A DNA stretch of 64,000 nt from Paramesorhizobium endophyticum (GTDB lineage: Bacteria; Pseudomonadota; Alphaproteobacteria; Rhizobiales; Rhizobiaceae), in the NCBI RefSeq assembly GCF_014640615.1, contig NZ_BMHH01000001.1, forward strand, positions 62,001 to 126,000. Reading direction: 5' to 3'. This document shows positions 1 through 64,000 of the stretch, piece after piece (position 1 is the first letter of the stretch; the number at the start of each line of letters is the position of its first letter). Under the pieces are notes generated by a model. The model did no database searches, was not told where the DNA came from, and was given only the letters and a program-made list of their open reading frames with translations. The position numbers and the translations under genes are program-made.

Positions 1-32
1 GCACGGCAATTGCTTTCATGGAAGCTATCCAA

Positions 33-57
33 GCGGGCGCTTTAATCGGGCGCCCGC
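33..57. terminator. GC-rich hairpin, possible terminator of an upstream gene
   Basis: GCGGGCGC at 33-40 is followed after nine bases by its exact complement GCGCCCGC at 50-57. The stem is strong, but no clear T-run follows on either strand, so the terminator role is only a guess. It lies upstream of dctA and may mark the end of a gene outside the window. Confidence 0.35.
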
Positions 58-127
58 CTGTTAAATGGACCCTGAGAACAATCGGCGGAGGAGCTGTCGA
101 GGAGACCGGGGTTTGCACATTTCGACC

Positions 128-169
128 GCATGATCTTACCGAAAAATCTGCAATTTTTCGGGATCATGC
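128..169. repeat. RIME-type palindrome (family A) in the dctA leader
   Basis: GCATGATC at 128-135 and GATCATGC at 162-169 flank an inner CCGAAAA/TTTTCGG arm. The same palindrome recurs near 3871, 35751, 35805 and 58822. It matches the rhizobial intergenic palindromes called RIME. It ends four bases before the dctA Shine-Dalgarno AGGAGG at 173-178, so a folded hairpin would sit directly against the ribosome-binding site. Confidence 0.85.
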
Positions 170-182
170 TCTAGGAGGAACC

Positions 183-1505
183 ATGAGCCCCACGCATATC
201 GGCGCGGACACGCCCCGCGCGAAAACCCCTCTTTACCGTCATCTGTATGTGCAGGTGCTGGTGGCTATCGCCGCCGGCATCGCGCTCGGCCATTATTACC
301 CCGAGCTCGGCGAAAGCCTGAAGCCGCTGGGCGATGCGTTCATCAAGCTGGTCAAGATGATCATAGCGCCCGTCATCTTCCTCACCGTCGCCACCGGCAT
401 CGCCGGCATGTCGGACCTTGCCAAGGTCGGCCGCGTCGCGGGCAAGGCGATGATCTACTTCCTCACCTTCTCGACGCTGGCGCTGATCCTCGGTCTCATT
501 GTCGCCAACGTCGTCCATCCCGGCAGCGGCATGCATATCGACCCTGCCTCGCTCGACACCAAGGCGGTGGCGAATTACGCCGAAAAGGCGCATGAGCAGA
601 CGATCACCGGCTTCCTCACCAATATCATCCCGACCACCATTGTCAGCGCCTTCGCCTCGGGCGACATCCTGCAGGTGCTGTTCTTCTCGGTCCTGTTCGG
701 CATCGCGCTCGGGATGGTCGGCGAAAAGGGCGCGCCGGTGCTGAACTTCCTGCAGGCGCTTTCGCTGCCTATTTTCCGGTTGGTGGCGATCCTGATGAAG
801 GCGGCCCCCATCGGCGCGTTCGGCGCCATGGCCTTCACCATCGGCAAATATGGCATCGAATCCGTCGCAAACCTGGCGTTTCTGGTCGCGACCTTCTACC
901 TGACCTCGATCTTGTTCGTGCTCGTCGTGCTCGGCGCGGTGGCGCGGTATAACGGCTTCTCCATCCTGGCGCTGATCCGTTACATCAAGGAAGAACTGCT
1001 GCTGGTCCTTGGCACCAGCTCGTCCGAGGCGGCGCTGCCCTCGCTCATGGAGAAGATGGAAAAGGCGGGCTGCAAGAAATCCGTCGTCGGCCTCGTCGTC
1101 CCGACCGGCTATTCCTTCAACCTCGACGGCACCAATATCTATATGACGCTGGCGGCGCTGTTCATCGCGCAGGCGATGGATATCCACCTCTCCCTCGGCG
1201 ATCAGGTCCTGCTCCTGCTGGTGGCGATGCTGAGCTCGAAGGGCGCTGCCGGCATCACGGGCGCGGGCTTCATCACGCTCGCCGCCACGCTCTCGGTCGT
1301 CCCCGCCGTTCCGGTCGCGGGCATGGCGCTGATCCTCGGCATCGATCGCTTCATGTCGGAGTGCCGCGCGCTGACCAACCTCGTCGGCAATGCGGTTGCC
1401 ACCATCGTCGTGGCGCGCTGGGAAAAGGAACTCGACACCGAGAAGCTCGCCGCCGCCATGAGCGGACGCCCCATGCAGACGCAGGTGCTCCAGCCGGCGG
1501 AATAA
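183..1505 (+). CDS. dctA: C4-dicarboxylate:cation symporter DctA
   Basis: This inner-membrane secondary transporter of the DAACS family imports succinate, fumarate and malate for entry into the TCA cycle. The 440-residue protein has the family signature: a serine-rich SSSEAALP hairpin followed by [19 protein letters not shown], and later [10 protein letters not shown] and [12 protein letters not shown], as in E. coli DctA. The start at 183 is chosen because AGGAGGAACC precedes it directly. The upstream in-frame extension merely translates the RIME palindrome. It stands alone, with a terminator behind it. No DctB/DctD two-component genes are visible and no good sigma-54 site is seen upstream, so its regulation is unknown. 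Family assignment is confident; the exact substrate range is inferred. Confidence 0.95.
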
Positions 1506-1524
1506 GCGCTATACATCATCATAT

Positions 1525-1557
1525 GCCGGGCGTGCCGTAAGATGCGCCCGGCTTTTT
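1525..1557 (+). terminator. Intrinsic terminator after dctA
   Basis: GCCGGGCG at 1525-1532 pairs with CGCCCGGC at 1545-1552 around a 12-base loop and is followed at once by TTTTT. It lies 20 bases past the dctA stop codon. Confidence 0.85.
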
Positions 1558-1609
1558 ATTTCAAAGATGCAAATATACAACAGAAAACATCTTGCCTGTG
1601 AATAATTCA

Positions 1610-1626
1610 TATACCAATATGGTATA
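1610..1626. promoter_or_regulatory. Inverted repeat upstream of the IalB-family gene, possible operator
   Basis: TATACC (1610-1615) and GGTATA (1621-1626) form a 6+5+6 inverted repeat in an AT-rich stretch 41 bases before the start codon. This is a plausible repressor site or core promoter overlap. The binding protein is not identifiable from sequence. Confidence 0.3.
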
Positions 1627-1666
1627 GGTTTAATTAAATAAGAATCAACCTTGATCGAGAAAAGAC

Positions 1667-2254
1667 ATGGCAATACTCGCCCGCTCTCCACGTGAAAAAA
1701 TCATGACTTTCGGACTGACCGTGCTGGCGCTCATGGCTGCGGCGGGGACCGCGCTGGTGCTGACCGGCACCAGGCCCGCGCCCGCGCAAGCCGAAGGGCC
1801 CGCTCCGACCGCGCTTTCCGAAACCTTCGGCGACTGGATGGTCAATTGTCAGGCCGCGCCCGATGGCAAGAAGCGCAATTGCCAGATGACACAGCAGCAG
1901 GTCGACAGCAAGACCGGGCAGATGGTGCTGATGATCGCGCTGGGTGCGCCCGATGCCAAGACCGGCATCGCCAACTCCACGCTGGTTCTGCCCTTCGGAC
2001 TGGATTTCTCCAGAGGCGTGCAGGTCAAGGTAGACGAGACGGACCTCGCCCGCGCCGGTATCAGCACCTGCCTGCCGCAGGGCTGCATCGCCCCGCTTTC
2101 GCTTGATGGCAAGGCGCTGGCCGCGCTGGCAAAAGGCAAGCAAGCTGTCATCGGCATGACCGCCTTCAACGGCGGCAAGGACGTGACCGGCAATATCTCG
2201 CTGAAGGGCTTCTCCGCCGCATCAAGCCGGCTGGCCGCGCTGGCGGCGTCGTAG
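1667..2254 (+). CDS. Invasion-associated locus B (IalB) family periplasmic protein
   Basis: The 195-residue protein has an N-terminal hydrophobic segment (about residues 13-33) ending near APAQA, which fits a signal peptide or anchor. The mature part carries the family hallmarks: LSETFGDWMVNCQ, a following cysteine in RNCQMTQQQ, the segment TLVLPFGLDFSRGV, and a paired-cysteine motif STCLPQGCIAPLSL. It ends in an ISLKGFSAA strand. IalB-like proteins are widespread in Hyphomicrobiales. Bartonella IalB is linked to erythrocyte entry, but most homologues have no known biochemical role. The start at 1667 has only a weak upstream GAGAAAAG. Met13 (1703) is an alternative start, so the exact N-terminus is uncertain. 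The gene is monocistronic. Confidence 0.85.
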   Translation: MAILARSPREKIMTFGLTVLALMAAAGTALVLTGTRPAPAQAEGPAPTALSETFGDWMVNCQAAPDGKKRNCQMTQQQVDSKTGQMVLMIALGAPDAKTGIANSTLVLPFGLDFSRGVQVKVDETDLARAGISTCLPQGCIAPLSLDGKALAALAKGKQAVIGMTAFNGGKDVTGNISLKGFSAASSRLAALAAS

Positions 2255-2255
2255 A

Positions 2256-2456
2256 GCGACTCATGTTTTGATCGAATCGCCAAGCGCCCTCGCCCTTCGA
2301 GGCTTCGTTCCGCTGCGCTTCACTACGCACCTCAGGATGAGGGCTACTACGGCGTTGCAACCCTTCACCCTCATGGTGAGGTGTGAGCGTAGCGAGCCTC
2401 GAACCACGGGGGTGAAGGGCGCACAGTTGGCTCCGTATAGATGTGAAATGCTCTAG
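2256..2456. repeat. Long palindromic repeat (family E), copy 1
   Basis: GCGCCCTCG...CTTCGAGG and ACCTCAGGATGAGGGCTAC are answered by CCTCATGGTGAGG...GCGTAGCGAGCCTCGAACCAC, giving a long imperfect hairpin. A related copy, including the flank CATG-TTTG-T-GAATC, lies at 63611-63910. This fills the gap between the IalB gene and cydX. No gene is seen in it. Confidence 0.75.
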
Positions 2457-2494
2457 GTGAATGGCTATTTTTCCATTCACCATTTACCACTTCC

Positions 2495-2602
2495 CTATTC
2501 GCTCTTCTTCGCCTGATCGTCCATCAGCTCGTACCACATGGCGTTGAGCACGGCGAAAGCCACCGCCAGGGGCAATCCGAGAAGCCAGGAAAAATACCAC
2601 AT
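2495..2602 (-). CDS. cydX: Cytochrome bd oxidase small subunit CydX
   Basis: This 35-residue gene is too short for most ORF callers. It begins MWYFSWLLG, has one transmembrane helix (about residues 4-22), then the diagnostic NAMWYEL motif and a charged tail ending KKSE. CydX is a single-span subunit that binds CydA near the haem b595/d site and stabilises the bd oxidase. AAGGAGACCAACT directly precedes the ATG at 2602. The gene follows cydB at a distance of 94 bases, as expected for cydABX operons. That gap holds a strong 24-bp hairpin, which may lower its expression relative to cydB. The motif and position make the call secure despite the size. Confidence 0.95.
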   Translation of the reverse strand: MWYFSWLLGLPLAVAFAVLNAMWYELMDDQAKKSE

Positions 2603-2631
2603 AGTTGGTCTCCTTGATAATCCAGTGAGAT

Positions 2632-2683
2632 AGTGATCAGTGAGTAGTGAGGTAGTTTTCTATCTCACTACTCACTACTCACT
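2632..2683. repeat. Hairpin built of AGTGAGTAGTG repeats between cydB and cydX
   Basis: The left arm 2632-2655 pairs with 2660-2683 at 21 of 24 positions around a TTTT loop. The arms are made of iterated AGTGAGTAGTGAG units, and a further ATCTCACTA copy overlaps the cydB stop codon. It may act as an mRNA processing or attenuation site between cydB and cydX. Confidence 0.7.
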
Positions 2684-2696
2684 ATTCCCTATCTCA

Positions 2697-3851
2697 CTAA
2701 TAAGAATGGCTCTTCTTGTCCGTCACAGCCGCCTCGTCCACCTTGCCCCAGAGCACGTGGTAGACCCAGCTGGTATAGGCGACGATCAGCGGCAGGAAGA
2801 TTGCGGTCACCACCAGCATGATGAACAGCGTCACATGACTGGAGGATGAATCCCATACCGTCAGGCTCGATCTTGGATCGATCGATGAGGGCAAGATGAA
2901 GGGGAACATCGAGACGCCCACCGACGAGATGATGCCGAAGATACCGAGCTTGCCGGTCAGGAGCGGCAGGATCTCCGCACGGCTGCGCAGCGCGAAGAAG
3001 GTCATGAGCGGGCCGAGCACGCCCAGCGCCGGGGCGATCATCAGCCAGCGATAGGCCGCATAGTTGGTGAACCATGCGCCATGCTCCGCCACCACGCTCT
3101 TCAACAGCGGGTCGGACGGCCCGCCGGGATTGATGGCGCTGGTGATGCGGTAGCCACCGATATGCTGCCAGAGGATAGCGCCCGCCGCGACATAGAGCAC
3201 GATGGTCAGCAGCGCGGCGATGCTGCCGAGCCGCCTTGCGCGGGCCGAGATCACGCCGCTCGTCTTCAGCGCCAGCCAGGCGCTGCCATGCATGGCGAGC
3301 ATCGTGACTGACAGAAGCCCGCAGAGCAGCGCGAACGGGTTGAGCAGGCCGAGAAGATTGCCCTCATAGATGATGCGCATTTCCTCGGTGAAACGGAACG
3401 GCACGCCCTGCAGCACATTGCCAACCGCGACGCCGAAGATGAGCGAGGGCACGAAGCCACCGATGAACAGGGCCCAGTCCCAGCCGGTGCGCCAGCCCAT
3501 GCTCTCGCGCTTGGAGCGGTACTTGAAGCCAACGGGCCGCAGGATCAGCGCGGCGAGGATCAGGAACATGGCGAGGTAGAAGCCCGAGAAGGACACCGCA
3601 TAAAGCGGCGGCCATGCGGCGAAGATGGCGCCGCCGCCAAGGATCAGCCAGACCTGATTGCCCTCCCAGACCGGCCCGACCGTGTTGATGACGACGCGGC
3701 GCTCGACATCGCTTTTCCCGACGAAGGGCAAGAGCATGCCGACGCCGAGGTCGAAGCCGTCCATGACCGCGAAGCCGATGAGGAGCACGCCCAGAAGCAC
3801 CCACCAGATGAGGCGCAGGGTTCCATAGTCGATGAGTTCACTTAATATCAT
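2697..3851 (-). CDS. cydB: Cytochrome bd ubiquinol oxidase subunit II
   Basis: CydB is the structural partner of CydA in the quinol:oxygen oxidoreductase of the inner membrane, which supports respiration at low oxygen. The 384-residue sequence shows the conserved start region (LIWWVLLGVLLIGFAVMDGFDLGVG), GPVWEGNQVWLI and the AAWPPLYAV segment, and about eight hydrophobic helices. Its length is normal for the family. It is separated from cydA by 64 bases containing a RIME palindrome, and it is followed by cydX. All are read as one minus-strand operon under the GbsR/MarR-like regulator at 9415-9999. Confidence 0.97.
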   Translation of the reverse strand: MILSELIDYGTLRLIWWVLLGVLLIGFAVMDGFDLGVGMLLPFVGKSDVERRVVINTVGPVWEGNQVWLILGGGAIFAAWPPLYAVSFSGFYLAMFLILAALILRPVGFKYRSKRESMGWRTGWDWALFIGGFVPSLIFGVAVGNVLQGVPFRFTEEMRIIYEGNLLGLLNPFALLCGLLSVTMLAMHGSAWLALKTSGVISARARRLGSIAALLTIVLYVAAGAILWQHIGGYRITSAINPGGPSDPLLKSVVAEHGAWFTNYAAYRWLMIAPALGVLGPLMTFFALRSRAEILPLLTGKLGIFGIISSVGVSMFPFILPSSIDPRSSLTVWDSSSSHVTLFIMLVVTAIFLPLIVAYTSWVYHVLWGKVDEAAVTDKKSHSY

Positions 3852-3870
3852 AATACTTTACTCCGCCGCA

Positions 3871-3913
3871 GCATGATCCCGAAAAGTTGCAGACTTTTCG
3901 GACAAGATCATGC
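3871..3913. repeat. RIME-type palindrome (family A) between cydA and cydB
   Basis: GCATGATC at 3871-3878 and GATCATGC at 3906-3913 bound the same GAAAAGT-TGC-ACTTTTC core as the other copies. It ends two bases from the cydA stop codon and fills the cydA-cydB gap, so it lies within the operon transcript. Confidence 0.85.
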
Positions 3914-3915
3914 GA

Positions 3916-5496
3916 CTAGGCCTTTACCGCGAGATGGGGAGAAACGAGGATCGCTTCGGTCTCATCGTCCGGTTCGGGCCCGTGCTTGATGGCCTTCACC
4001 ATCAGGCTCATCTCGATGATGAGAAGGACGGTATAGATGACGACGAAGCCCGCGATGGTGGCCAGCACGCTCGCCGCGCCAAGATCGGAGACAGCCACGG
4101 CCGTCGGCAACACGCCTTCGATGATCCAGGGCTGGCGGCCGAACTCCGCGACGAACCAGCCGCATTCGATGGCGATCCACGGCAGCGGGATGGCCCAGAG
4201 CGCGACGCGCAGCAGCCATGGGTGACGGTCGAGCGAACGGCGCGCCGAGAGGACGAAGAAGGTGCCCGTCAGCAGGATCAGGAACATGCCAATGCCGACC
4301 ATGATGCGGAACGCCCAGAACAGCGGGAAGACCTGCGGCACGGTGTCGTTAGCGGCCTTGGTGATATCGGCGGGAGTGGCGAGGCGCGGGTCATCGACAT
4401 AGCGCTTCAGCAGCAGCGCATAGCCGAGCCATTTGCCGTTGTTCTCGAACTGGTCGCGGATATCAGGCGAGACATTGGCCTTGTCGCCGCCCGCGGCGCG
4501 GATCTTCTGCAGCGCGTCATAGGCGGCGATGCCCTTGACGATATGCTCACGGGCCGCGGCCACCTGCTGGTTGATGCCGGGGATCTGCGTGTCGAGCGAG
4601 CGGGTGCCGATGAGGCCCATCACCCATGGGATATGCACGGCATAATGCGTCTCGCGTTTCTCCTGGTCGGGGAAGCCGAAGGCGGTGAAGGCGGCTGGCG
4701 CGGGCTCGGTGTTCCACATCGCCTCGATGGCCGCGAGCTTCATCTTCTGGTGCTCGGTCGAGAGATAGCCGCTCTCGTCGCCCAGCACGACTACCGAAAG
4801 CGAGGCGGCAAGGCCGAAGGAGGCGGCGACGGTCATAGAACGCTTGGCAAGCTCGCTATGCTTGCCCTTGAGGAGATACCAGGCCGAGACTCCCAGCACG
4901 AAGACCGACGCCGCGACATAGCCCGCCGAAACGGTATGGACGAACTTCGCCTGCGCCACCGGATTGGTCACCACGGCGAAGAAATCGGTGATCTCCATGC
5001 GCATGGTCTGCGGGTTGAAGGCTGCGCCGACCGGGTTCTGCATCCAGCCATTGGCGATCAGGATCCAGAGGGCTGAGAAATTCGACCCGGCGGCGACGCA
5101 ATAGGTGGCGACGAGGTGGCCGACCTTGGAGAGCCTGTCCCAGCCGAAGAAAAACAGGCCGACGAAGGTTGCCTCAAGGAAGAAGGCCATCAGCCCCTCG
5201 ATGGCGAGCGGCGCGCCGAAGATGTCGCCGACATAATGGCTGTAATAGCTCCAGTTCATACCGAACTGGAATTCCATGACGATGCCGGTCGCCACGCCCA
5301 TGACGAAATTGATGCCGAAGAGCGTGCCCCAGAACTTGGTCATCTGGCGCCAGACCTTGCGGCCCGTCATGACATAGACCGTCTCCATGATCGCCAGCAG
5401 CACCGAAAGGCCCAGCGTCAGCGGCACGAAGATGAAGTGATAGAGCGCTGTTATCGCGAATTGCAGCCGCGACAGCGTGACAATGTCGAATTCCAT
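3916..5496 (-). CDS. cydA: Cytochrome bd ubiquinol oxidase subunit I
   Basis: CydA carries the three haems and the quinol site of cytochrome bd. The 526-residue protein starts MEFDIVTLSRLQFAITALYHF, aligning with the E. coli start, and contains VAEFGRQPWI, the GRQPW signature of the family. The region between helices 6 and 7 is long (AYDALQKIRAAG...LGYALLLKRY), matching the long Q-loop (E. coli-like) subfamily, consistent with the presence of cydX. The ATG at 5496 is preferred over longer in-frame starts because of this alignment. It has no Shine-Dalgarno at normal distance: AAAGGAG lies 25 bases upstream with a hairpin in between (see 5497-5528). cydC lies 139 bases upstream. Confidence 0.97.
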   Translation of the reverse strand: MEFDIVTLSRLQFAITALYHFIFVPLTLGLSVLLAIMETVYVMTGRKVWRQMTKFWGTLFGINFVMGVATGIVMEFQFGMNWSYYSHYVGDIFGAPLAIEGLMAFFLEATFVGLFFFGWDRLSKVGHLVATYCVAAGSNFSALWILIANGWMQNPVGAAFNPQTMRMEITDFFAVVTNPVAQAKFVHTVSAGYVAASVFVLGVSAWYLLKGKHSELAKRSMTVAASFGLAASLSVVVLGDESGYLSTEHQKMKLAAIEAMWNTEPAPAAFTAFGFPDQEKRETHYAVHIPWVMGLIGTRSLDTQIPGINQQVAAAREHIVKGIAAYDALQKIRAAGGDKANVSPDIRDQFENNGKWLGYALLLKRYVDDPRLATPADITKAANDTVPQVFPLFWAFRIMVGIGMFLILLTGTFFVLSARRSLDRHPWLLRVALWAIPLPWIAIECGWFVAEFGRQPWIIEGVLPTAVAVSDLGAASVLATIAGFVVIYTVLLIIEMSLMVKAIKHGPEPDDETEAILVSPHLAVKA

Positions 5497-5528
5497 CGGG
5501 TTTTTCGCCGGCTGGCCGGCGCTCCTTT
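5497..5528 (-). promoter_or_regulatory. Hairpin-spaced ribosome-binding site of cydA
   Basis: Reading toward the ATG, AAAGGAG (5528-5522) is followed directly by CGCCGGCCAGCCGGCG (5521-5506), a perfect 6-bp stem with a CCAG loop. AAAAACCCG (9 bases) and ATG then follow. Linear spacing is 25 bases, too long for initiation. With the stem folded out the spacing is 9 bases. The sequence is observed; the role is inference. Confidence 0.5.
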
Positions 5529-5539
5529 CTTCTTTATCC

Positions 5540-5598
5540 GCAAGTCCGCTGGGAAAACAGTTCCTGTTTTTCCCGGGAAAACCGCCCTTGGGACTTGC
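5540..5598. repeat. 59-bp palindrome in the cydC-cydA gap
   Basis: GCAAGTCC (5540-5547) pairs with GGACTTGC (5591-5598), with an inner GGGAAAACAG / CTGTTTTTCCC pair. It sits upstream of the cydA ribosome-binding hairpin within the operon. It could be an mRNA processing site or a separate repeat family. No promoter is evident. Confidence 0.6.
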
Positions 5599-5635
5599 TT
5601 GTCCGCCATGCACCCGGCATCGCGGAAATTGCGGT

Positions 5636-7465
5636 TCAATCCTCCCGCAAACTGGAAATCATGGCCCCGAAAGCCGGATCGGCCTTATCGGCGATGGCGA
5701 CGATCCGTCCCTCCTCCACGAGGGCGATGCGGTCGGCGCATTCCGCCTCGCGCCGCTTGTGCGTGGCGATGAGCAGAGTCCTGCCCCGTGCCTTTGCCGC
5801 GAGACGGGTGAGCACATCCTTCGCCGTCGCAGCGTCCAGCCCCTCGGTCGGCTCGTCGAGGAGCCAGAGCGGCGTATCGCGCAGGAACAGCCGGGCAAGC
5901 GCCAGACGGCGCGACTGTCCGCCGGAGAGGCCCATTCCGCCCTCCCCCAACCGGTTGTCGAGGCCATGGGGCAGCGCCCTGATGGTTTCGGCAAGCCCGG
6001 CATCATCGAGCGCCGCCCATAGCGCGGCGTCATCGGCGGCGGGGTTGGCGAGCAGGAGGTTCTCCCGCACACTGTCCTGGAAAAGCTCGGTGCGCTGGGT
6101 AACGAGAGTCGCCGGCAGCGCGGCCACCGTGCCTGACAGAGGCGCGATCTCGCCTGACAGTATGGCCAGCAGCGTGGACTTTCCTGCGCCGCTCGCGCCG
6201 ACCAGAGCGAGCTTTTCACCCTGTAGGATGTCGAGAGAGACGCCTTGGAGCACCGGTTTCTCCGCGCCGTGATGGTAGGCGGTGACGGAGATGAGGCGGG
6301 CGGCGGGCGCTTCGGATTGCCCCTCACCCTTACCCTCTCCCCGTAAGGACGGGGAGAGGGGGGCATCCGCGTTGCCGCTTTTGCCTGCACCCTCAGCGCT
6401 GCAAGATGAGGCGGCGACATCAAGGCCCCCCTCTCCCCGCATGCGGGCAGAGGGTAAGGGTGAGAGGCAAGCGGAAGAGTGTTCCGTTTCCGTCAGTCGT
6501 GGCCCCAGCCTCTGCGCGGCGAGCGCGGTGCGGCCGAGTTCCATCGCGCCGCGTCGCAGGGCGGCGAAGGGCTCCATCGCACCGAGCGCGACGAGCAGGC
6601 CGAGTGCGGCGACCGGCGCGCCGATGGTTCCCTTGTCGGCAAGCACGGCCATGGCGACGAGCGTGCCTGAAAGCAGCAGCGCGCCCGCGAGGCCGAAGCC
6701 GAAGGAAACCCGCGTGTCGATCCGGTTGAGACTGTCATCGGCTTCGCTGAGACGGCGGTCGGCATAGGCGATGGCTTCCGCCTTGGCGGCGAGACGTCCG
6801 GCCATGACGAGTTCGGTCTGCCCGGCGACGAGATCGATGGCGCGGGCGCGCAGGGCTTCCACCGCCTTGGCGCGGCGGCGCATCGGCTTTTGGGCTGAAA
6901 TCGCGGCTATTACTGGAAGGCCGAGCCCTACGAGGAGCAGCAGCGCGGCGATGGCGACACCTGCTAGCGCCGACATGAAGAAGAACGCGATGCCCGCGGC
7001 CAGCGCCGTGGCAAGTGCGGCTCCGGCAGGCACCAATACCCGCAGGTAGAGCGAATCCAGTGCGTCGATATCGGCGGTCAAGCGAAAGAGAAGCCGCGCG
7101 GGGCGCATCAGGAGGTCATGCGCGGCGCCGGGGGCGGCCCAGGCGCGGAAGAGCCTTTCCCGTAGAGCAGCGAGCACCGCGAGCGTAGCGTCATGGGTGA
7201 CGAGCCGCTCGCCATAACGCGCGCCGGTGCGGGCGAGCGCGAGGAAGCGAATGCCGGCGGCGGGCGCGAAGACATCGAAGGCGAAGGCGGTAGCGGCGGA
7301 CATTCCGGCAATCGCCGTGGCGGTGATGAACCAGCCGGAAAGCCCCAATAGCGCGATACCGGCCAAAACCGTGCTTGCAGCGAGGACCATGCCTGATAGC
7401 ATCATGCCGCGCCGCTCGCATGAGAAAAGGGAGAGAACCGGGCGAAGATGGCGGATGGTGTTCAT
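5636..7465 (-). CDS. cydC: Thiol reductant ABC exporter subunit CydC
   Basis: With CydD this forms the heterodimeric ABC exporter needed for cytochrome bd maturation; the E. coli pair exports cysteine/glutathione to the periplasm. The N-terminal half holds about six membrane helices (GIALLGLSGWFITATAIAG onward). The C-terminal half is an ATPase with Walker A GASGAGKST, signature LSGGQSRRLALARL and Walker B LWLLDEPTEG. At 609 residues it is roughly 50 longer than usual. The excess is a palindromic element encoding residues 333-383, placed exactly between the membrane and ATPase domains. It starts three bases after the cydD stop, with its Shine-Dalgarno GGAAGGAGG inside the cydD end. Confidence 0.94.
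   Translation of the reverse strand: MNTIRHLRPVLSLFSCERRGMMLSGMVLAASTVLAGIALLGLSGWFITATAIAGMSAATAFAFDVFAPAAGIRFLALARTGARYGERLVTHDATLAVLAALRERLFRAWAAPGAAHDLLMRPARLLFRLTADIDALDSLYLRVLVPAGAALATALAAGIAFFFMSALAGVAIAALLLLVGLGLPVIAAISAQKPMRRRAKAVEALRARAIDLVAGQTELVMAGRLAAKAEAIAYADRRLSEADDSLNRIDTRVSFGFGLAGALLLSGTLVAMAVLADKGTIGAPVAALGLLVALGAMEPFAALRRGAMELGRTALAAQRLGPRLTETEHSSACLSPLPSARMRGEGGLDVAASSCSAEGAGKSGNADAPLSPSLRGEGKGEGQSEAPAARLISVTAYHHGAEKPVLQGVSLDILQGEKLALVGASGAGKSTLLAILSGEIAPLSGTVAALPATLVTQRTELFQDSVRENLLLANPAADDAALWAALDDAGLAETIRALPHGLDNRLGEGGMGLSGGQSRRLALARLFLRDTPLWLLDEPTEGLDAATAKDVLTRLAAKARGRTLLIATHKRREAECADRIALVEEGRIVAIADKADPAFGAMISSLRED
6318..6469. repeat. Family B palindromic element inside cydC
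   Basis: The outer arms TGCCCCTCACCCTTACCCTC (from 6318) and its complement ending 6469 enclose two smaller CTCCCC/GGGGAG hairpins. On the minus strand it is read in frame as about 50 residues starting CLSPLPSARMRGEGG and ending RGEGKGEGQ. Related copies are at 8133, 43750 and 59501. Confidence 0.9.
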
Positions 7466-7468
7466 GGC

Positions 7469-9418
7469 TCAGGCCCTCCTTCCGGCGTCCAGCCTGACGA
7501 GCCGGTCCATGCGCAGGGCAAGGGCCGGGTCATGGGTCGCGACAACAAGCGTTTTTCCCTTGGCCAGCGCGAGCAGGCTGTCCATGACCTTCAAGGCTGT
7601 CTGGTGATCGAGATGGGCGGTCGGCTCATCGGCGAGGATGATCGCGGCCTCAGTGTTGAAGGCGGCACGGGCGAGCGACAGGCGCAGCGCCTCGCCACCG
7701 GAAAGGCCGATGCCGCTTTCGCCCAGCGCCGCGCGGTTCCTGATAACATCGGTGAGGTTTGCCGCTTCCAGCGCCGCTTCGATTTCAGCCTCGCCGCCGT
7801 CGCGTCCGAGGGTGATATTGGCCTCAGCGGAACCCGCGAAGATATGCGGCTTCTGTCCCACCCAGGCCATGCGGGCGCGGATATCCGCCGCCGTTTCGGG
7901 GAGAAAGGGGGGGCCGCAGAGGGTGATATTCCCCTCTTCCGGGATCACAAGCCCCCCCATCAGCGCCAGCAAGGTGGACTTGCCGCAGCCGCTCGGCCCC
8001 CAGAGGGCGACATGTTCGCCGGGGGAGACGGTGAGGTTAAAATTGTCGAACAGAGGGGTGTCGCTGCCGGCGTGGCGGAAGCGGAGGTTGGTGAGGTGGA
8101 GGGCAGCTTGCCCCTCACTCACTCTAGCAGGTTGCCCCTCACCCTTACCCTCTCCCCGCGCGCGGGGAGAGGGGGACACGGACGTTTCCGTCTCGTTCTT
8201 CTGCCGGGTGCAGGGGAAAAAGGACGAAGACGCGACGTTGACGCCCCCCTCTCCCCGTTCTTTACGGGGAGAGGGTAAGGGTGAGGGGCAAAATTGTGCT
8301 GCGTCGCTCACCATGGCCGCCCCCTCCCCCCCCAGCACCTCAAGCGCTTTTATCGCCGCCTCGCCCGAGGCTCGGTCGTGCCAGACAGCGGAGAGATCGC
8401 GCAGGGGTTCGAAGAAGGCGGGGGCGAGGAGCAGGATGAAGAAGCTTTCCGGCAGCGTCAGCTTGCCGCCCCAGGCGCCGAAATCGAGCTGGCCGAGAAG
8501 GTGAAAGCCGGTATAGACCGCGACCATGGCGACGCCGAGCGCGGAGAAAAGCTCAAGCACCGCCGACGACAGAAAGGCGATGCGCAGCACGACCATGGTG
8601 CGCCGGCGCAGACTTTCCGCGTTGTTCCGCAGGCGGTGGGCGGTCAGGTCGACGGCGTCGAAGGCGCGGATGGTGGAAAGCCCGCGCAGGCGGTCGAGCA
8701 GAAAGCCGTTCATGCCGCCAAGCTCCGCCAGTTGCGCCTCGCTCGCGGCTTTTGCGCGCCAGCCGATCAGGGCCATGAAGACCGGTATCAATGGCGCGGC
8801 AACAAGAAGGATGAGCGCCGCCACCCAGGAAAACCACAGGACAACCGCAAGAATAACAAGCGGCACGACGCTCACCCGCTGCCGCACCGGCTGGAAGCGC
8901 GAGAGATAGGGAATGACCGCCTCGGCCTGTTCGGCGATGACGCTGGCAGCAAGGCCCGAGGCGGGACGGCTGTTATCAAGCGGCGAGCGGCGCATGAGGG
9001 CGCAAACCGCGCGCTCGCGCAGCACCGCAAGCGTCGCCCTCGCGGCTTTGAAGGCAATGCGGCTGCCGGCGGCGTCGAGCGCCGCGCGGATGATGCCAAG
9101 CATAAGCACGGCGATGGCGATCCAAGCCACCTGCGTGAGCGCGCCGCCCTTCATCACCAGCCCCAGCGCATAGGCCAGCAACCCCGCCTGCGGCAGCCAG
9201 AGCAGGGCAGCGCCGGTTTGCAGCACTGCACCTGCTCCGACTTTCATTCTTGGCTGGGCATGGACCTTGTCCGAAAACCGCTTCGCACTTTTCGGGGCCA
9301 TGCCTGTGGGAGACGATTCCGGTAAGGCTACGGCTTTCACCCGGACTGCTTCAGTCGCGCGGGTTTCGGCGGCAGCCTCGGGGGCGGCCACGAATTCGTT
9401 GGAGACAGCAATGGTCAC
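7469..9418 (-). CDS. cydD: Thiol reductant ABC exporter subunit CydD
   Basis: This is the partner of CydC in the periplasmic thiol-export ATPase. It is a half-transporter with membrane helices in about residues 65-330 and an ATPase domain with Walker A GPSGCGKST, LSGGEALRLSLARA and Walker B IILADEPTAH. At 649 residues it is longer than the family norm for two visible reasons. Residues about 40-55 (APKSAKRFSDKVHAQ) translate a RIME-like palindrome at 9257-9304. Residues about 377-429 translate a family B element at 8133-8290, between the two domains. The ATG at 9418 overlaps the stop of the upstream regulator gene (ATGA), implying translational coupling. Met58 could be an alternative start that excludes the first insert. 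Confidence 0.94.
   Translation of the reverse strand: MTIAVSNEFVAAPEAAAETRATEAVRVKAVALPESSPTGMAPKSAKRFSDKVHAQPRMKVGAGAVLQTGAALLWLPQAGLLAYALGLVMKGGALTQVAWIAIAVLMLGIIRAALDAAGSRIAFKAARATLAVLRERAVCALMRRSPLDNSRPASGLAASVIAEQAEAVIPYLSRFQPVRQRVSVVPLVILAVVLWFSWVAALILLVAAPLIPVFMALIGWRAKAASEAQLAELGGMNGFLLDRLRGLSTIRAFDAVDLTAHRLRNNAESLRRRTMVVLRIAFLSSAVLELFSALGVAMVAVYTGFHLLGQLDFGAWGGKLTLPESFFILLLAPAFFEPLRDLSAVWHDRASGEAAIKALEVLGGEGAAMVSDAAQFCPSPLPSPRKERGEGGVNVASSSFFPCTRQKNETETSVSPSPRARGEGKGEGQPARVSEGQAALHLTNLRFRHAGSDTPLFDNFNLTVSPGEHVALWGPSGCGKSTLLALMGGLVIPEEGNITLCGPPFLPETAADIRARMAWVGQKPHIFAGSAEANITLGRDGGEAEIEAALEAANLTDVIRNRAALGESGIGLSGGEALRLSLARAAFNTEAAIILADEPTAHLDHQTALKVMDSLLALAKGKTLVVATHDPALALRMDRLVRLDAGRRA
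8133..8290. repeat. Family B palindromic element inside cydD
   Basis: TGCCCCTCACCCTTACCCTC from 8133 is matched by its complement ending at 8290, with inner CTCCCCGCG-CGCGGGGAG and CTCCCCG-ACGGGGAG hairpins. It is read in frame on the minus strand as [16 protein letters not shown]...[10 protein letters not shown] second short copy of the terminal TTGCCCCTCAC occurs at 8108-8118, perhaps a trace of insertion. Confidence 0.9.
9257..9304. repeat. RIME-like palindrome (family A variant) inside the 5' end of cydD
   Basis: GGCATGG at 9257-9263 and CCATGCC at 9298-9304 flank TCCGAAAACCG / CACTTTTCGG. The element lies within codons about 39-54 of cydD, without a stop in frame. A shorter relative is at 47098-47146. 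Confidence 0.75.
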
Positions 9419-9999
9419 GCGCTTTCACCGTCCTTCTTGCGGGACTGGCGGCTCTTGCCGAAGGAGACGATGCGGTCCTTCGCCTCCAGGAAGCGTGTCA
9501 CCTTCGCGCCCAGCGCCAGCAGGGTCGCGAGCCGGTCGGTGTCGAGCTGCTTCACGTCGTCATACCAGTTGGTCAGTTGCTCGATGAGCCCGTACATGTC
9601 CTGCATCCGGCTCTGCGCGTATTGCTCGGTCTCACTGGCGGGCCGCTGCATCAGGATTTCGCGCAGCACCGTCATGGTCGGGTCGATCTCGCGCTTCTTG
9701 CGCTCCTCGGCCAAGGTGCGCAGGATTTGCCAGACATCGTCGGGGGTGGTGAAGAAATCGCGCCGGTCGTTCGGCAGATGCTTCAGCACCACGAGGTTCC
9801 AGCCCTGCAACTCCCGCAGCCCCATGGAGACGTTGGAACGCGAGACGCCCAGCGCATCGACGATCTGGTCGGCGCAGAGCGGCTCGGGCGAAACATAAAG
9901 CAGCGCATAGATCTGCCCGACCGTGCGGTTGATGCCCCACCGACTGCCCATTTCACCGAAATGCAGCACGAAGGACTGAACGATGGGGGGAAGGTCCAT
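9415..9999 (-). CDS. GbsR/MarR-family transcriptional regulator, first gene of the cyd operon
   Basis: The 194-residue winged-helix protein reads WGINRTVGQIYALLYVS, LCADQIVDALGVSRSNVSMGLRELQ and NDRRDFFTTPDDVW, the GbsR-type MarR helix-turn-helix and wing. A helical C-terminal half suits dimerisation. The start at 9999 follows GGAAGAGAG. The longer upstream reading has no support. It overlaps cydD by four bases, so it is translated with the oxidase-assembly genes and most likely controls them and itself through the inverted repeat at 10017-10034. GbsR in Bacillus senses choline. The ligand here is unknown, and a redox or thiol signal would fit the context but is speculation. Confidence 0.88.
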   Translation of the reverse strand: MDLPPIVQSFVLHFGEMGSRWGINRTVGQIYALLYVSPEPLCADQIVDALGVSRSNVSMGLRELQGWNLVVLKHLPNDRRDFFTTPDDVWQILRTLAEERKKREIDPTMTVLREILMQRPASETEQYAQSRMQDMYGLIEQLTNWYDDVKQLDTDRLATLLALGAKVTRFLEAKDRIVSFGKSRQSRKKDGESA

Positions 10000-10016
10000 G
10001 ACACTCTCTTCCGAAG

Positions 10017-10034
10017 TTTCAGTAATTTCTGAAA
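10017..10034. promoter_or_regulatory. 18-bp inverted repeat, putative operator of the cyd operon
   Basis: TTTCAG (10017-10022), TAATTT, CTGAAA (10029-10034) is a perfect 6+6+6 dyad, 17 bases upstream of the regulator start codon. Its size and symmetry suit a dimeric MarR-type protein, making autoregulation the simplest reading. Confidence 0.55.
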
Positions 10035-10289
10035 TCTCAATAAGCCCGAATTTGCGCGATAGCAAGCAATTTGCAAAAATTTCAGGGCTATCCGGGACGT
10101 TTCGCCGCATAAGGGGTGTTTTGTAGCCAAGCGCAGATGCGTGGCATCCCTCCTCCCGGAATTTCCTCAAATGGGCATAGCCTCGCCGCCACACCCTGCC
10201 AAATCACGGGTGTTCACGATCGGCAGACGAGGAAATAGAGTCTGTCAGAGTTCAACTGACACGCTGTGAAGAAAAGGCGCGGAGTCCTG

Positions 10290-10401
10290 CCGTCATCCTC
10301 GGGCGTGTCCCGAGGATCTGCCATAAGAAAAAGAATAAGCGATTACCGTCCTGACAGATTAAGCCACGGCAGATTCTCGGGACAAGCCCGAGAATGACGG
10401 C
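10290..10401. repeat. Palindromic repeat (family F) in the gap between the cyd and mrp operons
   Basis: CCGTCATCCTCGGG at 10290 is answered by CCCGAGAATGACGG ending near 10401, each with a nested CTCGGG/CCCGAG hairpin. The 10035-10482 gap contains this element and the cyd promoter region. I see no gene in it. Confidence 0.7.
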
Positions 10402-10482
10402 GAGAGGGGCGCTGTTTCAAGCTGGTTCTGACAGATACTCGTGCGATCGGCAAACCAGCTTGGGCAGCGCAAGGGGGCGCCA

Positions 10483-10827
10483 TCAGCGTCTCTTGCGGCT
10501 TTTCGGGAGGCCGTCTTTTGGCGGATTGCGGTATAGAGCCGCGCGGGTGAGCAGCATCAGGGCGACGGGGGTGGTGACCATGATGAAGAAACCGATCAGC
10601 ACGTCATGCAGGACAAGCCCGCCATCGCGCACCGAGAAAAAGACGATCGAAGCAAGCAGGATGCAGCTTGCGCCCCAGCTTGCCCCCATGGCCGGGGCGT
10701 GAAGGCGGTCGTAGAACGTCTTGAAACGGAGAAGGCCGATCGCGCCGACCAACGTGATGGCCGCGCCCATGAGCAGGAGGAACGCCGCCAGCAGCGCCGC
10801 CCAGAGGGGAAGATCCGCGCCCGTCAT
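10483..10827 (-). CDS. mrpG: Mrp/Pha cation:proton antiporter subunit G
   Basis: This 114-residue membrane protein has three predicted helices and the MrpG pattern GAIGLLRFKTFYDRLHAPAMG followed by GLVLHDVLIGFFIMVTTPVALMLLTRAALYR. The tail is basic (KSRKRR). It is the last gene of the operon and its ATG overlaps the mrpF stop. MrpG is a small accessory subunit of the multi-subunit antiporter that exchanges Na+ or K+ for H+ and supports pH and salt tolerance. Confidence 0.95.
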   Translation of the reverse strand: MTGADLPLWAALLAAFLLLMGAAITLVGAIGLLRFKTFYDRLHAPAMGASWGASCILLASIVFFSVRDGGLVLHDVLIGFFIMVTTPVALMLLTRAALYRNPPKDGLPKSRKRR

Positions 10828-11105
10828 TCGATCACCTCCCCGCGCATGAGGAATTTGGCGAGCGCCAGCGTGGAGACGAAACTCAGGAGGCTGATGATCA
10901 GCGCCGCCTCGAAAAAGAGCGTGCTGCCCGTCCTGATGCCGAGCGTGACGAGCAGAAGCATGGCCCCGATATAGAAGGCGTCCATGGCGAGGACACGGTC
11001 CGCCGCGCGCGGCCCGATGAAGAGCCGGATGAGCGCGAGCGCCATCGCGGCGACCAGCATCATCTGCGCCGCCAGAAGCGACCAGGAGAGAATGGCAGCG
11101 CTCAT
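10824..11105 (-). CDS. mrpF: Mrp/Pha cation:proton antiporter subunit F
   Basis: A 93-residue, three-helix subunit with the typical segment IRLFIGPRAADRVLAMDAFYIGAMLL (GP-x-x-DRV-x-A-D) and a short acidic tail. It overlaps mrpG by ATGA at 10824-10827 and mrpE by four bases at 11102-11105, showing tight translational coupling. It is required for assembly of the Mrp complex in the inner membrane. Confidence 0.95.
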   Translation of the reverse strand: MSAAILSWSLLAAQMMLVAAMALALIRLFIGPRAADRVLAMDAFYIGAMLLLVTLGIRTGSTLFFEAALIISLLSFVSTLALAKFLMRGEVIE

Positions 11106-11596
11106 TCGTCTGTCTCCTCGAACATGTCGCGGAGCGGACGCTCATAGCGCTCCTGGATCAGATCGCGCCAATATCGCTCGTCCTCCATGTCGAGCACATG
11201 GACGAGCAGTTCTCCGCTTCGCGCGCTGTAGCCGACCCATGCCGTGCCCGGCATGGCGTTGAGAATGACGGACAGGACGGCGAGCCCGGTGGGATCGCGC
11301 AGGGCAAGGGGAACGCGCATGAAGGCGGATCTTGGCGTCCTTCCCGGCGTCAGAATGAGACGAGCGGCATCGATGTTCGAGCTTATGCCGTCCATGAAGA
11401 CACGGGCGAAAAGGACCGGGGCAAGGCGCCAGCGCCGGACATGCGGCTTCGACGGCTCCAGCACCCGCATGGTCCATGAGGCGAAAATGGCGATGATGGC
11501 GCCGAGCAGCATGTCGCCGGTGGAAACGCCGTTCAGCAGCAGCCACATGACGAACAGCGACAGGGCGAGCAGCGGATATGGCAGGATGGGCGTCAT
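11102..11596 (-). CDS. mrpE: Mrp/Pha cation:proton antiporter subunit E
   Basis: This 164-residue protein has two or three N-terminal helices and a cytoplasmic domain with NAMPGTAWVGYS, the conserved MrpE NS-x-PGT-like motif, then LLVHVLDMEDERYW. It is coupled to mrpD by a four-base overlap and to mrpF downstream. MrpE helps complex assembly and may contact the antiporter-like subunits. Confidence 0.95.
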   Translation of the reverse strand: MTPILPYPLLALSLFVMWLLLNGVSTGDMLLGAIIAIFASWTMRVLEPSKPHVRRWRLAPVLFARVFMDGISSNIDAARLILTPGRTPRSAFMRVPLALRDPTGLAVLSVILNAMPGTAWVGYSARSGELLVHVLDMEDERYWRDLIQERYERPLRDMFEETDE

Positions 11597-13200
11597 CGGC
11601 TTTTCTCCTCCACGTGCGGCGCGGCAAGAACGCTGCGGATATAATCCTGGGGCGCGTTCAGCGATTGCGCCGTCGCCTGCAGATAGCGCATGACCGGCGC
11701 GGCACCCACCACCAGCCCCAGACAGAGCAGGAGCAGCCCGATGACGGGCGCGATCTCGACGAGCCTCACGGGCGGCACGCTGCGCTCCAGCGGCGTCCAG
11801 AAATTGCGGATGCCGATGCCTGTCAGGGAGATGAGGCCTCCCAGACCGGCAGAACCCATCAGCAGGACCAGAGCCCAGTGCATTGCCGCTATCGGCTCGG
11901 GATGGCCGAGCCCCCCAGGATTGAGGATGGAGGAGATCAGCATGAATTTGGCGATAAAGCCGGAAAAGGGCGGCAGCCCGATCAGCACGATCGTGCAGAT
12001 GATGAAGCAGACGCTGAGAATCGCCGGCGTCGCCGGAATGGTAAGGCCGACCTCCTCCTCTTCTTCCTCGTCCTCATCGTCAAAGTCCATCATCAGGGTG
12101 AGAACATTGGCGACCGTATCGCGGCCGCGCTCGATGAGCTCCGCCAGCAGAAAGAGCGCGGCGATGCCCAATGTGGTTGAGAGCATGTAGAACAGGAGGG
12201 CCGCGACCGTCGGCACCCCGCCGACGCCGATGGCGGCGATGAGCGTGCCGGACGAGATGAGCACGCCGAAGCTTGCGATGCGGCCGATCGCCCGCGATCC
12301 CAGCACGCCGAGGACACCGAAGACGATCGTCGCCATGCCGCCCGCGATAAGCCATTGATCGCCGAAACCGGCCAGCACACCCGTGCCGAAGAACAGGTGC
12401 GACAGCCTGAGGATGGCATAAATGCCGACCTTGCTAAGGATGGCGAACATCGCCGCCACGGGCGCTGCGGCGGCGGCATAGGCCGGTGTCAGCCAGAAGC
12501 CGAGCGGCCACATGCCCGCCTTGACCAGAAAGACGAGGCCGAGGATCGCCGCGCCCGCCTCGACGAACACCCGGTCGCCGGGTGACACCAGCGGGATGCG
12601 CGTTGCCAGATCCGCCATGTTGAGCGTGCCGGTCACGCCGTAAAGCAGGCTCACGCCGATAAGGAACAGAGCGGATGCGGCGAGGTTGAAGACGATATAA
12701 CGCAGGCCCGCCTTGACGCGCCTGACGCCGGAGCCGTGCAGGGCGAGGCCGTAGGAGGCCGCCAGCGTCAGCTCGAAGAATACGAAAAGATTGAAGAGAT
12801 CGCCGGTCAGGAACGCGCCGTTCAGCCCCATCAGCAGAAGCTGGAAGAGGGTATGGAAATGCGGCCCTCCCTGCTGCCAGCATGCCAGGGCATAGACGAG
12901 TGACGCGACGGCGAGAACGGCCGTCAGCACCAGCATCAGCGCCGAGAGCCGGTCGAGCGCCAATACAATGCCGAAGGGCGCTGAATAGTCGCCCAGACGA
13001 TAGACGCTGGCCCCCAGGCCATTTCGCCCCGCCATGACCATCAGCGTTACCGCAACGCCGAGCAGAAGGGTCGCTGAGGCAAGGCTGATCGCCGCCTTCA
13101 GCCCGTGGCGGCGCTCGTCGAAGAGGAGCATCAGCGCGCCGGTCACCAGCGGCAGCACGACCGGCACGACGATGAGATGGTGAAGCCAGGAGGCCGTCAT
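11593..13200 (-). CDS. mrpD: Mrp/Pha cation:proton antiporter subunit D (NuoN/M-like)
   Basis: This 535-residue, roughly 14-helix protein is homologous to complex I antiporter subunits. It shows LTGDLFNLFVFFELTLAASYGLALHGSG with the helix-5 glutamate, and LVFLVKAGMWPLGFWLTPAYAAAAAPVAA with the helix-7 lysine and the following conserved segment. The start at 13200 overlaps the mrpC stop (ATGA). An odd feature is a run of acidic residues (about 369-382, DFDDEDEEEEEEV) in the loop before the TIPATPAIL helix. It may interact with cations or a partner subunit. Confidence 0.95.
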   Translation of the reverse strand: MTASWLHHLIVVPVVLPLVTGALMLLFDERRHGLKAAISLASATLLLGVAVTLMVMAGRNGLGASVYRLGDYSAPFGIVLALDRLSALMLVLTAVLAVASLVYALACWQQGGPHFHTLFQLLLMGLNGAFLTGDLFNLFVFFELTLAASYGLALHGSGVRRVKAGLRYIVFNLAASALFLIGVSLLYGVTGTLNMADLATRIPLVSPGDRVFVEAGAAILGLVFLVKAGMWPLGFWLTPAYAAAAAPVAAMFAILSKVGIYAILRLSHLFFGTGVLAGFGDQWLIAGGMATIVFGVLGVLGSRAIGRIASFGVLISSGTLIAAIGVGGVPTVAALLFYMLSTTLGIAALFLLAELIERGRDTVANVLTLMMDFDDEDEEEEEEVGLTIPATPAILSVCFIICTIVLIGLPPFSGFIAKFMLISSILNPGGLGHPEPIAAMHWALVLLMGSAGLGGLISLTGIGIRNFWTPLERSVPPVRLVEIAPVIGLLLLCLGLVVGAAPVMRYLQATAQSLNAPQDYIRSVLAAPHVEEKSR

Positions 13201-13538
13201 TTCTGCTCCCTGCCATCGACATGGTCGGTGCCCGTCAGCCCGCGCGAAGCGAGCAGGACAACGAGGAAAAGCGCCGTCATGGCGAAGCCGATGACGATGG
13301 CCGTCAGCACGAGGGCCTGTGGCACCGGATCGCCGTAAAGTGCGGGATCGCCGGGGCCTGATTTTTGCAGCACAGGCGGAGCGCCCAGTTTGAGGCGCCC
13401 CATGGCGAAGATGAAAAGATTGACACCATAGGAAATGAGCGACAGGCCGACGACGAGCTGGAAGGTGCGCGGACGCAACAGCAGCCAGATGCCCGACCCG
13501 ATCAACAGTCCTATGGCAAGGGCGAGGATCAGTTCCAT
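13197..13538 (-). CDS. mrpC: Mrp/Pha cation:proton antiporter subunit C (NuoK-like)
   Basis: A 113-residue, three-helix subunit homologous to NuoK, with LIGSGIWLLLRPRTFQLVVGLSLISYGVNLFIFAMG and DPVPQALVLTAIVIGFAMTA, both family-typical. Its start codon overlaps the mrpA stop by one base (TGATG) and its stop overlaps the mrpD start, placing it in the middle of a continuous translational unit. Confidence 0.96.
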   Translation of the reverse strand: MELILALAIGLLIGSGIWLLLRPRTFQLVVGLSLISYGVNLFIFAMGRLKLGAPPVLQKSGPGDPALYGDPVPQALVLTAIVIGFAMTALFLVVLLASRGLTGTDHVDGREQK

Positions 13539-16453
13539 CAGCGCTTCCTCCTCGGCGCGGCGGAACGCGCGGCGCGGTGGCTGCGCACCGACTGGTGCGC
13601 AAGCGCGACCAGCACCAGCACCGTGGCGCCGACGACCAGCAGGAACACGCCCAGATCGAACAGGAGCGCGCTCGTCACCGGGATTTCGCCCACCAGCGGC
13701 AGCACTGGATAATGGATATACTCGGTCAGGAACGGATAGCCGAAGACCCAGGAGCCCATGCCGGTGAATGCGGCGATGAGCAGGCCCAGCGCGATCCAGC
13801 GCAGCGGCAGGATGCGCAAGCGGCTTTCGGCCACGCGGATGCCCGCCGCCATATATTGCAGGATGAAGCCCGCCGCCAGCGCGACGCCCGCGGCGAAGCC
13901 GCCGCCCGGCAGGTCATGGCCGCGCAGGAACAGGTAAACCGCGAAGACGATGATGACCGGAAAAAGCCATTGCATGATGACCGACGGGACGGCGAGATAA
14001 TCGGCAAGCGTATCGCCGGCCTGGCGACCCGCCTTCATCTGATCGTCGGCGTTCTGGATATATTGCTGGCGGGGCGCGGCGATGCTTTCCGGCGCGGGGC
14101 GGAAGCGGCGCAAGAGCGCGAAGACGCTCAAGGCCACCACGCCCAGCACCGCGATCTCGCCGAAAGTGTCGAAGCCGCGGAAATCGACCAGGATGACATT
14201 GACGATGTTCCTTCCGCCGCCTTCGGTATAGGCGTGCTCGATGAAGTAATCGCCGATATTGCTCGTCACAGGCCGGGTCATGATCGCATAGGCGAGAAAG
14301 GCCATGCCGCCTCCCCCCGCCGCGGCGATCAGAAAATCGCGATGGCGCCGGAGACGCGGGCCGGTCTCGACCGGCATCATTTCCTCTCCAGCCGGGCGCT
14401 TGGGCAGCCAGCGCAAGCCGAGGAGGATGAGCACCATGGTAACGATCTCGACCAGAAGCTGGGTCATGGCGAGATCGGGCGCGGAGGCCCATGCGAAGGT
14501 GACACAGGTGACGAGTCCCGCTCCCCCGAGCATGGCCAGCGCGGTCAGCCGATGGAAGGTGGCGTTGGCCGCTGCTCCGACGGCGCAGATGCCGCCCAAT
14601 ATCCATAACCAGGCAAAGACCGGATCGATGGGAAGCCTGGGCGCCAGGCCGGCATACGCGCCTGCCTGATAGAAGGGCAAGGCCCCAGCGACGAGCGCCG
14701 CAACAACCAGAATGCGCAATTGCGGCTGGAGGCGGCGGGTGCTGAGCCAATATCTGGCAATGCGCGGCCAGCGCCAGAACAGCGTCGCGAGGGCGCGTTC
14801 GAAAATGCCCTTCGCCCTGATGTGGCGGAACCAGGGAGGGCCGTCCTCGCTCGTCGCCAGATATTTCGCGAGGAAGAAATAGAGCGTCACTCCGCCCGCC
14901 AGCGCAATCGCGCTCATCAGCAGCGGCAGGTTGAAGCCATGCCAGACGGCGAGGCTGAACCGCGGCGTTTCGGCACCCAGCACGCCTATGGCGGCGGTGC
15001 GCAGATAGGAACCGACCGAGACGCCGGGCACGATGCCGATGACAAGGCAGGCGAGCACCAGGAAAGCGATCGGAATATACATCCAGTGCGGCGGCTCGTG
15101 CGGCGCCCGGGGCAGATCGTCCGGCGGCGGGCCGAAGAAGACGCCATGGATGAAGCGGGTCGAATAGGCGACGGTGAAGATGCCGGCAATCACCGCGAAA
15201 TAAGGCTCGGCGGCGTCGAGCATGTTGTCGCGGTGGAGCGCGACCGTTTCGGCGAAAAACATCTCCTTGGAAATGAAGCCGTTGAGAAGCGGCACACCGG
15301 CCATCGCCGCGCTCGCCACCATGGCGAGCGTCGCCGTGATGGGCATGTAGCGGAACAGCCCGCGCAGGCGGCGCATGTCGCGCGTGCCGGTCTCATGGTC
15401 GATGATGCCGGCAGCCATGAACAGCGACGCCTTGAACGTGGCATGGTTGATGATGTGGAAGACAGCGGCGACGGCGGCAAGTTGGCTCCCGAGGCTCAAG
15501 AGCAGCGTAATGAGGCCCAGATGGCTGATCGTCGAATAGGCGAGCAGCCCTTTGAGATCCTGCTGGAACAGCGCGAACCAGGAGCCGAGGACGAGCGATG
15601 CAAGGCCGGATATGCCCAGAACCCAGAACCATTCGGGCGTACCGGCGAAAATCGGCCACAACTGCGTCAGAAGGAACACGCCGGCGCCCACCATGGTCGC
15701 CGAATGGAGATAGGCCGAGACGGGCGTTGGCGCCGACATGGCGTTGGGCAGCCAGAAATGGAAAGGGAACTGCGCGCTTTTGGTGAGCGCGCCCAGCACG
15801 ATCAACAGCATGGCGGGCAGGAAAAACGGGCTTTCGCGGATAATCTCGCCGGAAGCCAGCACCCGGTCGAGATCGTAACTCCCGACGATATGGCCAAGAA
15901 GCAAGACCCCGAAGAAGAGCGAGGCACCGCCCGCGCCGGTGATTGTCAATGCCATGCGCGCGCCTTCCCGCGCCCCGGCATTCTGGTACCAATAGCCGAT
16001 GAGCAGGAAGGAAAAGATGCTCGTCAACTCCCAGAAGATGACCAACAGGACCAGATTTCCTGACAGCACCAAGCCTAGCATGGCGCCCATGAAAGCGAGG
16101 AAATAGGAGAAGAAGCGCGGCACGGGATCGGCGGGCGACATGTAATAGCGCGCATAGATGATGACGAGCAGCCCGATGCCCGTCACCAGGACGGCGAACA
16201 TCCAGGCAAAGCCGTCCATGCGCAGGAGGAAATCCAGCCCATAGTCAGGAAGCCAGGAGAATCCTCCTCGCACGATGCCACCGCCGCTGACACCCGGATA
16301 AAGCACGAGGGTGAGGATCAAACCGGCAAGCGCAACCGCTCCGGCGAAGAAAGCCTCGCCATTATGATCGCTCCGCCGGAAGAAGGCGATGATAATGCTG
16401 CCCGCGAAAGGGGTGATTACAAGCAGAAGCAGCAGGACGCCATTACTCACCAT
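13538..16453 (-). CDS. mrpA: Mrp/Pha cation:proton antiporter subunit A fused to B (PhaAB type)
   Basis: This 971-residue protein is the largest antiporter subunit. Residues about 1-500 resemble NuoL, with LVIFWELTSIFSFLLIGYWYQ, ALTKSAQFPFHFWLPNAMSAPTPVSAYLHSATMV and HIINHATFKASLFMAAGIIDHETGTRD. A middle part extends MrpA. The C-terminal 150 residues (MQWLFPVIIVFAVYLFLRGHDLPGGGFAAG onward) form an MrpB domain, so no separate mrpB is needed. This six-gene arrangement (A/B, C, D, E, F, G) is the group 2 operon known as pha in rhizobia, where some members transport K+ and others Na+. The ion cannot be told from sequence. Its promoter should lie in 16454-16767. Confidence 0.96.
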   Translation of the reverse strand: MVSNGVLLLLLVITPFAGSIIIAFFRRSDHNGEAFFAGAVALAGLILTLVLYPGVSGGGIVRGGFSWLPDYGLDFLLRMDGFAWMFAVLVTGIGLLVIIYARYYMSPADPVPRFFSYFLAFMGAMLGLVLSGNLVLLVIFWELTSIFSFLLIGYWYQNAGAREGARMALTITGAGGASLFFGVLLLGHIVGSYDLDRVLASGEIIRESPFFLPAMLLIVLGALTKSAQFPFHFWLPNAMSAPTPVSAYLHSATMVGAGVFLLTQLWPIFAGTPEWFWVLGISGLASLVLGSWFALFQQDLKGLLAYSTISHLGLITLLLSLGSQLAAVAAVFHIINHATFKASLFMAAGIIDHETGTRDMRRLRGLFRYMPITATLAMVASAAMAGVPLLNGFISKEMFFAETVALHRDNMLDAAEPYFAVIAGIFTVAYSTRFIHGVFFGPPPDDLPRAPHEPPHWMYIPIAFLVLACLVIGIVPGVSVGSYLRTAAIGVLGAETPRFSLAVWHGFNLPLLMSAIALAGGVTLYFFLAKYLATSEDGPPWFRHIRAKGIFERALATLFWRWPRIARYWLSTRRLQPQLRILVVAALVAGALPFYQAGAYAGLAPRLPIDPVFAWLWILGGICAVGAAANATFHRLTALAMLGGAGLVTCVTFAWASAPDLAMTQLLVEIVTMVLILLGLRWLPKRPAGEEMMPVETGPRLRRHRDFLIAAAGGGGMAFLAYAIMTRPVTSNIGDYFIEHAYTEGGGRNIVNVILVDFRGFDTFGEIAVLGVVALSVFALLRRFRPAPESIAAPRQQYIQNADDQMKAGRQAGDTLADYLAVPSVIMQWLFPVIIVFAVYLFLRGHDLPGGGFAAGVALAAGFILQYMAAGIRVAESRLRILPLRWIALGLLIAAFTGMGSWVFGYPFLTEYIHYPVLPLVGEIPVTSALLFDLGVFLLVVGATVLVLVALAHQSVRSHRAARSAAPRRKR

Positions 16454-16767
16454 CCGCCGCCATACCTTCCCTTAAGCACAGACCACGAAATCTCAAGGCA
16501 TAGTATAGTTTTCAACAGCCTACACCGCAGTAAACAACGGCAGAAAATCTTACTTCCATGGAGTTTTTCATTTTACCCTCTCCAGATTATTTATGCGAAC
16601 GGGTCAACTTACTCTACTGACACTCGACCGATCGCTATCCGAAGGTTTTTCCCGACCATCAGCCCGGCAGCTGTCATCATCCCAAGCGCTCTTCAACGCC
16701 TGATGCGCCGAAAGGCTCCCTCCGATCTCGCTGGCTGCGCTGAATCGTCTCAGTCGCTGCAGCGCGC
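16454..16767. other. Intergenic region upstream of mrpA
   Basis: This 314-bp stretch between mrpA and the terminator of the upstream reductase gene has no convincing gene on either strand. It is more AT-rich near mrpA (the minus strand reads TTGAAAACTATACTAT about 70 bases before the ATG), the likely place for the operon promoter. No clear -35/-10 pair or known riboswitch could be fixed. Confidence 0.5.
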
Positions 16768-16802
16768 AAAAAAATATCGGCGGGACAGAGGCTGTCCCGC
16801 CG
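16768..16802 (-). terminator. Intrinsic terminator of the pdxI-like gene
   Basis: On the minus strand CGGCGGGACAG, loop CCT, CTGTCCCGCCG forms a perfect 11-bp stem followed by ATATTTTTTT. It lies 28 bases beyond the stop codon and insulates the downstream mrp operon. Confidence 0.9.
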
Positions 16803-16830
16803 ATGTCTGGTCACCGCAATTTTCCGGGAA

Positions 16831-17700
16831 TTATTTCCCCGCCACGCCCTCCAGTTCCGCCAGCACATCGGCGTCGAGATCCAGCTCGGCGGCGGCAAGG
16901 TTCTCGCGCAGATGGGCGACGGACGAAGTGCCGGGGATGAGCAGGATGTTCGGCGCGCGGCGGAGCAGCCAGGCGAGCGCCACCTGCATCGGCGTCGCGC
17001 CAAGACGGGCCGCCACATCGGACAGGGTGGACGATTGCAGCGGGCTGAAGCCGCCGAGCGGGAAGAAGGGCACATAGGCGATGCCGTCACGGGCGAGATC
17101 GTCGATGAAAGCGTCGTCGCCGCGATGCGCCAAATTGTACATGTTCTGCACGCAGACGATCTCGCAGATGCGGCGGCCTTCGGCCAATTGCGTGGGCGTG
17201 ACATTGCTGAGGCCGATATGGCGCACCAGCCCCTGACGCTGGAGGTCGGCGAGCACGGTTAGCGGCGCCTCAATCGACCCTTCGGCAGGGCCGTGCGCGT
17301 CGAACATGATGCGGAGGTTGACGATTTCAAGCACATCGAGCCCGAGATTGCGCAGATTGTCATGGACGGCCTGCGTCAGTTCCTCCGGCGCATAGGCCGG
17401 CAGCCAAGAGGCGTCATCCCCGCGCCGCGCGCCGATCTTGGTGACGATGACCAGATCGTCCGGATAGGGATGCAGCGCCTCGCGGATCAGCTGGTTGGTG
17501 ACGTGGGGGCCATAGAAATCGCTGGTGTCGATATGGTTGACGCCGCTTTCCACCGCCTCGCGCAGCACCTTGATCGCAGCGTCGCGGTCCTTGGGCGGGC
17601 CGAACACACTGGGTCCGGCGAGCTGCATGGCGCCATAGCCGAGGCGCTTCACGGTGCGGTTGCCGAGCTTGAAGGTGCCTGCTCTGGTGATATCGGTCAT
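16831..17700 (-). CDS. pdxI: Aldo/keto reductase, PdxI (YdbC)-like pyridoxal reductase
   Basis: This 289-residue TIM-barrel NADPH oxidoreductase strongly resembles E. coli YdbC/PdxI along its whole length: RLGYGAMQLAGPSVFGPPKDRDAAI, GVNHIDTSDFYGPHVTNQLIREAL, VTKIGARRGDDASWLPA, HIGLSNVTPTQL and LLIPGTSSVAHLREN. The catalytic Asp, Tyr and Lys are present. The usual catalytic His position reads Arg (VNLRIM), as in PdxI-type members. PdxI reduces pyridoxal to pyridoxine with NADPH in vitamin B6 salvage. Start 17700 has AGGAG at good spacing. The gene is divergent from the LysR regulator at 17794, which probably controls it. Confidence 0.88.
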   Translation of the reverse strand: MTDITRAGTFKLGNRTVKRLGYGAMQLAGPSVFGPPKDRDAAIKVLREAVESGVNHIDTSDFYGPHVTNQLIREALHPYPDDLVIVTKIGARRGDDASWLPAYAPEELTQAVHDNLRNLGLDVLEIVNLRIMFDAHGPAEGSIEAPLTVLADLQRQGLVRHIGLSNVTPTQLAEGRRICEIVCVQNMYNLAHRGDDAFIDDLARDGIAYVPFFPLGGFSPLQSSTLSDVAARLGATPMQVALAWLLRRAPNILLIPGTSSVAHLRENLAAAELDLDADVLAELEGVAGK

Positions 17701-17793
17701 GGGTATCTCCTCTTGTGACAGCATGGAGATAAGCCCTGTTCGATCCGCTGATAATCCAGTACAATCGGCACAGGTTGTGCGGAGAAACGAACA

Positions 17794-18702
17794 ATGGCAA
17801 TCGACCTCGGAGATTTAAATGCCTTCCTGGCGGTGGCGCGAGCCGGTGGCTTCCGCGACGGCGCGCGGGTGAGCGGCATGAGCCCCTCCGGTCTCTCCGA
17901 AGCGATCCGGCGGCTGGAGGCGAAGCTGGGCGTGCGGCTCTTCAACCGGACGACGCGCAGCGTGGTGCTGACCGAGGCGGGCCAAGGCCTGATGGAGCGG
18001 CTCTCCCCTGCCCTCACCGAGGTGGAAGCGGCGCTCGACGTGGTGAACCGCTATCGCGAGCGTCCCACGGGCGTGCTGCGCCTCAACGTGCCGGTGAGCG
18101 CGGCGCGGCTGGTGCTGCCACGGATCGTCCCGCCATTCCTTGCGGCCTATCCGGATATCCGGCTGGAAGTCGTGACCGAGGAGAGTTTCGTCGATGTGCT
18201 CGCCGCCGGATGCGATGCGGGCATTCGCTATGAGGAGCAGCTGGAGCAGGACATGATCGCCGTGCCCATCGGGCCGCGCGTCCAGCGCTATGGGGCAGCC
18301 GCCTCCCCTGCCTATCTCGACGCACGGGGCCGTCCGGAACACCCGCGCGACCTGCTCGATCACGCCTGCCTGCGCCATCGTTTTCCCAGCGGCGCGATGC
18401 CGCCCTGGGAATTCGAGCGCGACGGCGAGATCGTGCGGGTCGACCCGCCGGGGCCGCTCATCGTGCAGGCAAGCGGCGGCATCGATCTGGCCGTGGATGC
18501 GGCGGTCGCGGGTCTCGGCATTGTCGGGCTGTTCGAGGACTGGCTCCAGCCTTATTTCGACAAGGGCGCTCTCGAACCGGTTCTGGAGCCGTGGTGGCAG
18601 CGCTTCTCCGGGCCGTTCCTCTATTATCCCGGACGGCGCTTCGTGCCCGCGCCGCTGCGGGCGTTTGTCGATTTCATCAAGACGCAGAATTTTTCCCGAT
18701 AA
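17794..18702 (+). CDS. LysR-family transcriptional regulator divergent from pdxI
   Basis: The 302-residue protein has the LysR helix-turn-helix at residues 4-62 (LNAFLAVARAGGFRDGARVSGMSPSGLSEAIRRLEAKLGVRLFNRTTR) and a substrate-binding-like domain from about 90. It belongs to the large group of LysR proteins near oxidoreductase genes. The 93-bp divergent gap with pdxI contains the likely shared operator (CTGATAATCCAGTACAATC region), so it may respond to an aldehyde or B6 vitamer. The inducer is not predictable. Confidence 0.9.
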   Translation: MAIDLGDLNAFLAVARAGGFRDGARVSGMSPSGLSEAIRRLEAKLGVRLFNRTTRSVVLTEAGQGLMERLSPALTEVEAALDVVNRYRERPTGVLRLNVPVSAARLVLPRIVPPFLAAYPDIRLEVVTEESFVDVLAAGCDAGIRYEEQLEQDMIAVPIGPRVQRYGAAASPAYLDARGRPEHPRDLLDHACLRHRFPSGAMPPWEFERDGEIVRVDPPGPLIVQASGGIDLAVDAAVAGLGIVGLFEDWLQPYFDKGALEPVLEPWWQRFSGPFLYYPGRRFVPAPLRAFVDFIKTQNFSR

Positions 18703-18793
18703 AAATCGTCTCACTTCCGGATAGACCGTCGCGAAGCTCTATTCAGCCATGCTACGAAAGTAATGATCATGTCTTTACCCAAGGAGAACGGAA

Positions 18794-19453
18794 ATGCGGA
18801 AGATCATCGTAGGCGCGATGACCAGCCTCGACGGGGTGATGCAGGCGCCGGGCGGGCCTGAGGAAGACCCGACGGGAGATTTCAGGTTCGGCGGCTGGGT
18901 GCCGCATTATTTCGACAAGACGCTTGAGGAAATGGTGGGCGAGATGTTCTCGAAGCCCTTCGACCTGCTCCTGGGCCGAAAGACCTATGACATCTTCGCC
19001 GCGCATTGGCCTTACGCGCCTCCCGGCGATCCCATCGGGTCGATGTTCGACCGCATCAACAAATATGTCGCCTCCCGCAATCCGGGTTTGAAACTCGACT
19101 GGCAGAACAGCCATGTGCTTAAGCCTGATGCCGTGGCCGGGGTAAAGGCGCTTAGGGATGGGGATGGTCCGGACTTGCTGACGCAGGGCTCGACCGACTT
19201 CCTCAAGACGCTTTTCGAATATAATCTGGTCGACGAGATCAATGTCTCGATCTTTCCGCTCATTCTCGGCAAGGGCAAGCGCCTGTTCGGTGACGGCTCC
19301 TTCCCTCATGGCTGGAAGCTCGTGAGCTCCAAGACCTCCGACAATGGCGTCACCATCAACAAATATGTCCGCGGCGGCGAGATCGTCACCGGCTCGTTCG
19401 AGTTCGAAACGCCGACCGCGGCGGAGTTGGAGAGACGGAAGAATTTGACCTGA
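18794..19453 (+). CDS. Dihydrofolate reductase-like (RibD C-terminal domain) protein
   Basis: This 219-residue protein begins MRKIIVGAMTSLDGVMQAPGG and contains FDLLLGRKTYDIFAAHWP, LLTQGSTDFLKTLFEYNLVDEINVSIFPLILGKGKRLF, the hallmark of the DHFR/RibD_C superfamily (NADPH-dependent reductases). Such stand-alone proteins (YyaP/YwjB-like) are common and mostly uncharacterised; they are not the essential FolA. AAGGAG precedes the start. It is probably monocistronic, 91 bases behind the LysR gene. Confidence 0.85.
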   Translation: MRKIIVGAMTSLDGVMQAPGGPEEDPTGDFRFGGWVPHYFDKTLEEMVGEMFSKPFDLLLGRKTYDIFAAHWPYAPPGDPIGSMFDRINKYVASRNPGLKLDWQNSHVLKPDAVAGVKALRDGDGPDLLTQGSTDFLKTLFEYNLVDEINVSIFPLILGKGKRLFGDGSFPHGWKLVSSKTSDNGVTINKYVRGGEIVTGSFEFETPTAAELERRKNLT

Positions 19454-19502
19454 GCAACGAAGCTTGCGCCATCTATTCGCTTCCGGCCCCTTAGAATGTT
19501 GT

Positions 19503-19569
19503 AAAACTGACATATAACACCGATAATGATCAAAAACTGACATTTTAATGTCCGTTAAAGATCATTATC
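19503..19569 (+). promoter_or_regulatory. Repeats upstream of the autotransporter gene, possible PHO-box-like regulatory region
   Basis: Two direct copies of AAACTGACAT (19504-19513, 19534-19543) lie about 30 bp apart. A 10-bp inverted repeat GATAATGATC (19522-19531) / GATCATTATC (19560-19569) ends 13 bases before the ATG. CTGACATTTTAATGTCC has the rough shape of a PHO box (two CTGTCAT-like 7-mers, 4 bp apart). Binding by PhoB is a guess. The arms could also fold over the start region. Confidence 0.4.
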
Positions 19570-19582
19570 AGTGGGGCGCATT

Positions 19583-22500
19583 ATGCGGAAGAGAACCAAA
19601 AGCTTGATGACGGCAGCCAAGATCGGCGTCGCTGTTGGGGCTATCATTGCGGCAACGTCATCAGCGGGCGCGGAAGACGGCAAACTTCGGATCCTGACGT
19701 TAAATATCTGGAACAAGTTCAAGCAGACCCCGCAGGTCACCTCCGATTTCATGATCGGCGGCAACTGGGATGTGCTGACATTTCAGGAGGCCAATGGCAG
19801 CCGCTATGTGTCGGACATTCCCGGAATCCTCGAGAATGCGGGGCTAGGAAAATATGGCGGCATACTGACCGGCGATGTCGGTGTGATATCGCGGCTTCCC
19901 GGCAGTTTCGGCAGCTACACATCGCCGGGCCTCAATACCCAAGGCCGTTACGTAAGCTATACCATTGCCAACGAGGATAGCGGGCGTCCGCAGACGCTGA
20001 TCGGGACAGTGCATCTAGACTACAGCGACCCGGCGACCAAGCGCATGGCCGAGGCGAAGGCCTTGAACAATTGGGCCAGGGGAGCAAGCCTGCCAGTTAT
20101 CCTAACCGGTGATTTTAATGCGGGCGATGTATCGGAGCGCGGCCTGCATTCGGTCAGCCAGCAGGAGTTGCTCCTGCGGATTTACACCAAGAACCCGACC
20201 AATAGTTTTTACTACGATCTGCTCCGTCAATACGCCACGGATGATGCGGCGCTCGACAAGTTCATCAGCGACTGGAAAGGTAAAGGCGGAGCGGCAATCG
20301 ATGCCGCGGCCATACCGACCGGCCTGTTCAACGACGAGATGTATCCGATTGCCGGCAACACACCCCAAACCATGAACATTCTGAAGAAGCAATTCATGCT
20401 GCTTCAGACCGATGCAGAACGTGAGGGCTTCAAACCGCACGAGCTCAATGACGGTAGCGGCACTTGGCCTTCGGCGGGCGAGGATGACGAAAATGTCTGG
20501 GGAAGCTGGCACCGGGTGAAGATCGATCATTTCCTGGCAAGCCGTCCCTTCGGCAAATGGTACAAGATAGACGATGATCCGAACGATCCCTATGCGGGCG
20601 TCATCAAGGATGTCTATGTCACCAAGCCCGATGGGACCACGGCCCCCGTTTCCGACCATGAACCGGTAGCACATACCTTCAAATGGGTTGGACCTGCCCT
20701 CGCGACCTATATGGACGGCACGGTTGGGAAAACACGTCTCATCTGGGGCGCGGTGGCACCGGTGTTTGAGGAAAACAGCAAGGAATTTTACCTTTCCCGC
20801 AACAACATGCGGAACGACGTCTATCTCGGGCAAATTTCCGACGATAACGGCAATCCCATCCTCACCGGCCTGACGGATCAGGAAAAGAAGACACTGCTCG
20901 ATTGCAAGAGCACAGACGCGCGCTTTCAGCAGGCGATCGAGGAGTACTGCATCGATGATCACAGTTTCATCGGCGAAACGGTCGTCACCGATGGCGGCAC
21001 GGTGATCGTCGACGAAGACGCGGCGCTGGGCGGCCCGGATGCGGCCCTGCGGCTCGTCAATGGTGGCTTGCGGGTGGCCGGAACCGCGATGCATAGTCTG
21101 AACCGCGAGGTGGAACTGCAGGGGCTTGGCTGGATCGATATCGCGGATGCCTCCAACATTGTTTCCGCCGACCAGCAGATCAGCGGCGCGGGCGCCCTGT
21201 CGAAGCGCGGGGACGGGACGCTCGTCCTTTCCGCCGCCAACAGCTATACGGGCGGCACGATCGTCGAGAACGGCGTATTGAAAGCAGGCGTGGCTGGCGC
21301 TTTCGTCAACAATACCGCCTATGCGGTCAATGGCGGCACGCTTGATCTCAATGGCTTCGACCTCACCATGTCGCTCCTGACCGGCGCGGGCACGGTGAAG
21401 ACCGGCGGCGCGGCGCTCGGCATCGGCACGCTCACGCCTGATGGAGACGATATCGGCACGCTGACCGTCGATGGCGACCTGACGCTGGGGGCAGGATCGA
21501 CCTATATCGCCAATATCGCGCCTGACGGCACGGGCGACAAGCTGGCGGTGACGGGGAAGGCCACGCTCGAGGGCGGAGACGTTTATATCTCCAAGCTCGC
21601 GGGCAATTACATGCCGGGGCAGCGCTATACGATCCTGACCGCCGATGGTGGCGTCGCCGGCGCGTTCGGCAATTTGAGCCAGAACATGCCCTTCGTCGAT
21701 CTCGGCCTCACCTACGATCCGCGCAATGTCTATCTCGACATCGCCCGCAATGATGTGGCGTTCCCCACCATCGGCATCACGCGCAACCAGAAGGCTACCG
21801 CTGGGGCAATCGAGGCGCTCGGCGCGGGCAACGAGGTGTATGATGCCGTCGTGCTGCAGGACAGCGAGGCGGCTGCGCGCGGCGCCTTCGACCAGCTCTC
21901 GGGCGAAATCCACGCTTCGGCCACGACTGCGCTCATCAATGACAGCCGCTTGATCCGCAGCGCAGTCAACGACCGTCTGCGCACGGCCTTCAACGATGTG
22001 GCCGCAACGGACCTGCCGGTGCTGGGCTATGGGCCGGATGCCAAGCCGCTTGTGAAGGGCGAGACGCCGCAAATGGCGGCGTGGGGGCAGGCCTTCGGCG
22101 CGTGGAGCAAGACCGATGGCAACGGCAACGCTGCCGATCTCGACCAGTCGACCGGCGGTTTCGTCACCGGCTTCGACACGGCGGTTGCCACCGACTGGCG
22201 CCTCGGCGCTTTTGCCGGTTACAGCCGCACCAGTTTCGATGCGAGGGGCTCGGGCGAAAGCGACAATTACCATGTCGGCGTCTATGGCGGCGGGCATTTC
22301 GGCGCGCTGTCGCTGCGCTCCGGCCTTGGCTATAGCTGGCATTCGGTCGAGACCTCCCGCTCGGTTGCCTTCTCCGGCTTTGAGGACCGTCTGAAAGCCG
22401 ATTACGATGCCGGCACCTTCCAGGCCTTCGGCGAGCTCGGCTACCGGATCGATATGAAGCAGGTCGCCTTCGAGCCTTTCGCCAACCTTGCCCATGTGCG

Positions 22501-22882
22501 GGTGAAGACGGACGGCTTCACCGAGACGGGCGGCGCGGCGGCACTGTCGGCGGCGGAAGAGACGACATCCACGACCTTCACCACGCTCGGTCTTCGGGCT
22601 TCGGCACCGTTCACGCTCGGCACTGTTGAGGCTGAAGCGCGCGGCACGGTCGGCTGGCAGCATGCCTATGGCGACACCACGCCGGTCTCGACGCTGGCCT
22701 TCGACGGCGGCAATGGCTTCTCGGTGGCGGGCGTGCCGCTGGCCGAGGACATGGGCCTTGTCGAAGCCGGGTTCGACGTCAAGCTCAGCGAGCGCACCAC
22801 GCTGGGCGTCAGCTACACCGGCCAGTTCGGCTCGGATGTGAAGCAGAACGGCGTCGATGCGCGGTTTGCCGTGAAGTTCTGA
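19583..22882 (+). CDS. Autotransporter with an endonuclease/exonuclease/phosphatase (EEP) passenger domain
   Basis: This 1099-residue type Va autotransporter has three parts. Residues 1-30 are a signal peptide ending SSAGA. Residues about 34-365 form an EEP (DNase I/sphingomyelinase-like) domain with all expected catalytic motifs: LTLNIWN (39-45), FQEA with Glu69, TVHLD with His144, TGDFNAG with Asp177 and Asn179, and SDHEP (about 357-361). A beta-helix stalk follows, with a passenger-associated repeat (ALSKRGDGTLVLSAANSYTGGT, near residue 540). Residues about 830-1099 are a 12-strand beta-barrel ending in VKF with the terminal Phe needed for Bam-dependent insertion. The family suggests a cell-surface phosphodiesterase cleaving nucleic acids, phospholipids or sugar phosphates; the substrate is unknown. 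No strong Shine-Dalgarno is visible, and a GTG at 19571 is an alternative start. Confidence 0.9.
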   Translation: MRKRTKSLMTAAKIGVAVGAIIAATSSAGAEDGKLRILTLNIWNKFKQTPQVTSDFMIGGNWDVLTFQEANGSRYVSDIPGILENAGLGKYGGILTGDVGVISRLPGSFGSYTSPGLNTQGRYVSYTIANEDSGRPQTLIGTVHLDYSDPATKRMAEAKALNNWARGASLPVILTGDFNAGDVSERGLHSVSQQELLLRIYTKNPTNSFYYDLLRQYATDDAALDKFISDWKGKGGAAIDAAAIPTGLFNDEMYPIAGNTPQTMNILKKQFMLLQTDAEREGFKPHELNDGSGTWPSAGEDDENVWGSWHRVKIDHFLASRPFGKWYKIDDDPNDPYAGVIKDVYVTKPDGTTAPVSDHEPVAHTFKWVGPALATYMDGTVGKTRLIWGAVAPVFEENSKEFYLSRNNMRNDVYLGQISDDNGNPILTGLTDQEKKTLLDCKSTDARFQQAIEEYCIDDHSFIGETVVTDGGTVIVDEDAALGGPDAALRLVNGGLRVAGTAMHSLNREVELQGLGWIDIADASNIVSADQQISGAGALSKRGDGTLVLSAANSYTGGTIVENGVLKAGVAGAFVNNTAYAVNGGTLDLNGFDLTMSLLTGAGTVKTGGAALGIGTLTPDGDDIGTLTVDGDLTLGAGSTYIANIAPDGTGDKLAVTGKATLEGGDVYISKLAGNYMPGQRYTILTADGGVAGAFGNLSQNMPFVDLGLTYDPRNVYLDIARNDVAFPTIGITRNQKATAGAIEALGAGNEVYDAVVLQDSEAAARGAFDQLSGEIHASATTALINDSRLIRSAVNDRLRTAFNDVAATDLPVLGYGPDAKPLVKGETPQMAAWGQAFGAWSKTDGNGNAADLDQSTGGFVTGFDTAVATDWRLGAFAGYSRTSFDARGSGESDNYHVGVYGGGHFGALSLRSGLGYSWHSVETSRSVAFSGFEDRLKADYDAGTFQAFGELGYRIDMKQVAFEPFANLAHVRVKTDGFTETGGAAALSAAEETTSTTFTTLGLRASAPFTLGTVEAEARGTVGWQHAYGDTTPVSTLAFDGGNGFSVAGVPLAEDMGLVEAGFDVKLSERTTLGVSYTGQFGSDVKQNGVDARFAVKF

Positions 22883-22889
22883 TGTTAGA

Positions 22890-22928
22890 AAGCCCCGGGC
22901 GCCCCGAAAGGCGCCCGGGGCTTGTTTT
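22890..22928 (+). terminator. Intrinsic terminator after the autotransporter gene
   Basis: AAGCCCCGGGCGCC (22890-22903), loop CCGAAA shortened by pairing, and GGCGCCCGGGGCTT (22910-22923) followed by GTTTT make a very stable hairpin seven bases after the stop codon. It overlaps the end of the converging vapC remnant. Confidence 0.9.
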
Positions 22929-23366
22929 AAGCCTGCTTTAAAGACAACAGCTCCGTGGGTCCGCCGAGGATTGGGCCGGCTTTGGCAAGCCGTCCATCAA
23001 GTGCACAGACGGTAGCTCCATGGTTCCAGGCAATAGCTAGATGCAAAGCATCGCCGCTGCGAACACCCAAGGTGTAACGGTCGGCAAATCTCGCGGCTGT
23101 ACGAAAATGCTCGCTGGTCACCGGCAGCAGCGTAAAGCTGCGGCAACAAGCAAATTAAATTCCACGAAGGACGCTGCTCGCTGTTCGACCGTAAGCGTTC
23201 CGGTCCTTACCTTCAAAGCTACCGCGGACGAAAATTCAGTAATCGTCCAATCGCTGATGAATAATTGCGCCGATTCGTGTTCGCTAAGCCAAGCTTGCGC
23301 ACGATCACTCGCGATTTCGGCGTTCGAGAGTGCAGCGACGATGAGCGACGTATCAAGATAATACAT
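22927..23366 (-). pseudogene. vapC: VapC-like PIN-domain toxin, frameshifted
   Basis: The N-terminal part (from ATG 23366) reads [15 protein letters not shown], the first PIN acidic motif, then [18 protein letters not shown], the second, and runs into a stop after AALRCCR at about 23118. The rest of a PIN domain, [35 protein letters not shown] with the GDALHLA third acidic motif, continues in another frame to 22927. A single-base deletion near 23140 (in GCCGCAGCTTTACG) would explain this. Restoring it gives a protein of about 145 residues, normal for VapC. PIN toxins are Mg-dependent RNases, usually of tRNA. The toxin is therefore probably inactive, unless the shift is a sequencing error or programmed. 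Confidence 0.85.
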
Positions 23367-23369
23367 GCG

Positions 23370-23693
<324 letters not shown>

Positions 23694-24470
23694 CTATATC
23701 CCCTCCCCCTGGCTCACCATCACAGCTTCCTGCGTCAGCGTGGCGATGAAGCGTTTGGTGCGCTCATGCTCGGGGCTGCTGAACAGCTGCCGCGCCGGGC
23801 CTTTTTCCACCACGACGCCGCCGTCGAGAAACACCGCTTCCTGCGCGATGGTCGAGGCGAGGCGCAGATCGTGGGTGGCGATGACCATGGTGGTGCCTTC
23901 CTTCGCCAGATGGCTCAGCACATCCACCACTTCCTGCGCCAGTTCCGGGTCGAGCGCTGAGGTCGGCTCGTCGCAGAGCAGTACCCTCGGCGACATGGCG
24001 AGCGCACGGGCGATGGCGACGCGCTGCTGCTGGCCACCCGACAGAGTCGAGGGCCAGACGTCGGCCTTGTGCGCCATGCCGACTTTCTCCAGAAGCTCCA
24101 TCGCATGGGCGCGGGCGCGCGCCTCCGGCCATTTCAGCACGGCGATCGGGCCTTCCATGACGTTCTCGATGGCGGTGCGATGCGGAAACAGCTGGAAATT
24201 CTGGAAAACCATGCCGGTCTGGCGGCGGATGCGCTGGATATCGGCGGTGGGAACGCGCTTGCCTTCCTCGAACACGATGCGCTCATCGCCGATGCGCAAA
24301 GCGCCGGAGGTGGGGATTTCGAGCAAATTTATGCAGCGCAGCAGCGTGCTCTTGCCCCCGCCCGAGGGGCCGATGAGAGCGGTGACGCTGCCTTCGTTCA
24401 TGGTAAGCGACACGCCCTTGAGGACGGCGAGATCGCCGAATTTCTTTACGATATTTTCCAAGCCGATCAT
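23694..24470 (-). CDS. Polar amino-acid (probably cystine) ABC transporter ATPase
   Basis: This 258-residue ATPase of the PAAT family has Walker A GPSGGGKST, Q-loop FQNFQLFPH, signature LSGGQQQRVAIARAL and Walker B VLLCDEPTSALDP, with a PAAT-type end. It overlaps the permease gene by four bases (24467-24470) and energises uptake through it. It resembles TcyN/YecC, the cystine transporter ATPase of E. coli, but specificity rests on the binding protein. Confidence 0.93.
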   Translation of the reverse strand: MIGLENIVKKFGDLAVLKGVSLTMNEGSVTALIGPSGGGKSTLLRCINLLEIPTSGALRIGDERIVFEEGKRVPTADIQRIRRQTGMVFQNFQLFPHRTAIENVMEGPIAVLKWPEARARAHAMELLEKVGMAHKADVWPSTLSGGQQQRVAIARALAMSPRVLLCDEPTSALDPELAQEVVDVLSHLAKEGTTMVIATHDLRLASTIAQEAVFLDGGVVVEKGPARQLFSSPEHERTKRFIATLTQEAVMVSQGEGI

Positions 24471-25147
24471 GACCGCGCCTCGATGAAACCGCCATAGCGC
24501 CCCAGCCGCTTTTCAAGCCGGGCCTGGAGATGGGAGAGAACCGAACTCATCGCCAGATAGATGATCGCGGCCTCGATATAAAGGATCAGCGGCTCATAAG
24601 TCGTGGCGACGATGCGTTGCGCCGCCATGAACAGCTCCGGCACGGTGATGGCGGCGGCCAGAGACGTATCCTTGACGAGCGAGATGAAGGTGTTCGACAG
24701 CGGGGGGACGGCGACGCGCGCGGCCTGCGGCAGCACGGTGCGGCGCATGGCCTGCGGCCAGGTCATGCCGATGGAATAGGCCGCCTCCCATTGCCCCTTG
24801 GGCACCGAGCCGATGGCGGCGCGGATGATCTCGGAGCTGTAGGCGCCGATGTTGAGCGTAAAGCCGATCAGCGCCGCGGGGAAAGCGTCGAGTACAATGC
24901 CGGCGCTCGGCAGGCCGTAGAAGATCAGGAACAATTGCACCAGCAGCGGCGTGCCTCTGATAATCCAGACATAGAAGCGCACGAGCCAGACCAGCGGGCG
25001 CGGCCCGAACAGCCGGATGAGCGCCACGATCAGCCCGAGCGTGAGCCCGAATGCGAAGGAAAGAAGCGTGAGAGGAGCGGTGAATTTCACGGCCGCGATC
25101 AAGAGCGGTCCGAGCGATTCCAGCATGAGCTGAAGCCAGTTGGGCAA
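24467..25147 (-). CDS. Polar amino-acid (probably cystine) ABC transporter permease
   Basis: This 226-residue inner-membrane permease has about five helices and the PAAT coupling loop EAAYSIGMTWPQAMRRTVLPQAARVAVPPLSN (EAA motif). It resembles TcyL/YecS. Only one permease gene is present, so a homodimer is expected. It follows the binding-protein gene after a 90-bp gap holding a terminator-like hairpin at 25190-25217. Confidence 0.92.
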   Translation of the reverse strand: MPNWLQLMLESLGPLLIAAVKFTAPLTLLSFAFGLTLGLIVALIRLFGPRPLVWLVRFYVWIIRGTPLLVQLFLIFYGLPSAGIVLDAFPAALIGFTLNIGAYSSEIIRAAIGSVPKGQWEAAYSIGMTWPQAMRRTVLPQAARVAVPPLSNTFISLVKDTSLAAAITVPELFMAAQRIVATTYEPLILYIEAAIIYLAMSSVLSHLQARLEKRLGRYGGFIEARS

Positions 25148-25189
25148 GGATTGTCCTCCCTGTGCGCCGCAAACTTTAGAATAAACAAA

Positions 25190-25217
25190 ACTGACCGGCT
25201 CAGGGGAACCGGTCAGT
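25190..25217 (-). terminator. Attenuator-like hairpin between binding-protein and permease genes
   Basis: On the minus strand ACTGACCGG, a 10-base loop, CCGGTCAGT is followed by TTTGTTTATT. It sits 20 bases past the binding-protein stop. Partial termination here would keep the binding protein in excess over the membrane components, a common arrangement in such operons. Confidence 0.7.
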
Positions 25218-25237
25218 CCTTCATGCGCGAATTCCGC

Positions 25238-26008
25238 TTATTTCGAAACGTCCTGGCCGAAATATTTGTCGGAAATCTTCTGATAGGTGCCGTCGGCCTT
25301 GATGTCCGCCAGCGCCTTGTTGATCGCGGCGAGCAGGTCCGGCTGGTTCTTGTTGATGATCACGCCGGAATAATCGGCCTTTTCCTCTGTCGCGACGACC
25401 TTCACATTGGCGTCGGGCTTGTGCTTCTTGAAGTCGAGGAAGGACAGGCTGTCATTGACGGTCGCGTCGGCGCGGCCATTCAGAACAAGCTGGATCGACT
25501 GGTCGAAACCATCGGTGCCGACGAGCTCGGCGCCGTTCGAGGCGGCAAGCTTGCCGAAATTGCTGGTCAGCGACTGGGCCGATTTCTTGCCCTTCAGATC
25601 GGCGAAGGTCTTGATATCGGTGTTGTCGCCGCGCACGATCAGCGCCGCCTTGGAAGCGATGTAGGGATCGGAGAAGTCGTACTTCTTCTTGCGTTCCTCG
25701 GTGATGCCCACCTGGTTGATGACGGAGTCATAACGGTTGGCGTCGAGACCGGCGATAAGACCGTCCCAGCGGCCTTCCAGGAACTGCGCCTTCACGCCCA
25801 GCTTCTGCGCGATCGCCTCACCGATCTCCACGTCGAAGCCGACGAGCTTGCCCGTGTCGTCATGATAGGTGAAGGGCGCGTAGGTGCCCTCGGTGCCGAT
25901 ACGGAACACGCCGGAGGACTTGATCTCCGCCAGATCATTGGCGTGGGCGGGAGCGAACACCAGAAGCTGCAGGGCGCCGGCGACGAGCAGCGAAAGCAAG
26001 CGTTTCAT
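25238..26008 (-). CDS. Polar amino-acid (probably cystine) ABC transporter substrate-binding protein
   Basis: This 256-residue periplasmic protein has a signal peptide (MKRLLSLLVAGALQLLVFAPAHA), then GTEGTYAPFTYHDDTGKLVGFDVEIGEAIAQKLG, WDGLIAGLDANRYDSVINQVGITEERKKKYDFSDPYI and a C-terminal DGTYQKISDKYFGQDVSK. This pattern is closest to FliY/TcyJ cystine-binding proteins (TYAPFTYHD, YDFS-PY). It would deliver ligand to the permease encoded downstream. Cystine is the best guess; other polar amino acids are possible. Confidence 0.88.
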   Translation of the reverse strand: MKRLLSLLVAGALQLLVFAPAHANDLAEIKSSGVFRIGTEGTYAPFTYHDDTGKLVGFDVEIGEAIAQKLGVKAQFLEGRWDGLIAGLDANRYDSVINQVGITEERKKKYDFSDPYIASKAALIVRGDNTDIKTFADLKGKKSAQSLTSNFGKLAASNGAELVGTDGFDQSIQLVLNGRADATVNDSLSFLDFKKHKPDANVKVVATEEKADYSGVIINKNQPDLLAAINKALADIKADGTYQKISDKYFGQDVSK

Positions 26009-26232
26009 GATTTTGCGTTTCCTGAGTTTCGGCCTTTTTGGCCGGAGATTGCTTGGAGCCAGAGAATGGCAAAAACATAACAGGATTGAAACGCGAATGG
26101 TTTTCTAAACCAGCGAAATATTGGAATTTGAATCGCATAAATAGCTTCGTTTTAGCAAAAAATCGCCCGATACCTATCATGGTGGCGGCAGGGCGGAAAA
26201 AGCTCTCCTGGCTCATCAAGCAAAAATGACAG

Positions 26233-26257
26233 GGAACCCGCCAGCCAGCAATTCGTT
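26233..26257 (+). promoter_or_regulatory. EcfG-type (general stress sigma factor) promoter of csbD
   Basis: GGAAC (26233-26237), 16 bases, CGTT (26254-26257) is a perfect match to the alphaproteobacterial sigma-EcfG consensus GGAAC-N16/17-CGTT. It is 35 bases upstream of the CsbD start codon. CsbD-type genes are typical members of this regulon. Confidence 0.75.
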
Positions 26258-26291
26258 GTCCCATAAGACCAAACAGGAAGGAGAAAATGGG

Positions 26292-26492
26292 ATGAACTGG
26301 GATCAGATTGCAGGACAGTGGAAACAGGTTAAGGGCAAGATCCGCGAACAGTGGGGTGACCTTACCGACGACGACATCGACCGCATCGCGGGCAACCGCG
26401 ATCAATTGGTCGGCCAGGTGCAGGAGCGCTACGGCATCGCCAAGGAAGAAGCCCAGCGCCAGGTGGACGACTGGTCGAGAGGCCTGAATTAA
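26292..26492 (+). CDS. CsbD-family stress protein
   Basis: This 66-residue hydrophilic protein begins MNWDQIAGQWKQVKGKIREQWGDLTDDDIDRIAGNRDQLVGQVQERYGI, the signature of CsbD/YjbJ. These abundant small helical proteins accumulate under general stress and in stationary phase; their biochemical role is unknown. The start at 26292 is preferred because GAAGGAG lies upstream and the family begins exactly there. It is controlled, by sequence, by an EcfG promoter at 26233. Confidence 0.95.
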   Translation: MNWDQIAGQWKQVKGKIREQWGDLTDDDIDRIAGNRDQLVGQVQERYGIAKEEAQRQVDDWSRGLN

Positions 26493-26502
26493 AGCACAAC
26501 AT

Positions 26503-26638
26503 TCCCCCTTGCGGGGGAGGTGCCCGCGATAGTGGGCGGATGAGGGTGGTGACGTTTGCGCTTTTGCTGGAGACAGTGGCGTACGCGTCACCACCCCCAC
26601 CCGACCCTTCGGGCCACCCTCCCCGCAAGGGGGAGGGA
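26503..26638. repeat. Palindromic repeat (family D)
   Basis: CCCCCTTGCGGGGGAGGTG at the left and CACCCTCCCCGCAAGGGGG-like sequence at the right form the outer arms, with GGGTGGTGACG / CGTCACCACCC inside. It includes TTTGCTGGAGAC, also found at 40231-40245. It occupies the gap between csbD and ald. Confidence 0.8.
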
Positions 26639-26654
26639 GGAGGGCAGTGGTTCA

Positions 26655-27770
<1,116 letters not shown>

Positions 27771-27872
27771 TACGCCCTCCTCTTTTTCCAACAGGGATAT
27801 TGAAGAAATAGGAGGGCGAGCGGCAGTTTCCAATCAAGCGCGCTTTAAGTTGTATAGCCGCGCGATCTAATT

Positions 27873-28628
27873 CTAAATCCCCTGCCCGCCGGAAACCTCG
27901 ATACGCTGGGCGTTGATCCAGCGATTATCCTCGGTGAGCAGGCTGGCGATCATCGGGCCGATATCATCGGGCACGCCGACGCGGCCAAGCGCGGTCATAC
28001 TGGCGAAGAGGCTGTTGAATTCCGGCGTATCGCGGACCGCGCCGCCGAAAAAATCCGTCTCGATCGCCCCCGGCGCAACCGTATTGACCGCGATGCCCCG
28101 GCTACCCAGTTCCTTCGCCAGATAGACGCTCAGGACTTCGACAGCACCTTTCACCGCCGCGTAAGCGGACCAGCCTGGAGCCGCAAACCGTGTGAGCCCT
28201 GAGGAGAGGTTGACGATGCGCCCGCCATCGGCGATCAGCGGCAGCAGCGTCTGGGTGAGGAAAAACACGCCCTTGAGATGGACATTGACCAGCCGGTCGA
28301 ACTGTTCTTCCGTCGTCTCACTGACAAGCCCATAGTCGCCATGACCGGCATTGTTGACGAGATGGTCGAAGCTCTCGCGGCCCCAATTCTCGCGCAGCGC
28401 AGCGCGCAGGGTTTCGGCGAAAGGCGGGAAGGCGGCGACATCGCCCGTATCGAGCTGGAAGGCGAGCGCGCGGCGGCCCATCGCCTCGATCTCGGCGACG
28501 ACCGCCTCGGCATCGGCGCGGCGGCTTTGATAGGTGATGATGACATCGCCGCCGCCGCGGGCAATGCTGATTGCGGTGTTGCGGCCAAGGCCGCGGCTGG
28601 CGCCGGTGACAAGTGCAATCTTGGTCAT
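27873..28628 (-). CDS. Short-chain dehydrogenase/reductase
   Basis: This 251-residue classical SDR has TGASRGLGRNTAIS (Rossmann TGxxxGxG), NNAGHGD, the active-site SSGLTRFAAPGWSAYAAVKGAV with Ser, Tyr and Lys, and the C-terminal RVGVPDDIGPMIASLLTEDNRWINAQRIEVSGGQGI. The start at 28628 fits the SDR N-terminus; longer in-frame starts do not. The gene is divergent from the AraC-type regulator at 28768, which likely activates it. The substrate is unknown. Confidence 0.92.
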   Translation of the reverse strand: MTKIALVTGASRGLGRNTAISIARGGGDVIITYQSRRADAEAVVAEIEAMGRRALAFQLDTGDVAAFPPFAETLRAALRENWGRESFDHLVNNAGHGDYGLVSETTEEQFDRLVNVHLKGVFFLTQTLLPLIADGGRIVNLSSGLTRFAAPGWSAYAAVKGAVEVLSVYLAKELGSRGIAVNTVAPGAIETDFFGGAVRDTPEFNSLFASMTALGRVGVPDDIGPMIASLLTEDNRWINAQRIEVSGGQGI

Positions 28629-28767
28629 GCTGGACTCCCTTAAGTGAGCTTTCGGTGCCCATTCATATCCACCACGCGCGCCCGACCGTGTTGCTGGAAA
28701 CTCGACAATTCTTGCCTGATCGTCCAAAAGAGATGCGAAGAGCGCGGCGGTGGGGTAGGCTCGTGGC

Positions 28768-29658
28768 ATGAGTACACTTCTCGACACTATCAGGCGCTAT
28801 GCCCAGTCCCATGCCGACAGCGCCGGAATCGCGCGAACGCCGATCCCCGGCCTTACCCTTGTGCGCGGTACTGCGCCGAGCGGTCTCGATCATGCGATTT
28901 CCCGCCCCCTCGCCTGCCTGGTGCTGGCCGGAGCCAAGCATGTGGCGATGGGAGCGGAAAGTTTTGCCTTTTCCGCTGGGGATTCCCTGCTGATCGCGGC
29001 GGATGTGCCGACCGTGAGCCAGATCACCCGTGCCAGCCCCGCCGCGCCTTATTTTTCATTGGTGCTGGAGCTCGACCCGGCGGTCATTGCCGGCCTTGTG
29101 GCGGAAATGAGTGCCGCGCCCGATGACGACGCGCGGCCCATACGGGTGGAGCCGACCGAGGCGGAAGTGGCCGATGCCGCTTTGCGGCTGATGCGGCTTC
29201 TGGACCGCCCGGCTTCGCTGCCTGTGCTGCAGGCGCAATTGGTGCGGGAGATGCATTATTGGCTGTTGGCGGGGCGGCATGGGGCGGCGATAAGGCGGCT
29301 CGGCTGGCCGGATGGGCATGTGCAGCGCGTGGCGCGAGCGGTGGCCATGCTGCGCGCCGAATTTGCGAAGCCCCTGCGGATCGAGCAGCTTGCGGCGGTG
29401 GCGGGCATGAGCCCCTCCTCCTTCCACCAGCATTTCCGCGCTGTCACCTCGCTTTCGCCCCTGCAGTTCCAGAAGCAATTGCGTCTTATCGAGGCAAGGC
29501 GGCTGGTGCTGTTCGAGGACATGACCGCAAGCAGCGCGGCTTTCGCGGTGGGCTATGAGAGCGTGCCGCAGTTCACCCGCGAATATGCGCGGCTGTTCGG
29601 GCTGCCGCCCGTCCGCGACCGGAAGACGGCAAAAGGTGTCATCGCCGCGGCGGAGTGA
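28768..29658 (+). CDS. AraC-family transcriptional regulator divergent from the SDR gene
   Basis: This 296-residue protein has the AraC_N-type sensing domain (ISRPLACLVLAGAKHVAMGAESFAFSAGDSLLIAADVP, about residues 20-165). Two helix-turn-helix motifs follow at residues about 190-290: RIEQLAAVAGMSPSSFHQHFRAVTSLSPLQFQKQLRLIEARRL and AAFAVGYESVPQFTREYARLFG. Such regulators usually control an adjacent oxidoreductase gene, here the SDR. The inducer is unknown. Confidence 0.92.
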   Translation: MSTLLDTIRRYAQSHADSAGIARTPIPGLTLVRGTAPSGLDHAISRPLACLVLAGAKHVAMGAESFAFSAGDSLLIAADVPTVSQITRASPAAPYFSLVLELDPAVIAGLVAEMSAAPDDDARPIRVEPTEAEVADAALRLMRLLDRPASLPVLQAQLVREMHYWLLAGRHGAAIRRLGWPDGHVQRVARAVAMLRAEFAKPLRIEQLAAVAGMSPSSFHQHFRAVTSLSPLQFQKQLRLIEARRLVLFEDMTASSAAFAVGYESVPQFTREYARLFGLPPVRDRKTAKGVIAAAE

Positions 29659-29665
29659 CTGCCCG

Positions 29666-30166
29666 TCACTCCTTGGACTTGGAGGAAATGCGCTCCAGCC
29701 AGCCGAGCATGACGGCGGAGATAACGAAGGCGAGATGGATGATCGTATACCACATCAGCTTGCCATCGTCATAATGGTCGGCGTTGAGGAATATCTGCAG
29801 CAGATGAATGGAGGAGATCGCCACGATCGAGGATGCGACCTTGATCTTCAGGCTGCCGGCATCGAGCTTGCCGAGGAAAGAAACGTCCGCGTCCGTCTCA
29901 TCGAAACGGCTGACGAAATTCTCATATCCAGAGATCATCACCATGACGATGAGGCTCGCCACCAGCGCCGCGTCGATGAGGCCAAGCATGGCCAAGATCA
30001 TCTCCGCTTCGCCATAGCTGAACACGTTCTGCGCGATCTTCAGGAACTTGCCGGCGAAGGAAACGGCGTAGACGGCGAGCGCCGCCACGAGGCCAAGATA
30101 GAAGGCGACAAGAATCCAGCGGCTCGACAGGATGATCCGTTCGACCAGCAATTCCAGCGATTTCAT
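29666..30166 (-). CDS. YqhA/UPF0114 family inner-membrane protein
   Basis: The 166-residue protein has four hydrophobic helices and the UPF0114 pattern: ERIILSSRWILVAFYLGLV, LGLIDAALVASLIVMVMISGYENFVSRFD and LKIKVASSIVAISSIHLLQIFLN. Its function is unknown; E. coli YqhA is a homologue. It converges on the AraC gene with seven bases between the stops. Confidence 0.92.
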   Translation of the reverse strand: MKSLELLVERIILSSRWILVAFYLGLVAALAVYAVSFAGKFLKIAQNVFSYGEAEMILAMLGLIDAALVASLIVMVMISGYENFVSRFDETDADVSFLGKLDAGSLKIKVASSIVAISSIHLLQIFLNADHYDDGKLMWYTIIHLAFVISAVMLGWLERISSKSKE

Positions 30167-30247
30167 GCAGATTCCTCATGGCTTGACCGACGAAGCCTTG
30201 TTTAATCAGGGAATATGGCAGCCGCAATACGGTTTTGGCAGGCTGAA

Positions 30248-30277
30248 AACGATTGCGCCGTGGAAGACGCAATCGTT
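30248..30277 (-). terminator. Intrinsic terminator after the lipoprotein gene
   Basis: AACGATTGCG (30248-30257) and CGCAATCGTT (30268-30277) form a perfect 10-bp stem with a 10-base loop. On the minus strand it is followed by TTCAG, on the plus strand by CTTTTC, so it could work both ways. It is 28 bases beyond the lipoprotein stop codon. Confidence 0.65.
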
Positions 30278-30305
30278 CTTTTCACGGACAAGCCGCCAGT
30301 TGCGC

Positions 30306-30737
30306 CTAGTCCTTGACCTTCGCCGGCTCCGAGCTGCGGGGATTGTCGAGCTTCTTATAAACTTCCGTCAGCTGCGACTTCAGCGGTCCGCACTTCTTGG
30401 TCCGCGCGATGTCTTCGAGCACTTTGTTGCGATTGCGCAAGGCGTCTATCTCCACCTTCTCCGGCGATTTCGGATCCATGAAGAAAAGCGCCGGGAAGAA
30501 TATCACCGCCCCTGTCACGCCGAGAACGATGTTCTTGCCCTGCGCCTGGGTGCGCTCTTTCAACGTGGCGAGGATCTGGCGCTCATTGGCGGCGAACTCG
30601 CGCGAGACCGCCGCGCAATCCAAAGAGCTGTCCGTCGCATTGGTGATGGCAATCGGCTTTGCCTCGCGTCCGCCGCAGCCGGCCATTGCCAGGCTGAGCC
30701 CCACCAGGGCCGCGACCGCCAGGCCCGTTCTGTTCAT
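30306..30737 (-). CDS. Putative lipoprotein with a membrane-spanning segment
   Basis: This 143-residue protein has a type II signal peptide, MNRTGLAVAALVGLSLAMAGCGG, with lipobox LAMAGC (Cys20). A hydrophilic stretch with Cys41 follows, then a second hydrophobic segment (NIVLGVTGAVIFFPALFFMDP, about 69-89), a charged coiled region and a late Cys in TKKCGPLKS. This layout resembles other small alphaproteobacterial lipoproteins of unknown function. I do not recognise a named family. An in-frame Met at 30761 is an alternative start but would spoil the signal peptide. Confidence 0.75.
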   Translation of the reverse strand: MNRTGLAVAALVGLSLAMAGCGGREAKPIAITNATDSSLDCAAVSREFAANERQILATLKERTQAQGKNIVLGVTGAVIFFPALFFMDPKSPEKVEIDALRNRNKVLEDIARTKKCGPLKSQLTEVYKKLDNPRSSEPAKVKD

Positions 30738-30991
30738 GGTTGCTTTATCCCCACGGGACATTTGTCCACCCCTCTCCAATATAGCCGCACCGCCGGGCGG
30801 TGGGCATTCCAAGTCAACCCTCTCAGCCCGCTCGGCGCTCTAAGGAAATAATTGAAATTCAAGAGTTTATCGCCATAATCGGCGCGAGCGGACACGGGCG
30901 GCGTCGTAACGAGCCGTACGACCCGGTGTCAACACGTCAAGCGCGTGCATTCCCTTGCGGAAGACAGCCTGTTGCGCAAATGCCGCAATCG

Positions 30992-31441
30992 TCAGCGCGC
31001 CGTGGCAGCGTTGCGTCCATCCGGATATTCCGCCGGGCCTTTGATCTCCAGCTTGTTGCCGAAAGGATCATGGATATAGAAGGAATGCCCCATTCCCCTC
31101 GCCCCGCCATGGAAGGCTTCCTGATAAATTTTCACTCCATGGCGCTTCAAATGCGTCCGCATCGCGTCATGGTCGAACGGCCCGATGGCGATGCAGATAT
31201 GATCGACATTGCGCCCCCCGGCAACCGGCGGTGCCGCCTTCTGGCCTCCGGGGTGGGTAATGTCCCACAGAACGATCAAAGCCGATCCGCACCAGACCTG
31301 CTCCATGCCCAATGCGGGATATGAGTAACCCGGCTGGCATCCGAGGACGCCATGATAAAACCGAAGCGCCGCCTCCATGTCATCGACCAGGAGGACGACG
31401 TGATCGATACCAACGAGAGAAAACGGAATTTCTGCCGGCAT
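30992..31441 (-). CDS. VOC-family (glyoxalase/dioxygenase-fold) protein
   Basis: This 149-residue protein has the vicinal-oxygen-chelate pattern GIDHVVLLVDDMEAALRFYHGVLGCQPG at the N-terminus and GHSFYIHDPFGNKLEIKGP at the C-terminus, with metal-ligand candidates His14 and the late Glu. Members include glyoxalase I, extradiol dioxygenases and fosfomycin-resistance enzymes; the activity here cannot be assigned. Start 31441 has GGAGG at about ten bases. Longer in-frame starts lack support. Confidence 0.87.
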   Translation of the reverse strand: MPAEIPFSLVGIDHVVLLVDDMEAALRFYHGVLGCQPGYSYPALGMEQVWCGSALIVLWDITHPGGQKAAPPVAGGRNVDHICIAIGPFDHDAMRTHLKRHGVKIYQEAFHGGARGMGHSFYIHDPFGNKLEIKGPAEYPDGRNAATAR

Positions 31442-31737
31442 TGTTGGCGGTCCTCCCTCCGCTGCTTCCTTTCTCACTTTGCCGCATTGATCGGTCTTTG
31501 CAAGAGAAGCCGATGCGCGACCACAGCGGGTAGCGTCGTCAGCCCAACACCCTATCTTTCACTCGTCAAGAAAATTTGATGACCGTCAGCGCTTCTCCAT
31601 CACTGACAAAGCGCCCACAGTTCATGACAGGCAGATGAAGCGGATTCGCTAACCTAAATTCCCCGCAATAAAGGAAATGCTTTGTCTGCTTTTCCGCAGG
31701 CAGGCGGATTGGTTTTTCCGCCACTTTTTCAGTAAGC

Positions 31738-33384
31738 ATGATGTCCAGCAAAGACTCCCCTCTCCTGCCCTTCCGCTACAAGACCTTCCGTTCCCTGTGG
31801 TCCGCGACGCTGGTTTCGAACCTTGGCGGGCTGGTGGAGGGTGTGGGCGCGGCTTGGCTGATGACGAGCATCGCCACGTCGCATGGCATGGTGGCGCTGG
31901 TACAGTCCTCCCTCACCCTGCCGGTCATGATCTTTTCGCTGGCGGCGGGGGCGCTGGCCGACAATTTCGACCGGCGGCGCATCATGCTCACCGCGCAATG
32001 CTTCATGCTGTGCGTATCGGCCTCGCTGGCGGCGCTGGCCTATACGGACGCGCTGACGCCGTGGTTTCTCCTGAGCCTCACCTTTTTGATCGGCTGCGGC
32101 GGGGCGCTCAACAATCCGTCATGGCAGGCCTCGATGGGGGATATCGTGCCGCGCGAGCACCTGCCTGCCGCCGTGGCGCTCAACAGCATGAGCTACAACC
32201 TCATGCGCAGCATCGGCCCGGCGGTCGGCGGCATCATCGTGGCGACCGCAGGGGCGGCCTTTGCCTTTCTTTTCAATGTGTTCTGCTATTTCGCCCTCAT
32301 CATCGCGCTGCTGCGCTGGAAGACCACGCCCGTCAATACCGGCCTGCCGCGTGAGCCCTTCGGCGCCGCCATGGCGGCGGGTTTCCGCTATGTGCTGATG
32401 TCGCCGAACATCCTGAAGGTGATGTGCCGCGCCTTCGTCTTCGGCCTCACGGCCATCGTCTTCCTGGCGCTGCTGCCCCTCGTCGCGCGCGATCAGGTGG
32501 ACGGCACCGCGATCACCTATGGCGTGATGCTGGGCTTTTTCGGGCTAGGAGCCATCGGAGGCGCGCTTTTCAGCGTGCGCATCCGCGAGCGCTTCAGCAA
32601 TGAGACGATCATTCGGGGCTCCTTCTTCATCCTCGCGCTCAGCGTCTGGGGCTTGGCAGCGAGCCGGGAAATCTGGCTGAGCTGCCTCCTCCTGATGCCC
32701 GCGGGCCTTGCCTGGGTGCAGGGCTTCTCGCTCTTCAACGTCACCGTCCAGCTTTCCACGCCGCGATGGGTGGTCGGGCGCGCCATGGCGCTTTACCAGA
32801 CCGCGACCTATGGCGGGATGGCGGCGGGAAGCTGGCTCTGGGGCGCGCTTGCCGATGGCCAAGGCGTCGCGGGCGCGCTCACCATCGCGGGCGTCGTGCT
32901 GACGCTTGGCGGCCTTTTGGGCCTGGTGCTGCGCCAGCCGGATTTCGAGTCGCTCAACCTTTCCCCGGTGGAAGGGTTCACCGAGCCGCAGCTGCTCCTC
33001 GATTTGCGCTCGCGCAGCGGGCCGATCATGGTGATGATCGATTACAGAATCGCGCAGGAGGACGTGCCGGAATTCCTCGCCGCCATGAACAAGCGCCGCA
33101 AAATCCGCATCCGCGACGGCGCCCAGCAATGGGCGCTGCTGCGCGACCTGGAAAACCCTGACGTCTGGACCGAGACCTACCATGTGCCGACCTGGGTGGA
33201 ATATATCCGCCACAACAAGCGGCGCACGCAGGCCGATGCGGAAGTGGGCGCCCGGCTGCGAGCGCTGCACCGTGGCGATGAGCCACCGAGGGTCCATCGC
33301 ATGATCGAACGCCAGACGGTTCCGGTGAAGGACGACACGCCGCTGAAAATGGACGTGCCGTCGTCTTCTCCGGTTACGCCCTGA
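31738..33384 (+). CDS. MFS transporter, EntS-like (MFS_3 family), with a C-terminal cytoplasmic domain
   Basis: This 548-residue protein has about twelve helices in residues 15-400, with the MFS_3 features FRSLWSATLVSNLGGLVEGVGAAWLMTSIA, GALADNFDRRRIML (motif A-like) and GGALNNPSWQASMGDIVPRE. Residues about 420-510 form an extra soluble domain (MVMIDYRIAQEDVPEFLAAMNKRRKIRIRDGAQQWALLRDLENP) resembling an antibiotic-biosynthesis-monooxygenase fold. Such a tail occurs in many members of this family. EntS exports siderophores; the substrate here is unknown. Its stop codon abuts the stop of the convergent hydrolase gene with no bases between. Confidence 0.9.
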   Translation: MMSSKDSPLLPFRYKTFRSLWSATLVSNLGGLVEGVGAAWLMTSIATSHGMVALVQSSLTLPVMIFSLAAGALADNFDRRRIMLTAQCFMLCVSASLAALAYTDALTPWFLLSLTFLIGCGGALNNPSWQASMGDIVPREHLPAAVALNSMSYNLMRSIGPAVGGIIVATAGAAFAFLFNVFCYFALIIALLRWKTTPVNTGLPREPFGAAMAAGFRYVLMSPNILKVMCRAFVFGLTAIVFLALLPLVARDQVDGTAITYGVMLGFFGLGAIGGALFSVRIRERFSNETIIRGSFFILALSVWGLAASREIWLSCLLLMPAGLAWVQGFSLFNVTVQLSTPRWVVGRAMALYQTATYGGMAAGSWLWGALADGQGVAGALTIAGVVLTLGGLLGLVLRQPDFESLNLSPVEGFTEPQLLLDLRSRSGPIMVMIDYRIAQEDVPEFLAAMNKRRKIRIRDGAQQWALLRDLENPDVWTETYHVPTWVEYIRHNKRRTQADAEVGARLRALHRGDEPPRVHRMIERQTVPVKDDTPLKMDVPSSSPVTP

Positions 33385-34350
33385 CTACTCCTTGTTCGCC
33401 GCCTTCACGAACTCGGCAAGCTCCTTGTTATAGCGTTCCGGCTCTTCATAGAACGGGCTGTGGCCGCTCTTGTCGAAGAGCGAAAGCTGGCTATTTGAGT
33501 GAACGGCCTTGATCCGCTCGGACATGGTTGTGCGCACCAGCCGGTCATGGACGCCGTGGGTCAGCAGGACCGGGCCGGCATAATCCTTGAAGACGGGTTC
33601 GAGATCGGTCGTCCCGGTCTTAACGAAACCTTCATTGGCAGCGCGTGCGGTCATGCCGTTGATGACGAGCATGCGCCTCATCTCCTCCGCCGTCGGCTGC
33701 TGATGGAAGCAGGCGGCGAGGAAATCTGCTGTCGCCACGGTGCGTTCCGCGAGGTCGTGCGAGGTGGCGGTGCGGGTGAACACGCCTGCCTCTTCGGTCA
33801 GCAGGTCGGGCGATAGCTTCGTGACCGCATCGACCAGATTGACTCCAGCGATTTCAGCGCCGCCATATTTGCGCAAATAAGCGCCCGCCACATAGCCGCC
33901 GAGCGACCAGCCGACCAGCACGGGCTTGCGCAGCTTCGCCGCCTTTATGACAGCGGCGACATCATCCGCCCATTTATCCGCGTCGGAATAGGCATCGGGT
34001 GACGCGGGCTTGTCCGAATCGCCATGGCCGCGCAGGTCGAAGCTGACGATCCGAAAGTCCTTGAGTGCGGGATCATCGAGCTGCTTCTCCCAGCTCAACC
34101 GGCTCTGGCGCAGGCCATGGATGAAGAGGATCTCCGGCGCTTGCGGATCGCCCTGTGCCTCGCCCACCAGCATCGTGCCGTCTCTCGAGCGGACGGAGAA
34201 GGTTTCTTGGTGCGGGGCCTTTTCCTGCACGCTCGCCTGAGTCGCCACGGCGGGCCCTGCATAGGCCAGAGGGGAGACGGTGGCAGCACCCAGCGCCAGC
34301 GCGACAAGGCCGGCCACGCCGGAAAGGAAGGTGCGTCGGGAGGATTTCAT
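33385..34350 (-). CDS. Exported alpha/beta hydrolase
   Basis: This 321-residue protein has an N-terminal export signal with twin arginines (SRRTFLSG, then a hydrophobic core ending SPLAYAG), suggesting Tat export to the periplasm. The hydrolase fold shows the oxyanion region LFIHGLRQS, FDLRGHGDS, the nucleophile elbow VGWSLGGYVAG (Ser in GWSLGG), the acid in THGVHDRLV and the catalytic His in DKSGHSPFYEEP. The substrate is unknown; it may be a haloperoxidase-like or esterase enzyme. It is divergent from the TetR regulator and shares the operator pair at 34370-34429. Confidence 0.9.
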   Translation of the reverse strand: MKSSRRTFLSGVAGLVALALGAATVSPLAYAGPAVATQASVQEKAPHQETFSVRSRDGTMLVGEAQGDPQAPEILFIHGLRQSRLSWEKQLDDPALKDFRIVSFDLRGHGDSDKPASPDAYSDADKWADDVAAVIKAAKLRKPVLVGWSLGGYVAGAYLRKYGGAEIAGVNLVDAVTKLSPDLLTEEAGVFTRTATSHDLAERTVATADFLAACFHQQPTAEEMRRMLVINGMTARAANEGFVKTGTTDLEPVFKDYAGPVLLTHGVHDRLVRTTMSERIKAVHSNSQLSLFDKSGHSPFYEEPERYNKELAEFVKAANKE

Positions 34351-34369
34351 CGGTTTGCTCCTTGTTTTT

Positions 34370-34429
34370 TAGTGATCGCTATTCAACCCATATTGACCCT
34401 GATGTCAAGTTGTTGTTTAGTGACCGTTA
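34370..34429. promoter_or_regulatory. Two operator-like sites between the hydrolase and TetR genes
   Basis: TAGTGATCGCTA (34370-34381) and TAGTGACCGTTA (34418-34429) are near-palindromic copies, 48 bp centre to centre, each within a larger TTTAGTGA-CG-TAT repeat. The second overlaps the tetR start codon. They suit autorepression and control of the divergent hydrolase gene. Confidence 0.55.
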
Positions 34430-35028
34430 TGGAACAGGATGCAAAACCACGCGGCGGGCGGCCCTGGAGCTTCGATCGCGACAAGGCGATAGAGACCGCG
34501 ATGCGGCTCTTCTGGCGGCATGGCTATGAGGGGGTGTCGGTGGCAGACCTCACCAAGGCCATCGGCATCGCCCCGCCCAGCCTTTATGCGGCGTTCGGCA
34601 GCAAGGCGGGGCTCTACCGGGAAGCGCTTAGCCGCTATGAGGAAACGCTGGGGCTGCTCAATGTCCCCGCGATTGCCACGGCAAAGACGCTTGGCGAGGC
34701 GGTGTGGCTGCTGCTCGAAGCGGCGGTCAGGGCCGTCACCGACCCCGCGCGCGAACCCGGCTGCATGATCTCGAGCGGCATGGTGGAGTGCCAGCCCGAC
34801 AACGCAGCGCTCGCCCGCGAGGCGGCCGAACGGCGCGCGGCGATGCGGGAGCGGATCGCGCGGACGCTGGAACCTTTCGCCGGGAGGGAAGAATTGCCCC
34901 GCCTCGCCCGGCATCTGGCCGCAGTGATGCAGGGCATCTCCATCCAGGCGCGGGACGGCGCGACGCGGGAGGAATTGCAGGAGATTGTCGAAGAGGTGGT
35001 GGCGGGCCTCAGGGCGCGGCAGTTATAG
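34429..35028 (+). CDS. TetR/AcrR-family transcriptional regulator
   Basis: This 199-residue repressor-type protein has the N-terminal helix-turn-helix RDKAIETAMRLFWRHGYEGVSVADLTKAIGIAPPSLYAAFGSKAGLYREAL (residues 17-65) and a TetR_C ligand-binding half (GCMISSGMVECQPDN...). ATG 34429 is chosen; a GTG at 34420 in frame is an alternative. It is divergent from the exported hydrolase, its probable target. The inducer is unknown. Confidence 0.92.
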   Translation: MEQDAKPRGGRPWSFDRDKAIETAMRLFWRHGYEGVSVADLTKAIGIAPPSLYAAFGSKAGLYREALSRYEETLGLLNVPAIATAKTLGEAVWLLLEAAVRAVTDPAREPGCMISSGMVECQPDNAALAREAAERRAAMRERIARTLEPFAGREELPRLARHLAAVMQGISIQARDGATREELQEIVEEVVAGLRARQL

Positions 35029-35039
35029 TGGCGCAGGCG

Positions 35040-35726
35040 TTAGGCTGACTGATGCTCTGGAATGACCGGAAGCACTACGGCCTTGCTGCCAACGGGAACA
35101 CGGCTGTAGAGATCGATGATATCCTGATTGAACAGCCGGATGCAGCCCGACGAAACCTTGGTTCCGATCGTCCACGGCTCGACCGTGCCGTGCAGGCGAT
35201 AAAAAGTGTCGCGCCCGTCGCGGAAAAGGTAAAGCGCGCGCGGCCCTAGCGGATTATTCGGGCCGCCCGGCAGGCCATCCTTCAAAGGCCCGTAGCGCTC
35301 GGGCTCCCGCGCGATCATGTCCGGCGTCGGTTTCCAGCCCGGCCATTCCTTCTTGGCCGCTATCGTCGCCTCGCCCTGAAAATTGAAGGCCTCGACCTTT
35401 CCCACGCCGACGCCATAACGAAGCGCCCGGCTGTTCTCGCGGATCAGATAGGCAAAGCGCTCGTTGGGATCGACTACCACCGTGCCCGGCGCATAGGAAG
35501 AGACGTAATCCACCTCCTGACGCAGGAATTTCGGGTTGACGCGCTTCAGGTCTACCCCGGCGATAGGCCATGGCTCCGAGGTAACCGGTCCGTACATTTC
35601 ACGATAAACGGAATCGCCGGCTGGGCCTTTCGCCACCGGCCTTGCCGGAACCGGTATTTCAGCCGTTGCGCAGCCGCCGAGAGCAAGTGGCAGGCCAGTC
35701 ATGAAAGAGCGGCGCGTGATGAGCAT
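35040..35726 (-). CDS. L,D-transpeptidase (YkuD domain) lipoprotein
   Basis: This 228-residue protein starts MLITRRSFMTGLPLALGGCATA: a twin-arginine plus lipobox (LGGC) signal, so it is a periplasm-facing lipoprotein. The YkuD catalytic core is YRLHGTVEPWTIGTKVSSGCIRLFNQDIIDLY (the family pattern HGT...SSGCIRL with the nucleophilic Cys). Preceding it are YLIRENSRALRYGVGVGK and WPGWKPTPDMI. It is predicted to make 3-3 cross-links in peptidoglycan or attach outer-membrane proteins to it. Start 35726 has AGGAG upstream; the longer frame merely translates two RIME palindromes. Confidence 0.94.
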   Translation of the reverse strand: MLITRRSFMTGLPLALGGCATAEIPVPARPVAKGPAGDSVYREMYGPVTSEPWPIAGVDLKRVNPKFLRQEVDYVSSYAPGTVVVDPNERFAYLIRENSRALRYGVGVGKVEAFNFQGEATIAAKKEWPGWKPTPDMIAREPERYGPLKDGLPGGPNNPLGPRALYLFRDGRDTFYRLHGTVEPWTIGTKVSSGCIRLFNQDIIDLYSRVPVGSKAVVLPVIPEHQSA

Positions 35727-35750
35727 ATGGGGATGGTCTCCTTTTTCGCC

Positions 35751-35847
35751 GCATGATCTTGACCGAAAAAGTCTGCAACTTTTCGGGATCATGCTCTTTT
35801 CGCCGCATGATCTTCGCCGAAAAGTCTGCAACTTTTCGGGATCATGC
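35751..35847. repeat. Two tandem RIME-type palindromes (family A)
   Basis: GCATGATC...GATCATGC occurs at 35751-35794 and again at 35805-35847, in the same orientation with ten bases between (TCTTTTCGCC). They lie in the divergent gap between the ykuD and lysR genes. Tandem copies allow alternative long-range pairings. Confidence 0.9.
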
Positions 35848-35886
35848 TCTGGCGGCATAAGGAGGTCTGGCGCGCGAAATGTCTAT

Positions 35887-35913
35887 TGGTTATGATGGCA
35901 TAGCCACCATAAC
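35887..35913. promoter_or_regulatory. Near-perfect dyad upstream of the lysR gene
   Basis: GGTTATGATGGC (35887-35898) and GCCACCATAACC (35902-35913) match at 11 of 12 positions. An overlapping CATAGC/GCTATG pair follows, ending just before the ATG at 35927. The CATAGC-N-GCTATG and T-N11-A style symmetry is typical of LysR autoregulatory sites. Confidence 0.5.
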
Positions 35914-35926
35914 CGAAAGCTATGCC

Positions 35927-36829
35927 ATGGACATCAATGCCGCTCTTCGCGCCTTTGTCAGAACGGTCGAGAAAGGATCGATTACCGGCGCAGCCAAGGA
36001 TCTCTCGATCTCCCAGCCAGCGGTTACGAAACATTTGAGGAACCTTGAGCGGCACGTCAACGCAAGGCTGCTGGAGCGCAGCAACCGCGCCGTCCGCCCG
36101 ACGCCGCAAGGCCTCGCGCTTTATGAGACAAGCCGCATGGCGCTGGCCTCAATCGAAGCGGCGCTCGAAGGCGTGCGGCGCGAAACGGGCGAGATGCAGG
36201 GCACGCTCCGCATATTCGCACCCTCCTGCATCGGCGCGCAACATCTCGACCGTATCGTCATGGAATTTCAGGAGGAGAACCCGCTGGTCTGCGTAGACTT
36301 GGTGCTGGACAACCGCCATGTCGATCTCATCCACGAGAATTTCGACCTGGCGATCCGCTATGACCGGCCGGAGAATCAGGGTGTCATCGCCCGGCGGATC
36401 GGGCTCGTCCGGCGCGTTCTGGTCGCCTCTCCCGCCTATCTCAAGCGTGCAGGCCCGGTCGATTCGGTCGAGCGCCTCGCCGAACTCGACATCGTGACGA
36501 CGCTTGCCTTCCTGTCGCCGCGCAACACGCTCACGCTGCATCGCGGCAGCGAGACGGTCGAGGTGCCGGTCCGCCCGAAGCTCAGAACGAACAATGCGGA
36601 GGTGATCACCCGCAGCCTCAGGGAGGGACGAGGCGCCGGACCGGTGCAGACGATCCTCATCTCAGACGATCTCGCTGCGGGCAGCCTCATCCAGCTATTG
36701 CCGGAATATTCGATCCGCGCGACGGAAATGTTTCTGACCTTTCCCTCGACGCGCTTCATGCGCCCGATCGTGCGCGCCTTCACGGATTTTCTGGTGCCCA
36801 GGCTGAAGGCAATCGAGGGAGTGGATTGA
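35927..36829 (+). CDS. LysR-family transcriptional regulator
   Basis: This 300-residue regulator starts MDINAALRAFVRTVEKGSITGAAKDLSISQPAVTKHLRNLERHVNARLLERS (wHTH, residues 1-58), with an effector domain from about 87. I chose 35927 because the family begins here and the upstream palindrome is then non-coding. The in-frame ATG at 35879 has a better Shine-Dalgarno (AAGGAGG), so a 16-residue longer form is possible. The targets are unknown. Its 3' end converges with iolA. Confidence 0.88.
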   Translation: MDINAALRAFVRTVEKGSITGAAKDLSISQPAVTKHLRNLERHVNARLLERSNRAVRPTPQGLALYETSRMALASIEAALEGVRRETGEMQGTLRIFAPSCIGAQHLDRIVMEFQEENPLVCVDLVLDNRHVDLIHENFDLAIRYDRPENQGVIARRIGLVRRVLVASPAYLKRAGPVDSVERLAELDIVTTLAFLSPRNTLTLHRGSETVEVPVRPKLRTNNAEVITRSLREGRGAGPVQTILISDDLAAGSLIQLLPEYSIRATEMFLTFPSTRFMRPIVRAFTDFLVPRLKAIEGVD

Positions 36830-36854
36830 ATGCTTCCCTTGAGGATTGTCCGTT

Positions 36855-38354
36855 TTACCGCATCGTCGGCATCACGAATTCCGCGCCTTCGCGAATGCCG
36901 GTCGGCCAGCGGCTGGTGATGGTCTTTAGCTTGGTATAGAAGCGCACGCCTTCCGGGCCGTGCATATGGTGGTCGCCAAAGAGCGAGGCTTTCCAGCCGC
37001 CGAAAGAGTGGAAGGCCATGGGCACGGGGATCGGCACGTTGATGCCGACCATGCCGACCTGGATGTGATGGGCGAATTCGCGGGCGGCGTCGCCGTCGCG
37101 GGTGAAGATCGCGGTGCCGTTGCCGAATTCGTGCTCATTGATGAGCCGCGCGGCGGTCTCGAACGTATCGGCGCGGGTGATCGCCAGGACCGGGCCGAAG
37201 ATCTCTTCCTTGTAGATCGTCATCTCTGATGTCACGTGGTCGAACAGCGTGCCGCCGATGAAATAGCCGTTCTCATAGCCCTGCATCCTGAAGCCGCGGC
37301 CATCGACGACGAGCTTCGCCCCTTCCGCCACGCCGGTGTCGATATAGCCCCGGACGCGCTCCAGATGCTGCTTTGTCACCAGCGGGCCCATTTCCGCGTC
37401 AGGGTCGGTGCCGGGGCCGATCTTCAATGCACGGATACGAGGCTCGAGCTTCTCGATCAGCGTCTCCGCCGTCTTCTCGCCCACCGGCACGGCGACTGAT
37501 ATCGCCATGCACCGCTCGCCCGCCGAGCCATAGGCCGCGCCCATCAGCGCATCGGCCGCCTGATCCATGTCGGCGTCGGGCATGATGACCATGTGGTTTT
37601 TCGCCCCACCCAGCGCCTGGCAGCGCTTGCCCGTGCGCGCCGCAGTCTCGTAGATATAGCGGGCGATGGGGGTTGAGCCGACGAAGCTTACGGCGGCAAT
37701 ATCAGGGTCGTGGAGGATGGCGTCGACCGCCTCCTTGCCGCCATGCACCACATTGAAGACGCCATCGGGCAGGCCCGCTTCCTTGAGCCAGGCGGCGAGA
37801 AGCAGCGAGGCGGAGGGGTCGCGCTCGGACGGCTTCAAAATGAAGCAATTGCCGCAGGCGAGCGCCACCGGGAACATCCACATCGGCACCATGGCCGGGA
37901 AGTTGAAGGGCGTGATACCAGCGACGACGCCCAGCGGCTGGCGCAGCGAGTAACTATCCACGCGCGTGCCGACATTCTCCGTTATCTCGCCCTTGAGCAG
38001 CTGCGGCGCGGCGGTGGCGAACTCCACCACCTCCATGCCGCGCTGGATTTCGCCCTTGGCGTCCGACAGCACCTTGCCGTGCTCGGCGGTGATGATCGCG
38101 GCAAGCTCGTCTATGCGCTCCTCGATGATGTGGAGGAAGCGGTTCAATATGCGGGCGCGGCGCAGCGGCGTCGTGGCGGCCCATCCCGGAAAGGCGCGTT
38201 TCGCGGCGGCCACGGCCTCACGCACCTCGTCGGCCCCGGCGAGCGCGAGGGAGCCGGTCGCCTCGCCCGTTGCCGGGTTGAAGACAGGGGCGGACTGGCC
38301 GCTGCGGCCCGCATTAAGACGGCCGTCGATGAAATGGGAAATGTCAGTGGGCAT
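36855..38354 (-). CDS. iolA: Methylmalonate-semialdehyde dehydrogenase (CoA-acylating)
   Basis: This 499-residue aldehyde dehydrogenase converts malonate semialdehyde (from inositol) to acetyl-CoA and CO2 with NAD and CoA. It has the MmsA/IolA traits [70 protein letters not shown], and the nucleophile in [14 protein letters not shown] (Cys282). It lacks the general-base Glu of other ALDHs, as usual for CoA-acylating members. It is the last step of the inositol pathway and the distal gene of the cluster. It may also serve valine catabolism. Confidence 0.95.
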
Positions 38355-38403
38355 GGCGTATCTTCCCCTGTTGCTGTTCGTCCTTTAACCGGACATCAGG
38401 ATA

Positions 38404-39186
38404 TTACAATAAAAAAGCCGACCGAAAGGCTTCCAGCGCCTGTTCCGGATCTTGCCTGGCGAAGGCCTCCATGGTGACTGGGCCGCGATAGCCCATCTCG
38501 CCCAGCGCGCGGGCGATGGCGGGATAGTTTATCTCGCCAGTGCCCGGCTCGCAGCGTCCGGGCACATCGGCCACCTGTATTTCGCCGATCCATGGCAGCG
38601 CGGCGCGGCAGGTTTCGATCAAATTCCCCTCGCCGATCTGTACATGATAGAGGTCGAGATTGAGCCGCAGGCGCGGATGGTTGACCGAGGATACCAGCGC
38701 CAGCGTGTCTTCTGCCCTGGCAAAGGGCACGCCCGGATGATCGACGGGGAGATTGAGGTTTTCCAGCGCGAAGGTGACGTTCTCCTCTTCCGCCATGCCG
38801 GCGATGCGGCAGAGCGTGTCGCGGGCTTTCAGCCACATTTTCCCGGTGATGGTTTCGCTGGGTTTTGCCGGCAGACCGCCCGCGCCGAGGCCGGTGCCGT
38901 GGAGGTTGAGACGCGCGACGCCGAGACGCTTGCCGATCTGCGCTGTTTGCCGGGCGGAGCGCAGGAGCTCATCCGCGCCTTCGTCATCAGCAAGCCTGCC
39001 GGTGAGGTAACCGTTCATGATGGAGAAGGTCGCGCCGGAGCGCTCAAGCGCGGTGAGATCATGGTCCGGCCAGTTCCAGAGGCCTACCTGGAAGCCCATT
39101 TCGTTGAGCTTTGCGCAGCGCCATTCGATCGGGCGGTCACGCCAGAGCATTTCGGCACAGGCGCCGAGGGTGAAGGGATGGGTCAT
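38404..39186 (-). CDS. TIM-barrel isomerase/epimerase family protein in the inositol cluster
   Basis: This 260-residue AP-endonuclease-2-type TIM barrel begins MTHPFTLGACAEMLWRDRPIEWRCAKLNEMGFQVGLWNWPDHDL and contains VARLNLHGTGLGAGGLP, VTFALENLNLPVDHPGVPFA, LRLNLDLYHVQIGEGNLIE and IQVADVPGRCEPGTGEINYPAIARALGEMGYRGPVTMEAF, resembling hydroxypyruvate isomerase (Hyi). The metal ligands (Glu in ALENLN, Asp/His in LDLYHVQ, the late Glu) are present. Inside the iol operon it may act as an inosose isomerase (IolI/IolO-like) or on a side product. GGAG precedes ATG 39186. The true substrate is undetermined. Confidence 0.88.
   Translation of the reverse strand: MTHPFTLGACAEMLWRDRPIEWRCAKLNEMGFQVGLWNWPDHDLTALERSGATFSIMNGYLTGRLADDEGADELLRSARQTAQIGKRLGVARLNLHGTGLGAGGLPAKPSETITGKMWLKARDTLCRIAGMAEEENVTFALENLNLPVDHPGVPFARAEDTLALVSSVNHPRLRLNLDLYHVQIGEGNLIETCRAALPWIGEIQVADVPGRCEPGTGEINYPAIARALGEMGYRGPVTMEAFARQDPEQALEAFRSAFLL
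38409..38432 (-). terminator. Terminator-like hairpin inside the 3' end of the TIM-barrel gene
   Basis: On the minus strand AAGCC, TTTCGGTC, GGCTT followed by TTTTATTG falls in the last codons of the TIM-barrel gene, before its stop at 38404. The stem is only five base pairs. It may lower read-through into iolA. Confidence 0.3.
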
Positions 39187-39224
39187 GGGTAGATATCTCC
39201 GACGCAACTGCGTGCCCACCAGCC

Positions 39225-39383
39225 ACCCCCCTCTGTCCTGCCGGACATCTCCCCCTCAAGGGGGGAGATTGGCCGACATGACGACCATCGCACCTTTTGC
39301 AACGTCTGCGATTGGTACCAAACGCCGATGAAGGCGTGATCTCCCCCCTTGAGGGGGAGATGCCCGGCAGAGCAGAGGGGGGT
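39225..39383. repeat. Palindromic repeat (family C), copy 1
   Basis: ACCCCCCTCTGTCCTGCCGG on the left is answered by CCGGCAGAGCAGAGGGGGGT on the right, with inner ATCTCCCCCTCAAGGGGG hairpins in each half. It fills the gap between iolB and the TIM-barrel gene. Copy 2 is at 48300-48455. Confidence 0.85.
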
Positions 39384-39406
39384 ATTGATGGGAACAAGCA
39401 TTGCAA

Positions 39407-40204
39407 TTACCGCATCAACCGCTCGACCACCGGAGCCGCCACAAACCGCCATTTGCGCAGCGGTCCCGCCATCACATTGAGATAATACATCTCAATGCCC
39501 GGAGGCGTGCCGCATGGATGATGGCCGCGCGGGACGCAGACGACGTCGCCGTCGTGGACAGCCATCACCTCGTTCAATTGCAGATCGTCGGTATAAACCC
39601 GCTGGATGCCGAAGCCGTCCGCTGGATTGAACCGGTGGTAATAGGTCTCTTCCAGATAGGTGATCCGTGGAAAATCGTCCTCGTCATGGCGGTGGCTCGG
39701 ATAGCTCGACCAGTGCCCGGCGGGGGTGAATACTTCCGTCACCAGCAGCGCATCGCAATAATCCTCGTTCTCCATGGCGATGTTGTTGATGTAGCGGGTG
39801 TTGGTGCCCTCGCCCCGCTTGGTGAGGGTAATATCTTCCGGCCCGATGCGCCTTGCCTCGTGCCCGCCTTTGCCTGGGGCGGAGCAGACCGCGATGACGC
39901 AATCTGTCTCCGCGACCGCCTGCCATTCGCTGCCGTTTGGCAGATAAAGACAATGGGGCGGCGATTTTTCGAAGACGCTCATGCGCTCGCCAAGCAAGCC
40001 CCAGTCCCGGCCCGCGCCGGTAAACCGCGCCTTGCCCTCAACCATGACGAGGATCACCTCGCGCTCGCCAGTCGCCTCCGCCACGCGCTCACCGGCGCGC
40101 AGTCGATAGAGCGAAAAGCCGACATAGCGCCATCCGGCAAGCGCAGGCGTGATTTCATGCACCTTGCCATGGGTACCGAACGGACGGTGCAGCAGATTGG
40201 GCAT
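39407..40204 (-). CDS. iolB: 5-deoxy-glucuronate isomerase
   Basis: This 265-residue cupin enzyme converts 5-deoxy-glucuronate to 2-deoxy-5-keto-gluconate. It has the IolB signature HWSSYPSHRHDEDDFPRITYLEETYYHRFNPADGFGIQRVYTDD, with the metal-binding His and Glu residues, and GDVVCVPRGHHPCGTPPGIEMYYLNVMAG near the end. GGAGAAAAACC precedes ATG 40204. It lies between iolE and the TIM-barrel gene, both gaps carrying family C repeat sequence. Confidence 0.96.
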   Translation of the reverse strand: MPNLLHRPFGTHGKVHEITPALAGWRYVGFSLYRLRAGERVAEATGEREVILVMVEGKARFTGAGRDWGLLGERMSVFEKSPPHCLYLPNGSEWQAVAETDCVIAVCSAPGKGGHEARRIGPEDITLTKRGEGTNTRYINNIAMENEDYCDALLVTEVFTPAGHWSSYPSHRHDEDDFPRITYLEETYYHRFNPADGFGIQRVYTDDLQLNEVMAVHDGDVVCVPRGHHPCGTPPGIEMYYLNVMAGPLRKWRFVAAPVVERLMR

Positions 40205-40248
40205 GGTTTTTCTCCTAAAGCATTCCATTTTTTGCTGGAGACGCTGGC

Positions 40249-40264
40249 GGGGCAGAGGGGGGTG
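40249..40264. repeat. Single-ended fragment of family C
   Basis: GGGGCAGAGGGGGGTG matches the right terminus of the family C element, preceded by TTTGCTGGAGACGCTGGCG, a flank shared with 26566-26581 and partly with 48284-48297. The other arm is missing, so this is a decayed or partial copy. It lies between iolE and iolB. Confidence 0.6.
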
Positions 40265-40291
40265 TGCCGCGCTTCCATTCGAACAAGACCT

Positions 40292-41188
40292 TCAGATCAA
40301 ACCCGCTTCCGCAGCCGCGGCCTTCAATGTCTTCAGCCCCAGCGACTGGTATTGAAACGGATTGCGCTCATCCGGGTCCTGCTCGGCTTCGATCACGATC
40401 CAGCCGTCATAGCCCGCCTCTTTCAATATCTTCAGCAGCGGCGCGAAATCGATGCCGCCTTCCTCATCTCCCGGCACGGTGAAGACCCCGGCGCGCACGC
40501 CGTCCATGAAGGACATGCCGGTTTCGCGGACCTGCCGCATAATCACCGGGCGCACATTCTTGGCGTGGAAATGGCTGACGCGATCGGCATATTTTGCCAG
40601 AACCGGCGCGGGGTCCTGACCATTGCCGCCGAAATAGCAATGACCGGCATCGAAGAGCAGCCGCGTATGCAGTCCCGTCGCGGCCATGAAGGCGTCGATT
40701 TCTTCCGGCGTTTCGACCACCGTTCCCATATGGTGATGGTAGACGAGGCGGATGCCCTGCGCCGCCGTGAACGCTGCAAGCTCCTCCACCTTCGCGCCGA
40801 AGGCTTTCATCTCATCGGACGAAAGCACCGGGCTTTGCGCCAGCGGCACGGGCAGGCCCTGAATGCTGTTCGAGGTCTCGCAAACAATGCAGACCGTGCA
40901 GCCATTGTGCTTCAACCTGTCGAGATGGCGCTGGATGGCCTTCTTCTCGTCCTCCACGGATTGGACGAGCAGGTTCAGCGAGTACCAGCCGGAGACGAAG
41001 GCTAGGCCATGAGAGGCGAGCAATTGCCTGAGAGCCTCCGGGGCCTCCGGCCAGCGATGGCCATTCTCGATGCCGTCGAAGCCGATTTCCGCCGCCTCGC
41101 GCAATATCTGCCCGGTCGGGATATTCGCGCCGAGGGTCTGGTCGTCATCATTGGCCCAGGCTATGGGGTTTGTGCCGAAGCGGATCAT
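40292..41188 (-). CDS. iolE: Myo-inosose-2 dehydratase
   Basis: This 298-residue TIM-barrel enzyme dehydrates 2-keto-myo-inositol to 3D-trihydroxycyclohexane-1,2-dione. Its features are [70 protein letters not shown] and [11 protein letters not shown], all characteristic of IolE and containing the Mn/Co ligands. Start 41188 lies eight bases after the iolD stop and fits the family N-terminus. It works between IolG and IolD in the pathway. Confidence 0.96.
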
Positions 41189-41196
41189 TTTCTTCC

Positions 41197-43032
41197 TCAG
41201 TTTACGAGTCTTTGCCGGGCCGCCGCTTCGAGATAGCGCGCATAGGCCTGTTTCAGCTTGTCGGTGCTTCCGACTTCCGGCACGGCGACGTCCCACCACC
41301 AGCCGGCATCGCCGAAGCCGGGGCCTTCGCTCGGGTCGGTGTCGATGACAATGACGGTCGGGATATCGCGCCCGCGCGCGGCGGCGATTTGTGCTTCGAG
41401 ATCGGGAATGTCCTTGGCCTTGACCGCAAATACGCCCATGGACGCGGCATGGGCGACGAAGTCGATGCGGGGCTGCTCGACGATGTTGCAATCCCTGTAG
41501 AGGTTGTTGAACGGCTCGCCGCCGCTGGCCTGCTGGAGACGGTTGATGCAGCCGAAGCCTCTGTTGTCGGTGAGCACCACCGTGAACGGCACCTTGCGCA
41601 TGACCGCGGTCGCCAGCTCCGAATTCGCCATCATATAGGAGCCGTCGCCGACGAAGCAGATCACCTCACGCTCGGGCCGGGCGAGTTTGAGGCCCATGGC
41701 TCCGGCAATCTCATAGCCCATGCAGGAATAGCCATATTCCATGTGATAGCCGCCCTGGCTTGCCTGCCAGAGCAGCTTCAGCGCGCCGGGCATCGTTCCT
41801 GCCGCGCACATGGCGATGGCGTTTTCGCCGGTTGCACGCTGCACCGCGCCGATGATTTGCGCATCGGTCGGCAGGCCATCGCCATCAGGCGCGGCGCAAT
41901 GGCGGACCACGGCGGCGAGCCATTCGGTCCTGAGGGAGTCGCCGGACGCGGGGGCGCGGTGATCGCCCAGAAGCTCGCTGAAAGCCTGCAAGGCAACCTT
42001 GGCGTCGGCCACGAGGCCGATCGCGCCGTGCTTGTCCGCATCATAGCCCTGCACATTGATGGAGACGAGCTTCACATCATCGGCCTCGAACAGCGACCAG
42101 GAGCCGGTAGTGAAATCCTGAAAGCGCGTGCCGATGCCGATGACCAGATCCGCCCTGCGGGCGAGCGCATTGGCGGCGGCGGAGCCATCGACGCCCGCCG
42201 CGCCGAAATTCATCGGATGGGCCTGCGCCAGTGCGGATTTGCCCGCTTGCGTTTCCACGACGGGAATGGCGTGGCGGGTGGCGAAGCCGGCCAGTTCCTG
42301 CTCTGCCTCGCTATAGATCACCCCGCCGCCCGCGACGATTACCGGGCGCCTGGCGGCGCGGATGAGGGCGGCGACATCGGCAAGGTCACGCCGGTCCGAC
42401 TCCGGCCTGCGGATGCGCCAGATTTTCGGCTCGAAGAAGGCTTCCGGCCAGTCATAGGCCTCCGCCTGCACATCCTGGCAGAAGGACAGCGTTACCGGGC
42501 CGCAATTGGCGGGGTCGGTCATGACGCGCAGCGCGCGCGGCAGAGCAGTCAGGAGTTGCTCCGGCCTGACGATGCGGTCGAAATAGCGACTCACCGGGCG
42601 GAAGCAATCATTGGCCGAAACGGTGCCGTCGCCGAAATCTTCCACCTGCTGGAGCACGGGATCGGGCCTGCGGTTGGCGAAGACATCGCCGGGAATGAGC
42701 AGCACCGGCAGGCGGTTGACATGGGCGAGCGCCGCCGCCGTCACCATATTGGTCGCGCCGGGGCCGATGGAGGACGTGACGGCCTGCACCCGGCGGCGCT
42801 TCATCGCCTTGGCATAAGCGATGGCGGCGTGCGCCATGGTCTGCTCGTTCTGGCCGCGCCAGGTGGGCAGGCTGTTGCCTGCCTCCTGCAAAGCTTGTCC
42901 AAGACCCGCGACATTGCCATGGCCGAAAATCGCCCATACGCCATCGACGAAGCGCTCACCGTCTTCCGTCATCTGGGCGGAAAGCCATTTCACCATGGCC
43001 TGCGCCGCCGTAAGCCTTACTACCGTGCTCAT
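41197..43032 (-). CDS. iolD: 3D-(3,5/4)-trihydroxycyclohexane-1,2-dione hydrolase
   Basis: This 611-residue thiamine diphosphate enzyme opens the ring to 5-deoxy-glucuronate. It has the N-terminal ThDP pattern ([53 protein letters not shown]), the central Rossmann part, and the C-terminal [16 protein letters not shown]...NRGFGCI ThDP/Mg-binding motif. The ATG at 43032 overlaps the iolCJ stop (ATGA). Its length is normal. Confidence 0.97.
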
Positions 43033-45116
43033 GCTGCCTGCTCCTTCTTCCGCGCCGCATCCCACACATCGCAAAGCCTCATGTAGCGCGCCGCCATGTC
43101 CTCGATAGCCGCTTCATCGCCGATCTCGCCCGCGAACCAGCGCCGCGCCGCATCGGCGAAAATGGTGCGGCCGACGGCGAAGCCCTTCACGAGCGGGAAT
43201 TTGGCCGCGACCGCAAAACTCGCGGCAAGCTCGGCCTCCGGCGCGTCCAGCCCCAGCACGAGGATGCCGCGCGTGTGTCGGTCATGCGCCTCGATGGCGG
43301 CGATGGCGTTCTGCCAACCGGCTTCCGTCTTCATCGGTTCCAGCTTCCACCAGTCGGGGTAGATGCCTGCCGCGTAGAACTGGTGGATCAAGGTCGCGAC
43401 CGTCATGTCGTCGGTGGGGCCGACCTTGGAGGGGATGATCTCAGCCAAAAATTCCAGCCGGTTGCGCCGCGCCGCCTCGAAGAGCCGCTTCACCGTTGCC
43501 TCTTGCGCGGCGCGGGTGGGAACATCGTCGTCCGGGTGGCAGAAGCAAAGGATTTTCACCACCTGCTCGCGCGCCCATTCGACAAGCCCGCCGCAATCGG
43601 AACCGAGTTCCGGTTCGAGCGTGAGAGGACGCGAGCCCGGCCATTCCGCCGGACGGCCGATCCAGAGCCCGGTGCCGGAGGCGCGGTGCAGCGCCGAGCG
43701 GCCGATACGGTTGTCGCAGAGGATGCCATAGCCCTCGGAGGTGGTGGACTGCCCCTCACCCTTACCCTCTCCCCGTGAATTACGGGGAGAGGGAGGCGTC
43801 AGCGTTGACGCTTCTTTCTGTTCTGCTGTGCCTGGCTCAATGGATAGGGCATCAGCGTGGATGCCCCCCTCGCCCCGCGAGCGGGGAGAGGGTAAGGGTG
43901 AGGGGCAATGCGCCGCCTGCACGCGGAGCGCTGCGTCGAGGCAGAGTTCCTTGAAGGCCGCGCCCTTTTCCGGCGTGTAGCCCGGCATATCCTCGAGTTG
44001 CTTGCGGTGGTCGAAGGCGAAGACGCGCATGGTCGACCAGTCGCCATTGACCCGTGTATGGCGCGTAGTGGACCAGTGAAGCTGCTCCAGCTCAGGGTCA
44101 TTGCGAAGATCGGGACGCTTGACGCCTCGTTTCAGGAAGAACTGCAATTCCTCCCAGCTGGGATAGGCCGGGGTGCAGCCATGGCGGCTGACGGCGAAAG
44201 CGCCGCAGGCATTGGCGTATTTCAGCGAGGTGGGCCAGTCCGCTCCGGTCAGCCAGCCGCGCAGAAGCCCGGCGAAGAAGCCATCGCCCGCGCCCAGCAC
44301 GTTGAACACCTCTATCCGGAACGCCTCTCCGCTTTGACCCTTGTCGAGGCTATCGGGAATCTCGCCCTCGAAGGCAACGGCTCCAAGCGGCCCGCGCTTG
44401 CAGACCAGCGTTGCGCCGCTCACCTCCCGAACCGCCTTCAGCGCCGCCAGCGTATCGGTCGAGCCGCCTGCGATATGGAGTTCTTCTTCCGTGCCGACGA
44501 TCAGGTCGAAATAATGCAAGCTTGATTGCAGCTTGGCGGTGACTTTCCCGCTCTCGACAAACCGGCTTTCGCCATCGCCATGGCCCGCGACACCCCACAG
44601 GTTCGGGCGATAATCGATGTCGAGTGCGGTCTTGAGGCCGTGCTTGCGGGCGAGCTTCAGCGCCTTGATGCTTGCGGCCTCCGTGCGCGTGTGGGAGAGA
44701 TGCGTTCCGGTGACTACGAGCGCACGGGCCGATGCGATGAAACTTTCATCGATATCGTCCTCGCAGAGCGCCATGTCGGCGCAGTTCTCGCGGTAAAAGA
44801 TCAGCGGAAACTGCTTGTCGTCGCGGATGCCGAGAATGACGAGAGCGGTGAGCCGTTCCGGGTCTGTCCTGACGCCTTGCGTGGAGACGCCTTCGCGGGC
44901 AAGCTGCTCAAGGATGAAGCGGCCCATATGCTCGTCGCCCACGCGTGTGATCAGCGCGGATTTGAGGCCGAGCCGCGCCGCGCCGCAGGCGATGTTGGTG
45001 GGCGAGCCGCCGATATATTTCTCGAACGAGCCCATATCCTCCAGCCGTCCGCCAACTTGCGTGCCATAGAGATCGACGCTGGCGCGGCCTATGGTGATGA
45101 CGTCGAGGGGCTTCAT
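43029..45116 (-). CDS. iolC: Fused 5-dehydro-2-deoxygluconokinase / DUF2090 (IolJ-like aldolase) protein
   Basis: In this 695-residue bifunctional protein, residues 1 to about 325 are a PfkB-family kinase: [44 protein letters not shown] and the ATP/anion-hole motif [16 protein letters not shown]. Residues about 340-695 form a DUF2090 domain ([16 protein letters not shown]..., [42 protein letters not shown]) thought to cleave the phosphorylated product to malonate semialdehyde and DHAP. The fusion is usual in rhizobia. What is odd is a family B palindrome (43750-43907) encoding residues about 404-456 within the DUF2090 domain, between [14 protein letters not shown] and [11 protein letters not shown]. 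The start overlaps the dehydrogenase gene stop (45113-45116). Confidence 0.95.
43750..43907. repeat. Family B palindromic element inside iolC
   Basis: TGCCCCTCACCCTTACCCTC from 43750 and its complement ending 43907 enclose CTCCCCGTGAATTACGGGGAG and CGCCCCGCGAGCGGGG hairpins. On the minus strand it is read open as [15 protein letters not shown]...[10 protein letters not shown], the same frame as in cydC and cydD. Confidence 0.9.
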
Positions 45117-46231
45117 TTTTGGCCTCCGATCCGGACGGACGTTCCGTTTGACGCGGCCATGGCGTGGATGATGCGCTCGATCTCCAGCCCCTGCGCAAAA
45201 TCCGGCCCCGCATTCGGCCCGCCGGCGATGGCGGAGAGAAGGTCCCGCGCTTCGATGACCTTCTGCTCGTTGAAGCCGAAATTATGGCCCGGCGCGGGGC
45301 AGAAGGCGGCATAGTCCGGCTGGGCCGGGCCGGTCAAATGGCGCACGAAACCGGCCTCTCCGGCGTGATGCACCCACAGTTCATTCATGTTTTCTTGGTC
45401 GAAAACGATGGTGCCATCAGTTCCGTGCACCTCCCATTGCAGGCGGCATTTTCTACCGCGCGCCACGCGGGAGGTGGCGAAAGAGCCATGCGCGCCGGAG
45501 GCAAAGCGTAAGAGCGCCATCGCGCTATCCTCATTCTCCACCGGCTTCAGCCCGTCAGGCGATGGGCGCATGGGCACGGCGATTTGCGTCTGCGCGGTGA
45601 GTTCGCTCACCGGCCCCATCAGCGCCAGCATGTGGCTGACGAGATGGCAGCCCAGATCGCCTAGCGCGCCAAGGCCACCTCCCTCGTGAGTCATCCGCCA
45701 CGACCAGGGGAGGTTCGGATCGGCGGAATAATCCTCGTCATAGACCCCGCGAAAGGCGAGCGGCTCACCGATCTCGCCATTGCGGATCATCGCCCGCGCG
45801 GATTGGAAAGCAGGGCTTCTCAGATAATTATAGCCAAGGATCGTCACTTGGCCCGGATGCGCGGCGGCGACTGCTGCCATCGCCTCGGCGTCCGACAGGG
45901 TCAGCGCCATCGGCTTTTCCAGCCAGACATGCTTGCCCGCCTTCAGCGCGGCCTCGGCCATCGGGCGATGCAGGCCGTTGGGCGCGGTGATCGAGACGAC
46001 ATCCACCTTGGGGTCAGCAACCGCCTCCTGCCAATGGGCGGTGGCGCGGGCAAAGCCGAACTGGCGGGCGAAGGCATTCGCCGCTTCCTCGGTCGCATCA
46101 CTGAGGATTTCCAGCCTCGGATGCGCGCCGCCAAACACCGCCGCGACATTGCGCCAAGCCATGGCATGGCACTTGCCCATGAAGCCTGTGCCGATGAGGG
46201 CGATGCCGAGTTGTTTTTGCGAATATGACAT
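45113..46231 (-). CDS. Gfo/Idh/MocA-family dehydrogenase in the inositol cluster
   Basis: This 372-residue NAD-dependent oxidoreductase has [21 protein letters not shown] (Rossmann), the catalytic-region motif [10 protein letters not shown] with Lys, and [25 protein letters not shown] (the conserved Asp-x-x-x-His pair). It differs from IolG and probably oxidises another inositol isomer or related polyol (IdhA/IolX/IolW-like). Two ATG codons lie in tandem (46234 and 46231); the second has the better distance to GGAG. It overlaps iolC by four bases, so it belongs to the same operon. Confidence 0.9.
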
Positions 46232-46307
46232 CATCGTCTCCGGATCGATGGCAATCCAATCGGATATGGAGCAGCTAGCCACGATCATTTGTGATTATCC
46301 TCAAGGT

Positions 46308-47084
46308 TCAGATCGTCCCGCCAAGCGAACCCTCGAGCGCGGCCAACTCCTGCCCGCCGGCCATCAGATCCTGCAATTCCAGCGCTGTTATCTCGCCCTT
46401 CTTCGCCGTGCCGAGCGTCTGTCCCCGGTTCAGCACCGTGAAGCGGTCGCCCACCGCCAGCGCGTGGCGGACATTGTGCGAGATGAACACCACGCCGACG
46501 CCTTGCGAGCGCACCCGGTCGATGGTGGCGAGCACGTTCGAGGTCTGGCGCACGCCCAACGCCGAAGTCGGCTCGTCGAGGATCAGCACCTTGGCCCCGA
46601 AATAGACGGCGCGGGCAATCGCCACGGTCTGCCGCTCGCCGCCCGAGAGTGTCCCCACCGCCTGATCGGGACGGCGCAGATTGATGCCCATGCGGCGCAT
46701 CTCCGCCATGGTCACCTCATTGGCCTTCTCCACGTCGAAGCGCTTGAAAAGCCCCCTGCCCTTCACCGGCTCGCGCCCCATGAAGAAATTGCGCGCCACC
46801 GACATCAGCGGGATCATGGCAAGGTCCTGGAACACGGTGGCGATGCCCGCCTCCATGGCGTCACGCGGGCTGTCGAAGGACATTGGCCTGCCTTCGAAGG
46901 TGATCGTCCCCTCGGTCGGCTTGTGCACGCCCGACATGGTCTTGATGAAGGTCGACTTGCCCGCGCCATTGTCGCCCAGCAGGCAATGGCACTCGCCGGG
47001 GTGGACGTCGAAGGTGACGCCGTTCAGCGCGATGACATTGCCGAAATGCTTTCTGATGTTTTCCATGCGGATGATGGGTTGCAT
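46308..47084 (-). CDS. iatA: Inositol ABC transporter ATPase
   Basis: This 258-residue single-domain sugar-type ATPase has Walker [12 protein letters not shown]-loop VFQDLAM, signature [16 protein letters not shown] and Walker [13 protein letters not shown]. Single-domain ATPases (half the size of RbsA) are typical of this transporter subclass in rhizobia. Gene context in the iol cluster points to myo-inositol, as for IatA of Caulobacter. AAGGAATAAAG precedes ATG 47084. Confidence 0.88.
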
Positions 47085-47097
47085 CTTTATTCCTTTC

Positions 47098-47146
47098 AGC
47101 GGGATTTTTGTCCGAAAACCGGGGGCCACTTTTCGGAAATCCCGCT
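47098..47146. repeat. RIME-like hairpin overlapping the permease stop codon
   Basis: AGCGGGATTT (47098-47107) pairs with AAATCCCGCT (47137-47146), with an inner TCCGAAAA / TTTTCGGA pair similar to the family A variant at 9257. The right arm covers the iatP stop codon, and the hairpin sits before the iatA ribosome-binding site. Confidence 0.7.
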
Positions 47147-48251
47147 AGCGCTCCCCCGTCACACGCTTGCGGATGACATTGTTGAAGATGACGGCGAGCA
47201 GCAGCATCGCGCCCAGAAACACCTGGAACCAATCCTGATCGAAGCGGGTATAGGTGAGGCCGATGGTGACCATCCCAAAGATGATCGCGCCGAAGAAAGC
47301 GCCGATGGCCGAGCCATAGCCGCCGGTGAGCAGGCAACCGCCGATGACCGCGGTGATGATCGCCTCGAACTCCTTCATGAAGCCACGGCGCGCATCGGTG
47401 GAACCGGCGTCGATGACAGTGATGATGGCGACCAGCGCCGCGGCCATGGCGGTGAGCATAAAGAGCGCGATCTTGACGCGGCGGACAGGCACGCCGGAAT
47501 TCTGCGCGGCAAGGGCATCCCCGCCCGTGGCGAAGATCCAGTTGCCGAAGGGCGTGCGCAGCAGCACCCAGGTCGCGACAAGCGCAAACAGAACGAACCA
47601 GATGATCTCGACGGGAATGCCGGGCACTTTCGGCGCGCCGGACTTGAAGACATCGATCAGGCCCGCCTTGGCCAGCCATTCGAACAGGAACCCAAAGGCG
47701 TCGCCGGAAAAGATCGGCGTCAGGAAATCGCCCTCCACCGCCTCGCGCACGCCGCGCAATTGCGTCGCCCCGCCGGTGAAGATCTTGAGGCCGACCAGCG
47801 ATGCGCCGCGCAGGACGAAAAGCCCCGCCAGCGTGACGATGAAGGATGGCAGGCCGGTGCGGATGACGATGAGCCCGTTCCCCGCGCCAAGCCCGGCGGC
47901 AAAGGCCATGGTCAGCGGGATGGCTAGGATGAGCGGCAGGCCCAGATTGACGGTGAAGACGCCGAAGATCATGCCGGCGAAGGCGACCATGGAACCGATG
48001 GAAAGATCGAACTCCCCGCCGATCATCAGGAGCGCGGCGGCGATGCCGAGAATGCCGAGCTGCGCCGCCGGCGTCATGATGTTCATGATGCCCGACAGCG
48101 TGAACATGCTGCGGTCGGCGGTCGCCAGGAAGAAAAGCGTGACGAGGATGACGCCCCCGATCGCGCCCAGCTCCGGCCGTTTCATGAGTTTGGAGACGGC
48201 GGATTCGGATGTAAGCCGCTCATCCGTCTTCGCCAGCGTGTCGGTGGGCAT
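47145..48251 (-). CDS. iatP: Inositol ABC transporter permease
   Basis: This 368-residue sugar ABC permease (RbsC/BPD_transp_2 family) has about nine helices. Its motifs are LLMIGGEFDLSIGSMVAFAGMIFGV, FIVTLAGLFVLRG, GGDALAAQNSGVPVRRVKIALFMLTAMAAALVAII and ITAVIGGCLLTGGYGSAIGAFFGA. A long periplasmic insertion lies in residues about 155-215. Context suggests transport of myo-inositol, together with IbpA and IatA. It is separated from ibpA by a 233-bp gap carrying a family C repeat. Confidence 0.9.
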   Translation of the reverse strand: MPTDTLAKTDERLTSESAVSKLMKRPELGAIGGVILVTLFFLATADRSMFTLSGIMNIMTPAAQLGILGIAAALLMIGGEFDLSIGSMVAFAGMIFGVFTVNLGLPLILAIPLTMAFAAGLGAGNGLIVIRTGLPSFIVTLAGLFVLRGASLVGLKIFTGGATQLRGVREAVEGDFLTPIFSGDAFGFLFEWLAKAGLIDVFKSGAPKVPGIPVEIIWFVLFALVATWVLLRTPFGNWIFATGGDALAAQNSGVPVRRVKIALFMLTAMAAALVAIITVIDAGSTDARRGFMKEFEAIITAVIGGCLLTGGYGSAIGAFFGAIIFGMVTIGLTYTRFDQDWFQVFLGAMLLLAVIFNNVIRKRVTGER

Positions 48252-48299
48252 GGGTTTTACTCCCGTGAAGTTACTTTACGGAAACGTTGGCGGGGCAAC

Positions 48300-48455
48300 A
48301 CCCCCCTCTGTCCTGCCGGACATCTCCCCCACAAGGGGGAGATCGGCCTTCATAAACGTCGGCACCAATCGCAAACCTCTCAGGATGAGCGCGAAGCGTC
48401 GTGTCAGCCAATCTCCCTCCTTGTGGGGGAGATGCCCGGCAGGGCAGAGGGGGGT
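48300..48455. repeat. Palindromic repeat (family C), copy 2
   Basis: ACCCCCCTCTGTCCTGCCGG and CCGGCAGGGCAGAGGGGGGT are the outer arms, with CATCTCCCCCACAAGGGGGAG and CTCCTTGTGGGGGAGATG hairpins inside. It fills most of the ibpA-iatP gap and is closely similar to copy 1 at 39225. Confidence 0.85.
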
Positions 48456-48484
48456 GCCTCGCGCCAAACCTGAATGTTATCGCC

Positions 48485-49405
48485 TTACCTTATCCCCTTC
48501 GCCGAAAGCTCGATCACCTTCCCCGCAGCCTCCTTCGTCACAAGGTTCGGCCCCGAAGGCACATCGCCGCCCGGGATCAGGCCGTATTCCGCATTGAGCG
48601 CCAGGAACGAAACCGGCAGATAGCCTTGCAGGAATTGCTGCTGGTCGATGGCGAAGGCGGCCTTGCCGTCGGCGACCTGCTGCAGGAAGCCTGCCGAGAG
48701 GTCGAAGGTGGCGATCAGCACATCGTCACGCCCGAGCGCCTGCGCGGCCTTCACCGCCGGTTCGCCCACCAGCGTGGCGTTGAGGCTGAGGACTGCATTC
48801 ACATCCTTGTCGGACTCAAGCGCGGCGCGGACCTTGGACTCCACTTCCGCCGGGTCGTTGCCGGTCGGCAGCACCGTCACCGGATTGCCGAAGCCCTCCG
48901 TGAAACCGGCGCAGCGCTGGTCGAGCGAGACATTGCCGACTTCCTGATTGATGCAGATGCCCTTCTTGCCGCCCATTTCGGCGAGCTTCGCACCTGCCGC
49001 CTTGCCCGCGTCGAATTCCGACTGGCCGACATGCAGCTTCGCGCCGAGCTTGTGCGCGACATCGCCGCCCGAATTGATGGATATGACCGGGATGCCCGCC
49101 TCTACGGCGCGCTTGATCGACGGCCCGAGCGCATCGCCATCGGGGATCGAGACGACAAGGCCGTCCGGCTCCTGATTGACGGCGGCATCGATCAGCTGGC
49201 CCATCTTGACCATGTCGAAGGTTTCCGGCGCGCGGTATTCGACATTCGCGCCGGTATCCTTGCCCGCCTTATCGACGCCATTCTTGACCACCGACCAGAA
49301 CGGATCATTTGCCTGCCCGTGGGTCACGACGATGATGTCAGTGGCGAGAGCGGGGGTGGCCGCCAGCATCGCGGCGGCGGCAATGCCTATGCATAGATTC
49401 TTCAT
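48485..49405 (-). CDS. ibpA: Inositol ABC transporter substrate-binding protein
   Basis: This 306-residue periplasmic binding protein of the RbsB-like type has signal peptide MKNLCIGIAAAAMLAATPALA, then VTHGQANDPFWSVVKNGVDKAGKDTG, DGLVVSIPDGDALGPSIKRAVEAGIPVISINSGGD, and FAIDQQQFLQGYLPVSFL. The FAIDQQ segment is typical of the sugar/inositol group. It is the first component of the transporter operon, read in the same direction as iolG 107 bases upstream. It presumably binds myo-inositol in the periplasm. Confidence 0.9.
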   Translation of the reverse strand: MKNLCIGIAAAAMLAATPALATDIIVVTHGQANDPFWSVVKNGVDKAGKDTGANVEYRAPETFDMVKMGQLIDAAVNQEPDGLVVSIPDGDALGPSIKRAVEAGIPVISINSGGDVAHKLGAKLHVGQSEFDAGKAAGAKLAEMGGKKGICINQEVGNVSLDQRCAGFTEGFGNPVTVLPTGNDPAEVESKVRAALESDKDVNAVLSLNATLVGEPAVKAAQALGRDDVLIATFDLSAGFLQQVADGKAAFAIDQQQFLQGYLPVSFLALNAEYGLIPGGDVPSGPNLVTKEAAGKVIELSAKGIR

Positions 49406-49512
49406 GCTATCCCTCCCATTGGTTGGACGTCACCTCCTGACGCCCGTTTCATCCGGCCAAGCGGGACCGGCACCGAGTGCCACGCCAACACCTCCCCGTG
49501 TGGCAAAGCAAT

Positions 49513-50505
49513 TTATAAAACTGGCGCGACCGGCTGGCCCGACTTCGCCGAAGCGGTCGCGGCCTCGGCCAACGCCAGTGCGGCGACGCCATCACGCAGC
49601 GTGACCGGAATTTCCGCGCCGTCGAGCGCAGCCCTGACGAAGGCATCCCATTCCGCCGCATAGGCGCGCATGTAGCGCTCCAGAAAGAACAGCTCAGGTT
49701 TTGCGCTGAGAACGCCCGCCTTCGTCGCCTTCGACAGGGTGTTTTCGAGCACGTTCTCCGCCGAGAGCAGGCCTTCCGAGCCGAGCAATTCGACGCGCTG
49801 GTCATAGCCATAGGCGGCGCGACGGCTGTTCCTGATCACCGCAATGCGGCCATCGGCATAGGCCATCGTCACCACCGCCGTATCGACATCATCAGCCGCT
49901 CCGATTTCAGGATCGACTATGGAGGAGCCCACGGCGTGGACGGATTTCGGCAAATCCTTCATCAGGAAATTCGCCATGTCGAAATCGTGAATCATCATGT
50001 CGCGGAACAGCCCGCCCGACACTTTCACATAGCTCACCGGGGGGGGAGCCGGGTCGAAGGAGGTGATGGAAAGCAGTTCCGGCTTGCCGATTTCCCCGGC
50101 GGCGACGGACGCCTGCATCAGCGCGAAATTCGGATCGAAGCGGCGGTTGAAGCCGATCATGACGGGAATACCGGTGGCGGAAGCCTTGGCGAGGCAGGCC
50201 CGCGCCCGATCGAGCGACAAATCCACCGGCTTTTCGCACAGCACCGCCTTGCCCGCCTCGGTGACGCGCTCGATCAGGTCCGAATGGGTGTCCGTCGAGG
50301 TGGCGATCAGCACGGCATTGATGGAGCTATCCGCCAGAATGTCGTCCGTGCCCATGGCCTTCGCCCCGTGAGCCTCCGCCAGAGACCGCGCGGCTTCCTC
50401 ATTGACGTCCGACACGGCGGCAAGCTCGCTCCTCGGATGGCCCGCAATATTGACGGCATGCACACGGCCGATACGGCCTGCCCCAAGCAATCCTACTTTC
50501 AGCAA
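49513..50505 (-). CDS. iolG: Inositol 2-dehydrogenase
   Basis: This 330-residue Gfo/Idh/MocA enzyme oxidises myo-inositol to 2-keto-myo-inositol with NAD, the first catabolic step. Motifs are LLGAGRIGRVHAVNIAGHP, CEKPVDLSLDRARACL with the catalytic Lys, IGFNRRFDPNF and SGGLFRDMMIHDFDMANFL (Asp/His pair). The most likely start is a TTG at 50505: GGGAGGA lies five bases upstream and the family starts MLKVGLLGAGRIG. An ATG at 50532 would translate the ribosome-binding site itself. The gene faces iolR across two operator sites. Confidence 0.94.
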   Translation of the reverse strand: MLKVGLLGAGRIGRVHAVNIAGHPRSELAAVSDVNEEAARSLAEAHGAKAMGTDDILADSSINAVLIATSTDTHSDLIERVTEAGKAVLCEKPVDLSLDRARACLAKASATGIPVMIGFNRRFDPNFALMQASVAAGEIGKPELLSITSFDPAPPPVSYVKVSGGLFRDMMIHDFDMANFLMKDLPKSVHAVGSSIVDPEIGAADDVDTAVVTMAYADGRIAVIRNSRRAAYGYDQRVELLGSEGLLSAENVLENTLSKATKAGVLSAKPELFFLERYMRAYAAEWDAFVRAALDGAEIPVTLRDGVAALALAEAATASAKSGQPVAPVL

Positions 50506-50558
50506 ATTTTCCTCCCAGACGCGGGTTCCCAACCGCGATGGGAGTACTATTTCAATTT

Positions 50559-50597
50559 TTGCTCACGCGAGCAATAGGATTTTGCCCGCGCGTGCAA
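50559..50597. promoter_or_regulatory. Paired LacI-type operators between iolG and iolR
   Basis: TTGCTCACGCGAGCAA (50559-50574) and TTGCCCGCGCGTGCAA (50582-50597) are 16-bp dyads with a central CG, 23 bp apart centre to centre. They share TTGC-C-CG-G-GCAA. Central-CG symmetry is typical of LacI-family sites, so these are the probable IolR operators controlling iolG and iolR. Confidence 0.75.
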
Positions 50598-50662
50598 AAT
50601 TTTCTGAAGCGCGGACGGAAATCGCTCTATAAGAAGCTAGGTGATGGAAATAGGGATCAGCG

Positions 50663-51685
50663 ATGACCGACGAGAAGAAGGCGCAGTTTGCCGGGCATGT
50701 GACCGCCGATGATGTGGCGCTCGCCGCGGGCGTGTCGCGCTGGACGGTCAACCGCGCCTTCCGGAAAGACGCTTCGATCTCGAAGAAGAGCCTTGAAAAG
50801 GTGATGGAAGCGGCGGAGCAACTGGGCTATGTGCCGGATTTGCGCGCCGCCAGCCTCGCCTCCGACCGGTCCAATCTGGTGGCCCTGCTCATCGACGATT
50901 TCGCCAATCCGCACAAGCTCGTCATGATGGAGCGGCTGACCCGGATTCTCAGGCGCGAGGGCTGGGACATATTGCTCGTCAACACGCTCGACCGCGACGA
51001 TGCGGGCCATGCGCTTCTCAACGCCAGCCAGCGGAGGGTGGACGCGGTGATTCTCATCGGCATCCAGTTCGACGACGAGGTGCTGGAGACGGCGCTCCAT
51101 GCGCGGCGCTTTCGCAAGCTGATCATCTTCGCCCGCTCATCGCAGAACCCGAACACGATTTCCATCGCCGTGGACGACGTGCTGGCGGTCAAGGAGATGG
51201 CGAATTACGTCAATGCGCGCGGCTATCGCCGGCCAATGTTCCTGGCGGGGCCGCAGACCTATTCGGCGCATCTGCTACGCAAGGAAACCTTCGTCGATTA
51301 TTGGCGCGAGCATTTCGGCACGGCGCCTGAAGTCGTCGGTGTTCCCGCCTATGATCCGGCGCTTGCCTCGCAGATCGTCATGGAAACGCTCGCCGGGCGG
51401 CCCACCACCGCGCTGCCGGATATTCTGGTGTGCGAAAACGACGCCCTTGCAATGGGCGCAATGGATATCCTGCGCCACAATCTGGGTCTGCGCATCCCCG
51501 AAGACATCGCCATAACAGGCTTCGACGACGTGCCCCAGGCCGCGAGCCCCAACTATCGCCTGACCACCTACCGCCAGCCGCTGACCGAAATGGCCGAATA
51601 TCTGGTCCATGTGCTCCAGAGCCAGGAAACCGAAGATTTCGACCGGCTGTTCGCGGGGAAACTGGTGATCCGGGATAGCGCTTGA
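50663..51685 (+). CDS. iolR: LacI-family regulator of inositol catabolism
   Basis: This 340-residue repressor has an N-terminal LacI headpiece, VTADDVALAAGVSRWTVNRAFRKDASISKKSLEKVMEAAEQLGYVPDLRAASLAS (residues 13-67), then a periplasmic-binding-protein-like effector domain (LVALLIDDFANPHKL..., LPDILVCENDALAMGAMDILRHNLGLRIPEDIAITGFDDVPQA). The HTH carries TVNRAF where most LacI members read TVSRAL. It is divergent from iolG with two operators in between. The inducer is probably an inositol pathway intermediate. A hairpin at 51701-51723 may terminate it. Confidence 0.9.
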   Translation: MTDEKKAQFAGHVTADDVALAAGVSRWTVNRAFRKDASISKKSLEKVMEAAEQLGYVPDLRAASLASDRSNLVALLIDDFANPHKLVMMERLTRILRREGWDILLVNTLDRDDAGHALLNASQRRVDAVILIGIQFDDEVLETALHARRFRKLIIFARSSQNPNTISIAVDDVLAVKEMANYVNARGYRRPMFLAGPQTYSAHLLRKETFVDYWREHFGTAPEVVGVPAYDPALASQIVMETLAGRPTTALPDILVCENDALAMGAMDILRHNLGLRIPEDIAITGFDDVPQAASPNYRLTTYRQPLTEMAEYLVHVLQSQETEDFDRLFAGKLVIRDSA

Positions 51686-51700
51686 CTATCCGTAAATCCA

Positions 51701-51723
51701 CCGGTGTCGGCAGCCGCCACCGG
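51701..51723 (+). terminator. Hairpin after iolR
   Basis: CCGGTGTCGGC, A, GCCGCCACCGG pairs at 10 of 11 positions, 16 bases after the iolR stop. There is no T-run, so it may be a Rho-independent terminator only in part, or an mRNA 3' stabiliser. Confidence 0.45.
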
Positions 51724-51783
51724 ATGTGGCTGGCCTCACCCACTTTCAATTCCCGCAATCCAAAATACATAAGGGGCTTGGAA

Positions 51784-51817
51784 GGTCGCATTTGCGCGGG
51801 TAAACATGCCCGCGACC
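51784..51817 (+). other. Hairpin in the queE leader
   Basis: GGTCGC (51784-51789) and GCGACC (51812-51817) enclose CGCGGG / CCCGCG, two mutually exclusive pairings that share GCG. It is about 75 bases before the queE start. The alternative stems could be regulatory, but the region does not match the preQ1-I consensus that I can recall. Confidence 0.3.
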
Positions 51818-51892
51818 CGTGACAGGCACGCAAAACCCATCCGGAAAACACTGTTTCCGCAAAAGCCGACTCCGAAAGCGACAGCGCAAGAT

Positions 51893-52525
51893 ATGACCTA
51901 TGCCGTCAAAGAATTGTTCAAAACGCTCCAGGGAGAAGGCGCCCAGACGGGGCGGGCCGCCGTTTTCTGCCGGTTTGCCGGCTGCAATCTATGGTCCGGG
52001 CGGGAAGAGGACCGGCATAAGGCCATCTGCCAGTTCTGCGATACGGACTTCATCGGCACGGACGGCGAAGGCGGCGGAAAGTTCCAGGATGCAGCCGCGC
52101 TGGCGAGCGCCATCGCCGCCACCTGGGGCGATGCAGAGGCCAATCGGTATGTGGTGTTCACCGGCGGCGAGCCGCTCTTGCAGCTGGATAGCGCTCTCAT
52201 CGATGCGGTGCATGCCGCAAAGTTTGAAATCGCAATCGAAACGAACGGCACCGTGGAGCCGCCCGATGGCATCGACTGGATCTGTGTCAGCCCGAAGGCC
52301 AGCGCTCCATTGAAGCTCAAATCGGGAAACGAGCTCAAGCTCGTCTACCCCCAGATGGGCCTGCTGCCTGACGATCTTCCTCCTGTCCATTTCGACCATT
52401 ATTTTCTCCAGCCGATGGACGGACCGGACCGCATTACGAATACCGATGCGGCCATAGAATTCTGCCTTCTGAATCCGCGCTGGCGGCTCAGCCTGCAAAC
52501 ACACAAAATGATCGGAATCCCATGA
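51893..52525 (+). CDS. queE: 7-carboxy-7-deazaguanine synthase
   Basis: This 210-residue radical SAM enzyme converts 6-carboxytetrahydropterin to 7-carboxy-7-deazaguanine in preQ0/queuosine synthesis. It has LFKTLQGEGAQTG and RFAGCNLWSGREEDRHKAICQFCDTDF. The cluster motif is C-x14-C-x2-C instead of the usual radical-SAM CxxxCxxC, as in known QueE subtypes. VFTGGEPLLQ is the SAM-binding GGEP motif. The start at 51893 fits the family; the Shine-Dalgarno is weak. The stop overlaps queD (ATGA). Confidence 0.95.
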   Translation: MTYAVKELFKTLQGEGAQTGRAAVFCRFAGCNLWSGREEDRHKAICQFCDTDFIGTDGEGGGKFQDAAALASAIAATWGDAEANRYVVFTGGEPLLQLDSALIDAVHAAKFEIAIETNGTVEPPDGIDWICVSPKASAPLKLKSGNELKLVYPQMGLLPDDLPPVHFDHYFLQPMDGPDRITNTDAAIEFCLLNPRWRLSLQTHKMIGIP

Positions 52526-52878
52526 AAATAACCCAGGCGTTCACCTTCGAGGCCGCGCATCGGCTGCCGAATGTTCCCCCGACGCACCGCTGCCATCGCA
52601 TGCACGGCCATTCATACCGGGTCGAGCTTCAGCTCGAAGGGTCTGTCGATCCGAAAACCGGCTTCGTCATCGATTTTTTCGATGTGGAGAAGGTGTTCGG
52701 GCCGGTTCTGGCGCAGCTCGACCATCATACGCTCAACGATGTGCCGGGGCTGGAAAACCCGACAGCGGAGCATATCGCCGTCTGGATATGGAACAGGGTA
52801 AAGCCCCTTCTCCCCGAATTAAGCCTCGTCAAAATATTCGAAACACCGCTTTCCTGGGCGGAATATGACGGCAAATAA
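52522..52878 (+). CDS. queD: 6-carboxy-5,6,7,8-tetrahydropterin synthase
   Basis: This 118-residue PTPS-family enzyme makes the QueE substrate from 7,8-dihydroneopterin triphosphate. Zinc ligands are His13 in FEAAHRL and the two in HGHSYRVEL. The catalytic Cys is in [10 protein letters not shown], and a further catalytic His in [19 protein letters not shown] near the C-terminus carries the substrate-binding Glu. It is translationally coupled to queE and 17 bases before queC. Confidence 0.96.
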
Positions 52879-52895
52879 GCCGGGGAGCATTTGAT

Positions 52896-53597
52896 ATGGC
52901 GGCGACGGCACTGGTGTTGTTTTCGGGCGGGCAGGATTCCACGACTTGCCTGGCATGGGCGCTCGATCGGTATGAGCGGGTGGAAACGGTGGGGTTCGAT
53001 TACGGCCAGAGGCACAGGATCGAGCTCGAATGCCGGGAAACCCTCCGGACAAAGCTGAGGGAAATGAATCCGGCGTGGGGAGCACGGCTGGGCGAGGATC
53101 ATACGATTTCGCTCGCGGCGCTGGGCGAAATCTCCAACACCGCGCTGACCAGCGGGATGGCGATCGAGATGGCCGAGACGGGGCTTCCGAATACGTTCGT
53201 GCCGGGCCGCAATATCATTTTCCTGACCTTTGCCGCTGCGCTCGCCTATCGCCGGGGTCTGAAGCACATCGTCGGCGGAATGTGCGAGACCGACTATTCC
53301 GGCTATCCCGACTGCCGCGACGACACGATCAAGGCGCTGCAGGCGGCGCTCAATCTGGGCATGGAGACGCGCTTCGTGCTCGACACCCCGCTGATGTGGA
53401 TCGACAAGGCGCAGACCTGGCAGCTTGCCCAAAACCTCGGCGGCGACGCCCTTGTCGACGTGATCGTGCGCGACACGCACACCTGCTATATGGGCGAGCG
53501 CGGCAATCTCAACGATTGGGGCTATGGCTGCGGCACCTGCCCTGCCTGCGACCTCCGGGCAAAGGGCTATCGCAAGTTCATCGCCGAAGCGGCGTGA
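52896..53597 (+). CDS. queC: 7-cyano-7-deazaguanine (preQ0) synthase
   Basis: This 233-residue ATP-dependent enzyme turns 7-carboxy-7-deazaguanine into preQ0. It has the PP-loop [43 protein letters not shown], and a C-terminal zinc site CYMGERG...[17 protein letters not shown] with four cysteines. It is the last gene of the queEDC operon. preQ0 goes on to queuosine in tRNA; no queF or tgt is in the window. Confidence 0.97.
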
Positions 53598-53613
53598 TCC
53601 ACCGTCACGCTGG

Positions 53614-54357
53614 TCACTGCGCGAAGAAGGCAGCGGCCATGCCAAGGCCGACCAGCGTAATGAAGACGCGAAGCGCGTGCATGTTGGTGATGCGCCGCGC
53701 TACGAGCGCGCCGAGATAGCCCCCGATCGCGCAGGCCACGCCCAGGACGAGCGCCGATTTCCAGTCGATCAATCCGGCGACGGTATAGGTTATGACTGAA
53801 ACCAGCGAGAGTATGCTTGAAAGCAGGTTTTTAAGGCCGTTCATCTCGTGGAGATTGGTGAAGCCGACAAAGCCGAAGGCGGCGAGCAGCATGATGCCGA
53901 GGCCGCCATTGAAATAACCGCCATAGATCGACACCGCGAGGAGCAGCGCCAGCGAGGCGGGAAGCGGAAGCCTACCGCCCTTCCCTACCACATGCCTGAC
54001 CAATAAAGGCCCCGCCGCGAAAGCCACGGTCGCGAAGAGCAGCAGCCAAGGCACGAGGCTCACGAATATCTCTTTCGGCGTCACCAGCAAGAGAAGCGCG
54101 CCCATAAGCCCCCCGAGCACCGACAGGGCGATCATGGCGCGCAGGGAGACCGGGCCGTCCCTGCTGATGTCCTTGCGGAACCCCCAAGTGCTGCCGATAT
54201 AGCCGGGAAGCGCGGCGAGCGTGGCCGTGGCATTGGCCGGGATGTGAGGCACGCCGACAAACACCAGCGCCGGAAATGAAAGAAACGTGCCGCCGCCCGC
54301 GACAGCGTTAAGCGCGCCCGCGCCGAGCCCGGCGAGCACGAGAATGACGAAATCCAT
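53614..54357 (-). CDS. TauE/SafE family permease
   Basis: This 247-residue inner-membrane protein has about eight helices and the family features LGAGALNAVAGGGTFLSFPALVFVGVP near the N-terminus and IYGGYFNGGLGIMLLAAFGFVG in the middle (the repeated GGGxG motif). Members are proposed exporters of sulfite, sulfonates or other organic anions; the substrate is unknown. GGAGG precedes ATG 54357. It converges with queC and is divergent from the GH13 gene. Confidence 0.9.
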   Translation of the reverse strand: MDFVILVLAGLGAGALNAVAGGGTFLSFPALVFVGVPHIPANATATLAALPGYIGSTWGFRKDISRDGPVSLRAMIALSVLGGLMGALLLLVTPKEIFVSLVPWLLLFATVAFAAGPLLVRHVVGKGGRLPLPASLALLLAVSIYGGYFNGGLGIMLLAAFGFVGFTNLHEMNGLKNLLSSILSLVSVITYTVAGLIDWKSALVLGVACAIGGYLGALVARRITNMHALRVFITLVGLGMAAAFFAQ

Positions 54358-54446
54358 GATGCCTCCTCCCAAGGCGAATAGCCCGATTTGATGGAATCAA
54401 CCGGGCGTCCCTCCCCCCGCACTGTCTTATCCCAAAAGCCCTCAAC

Positions 54447-54472
54447 GGAACAAACCGTTCCGCTCACCAGTT
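54447..54472 (+). promoter_or_regulatory. EcfG-like promoter of the GH13 gene (imperfect)
   Basis: GGAAC at 54447-54451, 17 bases, then AGTT at 54469-54472 resembles the EcfG consensus with one mismatch in the -10 element. It is 32 bases before the ATG. The -35 lies in an inverted repeat CGGAAC/GTTCCG. Stress control of trehalose-type enzymes by EcfG is common, but this match is weaker than that at 26233. Confidence 0.4.
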
Positions 54473-54504
54473 TCTTACATGCTGGACGGATGAACGGAGA
54501 GAAT

Positions 54505-56160
54505 ATGGCAAAGCGGAACAGTCAGTCGCCGTGGTTCTTGAACAGCGTCATCTACGGCATCGACATCAAGAAGTTCCAGGACAGCAATGGCGACGGTGTC
54601 GGCGACATCCGCGGCCTTTGCGACCGGCTGCCTTATCTCCACGATCTGGGCGTCGACTGCCTCTGGCTGCTTCCCTTCTTCGAAAGCCCGAGGGAAGACA
54701 ATGGCTATGATGTCAGCAATTATTACGGCATCGACCCCGAGCTCGGCACGCTCGACGATTTCATCGAGCTGGTGCGCCGCGCCGGGGAGCTGGGCATAAA
54801 AATCGTCATAGACCTCATCGTCAACCATACTTCCCGCAAACATCCGTGGTTCGAAAGCGCCCGGCGGGACCCGCGCAGCCAGTTCAGGGATTATTATGTC
54901 TGGAGCGAGCACATACCGGATGTCGGCGCGAGCGAGACGTCGATCTTTCCCGGCGCCGACAACCCGCTTTGGACGTTCGACAAGGTCGCCAGCGCCTTTT
55001 ATTTCCACAAATTCTACGCCTCCCAGCCCGAGCTCAACACCGCAAACCCTGATGTGAAGGCGGAAATCCGGCGCATCTGCGATTTCTGGCTTTCGCTTGG
55101 CGTTAGCGGCTTCCGGATCGACGCCCTGCCGCTGCTTCTTACCGATAATGGGAAGGAGCATGCCAATCCCGGCGACGGTCAGGCCTTCATGGAGGAACTC
55201 GCCGATTTCATCACCGGCCGGCTGCCCGAATGCCTGCTCCTGGGCGAGGCCAACGTTCAGCCGGACGAGATGCGCCAGTATTTCGGGAGCGGCAACCAGA
55301 TCCCGCTACTGTTCAATTTCCGCTTAAGCTGCGGGATATTCGCCGCCATCGCCCGGCAAAACGCCGACCCGTTCGAGGAGATGCTCGCCGCCCTCCCCGA
55401 GCCGCCCGCCGGGTGCGGATGGGTGAACTTCCTGCGCAATTTCGACGATTTCGACCTGTCGCAAATACCGCAATCCATGCGCGACTTTCTGCTGGAAGCC
55501 TATGCACCCGAGGAGGAGATGGGCATTTTCGGGCGCGGCATCCGCCGTCGGCTGGCGCCGATGCTGGACGGCGACCGGCGGAAGATCGCCCTCGCCTTCA
55601 GCTGCATATTCTCGATGCGCGGCTCGCCGCTTTTCGTGGCCGGTGACGAGATCGGCCTGGGCGAAGACTTGACCGCCAACGGCCGGGACGCCGTGCGCCT
55701 GCCGATGGCGTGGGAGCCCGGCGGAAAGGCGGGCGGTTTTTCCACCGCGCCCGTCAAGGATCTGATCCAGCGGCCCTTAAGCTCCGGACCGTTTTCGTTT
55801 CACGAGGTAAATGTCGAAAACCAGCGCGCGGATGAAAAATCGCTGCTCAACGAGGTGCGCCGTCTCATCCGGCATCGCCGCGATCTCAAGCATTTCCGCG
55901 GCGGGCGCTTTGTGCAATTCGCGCCTGATAATGACGCGACCATGCTTCACGGCTTTCACGACGGCTCGTCGGTCCTCCTCATCGCCCATAATTTCTCCGG
56001 CAAGCCTGCGGAATTTTCCGCCGGCCTCACCGGCATCATCGCACCTCGCCTCGAAACCATATTGGGGGCGCAGGAGCGGCTTACCGTCGAGGGCGACCGG
56101 CTTACCATGAAGCTGCCGGCCCATGGCTATTGCTGGCTTTGCACCGAAGGGAGCCGCTGA
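54505..56160 (+). CDS. GH13 (trehalose synthase-like) glycoside hydrolase family protein with altered region IV
   Basis: This 551-residue protein is most like the maltose/trehalose-interconverting GH13 subfamily: YGIDIKKFQDSNGDGVGDIRGL, region I DLIVNHTS, region II GFRIDALP with nucleophile Asp206, region III LLLGEAN with acid/base Glu248, and IRRRLAPMLDGDRRKIALAF. Region IV, normally LRNHDE, reads LRNFDD: the stabilising Asp314 is kept but the His is Phe313. The active-site change suggests altered specificity or poor hydrolysis. Start 54505 has GGAGAG. The stop overlaps the LLM oxidoreductase start by one base, implying a functional pair. Confidence 0.88.
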   Translation: MAKRNSQSPWFLNSVIYGIDIKKFQDSNGDGVGDIRGLCDRLPYLHDLGVDCLWLLPFFESPREDNGYDVSNYYGIDPELGTLDDFIELVRRAGELGIKIVIDLIVNHTSRKHPWFESARRDPRSQFRDYYVWSEHIPDVGASETSIFPGADNPLWTFDKVASAFYFHKFYASQPELNTANPDVKAEIRRICDFWLSLGVSGFRIDALPLLLTDNGKEHANPGDGQAFMEELADFITGRLPECLLLGEANVQPDEMRQYFGSGNQIPLLFNFRLSCGIFAAIARQNADPFEEMLAALPEPPAGCGWVNFLRNFDDFDLSQIPQSMRDFLLEAYAPEEEMGIFGRGIRRRLAPMLDGDRRKIALAFSCIFSMRGSPLFVAGDEIGLGEDLTANGRDAVRLPMAWEPGGKAGGFSTAPVKDLIQRPLSSGPFSFHEVNVENQRADEKSLLNEVRRLIRHRRDLKHFRGGRFVQFAPDNDATMLHGFHDGSSVLLIAHNFSGKPAEFSAGLTGIIAPRLETILGAQERLTVEGDRLTMKLPAHGYCWLCTEGSR

Positions 56161-57125
56161 TGATCATCGGCTACCATGCCTCCCACGAACAATTCACCCC
56201 GCGGGATCTTGTGCATTATGCCCGACTCGCCGAGGCGAGCGGCTTCGATGCCGTCATGTCCTCGGACCATTTCGCGCCATGGAGCGAGGCCCAGGGCCAA
56301 TCCGGCTTTGCCTTGAGCTGGCTCGGCGCGGCGATGCAGGCGACGACGACCATTCCCTTCGGACTCATCACCGTGCCCTGCGGCTGGCGCTATCACCCCG
56401 CCATCACCGCGCAGGCGGCGGCGACAATCTGCGATCTCTTCCCCACCCGCTTCCCATGGCTGGCGGTGGGCAGTGGGGAGAGGCTGAACGAACATGTGGT
56501 CGGCCAGGGCTGGCCGGCGAAGGCGGAGCGCAACGAGCGGCTCGTCGCGGCCGTTTCCATCATGCGGCGCTTGTGGAACGGCGAAACCGTGACGGAGGAG
56601 ACGCCCATTCCGGTGGATGCCGCACGCCTTTTCACGCTGCCACCCAAACCGCCTGCTGTCATCGCCGGGGTGCTTTCCGCCGAGACTGCCCGCTGGGCCG
56701 GAGGCTGGGCGGACGGCCTCATAACGGTCAACCAGTGCCCTTCGAGCCTCCACGATATACTCAGCGCTTTCGACGAGGGCGGCGGGGCAGGCAAGCCGCG
56801 CTTTCTGCAACTCCACCTCTCATACGGCGCGACGCTGGAGGAGGCCAGCCTCCATGCGTTTCGCCAGTGGAAAAGCAACGCCATAAATGCCGACACGGCG
56901 GAGAATACGGGGCTTACCGAGGATTTCGACCGTCTTTCCGCCGATGTCTCGATCACGGAGCTGGAAAAGCACGTGCAGATATCCGCGAACCCGCGCCAAC
57001 ACGCCGACATGATCGCCGCCTATGCCGCGCTGGGTTTCGACGAGATCTACCTGCACAATGTGGGGACGAACCAGGCGGAGTTTATCGAGGTTTTTGGGAG
57101 AGATGTCCTACCGAAGCTGAGGTAA
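56160..57125 (+). CDS. LLM-class flavin-dependent oxidoreductase (TIGR03885-like)
   Basis: This 321-residue luciferase-like TIM barrel begins MIIGYHASHEQFTPRDLVHYARLAEASGFDAVMSSDHFAPWSEAQGQSGFALSWLGAAMQAT and has LAVGSGERLNEHVVGQGWPAKAERNERL. From memory this is the group described as probable non-F420 (FMN-type) flavin oxidoreductases. The substrate and even the chemistry are unknown. The start at 56160 is within the GH13 stop (TGATG), so the two proteins are made together. Its partner suggests action on a sugar or sugar-derived compound, which is inference. Confidence 0.9.
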   Translation: MIIGYHASHEQFTPRDLVHYARLAEASGFDAVMSSDHFAPWSEAQGQSGFALSWLGAAMQATTTIPFGLITVPCGWRYHPAITAQAAATICDLFPTRFPWLAVGSGERLNEHVVGQGWPAKAERNERLVAAVSIMRRLWNGETVTEETPIPVDAARLFTLPPKPPAVIAGVLSAETARWAGGWADGLITVNQCPSSLHDILSAFDEGGGAGKPRFLQLHLSYGATLEEASLHAFRQWKSNAINADTAENTGLTEDFDRLSADVSITELEKHVQISANPRQHADMIAAYAALGFDEIYLHNVGTNQAEFIEVFGRDVLPKLR

Positions 57126-57140
57126 GGCGGGGCCGTCAAA

Positions 57141-58703
57141 TTACTCCCACTCGATCGTGCCGGGAGGTTTCGAGGTCACATCATAGACGACGCGGTTGAT
57201 GCCCTTGACTTCGTTGATGATGCGGGTGGCAGTGCGGGCGAGGAATTCCATGTCGAAATGGTAGAAATCCGCCGTCATGCCGTCCACGGAGGTCACCGCG
57301 CGCAGGGCGCAGACATATTCATAGGTGCGGCCGTCGCCCATCACGCCCACGGTCTGGACCGGGAGCAGCACGGCGAAGGCCTGCCAGATCACGTCGTAGA
57401 GCCCGGCCTTACGGATTTCGTCGAGATAGACTGCGTCGGCATTGCGTAGGATTTCCAGCTTTTCGCGGGTGATGCCGCCGGGGCAGCGGATGGCGAGGCC
57501 GGGGCCGGGGAACGGGTGGCGGCCGATGAAATGGTCGGGGAGGCCTAGCTCGCGGCCCAGCTCGCGCACTTCATCCTTGAAGAGCTCGCGCAGCGGCTCA
57601 ACCAGCTTCATGTTCATGCGCTCGGGCAGGCCGCCGACATTGTGGTGCGACTTGATCGTCACCGAGGGGCCGCCGGTGAAGGAGACGGACTCGATCACGT
57701 CGGGATAGAGCGTGCCTTGCGCCAGGAAATCCGCGCCGCCGATCTTCTTCGCCTCTTCCTCGAACACTTCGATGAAAAGGCGTCCGATGGTCTTGCGCTT
57801 CTTCTCCGGGTCGGTCTCGCCTTCCAGCGCGCCGATGAACAGGTCCGAAGCATCCACATGCACCAGCGGGATGTTGTAATGCTCACGGAACATGGCGACC
57901 ACTTCCTGCGCCTCGTTCTTGCGCATCAGGCCGTGGTCGACGAAAATGCAGGTGAGCTGGTCGCCGATGGCCTCGTGGATCAGCACGGCGGCGACGGAGG
58001 AATCGACCCCGCCCGAAAGGCCGCAGATGACCCGGCCCTTGCCGACCTGAGCGCGGATCGCCGCGATGGCCTGCTCGCGATAGGCGGCCATGGTCCAGTC
58101 GCCCTTGATGCCGGCGATGTTGTGAACGAAATTCTGCAGGAGCTTTGCGCCGTCGGGAGTGTGGACGACTTCCGGGTGGAACATGATGCCGTACATCTTG
58201 CGCGCTGGATTGCCGAATACGGCGAAGGGCGCACCTTCCGACTTGCCGAAAATCTCGAAACCATCAGGCAGCGAAACGACGCGGTCGCCATGGCTCATCC
58301 AAACCTGATGGCGTGTGCCTTCAGCCCAGACGCCTTCGAACAGTGGGCAGCTTTTTTCAATCTCGACAAAGGCGCGGCCGAACTCGCGATGGTCAGAGCT
58401 TTCTGCTACGCCGCCCATCTGGACGCACATGGTCATCTGCCCGTAGCAGATGCCCAGCACGGGAATGCCGGCCTCGAAGACGATCTGCGGCGCGCGTGGG
58501 CTGCCGATCTCGGTGGTGGAGGCAGGGCCGCCGGAGAGGATCACCGCCTTCGGCTTGATGCGGTGAAAGCCTTCCTCGGCGGACTGGAAGGGGACGATCT
58601 CGGAATAGACGCCGGCTTCGCGGACACGGCGGGCGATAAGCTGCGTGACCTGGCTGCCGAAATCGATGATGAGGACGGTGTCGGGGTGTGCTGTGGTGCT
58701 CAT
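57141..58703 (-). CDS. guaA: GMP synthase (glutamine-hydrolysing)
   Basis: This 520-residue enzyme makes GMP from XMP, glutamine and ATP. The N-terminal class I amidotransferase has [16 protein letters not shown] with the nucleophile Cys, and [12 protein letters not shown] with His and Glu. The ATP pyrophosphatase domain has [21 protein letters not shown]. The dimerisation domain ends [18 protein letters not shown], the universal GuaA C-terminus. Its length is normal. It is single-gene and convergent with the LLM oxidoreductase gene, 15 bases apart. Confidence 0.98.
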
Positions 58704-58815
58704 GCGCAGCGTCTAGAGAAAAAGGTCGCCGAATGCAATGGTCAAACGGGCCTTCCTGACAGGTGATGTCAGGAGGCGAGCGCTTCTTCAACAGGGTTGA
58801 GCAAGCCGTTCATTT

Positions 58816-59472
58816 TTAGCCGCATGATCTTGCCCGAAAAGTCTGCAACTTTTCGGGATCATGCTCCAGCGCCTCTTCCAGCCGGCCCACGGCGAGCGCC
58901 AGCTTCTCGTCGATGATGTGGAGATATTCCGTCCAGTCCTCGATGCGGCCGAGCTCCGCGACACCATCGGAAATGCCGCGCAGGCCGATGAGCGGCACAT
59001 TAAAGCGCTGGCAGGCGCGCAGGACGGCGAAGGTTTCCATGTCGACCATATCGGCGTCGATGGCGTCATAGGCCGCGCCGGAAACGATGTTCGCGCCGGT
59101 GGAAAGCGTGGCTTGCGGGACGCCGGGGATGCGGTATGGCAGCGGCAGGATGGCGGGCAAGTCGAGGAACGGCGTCCGGCCCTTCTCGAAGCCCAGAGGC
59201 GAGGCGTCCATGTCGCGGTAGGAGACGTGGGTGGCCTGATACACCTCGGCCTGCTCTAGCGAGCGCGAACCAGCGGAACCGAGCGAGACGACGAGATCGG
59301 GCAGGCTGTTGTTTGCGGCGAGGCTGGTGAGGGTGGAGGACAGCACCACGGCGGCTTCCACAGGGCCGATGCCGGTCGTCAAGGGCTGGAACAGCTTGCG
59401 CAGATGCGGGCCATATTCCGGCTCGGCGGCCATGACGAAGAGGATTTTGCGGTTGGCGATGGGGGTGATCAT
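58816..59472 (-). CDS. mtnN: 5'-methylthioadenosine/S-adenosylhomocysteine nucleosidase
   Basis: This 218-residue purine nucleosidase (PNP_UDP_1 fold) has ILFVMAAEPEYGPHLRKLF, VSLGSAGSRSLEQAEVY, MVDMETFAVLRACQRFNVPLIGLRGISDGV with the substrate-binding Met-Glu and catalytic Asp. It hydrolyses MTA and SAH to adenine plus thioribose sugars. GAGGAGAAG precedes ATG 59472. The last 16 residues (after [22 protein letters not shown]) are encoded by a RIME palindrome, so the native C-terminus has been replaced or extended. The catalytic core looks untouched. Confidence 0.9.
   Translation of the reverse strand: MITPIANRKILFVMAAEPEYGPHLRKLFQPLTTGIGPVEAAVVLSSTLTSLAANNSLPDLVVSLGSAGSRSLEQAEVYQATHVSYRDMDASPLGFEKGRTPFLDLPAILPLPYRIPGVPQATLSTGANIVSGAAYDAIDADMVDMETFAVLRACQRFNVPLIGLRGISDGVAELGRIEDWTEYLHIIDEKLALAVGRLEEALEHDPEKLQTFRARSCG
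58822..58864. repeat. RIME-type palindrome (family A) forming the 3' end of mtnN
   Basis: GCATGATC...GATCATGC with the same GAAAAGTCTGCAACTTTTC core as at 35805. It is read in frame into mtnN and followed by the TAA at 58816-58818. Confidence 0.85.
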
Positions 59473-59500
59473 GCTACTTCTCCTCGGCCACGTGGTGGAA

Positions 59501-59650
59501 TGCCCCTCACCCTTACCCTCTCCCCGCAAGCGGGGCGAGGGGGACATGGATGTTGCGCCTCTTTTTATGCCAGGCGAAGGGTAGAAAAAAGTACTCCAAC
59601 GACGGCGCCCCCCTCGCCCCGCTTGCGGGGAGAGGGTAAGGGTGAGGGGC
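59501..59650. repeat. Family B palindromic element between mtnN and rsmB
   Basis: TGCCCCTCACCCTTACCCTC from 59501 and the complement GGTAAGGGTGAGGGGC ending at 59650 enclose CCCCGCAAGCGGGGCGAG and CCCCGCTTGCGGGGAGAG hairpins. The right end coincides with the rsmB stop codon (59650-59652). Confidence 0.9.
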
Positions 59651-60936
59651 TATTGGCGCTGCAACACGCTGATATAAAACCCGTCCGAAAATGTCCGCTC
59701 CGGCGAAAGCACCATGCCGTGATCGGGAAAGACAGGCGCAGCCTCATTTGCATCGGGCACGGCGGAATGCCAAAGTCTTGCCGCGTCGATCTCGCTATAG
59801 TCAGGGTTTTCACGCAGGAATGCCTCGATCTGGCGGTTATTCTCGGACGAAAACAGCGAACACGTGACGTAAACGAGCCGTCCGCCGGGCTTCACATAGC
59901 GCTTGGCGGCATCGAGCACTTCACGCTGCTCGGTTTCACGCCGTTCCAGCTGCTGCGGCGAGAGACGCCATTTCGCATCGGGCCGGCGACGCCAGGTGCC
60001 GGAGCCGGTGCAGGGCGCGTCGGTCAGCACGATGTCCATCTGGCCTTCGAGGGGCCCGAGATTTTCGGGATTGGCGTGGACCTGAGCGTTGCGGACGCCG
60101 GCGCGCTTCAGCCGGTCGAAGATCGGGGCAAGGCGTGGCTTCTCGGCGTCGAAGGCGTGGATCTGGCCGCGGTTTTCCATCATGGCCGCGAGAGCCAGCG
60201 TCTTGCCGCCCGCGCCCGCGCAATAATCGAGCACCTGCCGGCCCGGTTCCGCGCCCGAGACAAGCGCGGCGATCTGCGAACCCAGATCCTGCACCTCGAA
60301 CCAGCCCTTCTGGAAGGCCGGCTCGGCCTGCACGTTCGGATGGCGGCCCAGCGCGCGCAGCGGCGGGATGCGGACCGCGCCTGACAGCAACGGCGCGGCT
60401 TCTGCTCCGGCCCGCGCCAGTTCCTTCAGCACCTTGTCGCGGCTTGCCTTCAGCGTGTTGACGCGCAGGTCCACCGGCGGCCGGGCGGCGAGTGCAGCCC
60501 CCTCCTCCACCCAGCCTTCGCCGAACAGCGCCTGCAAATGCTCGGCGCACCATTCCGGCACGTCGGCGCGGATATGGCCGGGCGCGGCGGCGAGATCGCG
60601 GCTTGCCCATGCGGCGAGGCGCGTTTCGTCGAGCGGCGCGGGGGCGAATTTGTCGTCTTTCAGTTCGGCGTCGACGGCCTCGGCGCTCATCTCGGCATCG
60701 GAAAGGAGTGCGCCATAGGCGATGTCGCGCGCATCGGCGCTGTCCATGCGCCAGGCGATGGATGATTTCCTGCGCAGCGCGTCGTAGACGATATTGCCGA
60801 TGACCGCGCGGTCGCCCGCCCCGGCAAAGCGGTGCGATAGGCCCCAATCCTTCAGCGCATCGGAAGCCGGCCGCTTCCGCGTCTCGATATCATCAAGAAT
60901 TTCAATCGCCGCCTGCAGGCGTCCGCCCAGCCGCAT
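59650..60936 (-). CDS. rsmB: 16S rRNA (cytosine-C5) methyltransferase, RsmB/NOP family
   Basis: This 428-residue SAM-dependent RNA m5C methyltransferase has an N-terminal NusB-like RNA-binding region (about 1-130). The methyltransferase domain follows, with VLDYCAGAGGKTLALAAMM (SAM motif I), DIVLTDAPCTGSGTWRRRPDAKW (Pro-Cys motif IV) and LVYVTCSLFSSENNRQIEAFL (motif VI catalytic TCS Cys). RsmB modifies C967 (E. coli numbering) of 16S rRNA. Its stop codon abuts a family B repeat, so the last residues could have been affected by that insertion; the end SDGFYISVLQRQ looks normal. Confidence 0.94.
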   Translation of the reverse strand: MRLGGRLQAAIEILDDIETRKRPASDALKDWGLSHRFAGAGDRAVIGNIVYDALRRKSSIAWRMDSADARDIAYGALLSDAEMSAEAVDAELKDDKFAPAPLDETRLAAWASRDLAAAPGHIRADVPEWCAEHLQALFGEGWVEEGAALAARPPVDLRVNTLKASRDKVLKELARAGAEAAPLLSGAVRIPPLRALGRHPNVQAEPAFQKGWFEVQDLGSQIAALVSGAEPGRQVLDYCAGAGGKTLALAAMMENRGQIHAFDAEKPRLAPIFDRLKRAGVRNAQVHANPENLGPLEGQMDIVLTDAPCTGSGTWRRRPDAKWRLSPQQLERRETEQREVLDAAKRYVKPGGRLVYVTCSLFSSENNRQIEAFLRENPDYSEIDAARLWHSAVPDANEAAPVFPDHGMVLSPERTFSDGFYISVLQRQ

Positions 60937-60985
60937 GTCATTTCCTTATGTTTGTTCTATACGCTTCGCATACGCTCCCCGGCGG

Positions 60986-61017
60986 ATAAAAGAAAGCCGG
61001 GGCGCGAACCCCGGCTT
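60986..61017 (-). terminator. Intrinsic terminator after katA
   Basis: On the minus strand AAGCCGGGG, TTCGCG, CCCCGGCTT is followed by TCTTTTATCC: a perfect 9-bp stem with a T-rich tail, 25 bases past the katA stop codon. Confidence 0.9.
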
Positions 61018-61041
61018 CAACCATACAACAATAATGGAGGT

Positions 61042-62538
61042 TTACTCCGCCGCCACCGACTTTTCCTCGTTGGAAATTGCGGTCGCTTCGTAGCCGTGGG
61101 CTTCCTTCAGCGCGGCCCGCACGCCAGCCTCATAATCCGGATGCACCAGTTGAAAATGAGCCAGCTGACGCTCGACGATGTAGCCCGGCACGCCTTTCAT
61201 CGCAGCGGCGATATTGGAAAAGAGGCGCGCCTTCTGTCCGGCGTCGAAAAGGTTGAAGAGCGCGCGCGGCTGCGAATAATCGTCGTTGCCGATGCGGTGG
61301 TTGTAGCGGTCGGCATCGCCGGAAATCCTGAGCGGCGGCTCCTGGACGGAGGGCTTTTCCGCCGCGCCTTCGAATGAGTTCGGCTCGTAATAGGCATCCT
61401 GGCTGCCGGTCTTCTGGCCGAAGAAATTCATCTGGCCATCCTTGTGATAATGGTGAACCGGGCAGCGCGGCGCGTTGACGGGCAGAGCCTCGTAATGGGT
61501 GCCAAGGCGATAGCGATGCGCGTCTGCATAGGAGAAAATGCGCGCCTGCAGCATCTTGTCGGGCGAGAAGCCTATGCCCGGCACGATATTTGACGGGGAG
61601 AAAGCCGCCTGCTCGATCTCCGCGAAATAGTTCTCCGGATTGCGGTTGAGTTCCAGCACGCCGATATCGACCGGCGGGTAGTCGGCATGGGGCCAGACCT
61701 TGGTCAGGTCGAAGGGGTTGTAGGGCGTCTTTTCGGCGTCGAGTTCCGGCATGATCTGCACCTGAACCTTCCATTTCGGGAATTCTCCGCTCTCGATGGC
61801 CCCGAACAGTTCCTCCTGATAGCTCTCACGCGTCTTGCCGATGACCTGCTCGGCTTCCTCATTGGTGTAGGTCTTGTGGCCCTGCAGCGTCTTGAAATGG
61901 AATTTTGCCCAGAAGCGCTCGCCCGCATCGTTCCAGAAGGAATAGGTGTGCGAGCCGTAGCCGTTCATGAACATCGGCGCGACCGGCAGGCCGCGGTCGG
62001 ACATCAGGATGGTGACCTGGTGCAGGCTTTCGGGCGAGAGCGACCAGAAATCCCACATCGCGGTGGCGGAGCGCAGATTCGTCTTCGGATGCCGCTTCTG
62101 GGTGTGGATGAAATCGGGGAATTTCAGCGGGTCACGCACGAAGAAGACCGGCGTGTTGTTGCCGACCAGATCCCAATTGCCCTCCTCGGTGTAGAACTTG
62201 ATGGCGAAGCCGCGCACGTCGCGCTCGGCATCTGCTGCGCCAAGCTCGCCCGCCACGGTGGAAAAGCGAAGGATGAGCGGCGTCTCCGCGCCCGGCTGCA
62301 AGGCCTTGGCGCGGGTAAATGCGGAGATGTCGCCAGTGATCTTCAGCGTGCCGTACGCGCCCCAGCCCTTGGCGTGGACGACACGCTCGGGGATGCGCTC
62401 GCGGTTCTGGTGGGCGAGCTTTTCGATCAGCTGATAGTCCTGCAGCAGTACCGGGCCGCGCTCGCCCGCTGTCAGCGAATTCTGATTGTCGGATACCGGC
62501 GCGCCTGCGGTCGTGGTCAATGTCGGACGGTCAGCCAT
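61042..62538 (-). CDS. katA: Monofunctional haem catalase
   Basis: This 498-residue clade-3-size catalase disproportionates hydrogen peroxide. It has the active-site His in [16 protein letters not shown], the distal Asn in [23 protein letters not shown], the haem Tyr in [16 protein letters not shown], and the NADPH-binding-type region [29 protein letters not shown] precedes ATG 62538. No signal peptide is present, so it is cytoplasmic. It is divergent from oxyR across 135 bp, the usual arrangement for peroxide-inducible catalase. Confidence 0.97.
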
Positions 62539-62656
62539 GAAATGCTCCTCTGTTCCATGAAAACGATTGGTCGGGCCGGACAAACTGCCAGCGTCTCGTG
62601 CCGACAATATGGAATTATTCTAATTATAACTTCCAATTGAATTTGATGTGATTTCT

Positions 62657-62673
62657 GATAAGCAAATCCTATC
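62657..62673. promoter_or_regulatory. Candidate OxyR-binding site at the oxyR start
   Basis: GATAAGCAAATCCTATC resembles half of the OxyR consensus (GATAG...CTATC): GATA and CTATC arms are correctly spaced in a 17-bp unit. It ends at the base before the oxyR ATG, and the katA-oxyR gap is otherwise AT-rich. Autorepression by OxyR is the simplest reading. Confidence 0.45.
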
Positions 62674-63603
62674 ATGTTCACCGTCAGGAAAATGCGCTAT
62701 TTCGAAGCGCTGGCAACCACGCTGCACTTTCGCAAGGCGGCGGAGCTGGCGCATGTCTCGCAGCCCGCGCTCTCGGCGCAGATCGCTGAAATGGAGGAGA
62801 TCGCGGGCGCGCAGCTCTTCGAGCGGACGCGCAAATCCGTGATGCTGACGGAGATGGGCCACAGGCTGCTGCCCCGTATTCGCAGCATCCTGGCGGAGAT
62901 CCAGGCGCTGGAGGAAATCGCGGCGCAGCGGAACGGCGTGCTGCAAGGGCGCATCCGGCTCGGCATCATCCCCACCATCGCGCCCTATATGGTGCCGGTG
63001 CTGATCCCGCTTTTGCGCGAACGCTATCCGGCCCTGAAGATGGTGCTGAAGGAAGCCGTCACCTCCAGGCTGCTGGAGGATTTGCGCGCCGGGGACCTCG
63101 ACACTGTCGTGGCGGCCCTGCCGGTTGAGGATGACCGGCTGATGGTCGAGCCTGTGTTCCAGGACCGGTTTCTCATCGCCACATCGGAGAACGATCACGA
63201 CATTCTGTCGTCGCCCTTGACGCAGGAGAATGTGGCGGTGGAGCGGCTGTTGCTGCTGGAGGAAGGCCATTGCCTGCGCGAGCAGGCGCTGGCGGTGTGC
63301 TCGGCGACGAAGACAAGGCAATTGGTGAACTATGGCGCAACCAGCATGGCGACGCTGCTGCAAATGGTGAGCCACGGCATGGGCTTGACGCTGATCCCCG
63401 AAATCGCCGTGCGGGCCGAGGCGTCACGGATGAAGATTCGCATCGTGCCGTTTGCAGGAAGCGAGCCGAAACGAGAGATCGGGCTCATCTGGCGAAGGCA
63501 GAGCGAGCGGCAGGAGGATTTCCGCGCGCTCGCGGGATGTGTGGGGGAGAGTGCGGGGGTGCTGAAGTTGGGGGAGAAGGAGATGGCGGGATCCGCGTTT
63601 TAG
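62674..63603 (+). CDS. oxyR: Peroxide-sensing LysR-family regulator OxyR
   Basis: In this 309-residue protein the LysR HTH is MRYFEALATTLHFRKAAELAHVSQPALSAQIAEMEEIAGAQLFERTRK. The sensing region LLLLEEGHCLREQALAVC has cysteines at residues 200 and 209, the positions of E. coli OxyR Cys199 and Cys208, which form the regulatory disulphide. With katA divergent, the function is clear: induction of catalase by hydrogen peroxide. The start at 62674 agrees with E. coli OxyR length; Met7 (62692) has a better Shine-Dalgarno and is possible. Confidence 0.95.
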   Translation: MFTVRKMRYFEALATTLHFRKAAELAHVSQPALSAQIAEMEEIAGAQLFERTRKSVMLTEMGHRLLPRIRSILAEIQALEEIAAQRNGVLQGRIRLGIIPTIAPYMVPVLIPLLRERYPALKMVLKEAVTSRLLEDLRAGDLDTVVAALPVEDDRLMVEPVFQDRFLIATSENDHDILSSPLTQENVAVERLLLLEEGHCLREQALAVCSATKTRQLVNYGATSMATLLQMVSHGMGLTLIPEIAVRAEASRMKIRIVPFAGSEPKREIGLIWRRQSERQEDFRALAGCVGESAGVLKLGEKEMAGSAF

Positions 63604-63610
63604 AGCCATT

Positions 63611-63910
63611 CATGCTTTGGTGGAATCAGCGCCTAGCGCCCTCGTGGTTCGAGGCGAATTCCGCTGCGCTCCATTCACACCTCACCATGAGGGCTACTGA
63701 GCGCCGGCGCCCCTTCACCCTCATCCTGAGGTGCTCGCGTAGCGAGCCTCGAAGGGCGAGGTGAAGGGGTGCCGGCGCTCAAGGAGCCTATGCTGGAAGA
63801 GGAACGACATTTCAGTAACCCTCATGGTGAGGTGCGAGCCGGACCCGAACCGGGAGCTTGTCGAACGGTTCGGGTTCGGGGAGCCTCGAACCACGAGGGC
63901 GCTTGGCGCC
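63611..63910. repeat. Compound palindromic repeat (family E), copy 2
   Basis: CATGCTTTGGTGGAATC and GCGCCCTCGTGGTTCGAGG open the element. CCTCACCATGAGGGCTAC, CCTCATCCTGAGG and CCTCATGGTGAGG are nested hairpins, and GAGCCTCGAACCACGAGGGCGC closes it at about 63905. Inside, TTCGGGTTCGGGGAGCC adds a further hairpin with GACCCGAACCGGGAGC. It seems to be two repeats combined and holds no credible gene. Confidence 0.75.
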
Positions 63911-63917
63911 TTATTTA

Positions 63918-64000
63918 TCAGCCCCGCAACAGCCACATCGCCAACCACACCCACAACAGCGCATTGATCACGATCCCGGCGATGAACAGCGGACGGCGCA
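63918..64000 (-). CDS. Partial small membrane protein (C-terminus only)
   Basis: Reading in from the window edge on the minus strand, one frame gives RRPLFIAGIVINALLWVWLA and then MWLLRG before a TGA at 63918-63920. This is one hydrophobic helix with no stop to the edge. Other frames either stop or run into the repeat. The gene extends outside the window and cannot be identified. Confidence 0.5.
   Translation of the reverse strand, partial: RRPLFIAGIVINALLWVWLAMWLLRG

Follow-up and report, generated by a model that had tools for sequence, protein, structure and literature searches.

How can a palindromic repeat lie within the reading frames of unrelated conserved proteins, and what decides where it persists? 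The question was raised by a 64-kb stretch of DNA (64,000 nucleotides, hereafter the window) from Paramesorhizobium endophyticum, in which an initial annotation had noticed four copies of a palindromic element, three of them read in one frame within cydC, cydD and iolC. We analysed these copies together with those found in the source genome (G000), in five other genomes of the genus (G001 to G005) and in more distant relatives.

Architecture of the element

All four copies lie where they had been placed, with ends that had been given correctly within a few bases (Table 1). The fourth copy is intergenic, unlike the three in-gene copies. The window contains 26 matches to CCCCTCACCC with at most one mismatch, against 4.9 expected, and this number was reached in none of 100 shuffles. 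The outer arms of each full copy pair together (CCCCTCACCCTTA / TAAGGGTGAGGGG). Just inside them are two short G+C-rich hairpins (CCCTCTCCCCG / CGGGGAGAGGG), which flank a weaker central palindrome, whose orientation is recognisable. In many copies the pairing extends outward through GTGGAATG / CATTCCAC or GCGGATAG / CTATCCGC. The outer arms of the cydD copy, 27 nt long and perfectly complementary, are terminal inverted repeats of the MITE type. The predicted folds are very stable: the z-score was -10.5 for the DNA of the iolC copy and -12.8 for the RNA of the cydD copy (-119 kcal/mol). A search of the window for structured RNA families of Rfam gave no match at the gathering score.

Table 1. 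Copies of the element and interrupted genes in the window
Feature	Position	Core	Strand	Remarks
Element copy in cydC	6317..6470	6320-6467 (148 bp)	.	in-frame read-through
Extra short element end (TTGCCCCTCAC) adjoining the cydD copy	8108..8131		.	direct repeat
Element copy in cydD	8132..8291	8135-8288 (154 bp)	.	in-frame read-through
Element copy in iolC	43749..43908	43752-43905 (154 bp)	.	in-frame read-through
Intergenic element copy	59495..59652	59503-59649 (147 bp)	.	one side with longer GTGGAATG end
cydC with insert	5636..7465		-	609 codons; insert 51 residues by peptide; TIGR02868 CydC above cut-off
cydD with insert	7469..9418		-	649 codons; TIGR02857 CydD above cut-off
iolC (PfkB kinase + DUF2090) with insert at residues 403-460	43029..45116		-	NF047869 above cut-off

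The short end fragment beside the cydD copy is possibly the relic of an earlier insertion or of a duplication. An RsmB/F-type methyltransferase gene takes its TAG stop codon (59650-59652) from the intergenic copy, at the end opposite the longer GTGGAATG one. For the gene that follows this copy, the start as listed falls within the element and should probably be placed further downstream. A copy of another palindrome family, with ISPSRGEI / SPLEGEM readings on both strands, is found at 39246-39362, where it is probably intergenic.

The extra residues and their empty sites

The cydC, cydD and iolC frames span their copies without a stop codon, and the phases of entry and exit are common to all three, as had been claimed. 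The length of about 50 added residues was likewise confirmed: by peptide the insert is of 53 residues in both CydD and IolC. In IolC approximately 58 residues have no counterpart in homologues.

Alignment with homologues showed that the flanks rejoin without the insert, and that the extra residues are absent outside the genus from IolC (28 of 28) and CydC (11 of 11). IolC matches at 1e-100 were found in 66 of 121 genomes of the family, and the alignment comprised 28 fetched loci from outside the genus. The gap between the helix and the strand that border the insert is about two residues in 27 of these and a few residues longer in one. For CydC, 13 of the 121 genomes gave matches, including the 11 from outside the genus. 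Within the genus the CydC site is empty in G002, G003 and G004. Two further proteins that carry the element in the source genome also have empty sites: PqqB in all five congeners (G001-G005), and the CAF17/YgfZ-like protein in four of the five (G002-G005) and in G020, a genome from outside the genus.

An assembly artefact was considered and ruled out. In a second genome of the genus (G001) iolC is interrupted at the same codon by an insert 95.5% identical, so the inserts cannot be ascribed to one assembly, and related genomes have other inserts.

Copy number and spread

The source genome (4.93 Mb in 83 contigs) contains 64 arm matches at two mismatches or fewer; the reversed control pattern gave none. 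They resolve to 35 copies, of which 30 are two-armed and the other five show a single arm of standard type. Three of the two-armed copies are single hairpins of 55 bp (L024 2300-2354, L026 2242-2296 and L033 2259-2313), which look as if the arms had recombined with loss of the middle. We also observed mosaic copies, in which one standard arm is combined with an arm of another type, CCCCTCATCCGCCTGCCGGCACCTTCTCCCCG (L017 from 3537 onwards, L023, and L254, the cydD gene of G002). The latter arm has only three matches in the source genome.

In a sample of 297 genomes of the family, at least one match (at most one mismatch) was found in 80 genomes and in 38 of 109 genera. Among the genomes listed, the highest counts on both strands, 85 in G001, 69 in G002 and 63 in G000, all belong to the same genus, and G005, of this genus as well, had no arm match at that threshold. 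A scan of named genomes gave at least 138 copies in at least 118 stretches; among the matches listed most come from Mesorhizobium, Aminobacter, Phyllobacterium, Nitratireductor and Labrys. Exact arm matches also occurred in contigs filed as Omnitrophota MAGs (L141, L151), possibly contaminating rhizobial contigs.

In-gene copies in three genomes

A copy was counted as in-gene if an open frame crossed it with at least 60 codons on either side and if homology backed the host protein. The three copies first noticed stand by this count, and the total was too low: eight of the 35 copies of the source genome are in genes (cydC, cydD, iolC, pqqB, cobN, and the genes for a class II aldolase, a PxpB-PxpC-like fusion and the CAF17/YgfZ-like protein). 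The claim that one palindrome family lies in frame in unrelated proteins thus holds for eight genes of one genome. In G001 there are ten in-gene copies among 60 (cydC, iolC, aldolase, PxpB-PxpC-like, CAF17, a cobD/cobC-type decarboxylase, tilS, a nitrate reductase/formate dehydrogenase-type gene, dusB and coaBC), a tally that leaves out two single arm matches on contigs C8 and C11. Five in-gene copies were found in G002 (cydD, cobN, a cobD/cobC-type gene, cobG and an ATP-grasp protein gene) among 25 copies examined, a subset of those in this genome, where arm matches number 72.

In hosts other than IolC and CAF17, domain matches place the insert between domains or within a gap of a single profile. 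It lies between the two carboxyltransferase domains of the PxpB-PxpC-like protein, between the RHH segment and the flavoprotein domain of CoaBC, between the Fe4S4 and molybdopterin domains of the nitrate-reductase-type protein and between the membrane and ATPase parts of CydC and CydD. In the cobD/cobC-type gene the family profile resumes beyond the insert (44-266, then 276-360), and in dusB it continues past the insert below the cut-off. TilS and the ATP-grasp protein have a domain match on one side of the insert only.

Several other frames were rejected. In the S15-upstream (L025), FecCD (L020) and LysE (L018) frames, and in L284 of G001, the element is upstream of the domain, and these were left uncounted as interrupted genes. 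Long spanning frames with no domain match (e.g. L036, L033, L303, L286 and L222) were treated as spurious.

Among the listed frames that span copies in the named genomes, 20 pass a filter based on codon-position G+C, and several of these are probably spurious. Domain searches with nine of them backed hosts such as CobN in Aminobacter sp. HY435 and Mesorhizobium composti, xanthine-dehydrogenase-type proteins in three Mesorhizobium, XdhC, HrpB, an FtsY-type GTPase, an ATP-dependent DNA ligase (Roseitalea MAG) and the nitrate-reductase-type gene of P. phragmitis.

Reading frame, length class and broken genes

The exit phase was identical in all 18 two-armed in-gene copies and the entry phase in 17, the exception being the ATP-grasp protein of G002. 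The core length was 1 mod 3 in 17 of these 18 copies, but only in 14 of the 45 two-armed copies elsewhere (Fisher 3.5e-6); when each shared insert counts as a single event, it was so in 14 of 15 (3.5e-5). Seven of the two-armed in-gene copies differ in length from 154 bp, six of them by a multiple of three. These tests of length and phase are in part circular, since a copy was recognised as in-gene by the open frame that crosses it.

The three phases were open in 0%, 46% and 82% of 28 strand readings, taken from both strands of 14 other copies of the length class. Each of the 23 in-gene copies is free of stops in its host's frame. We attribute the shared frame mostly to the avoidance of stop codons combined with selection on the host gene. 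What is left is a modest excess of the shared phase (14 of 15 events, each shared insert taken as one), with a chance probability of about 0.01. The initial annotation had taken the shared frame as a sign of selection for readability. Outside genes the length class is not maintained, which gives no support to such selection acting on the element itself.

If the DNA of the element were left untranslated, by ribosomes hopping over the hairpin or by processing of the mRNA, an open frame and a length that changes in steps of three would both be superfluous. Both were found, although the argument is weakened by the use of the open frame for recognition. The very strong RNA hairpin of the cydD copy speaks for such bypassing, which has a precedent in palindromes described from Magnusiomyces mitochondria (PMC6649704). 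We regard an untranslated insert as most improbable.

A search for genes broken by a copy, using codon-position G+C, detected only 19 of the 23 copies known to be in-gene, and flagged eight of 97 others. Pfam found no match in any of ten pieces from six of the eight flagged copies, nor in the right side, which was the side tested, of the seventh (L011). In the eighth (L018) only the right side matches, with a LysE domain that lies downstream of the element. From these searches there appears to be no convincing gene broken by a copy; some could be missed.

Shared and probably repeated insertions

Oriented full copies from different genomes have a mean identity of 76.4% (1232 pairs, sd 4.7, 95th percentile 84.0). 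Three pairs of inserts exceed this background: besides iolC of G000 and G001, these are cobN of G000 and G002 (92.2%) and cobC of G001 and G002 (86.0%). Judged by identity, these three inserts are shared between the species of each pair. The CobN proteins of G000 and G002 are 95% identical, versus 89-90% to the rest, and the concatenated tree pairs G000 with G001. This conflict raises the possibility that a transfer of cobN brought the insert along.

Other inserts at corresponding sites are close to the background: 76.1% for CydC, 76.1% for the aldolase and 80.3% for CAF17 (83.4% in the opposite orientation). The CydC and aldolase inserts are also offset by a few residues between the two species. 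As these inserts are no more alike than random copies, the simplest reading is that they probably arose independently; gene conversion between copies may be an alternative.

The same linkers also contain other palindromes. The linker between the membrane domain and the ATPase of CydD is empty only in G003. In G002 it holds a mosaic copy of the element, and in G001 and G004 (L253, L256) in-frame palindromes that by eye are unrelated to this family and to each other. The CobN site is occupied by the element in G000 and G002, by another palindrome at the same place in G001 and G004, and by short palindrome-like remnants in G003 and G005. The cobN gene of G000 (L019 5233-9408) has in addition a second in-frame insert, from a different palindrome family (...ISPTRGEIG...ISPLVGEMPGRAEGG), nearer the N terminus at approximately residues 220-270.

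Constraint on the hosts and on the inserts

We compared pN/pS inside and outside the insert in eight pairs of host genes. Outside the insert the ratio was 0.17 in iolC, 0.10 in cobN, 0.25 in cobC and 0.21-0.41 in the other five pairs. Inside it was 0.95, 0.70, 0.45 and 0.45-1.46, respectively. These are crude counts over short inserts, in which the palindromic constraint complicates the synonymous sites. The host genes are under purifying selection, and the insert codons appear to be under relaxed constraint.

The low ratios of the host codons argue against the notion that the interrupted genes are decaying or dispensable and that the open frames are merely survivors on the way to pseudogenes. 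Decay would also leave unexplained that shared inserts stay in frame between species and that the hosts in G001 include tilS, dusB and coaBC, which are normally single-copy housekeeping genes. There are two signs in its favour. A cydC homologue of G003 has a shortened frame of 421 residues, and the source genome has a second, uninterrupted iolC (G000:C32:6992-8884), whose kinase part is 79% identical. Because of this paralogue the iolC insert of G000 might be sheltered; the single matching iolC of G001 bears the insert. As a general account we consider decay very unlikely.

In the AlphaFold2 model of IolC (25 sequences, mean pLDDT 83.5) residues 407-459, essentially the insert, have pLDDT values below 50. 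The insert lies between helix 382-403 and strand 463-466 of the DUF2090 domain. The best PDB matches of the model are IolC and related PfkB kinases, and cover the N-terminal half. The model of CAF17 (mean pLDDT 50) was too poor for use. The earlier suggestion that the peptide is disordered is therefore likely on the IolC model, a low-confidence loop in a confident fold.

Could the inserts have been domesticated, as flexible linkers, contacts or regulatory segments? The same linkers have been filled repeatedly, and by different palindromes, and three inserts are common to species and were kept, as would be expected of useful segments. Recurrence at loops is explained by tolerance alone, however, many congeners manage without the insert, and the pN/pS ratios are higher inside the insert (0.45-1.46) than outside (0.10-0.41). 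Domestication thus seems unlikely. A broader proposal is that, in this group of rhizobia, palindromes of unrelated families have time after time, and convergently, supplied disordered linkers to the same joints of CydC, CydD, CobN, CAF17 and the class II aldolase, and that some of the inserts have been kept across species as useful; this we hold to be doubtful.

A repeat probably retained where it is readable and tolerated

The explanation that we consider highly probable is that the element is a non-autonomous, REP/MITE-like family, whose insertions into genes survive only if they are readable and tolerated. A high-copy palindromic repeat, with a core of approximately 154 bp and often with further palindromic ends, would have spread through the genome, most of its copies being non-genic. 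A copy that landed in a gene would persist only where the host protein keeps working. Such a copy would have to occupy an interdomain linker or a loop that tolerates it, and to be read in the only phase open on both strands. Reading through the copy would then add about 51-58 residues, rich in Pro, Ser, Gly and Arg and probably disordered. As tolerant sites would be few, insertions in different species would fall repeatedly in the same linkers, some of this family and some of unrelated palindromes. We infer the mobility of the element, its manner of moving and the retention of the peptide in the mature protein.

A transposase search (Y1_Tnp) found no mobilising enzyme in the source genome. The only match to PF01797 (Y1_Tnp), at G000:C7:54549-54905, has an internal TAG, and we read it as an IS200-like transposase by its short length. 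None of the 64 arm matches adjoins this gene. A REP driven by a RAYT (REPtron) was rejected on these grounds, a single Y1 transposase with an internal stop and no flanking element; another enzyme could serve.

Prior discussion of in-frame palindromes has concerned mainly the obligate intracellular Rickettsia and Wolbachia. They are now seen in culturable, free-living soil bacteria and in enzymes that can be assayed. Since congeners offer empty, occupied and differently occupied linkers in such enzymes, the question whether the peptides are tolerated or useful becomes directly testable. The results are also a warning for annotation, as the extra residues of these proteins derive from repeats. 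If the palindromes do act as linker donors, palindromic selfish DNA would be a continuing source of new protein linkers.

Comparison with known palindromic repeats

Rickettsia palindromic elements (RPE) had been named as the known precedent. In the accounts in PMC10969869 and PMC2229807 they are palindromic repeats of approximately 100-150 bp, with several families per genome, found in frame in unrelated conserved genes and also between genes. The likeness stands: the rhizobial element too lies in frame within unrelated conserved genes. As the sole precedent RPE do not stand, since Wolbachia and several REP families are on record. The host here differs, being a free-living soil bacterium of the Rhizobiaceae with a G+C-rich genome. 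The sequence of the element is presumably unrelated to RPE. Because the element lies outside Rickettsia and was compared with RPE by description only, we do not file it as an RPE; it appears to work like RPE and is probably a separate family.

Among rhizobial palindromic repeats, RIME and the Sm repeats are described in PMC2573895 as intergenic; compared by description only, the element family may be identical with one of them. We found no published account of this family inside rhizobial genes, in a search that covered few subscription journals and is weak evidence of absence. ERIC and the 107-bp MITEs of the Correia/NEMIS type are, according to PMC2229807, short and non-autonomous, have terminal inverted repeats and can fuse in frame to genes. 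They have recognisable TA target duplications, whereas none could be defined for the element, the empty sites being too diverged at the junctions.

Two further groups also occur within genes. The Wolbachia palindromic elements (WPE), compared by description only, are likewise in-frame genic palindromes outside Rickettsia (PMC2229807). Di Nocera et al. (2013, PMC3733652) reported that REP dimers lie within coding sequences in many species, Rickettsia among them; REP ends can supply TAG stop codons, and in recB different REPs are found at about the same site in two Xanthomonas species (PMC3733652). The GTAG/CGTC REPs have units of 20-40 bp, whose dimers encode 20-30 residues, whereas our element has nested hairpins in its longer core and encodes 51-58 residues; the comparison with the GTAG/CGTC families is by description. 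In-frame palindromes in genes are thus already on record outside Rickettsia, and this element family adds a rhizobial case. Its added interest is that among congeners the same linkers have been filled repeatedly by different palindromes.
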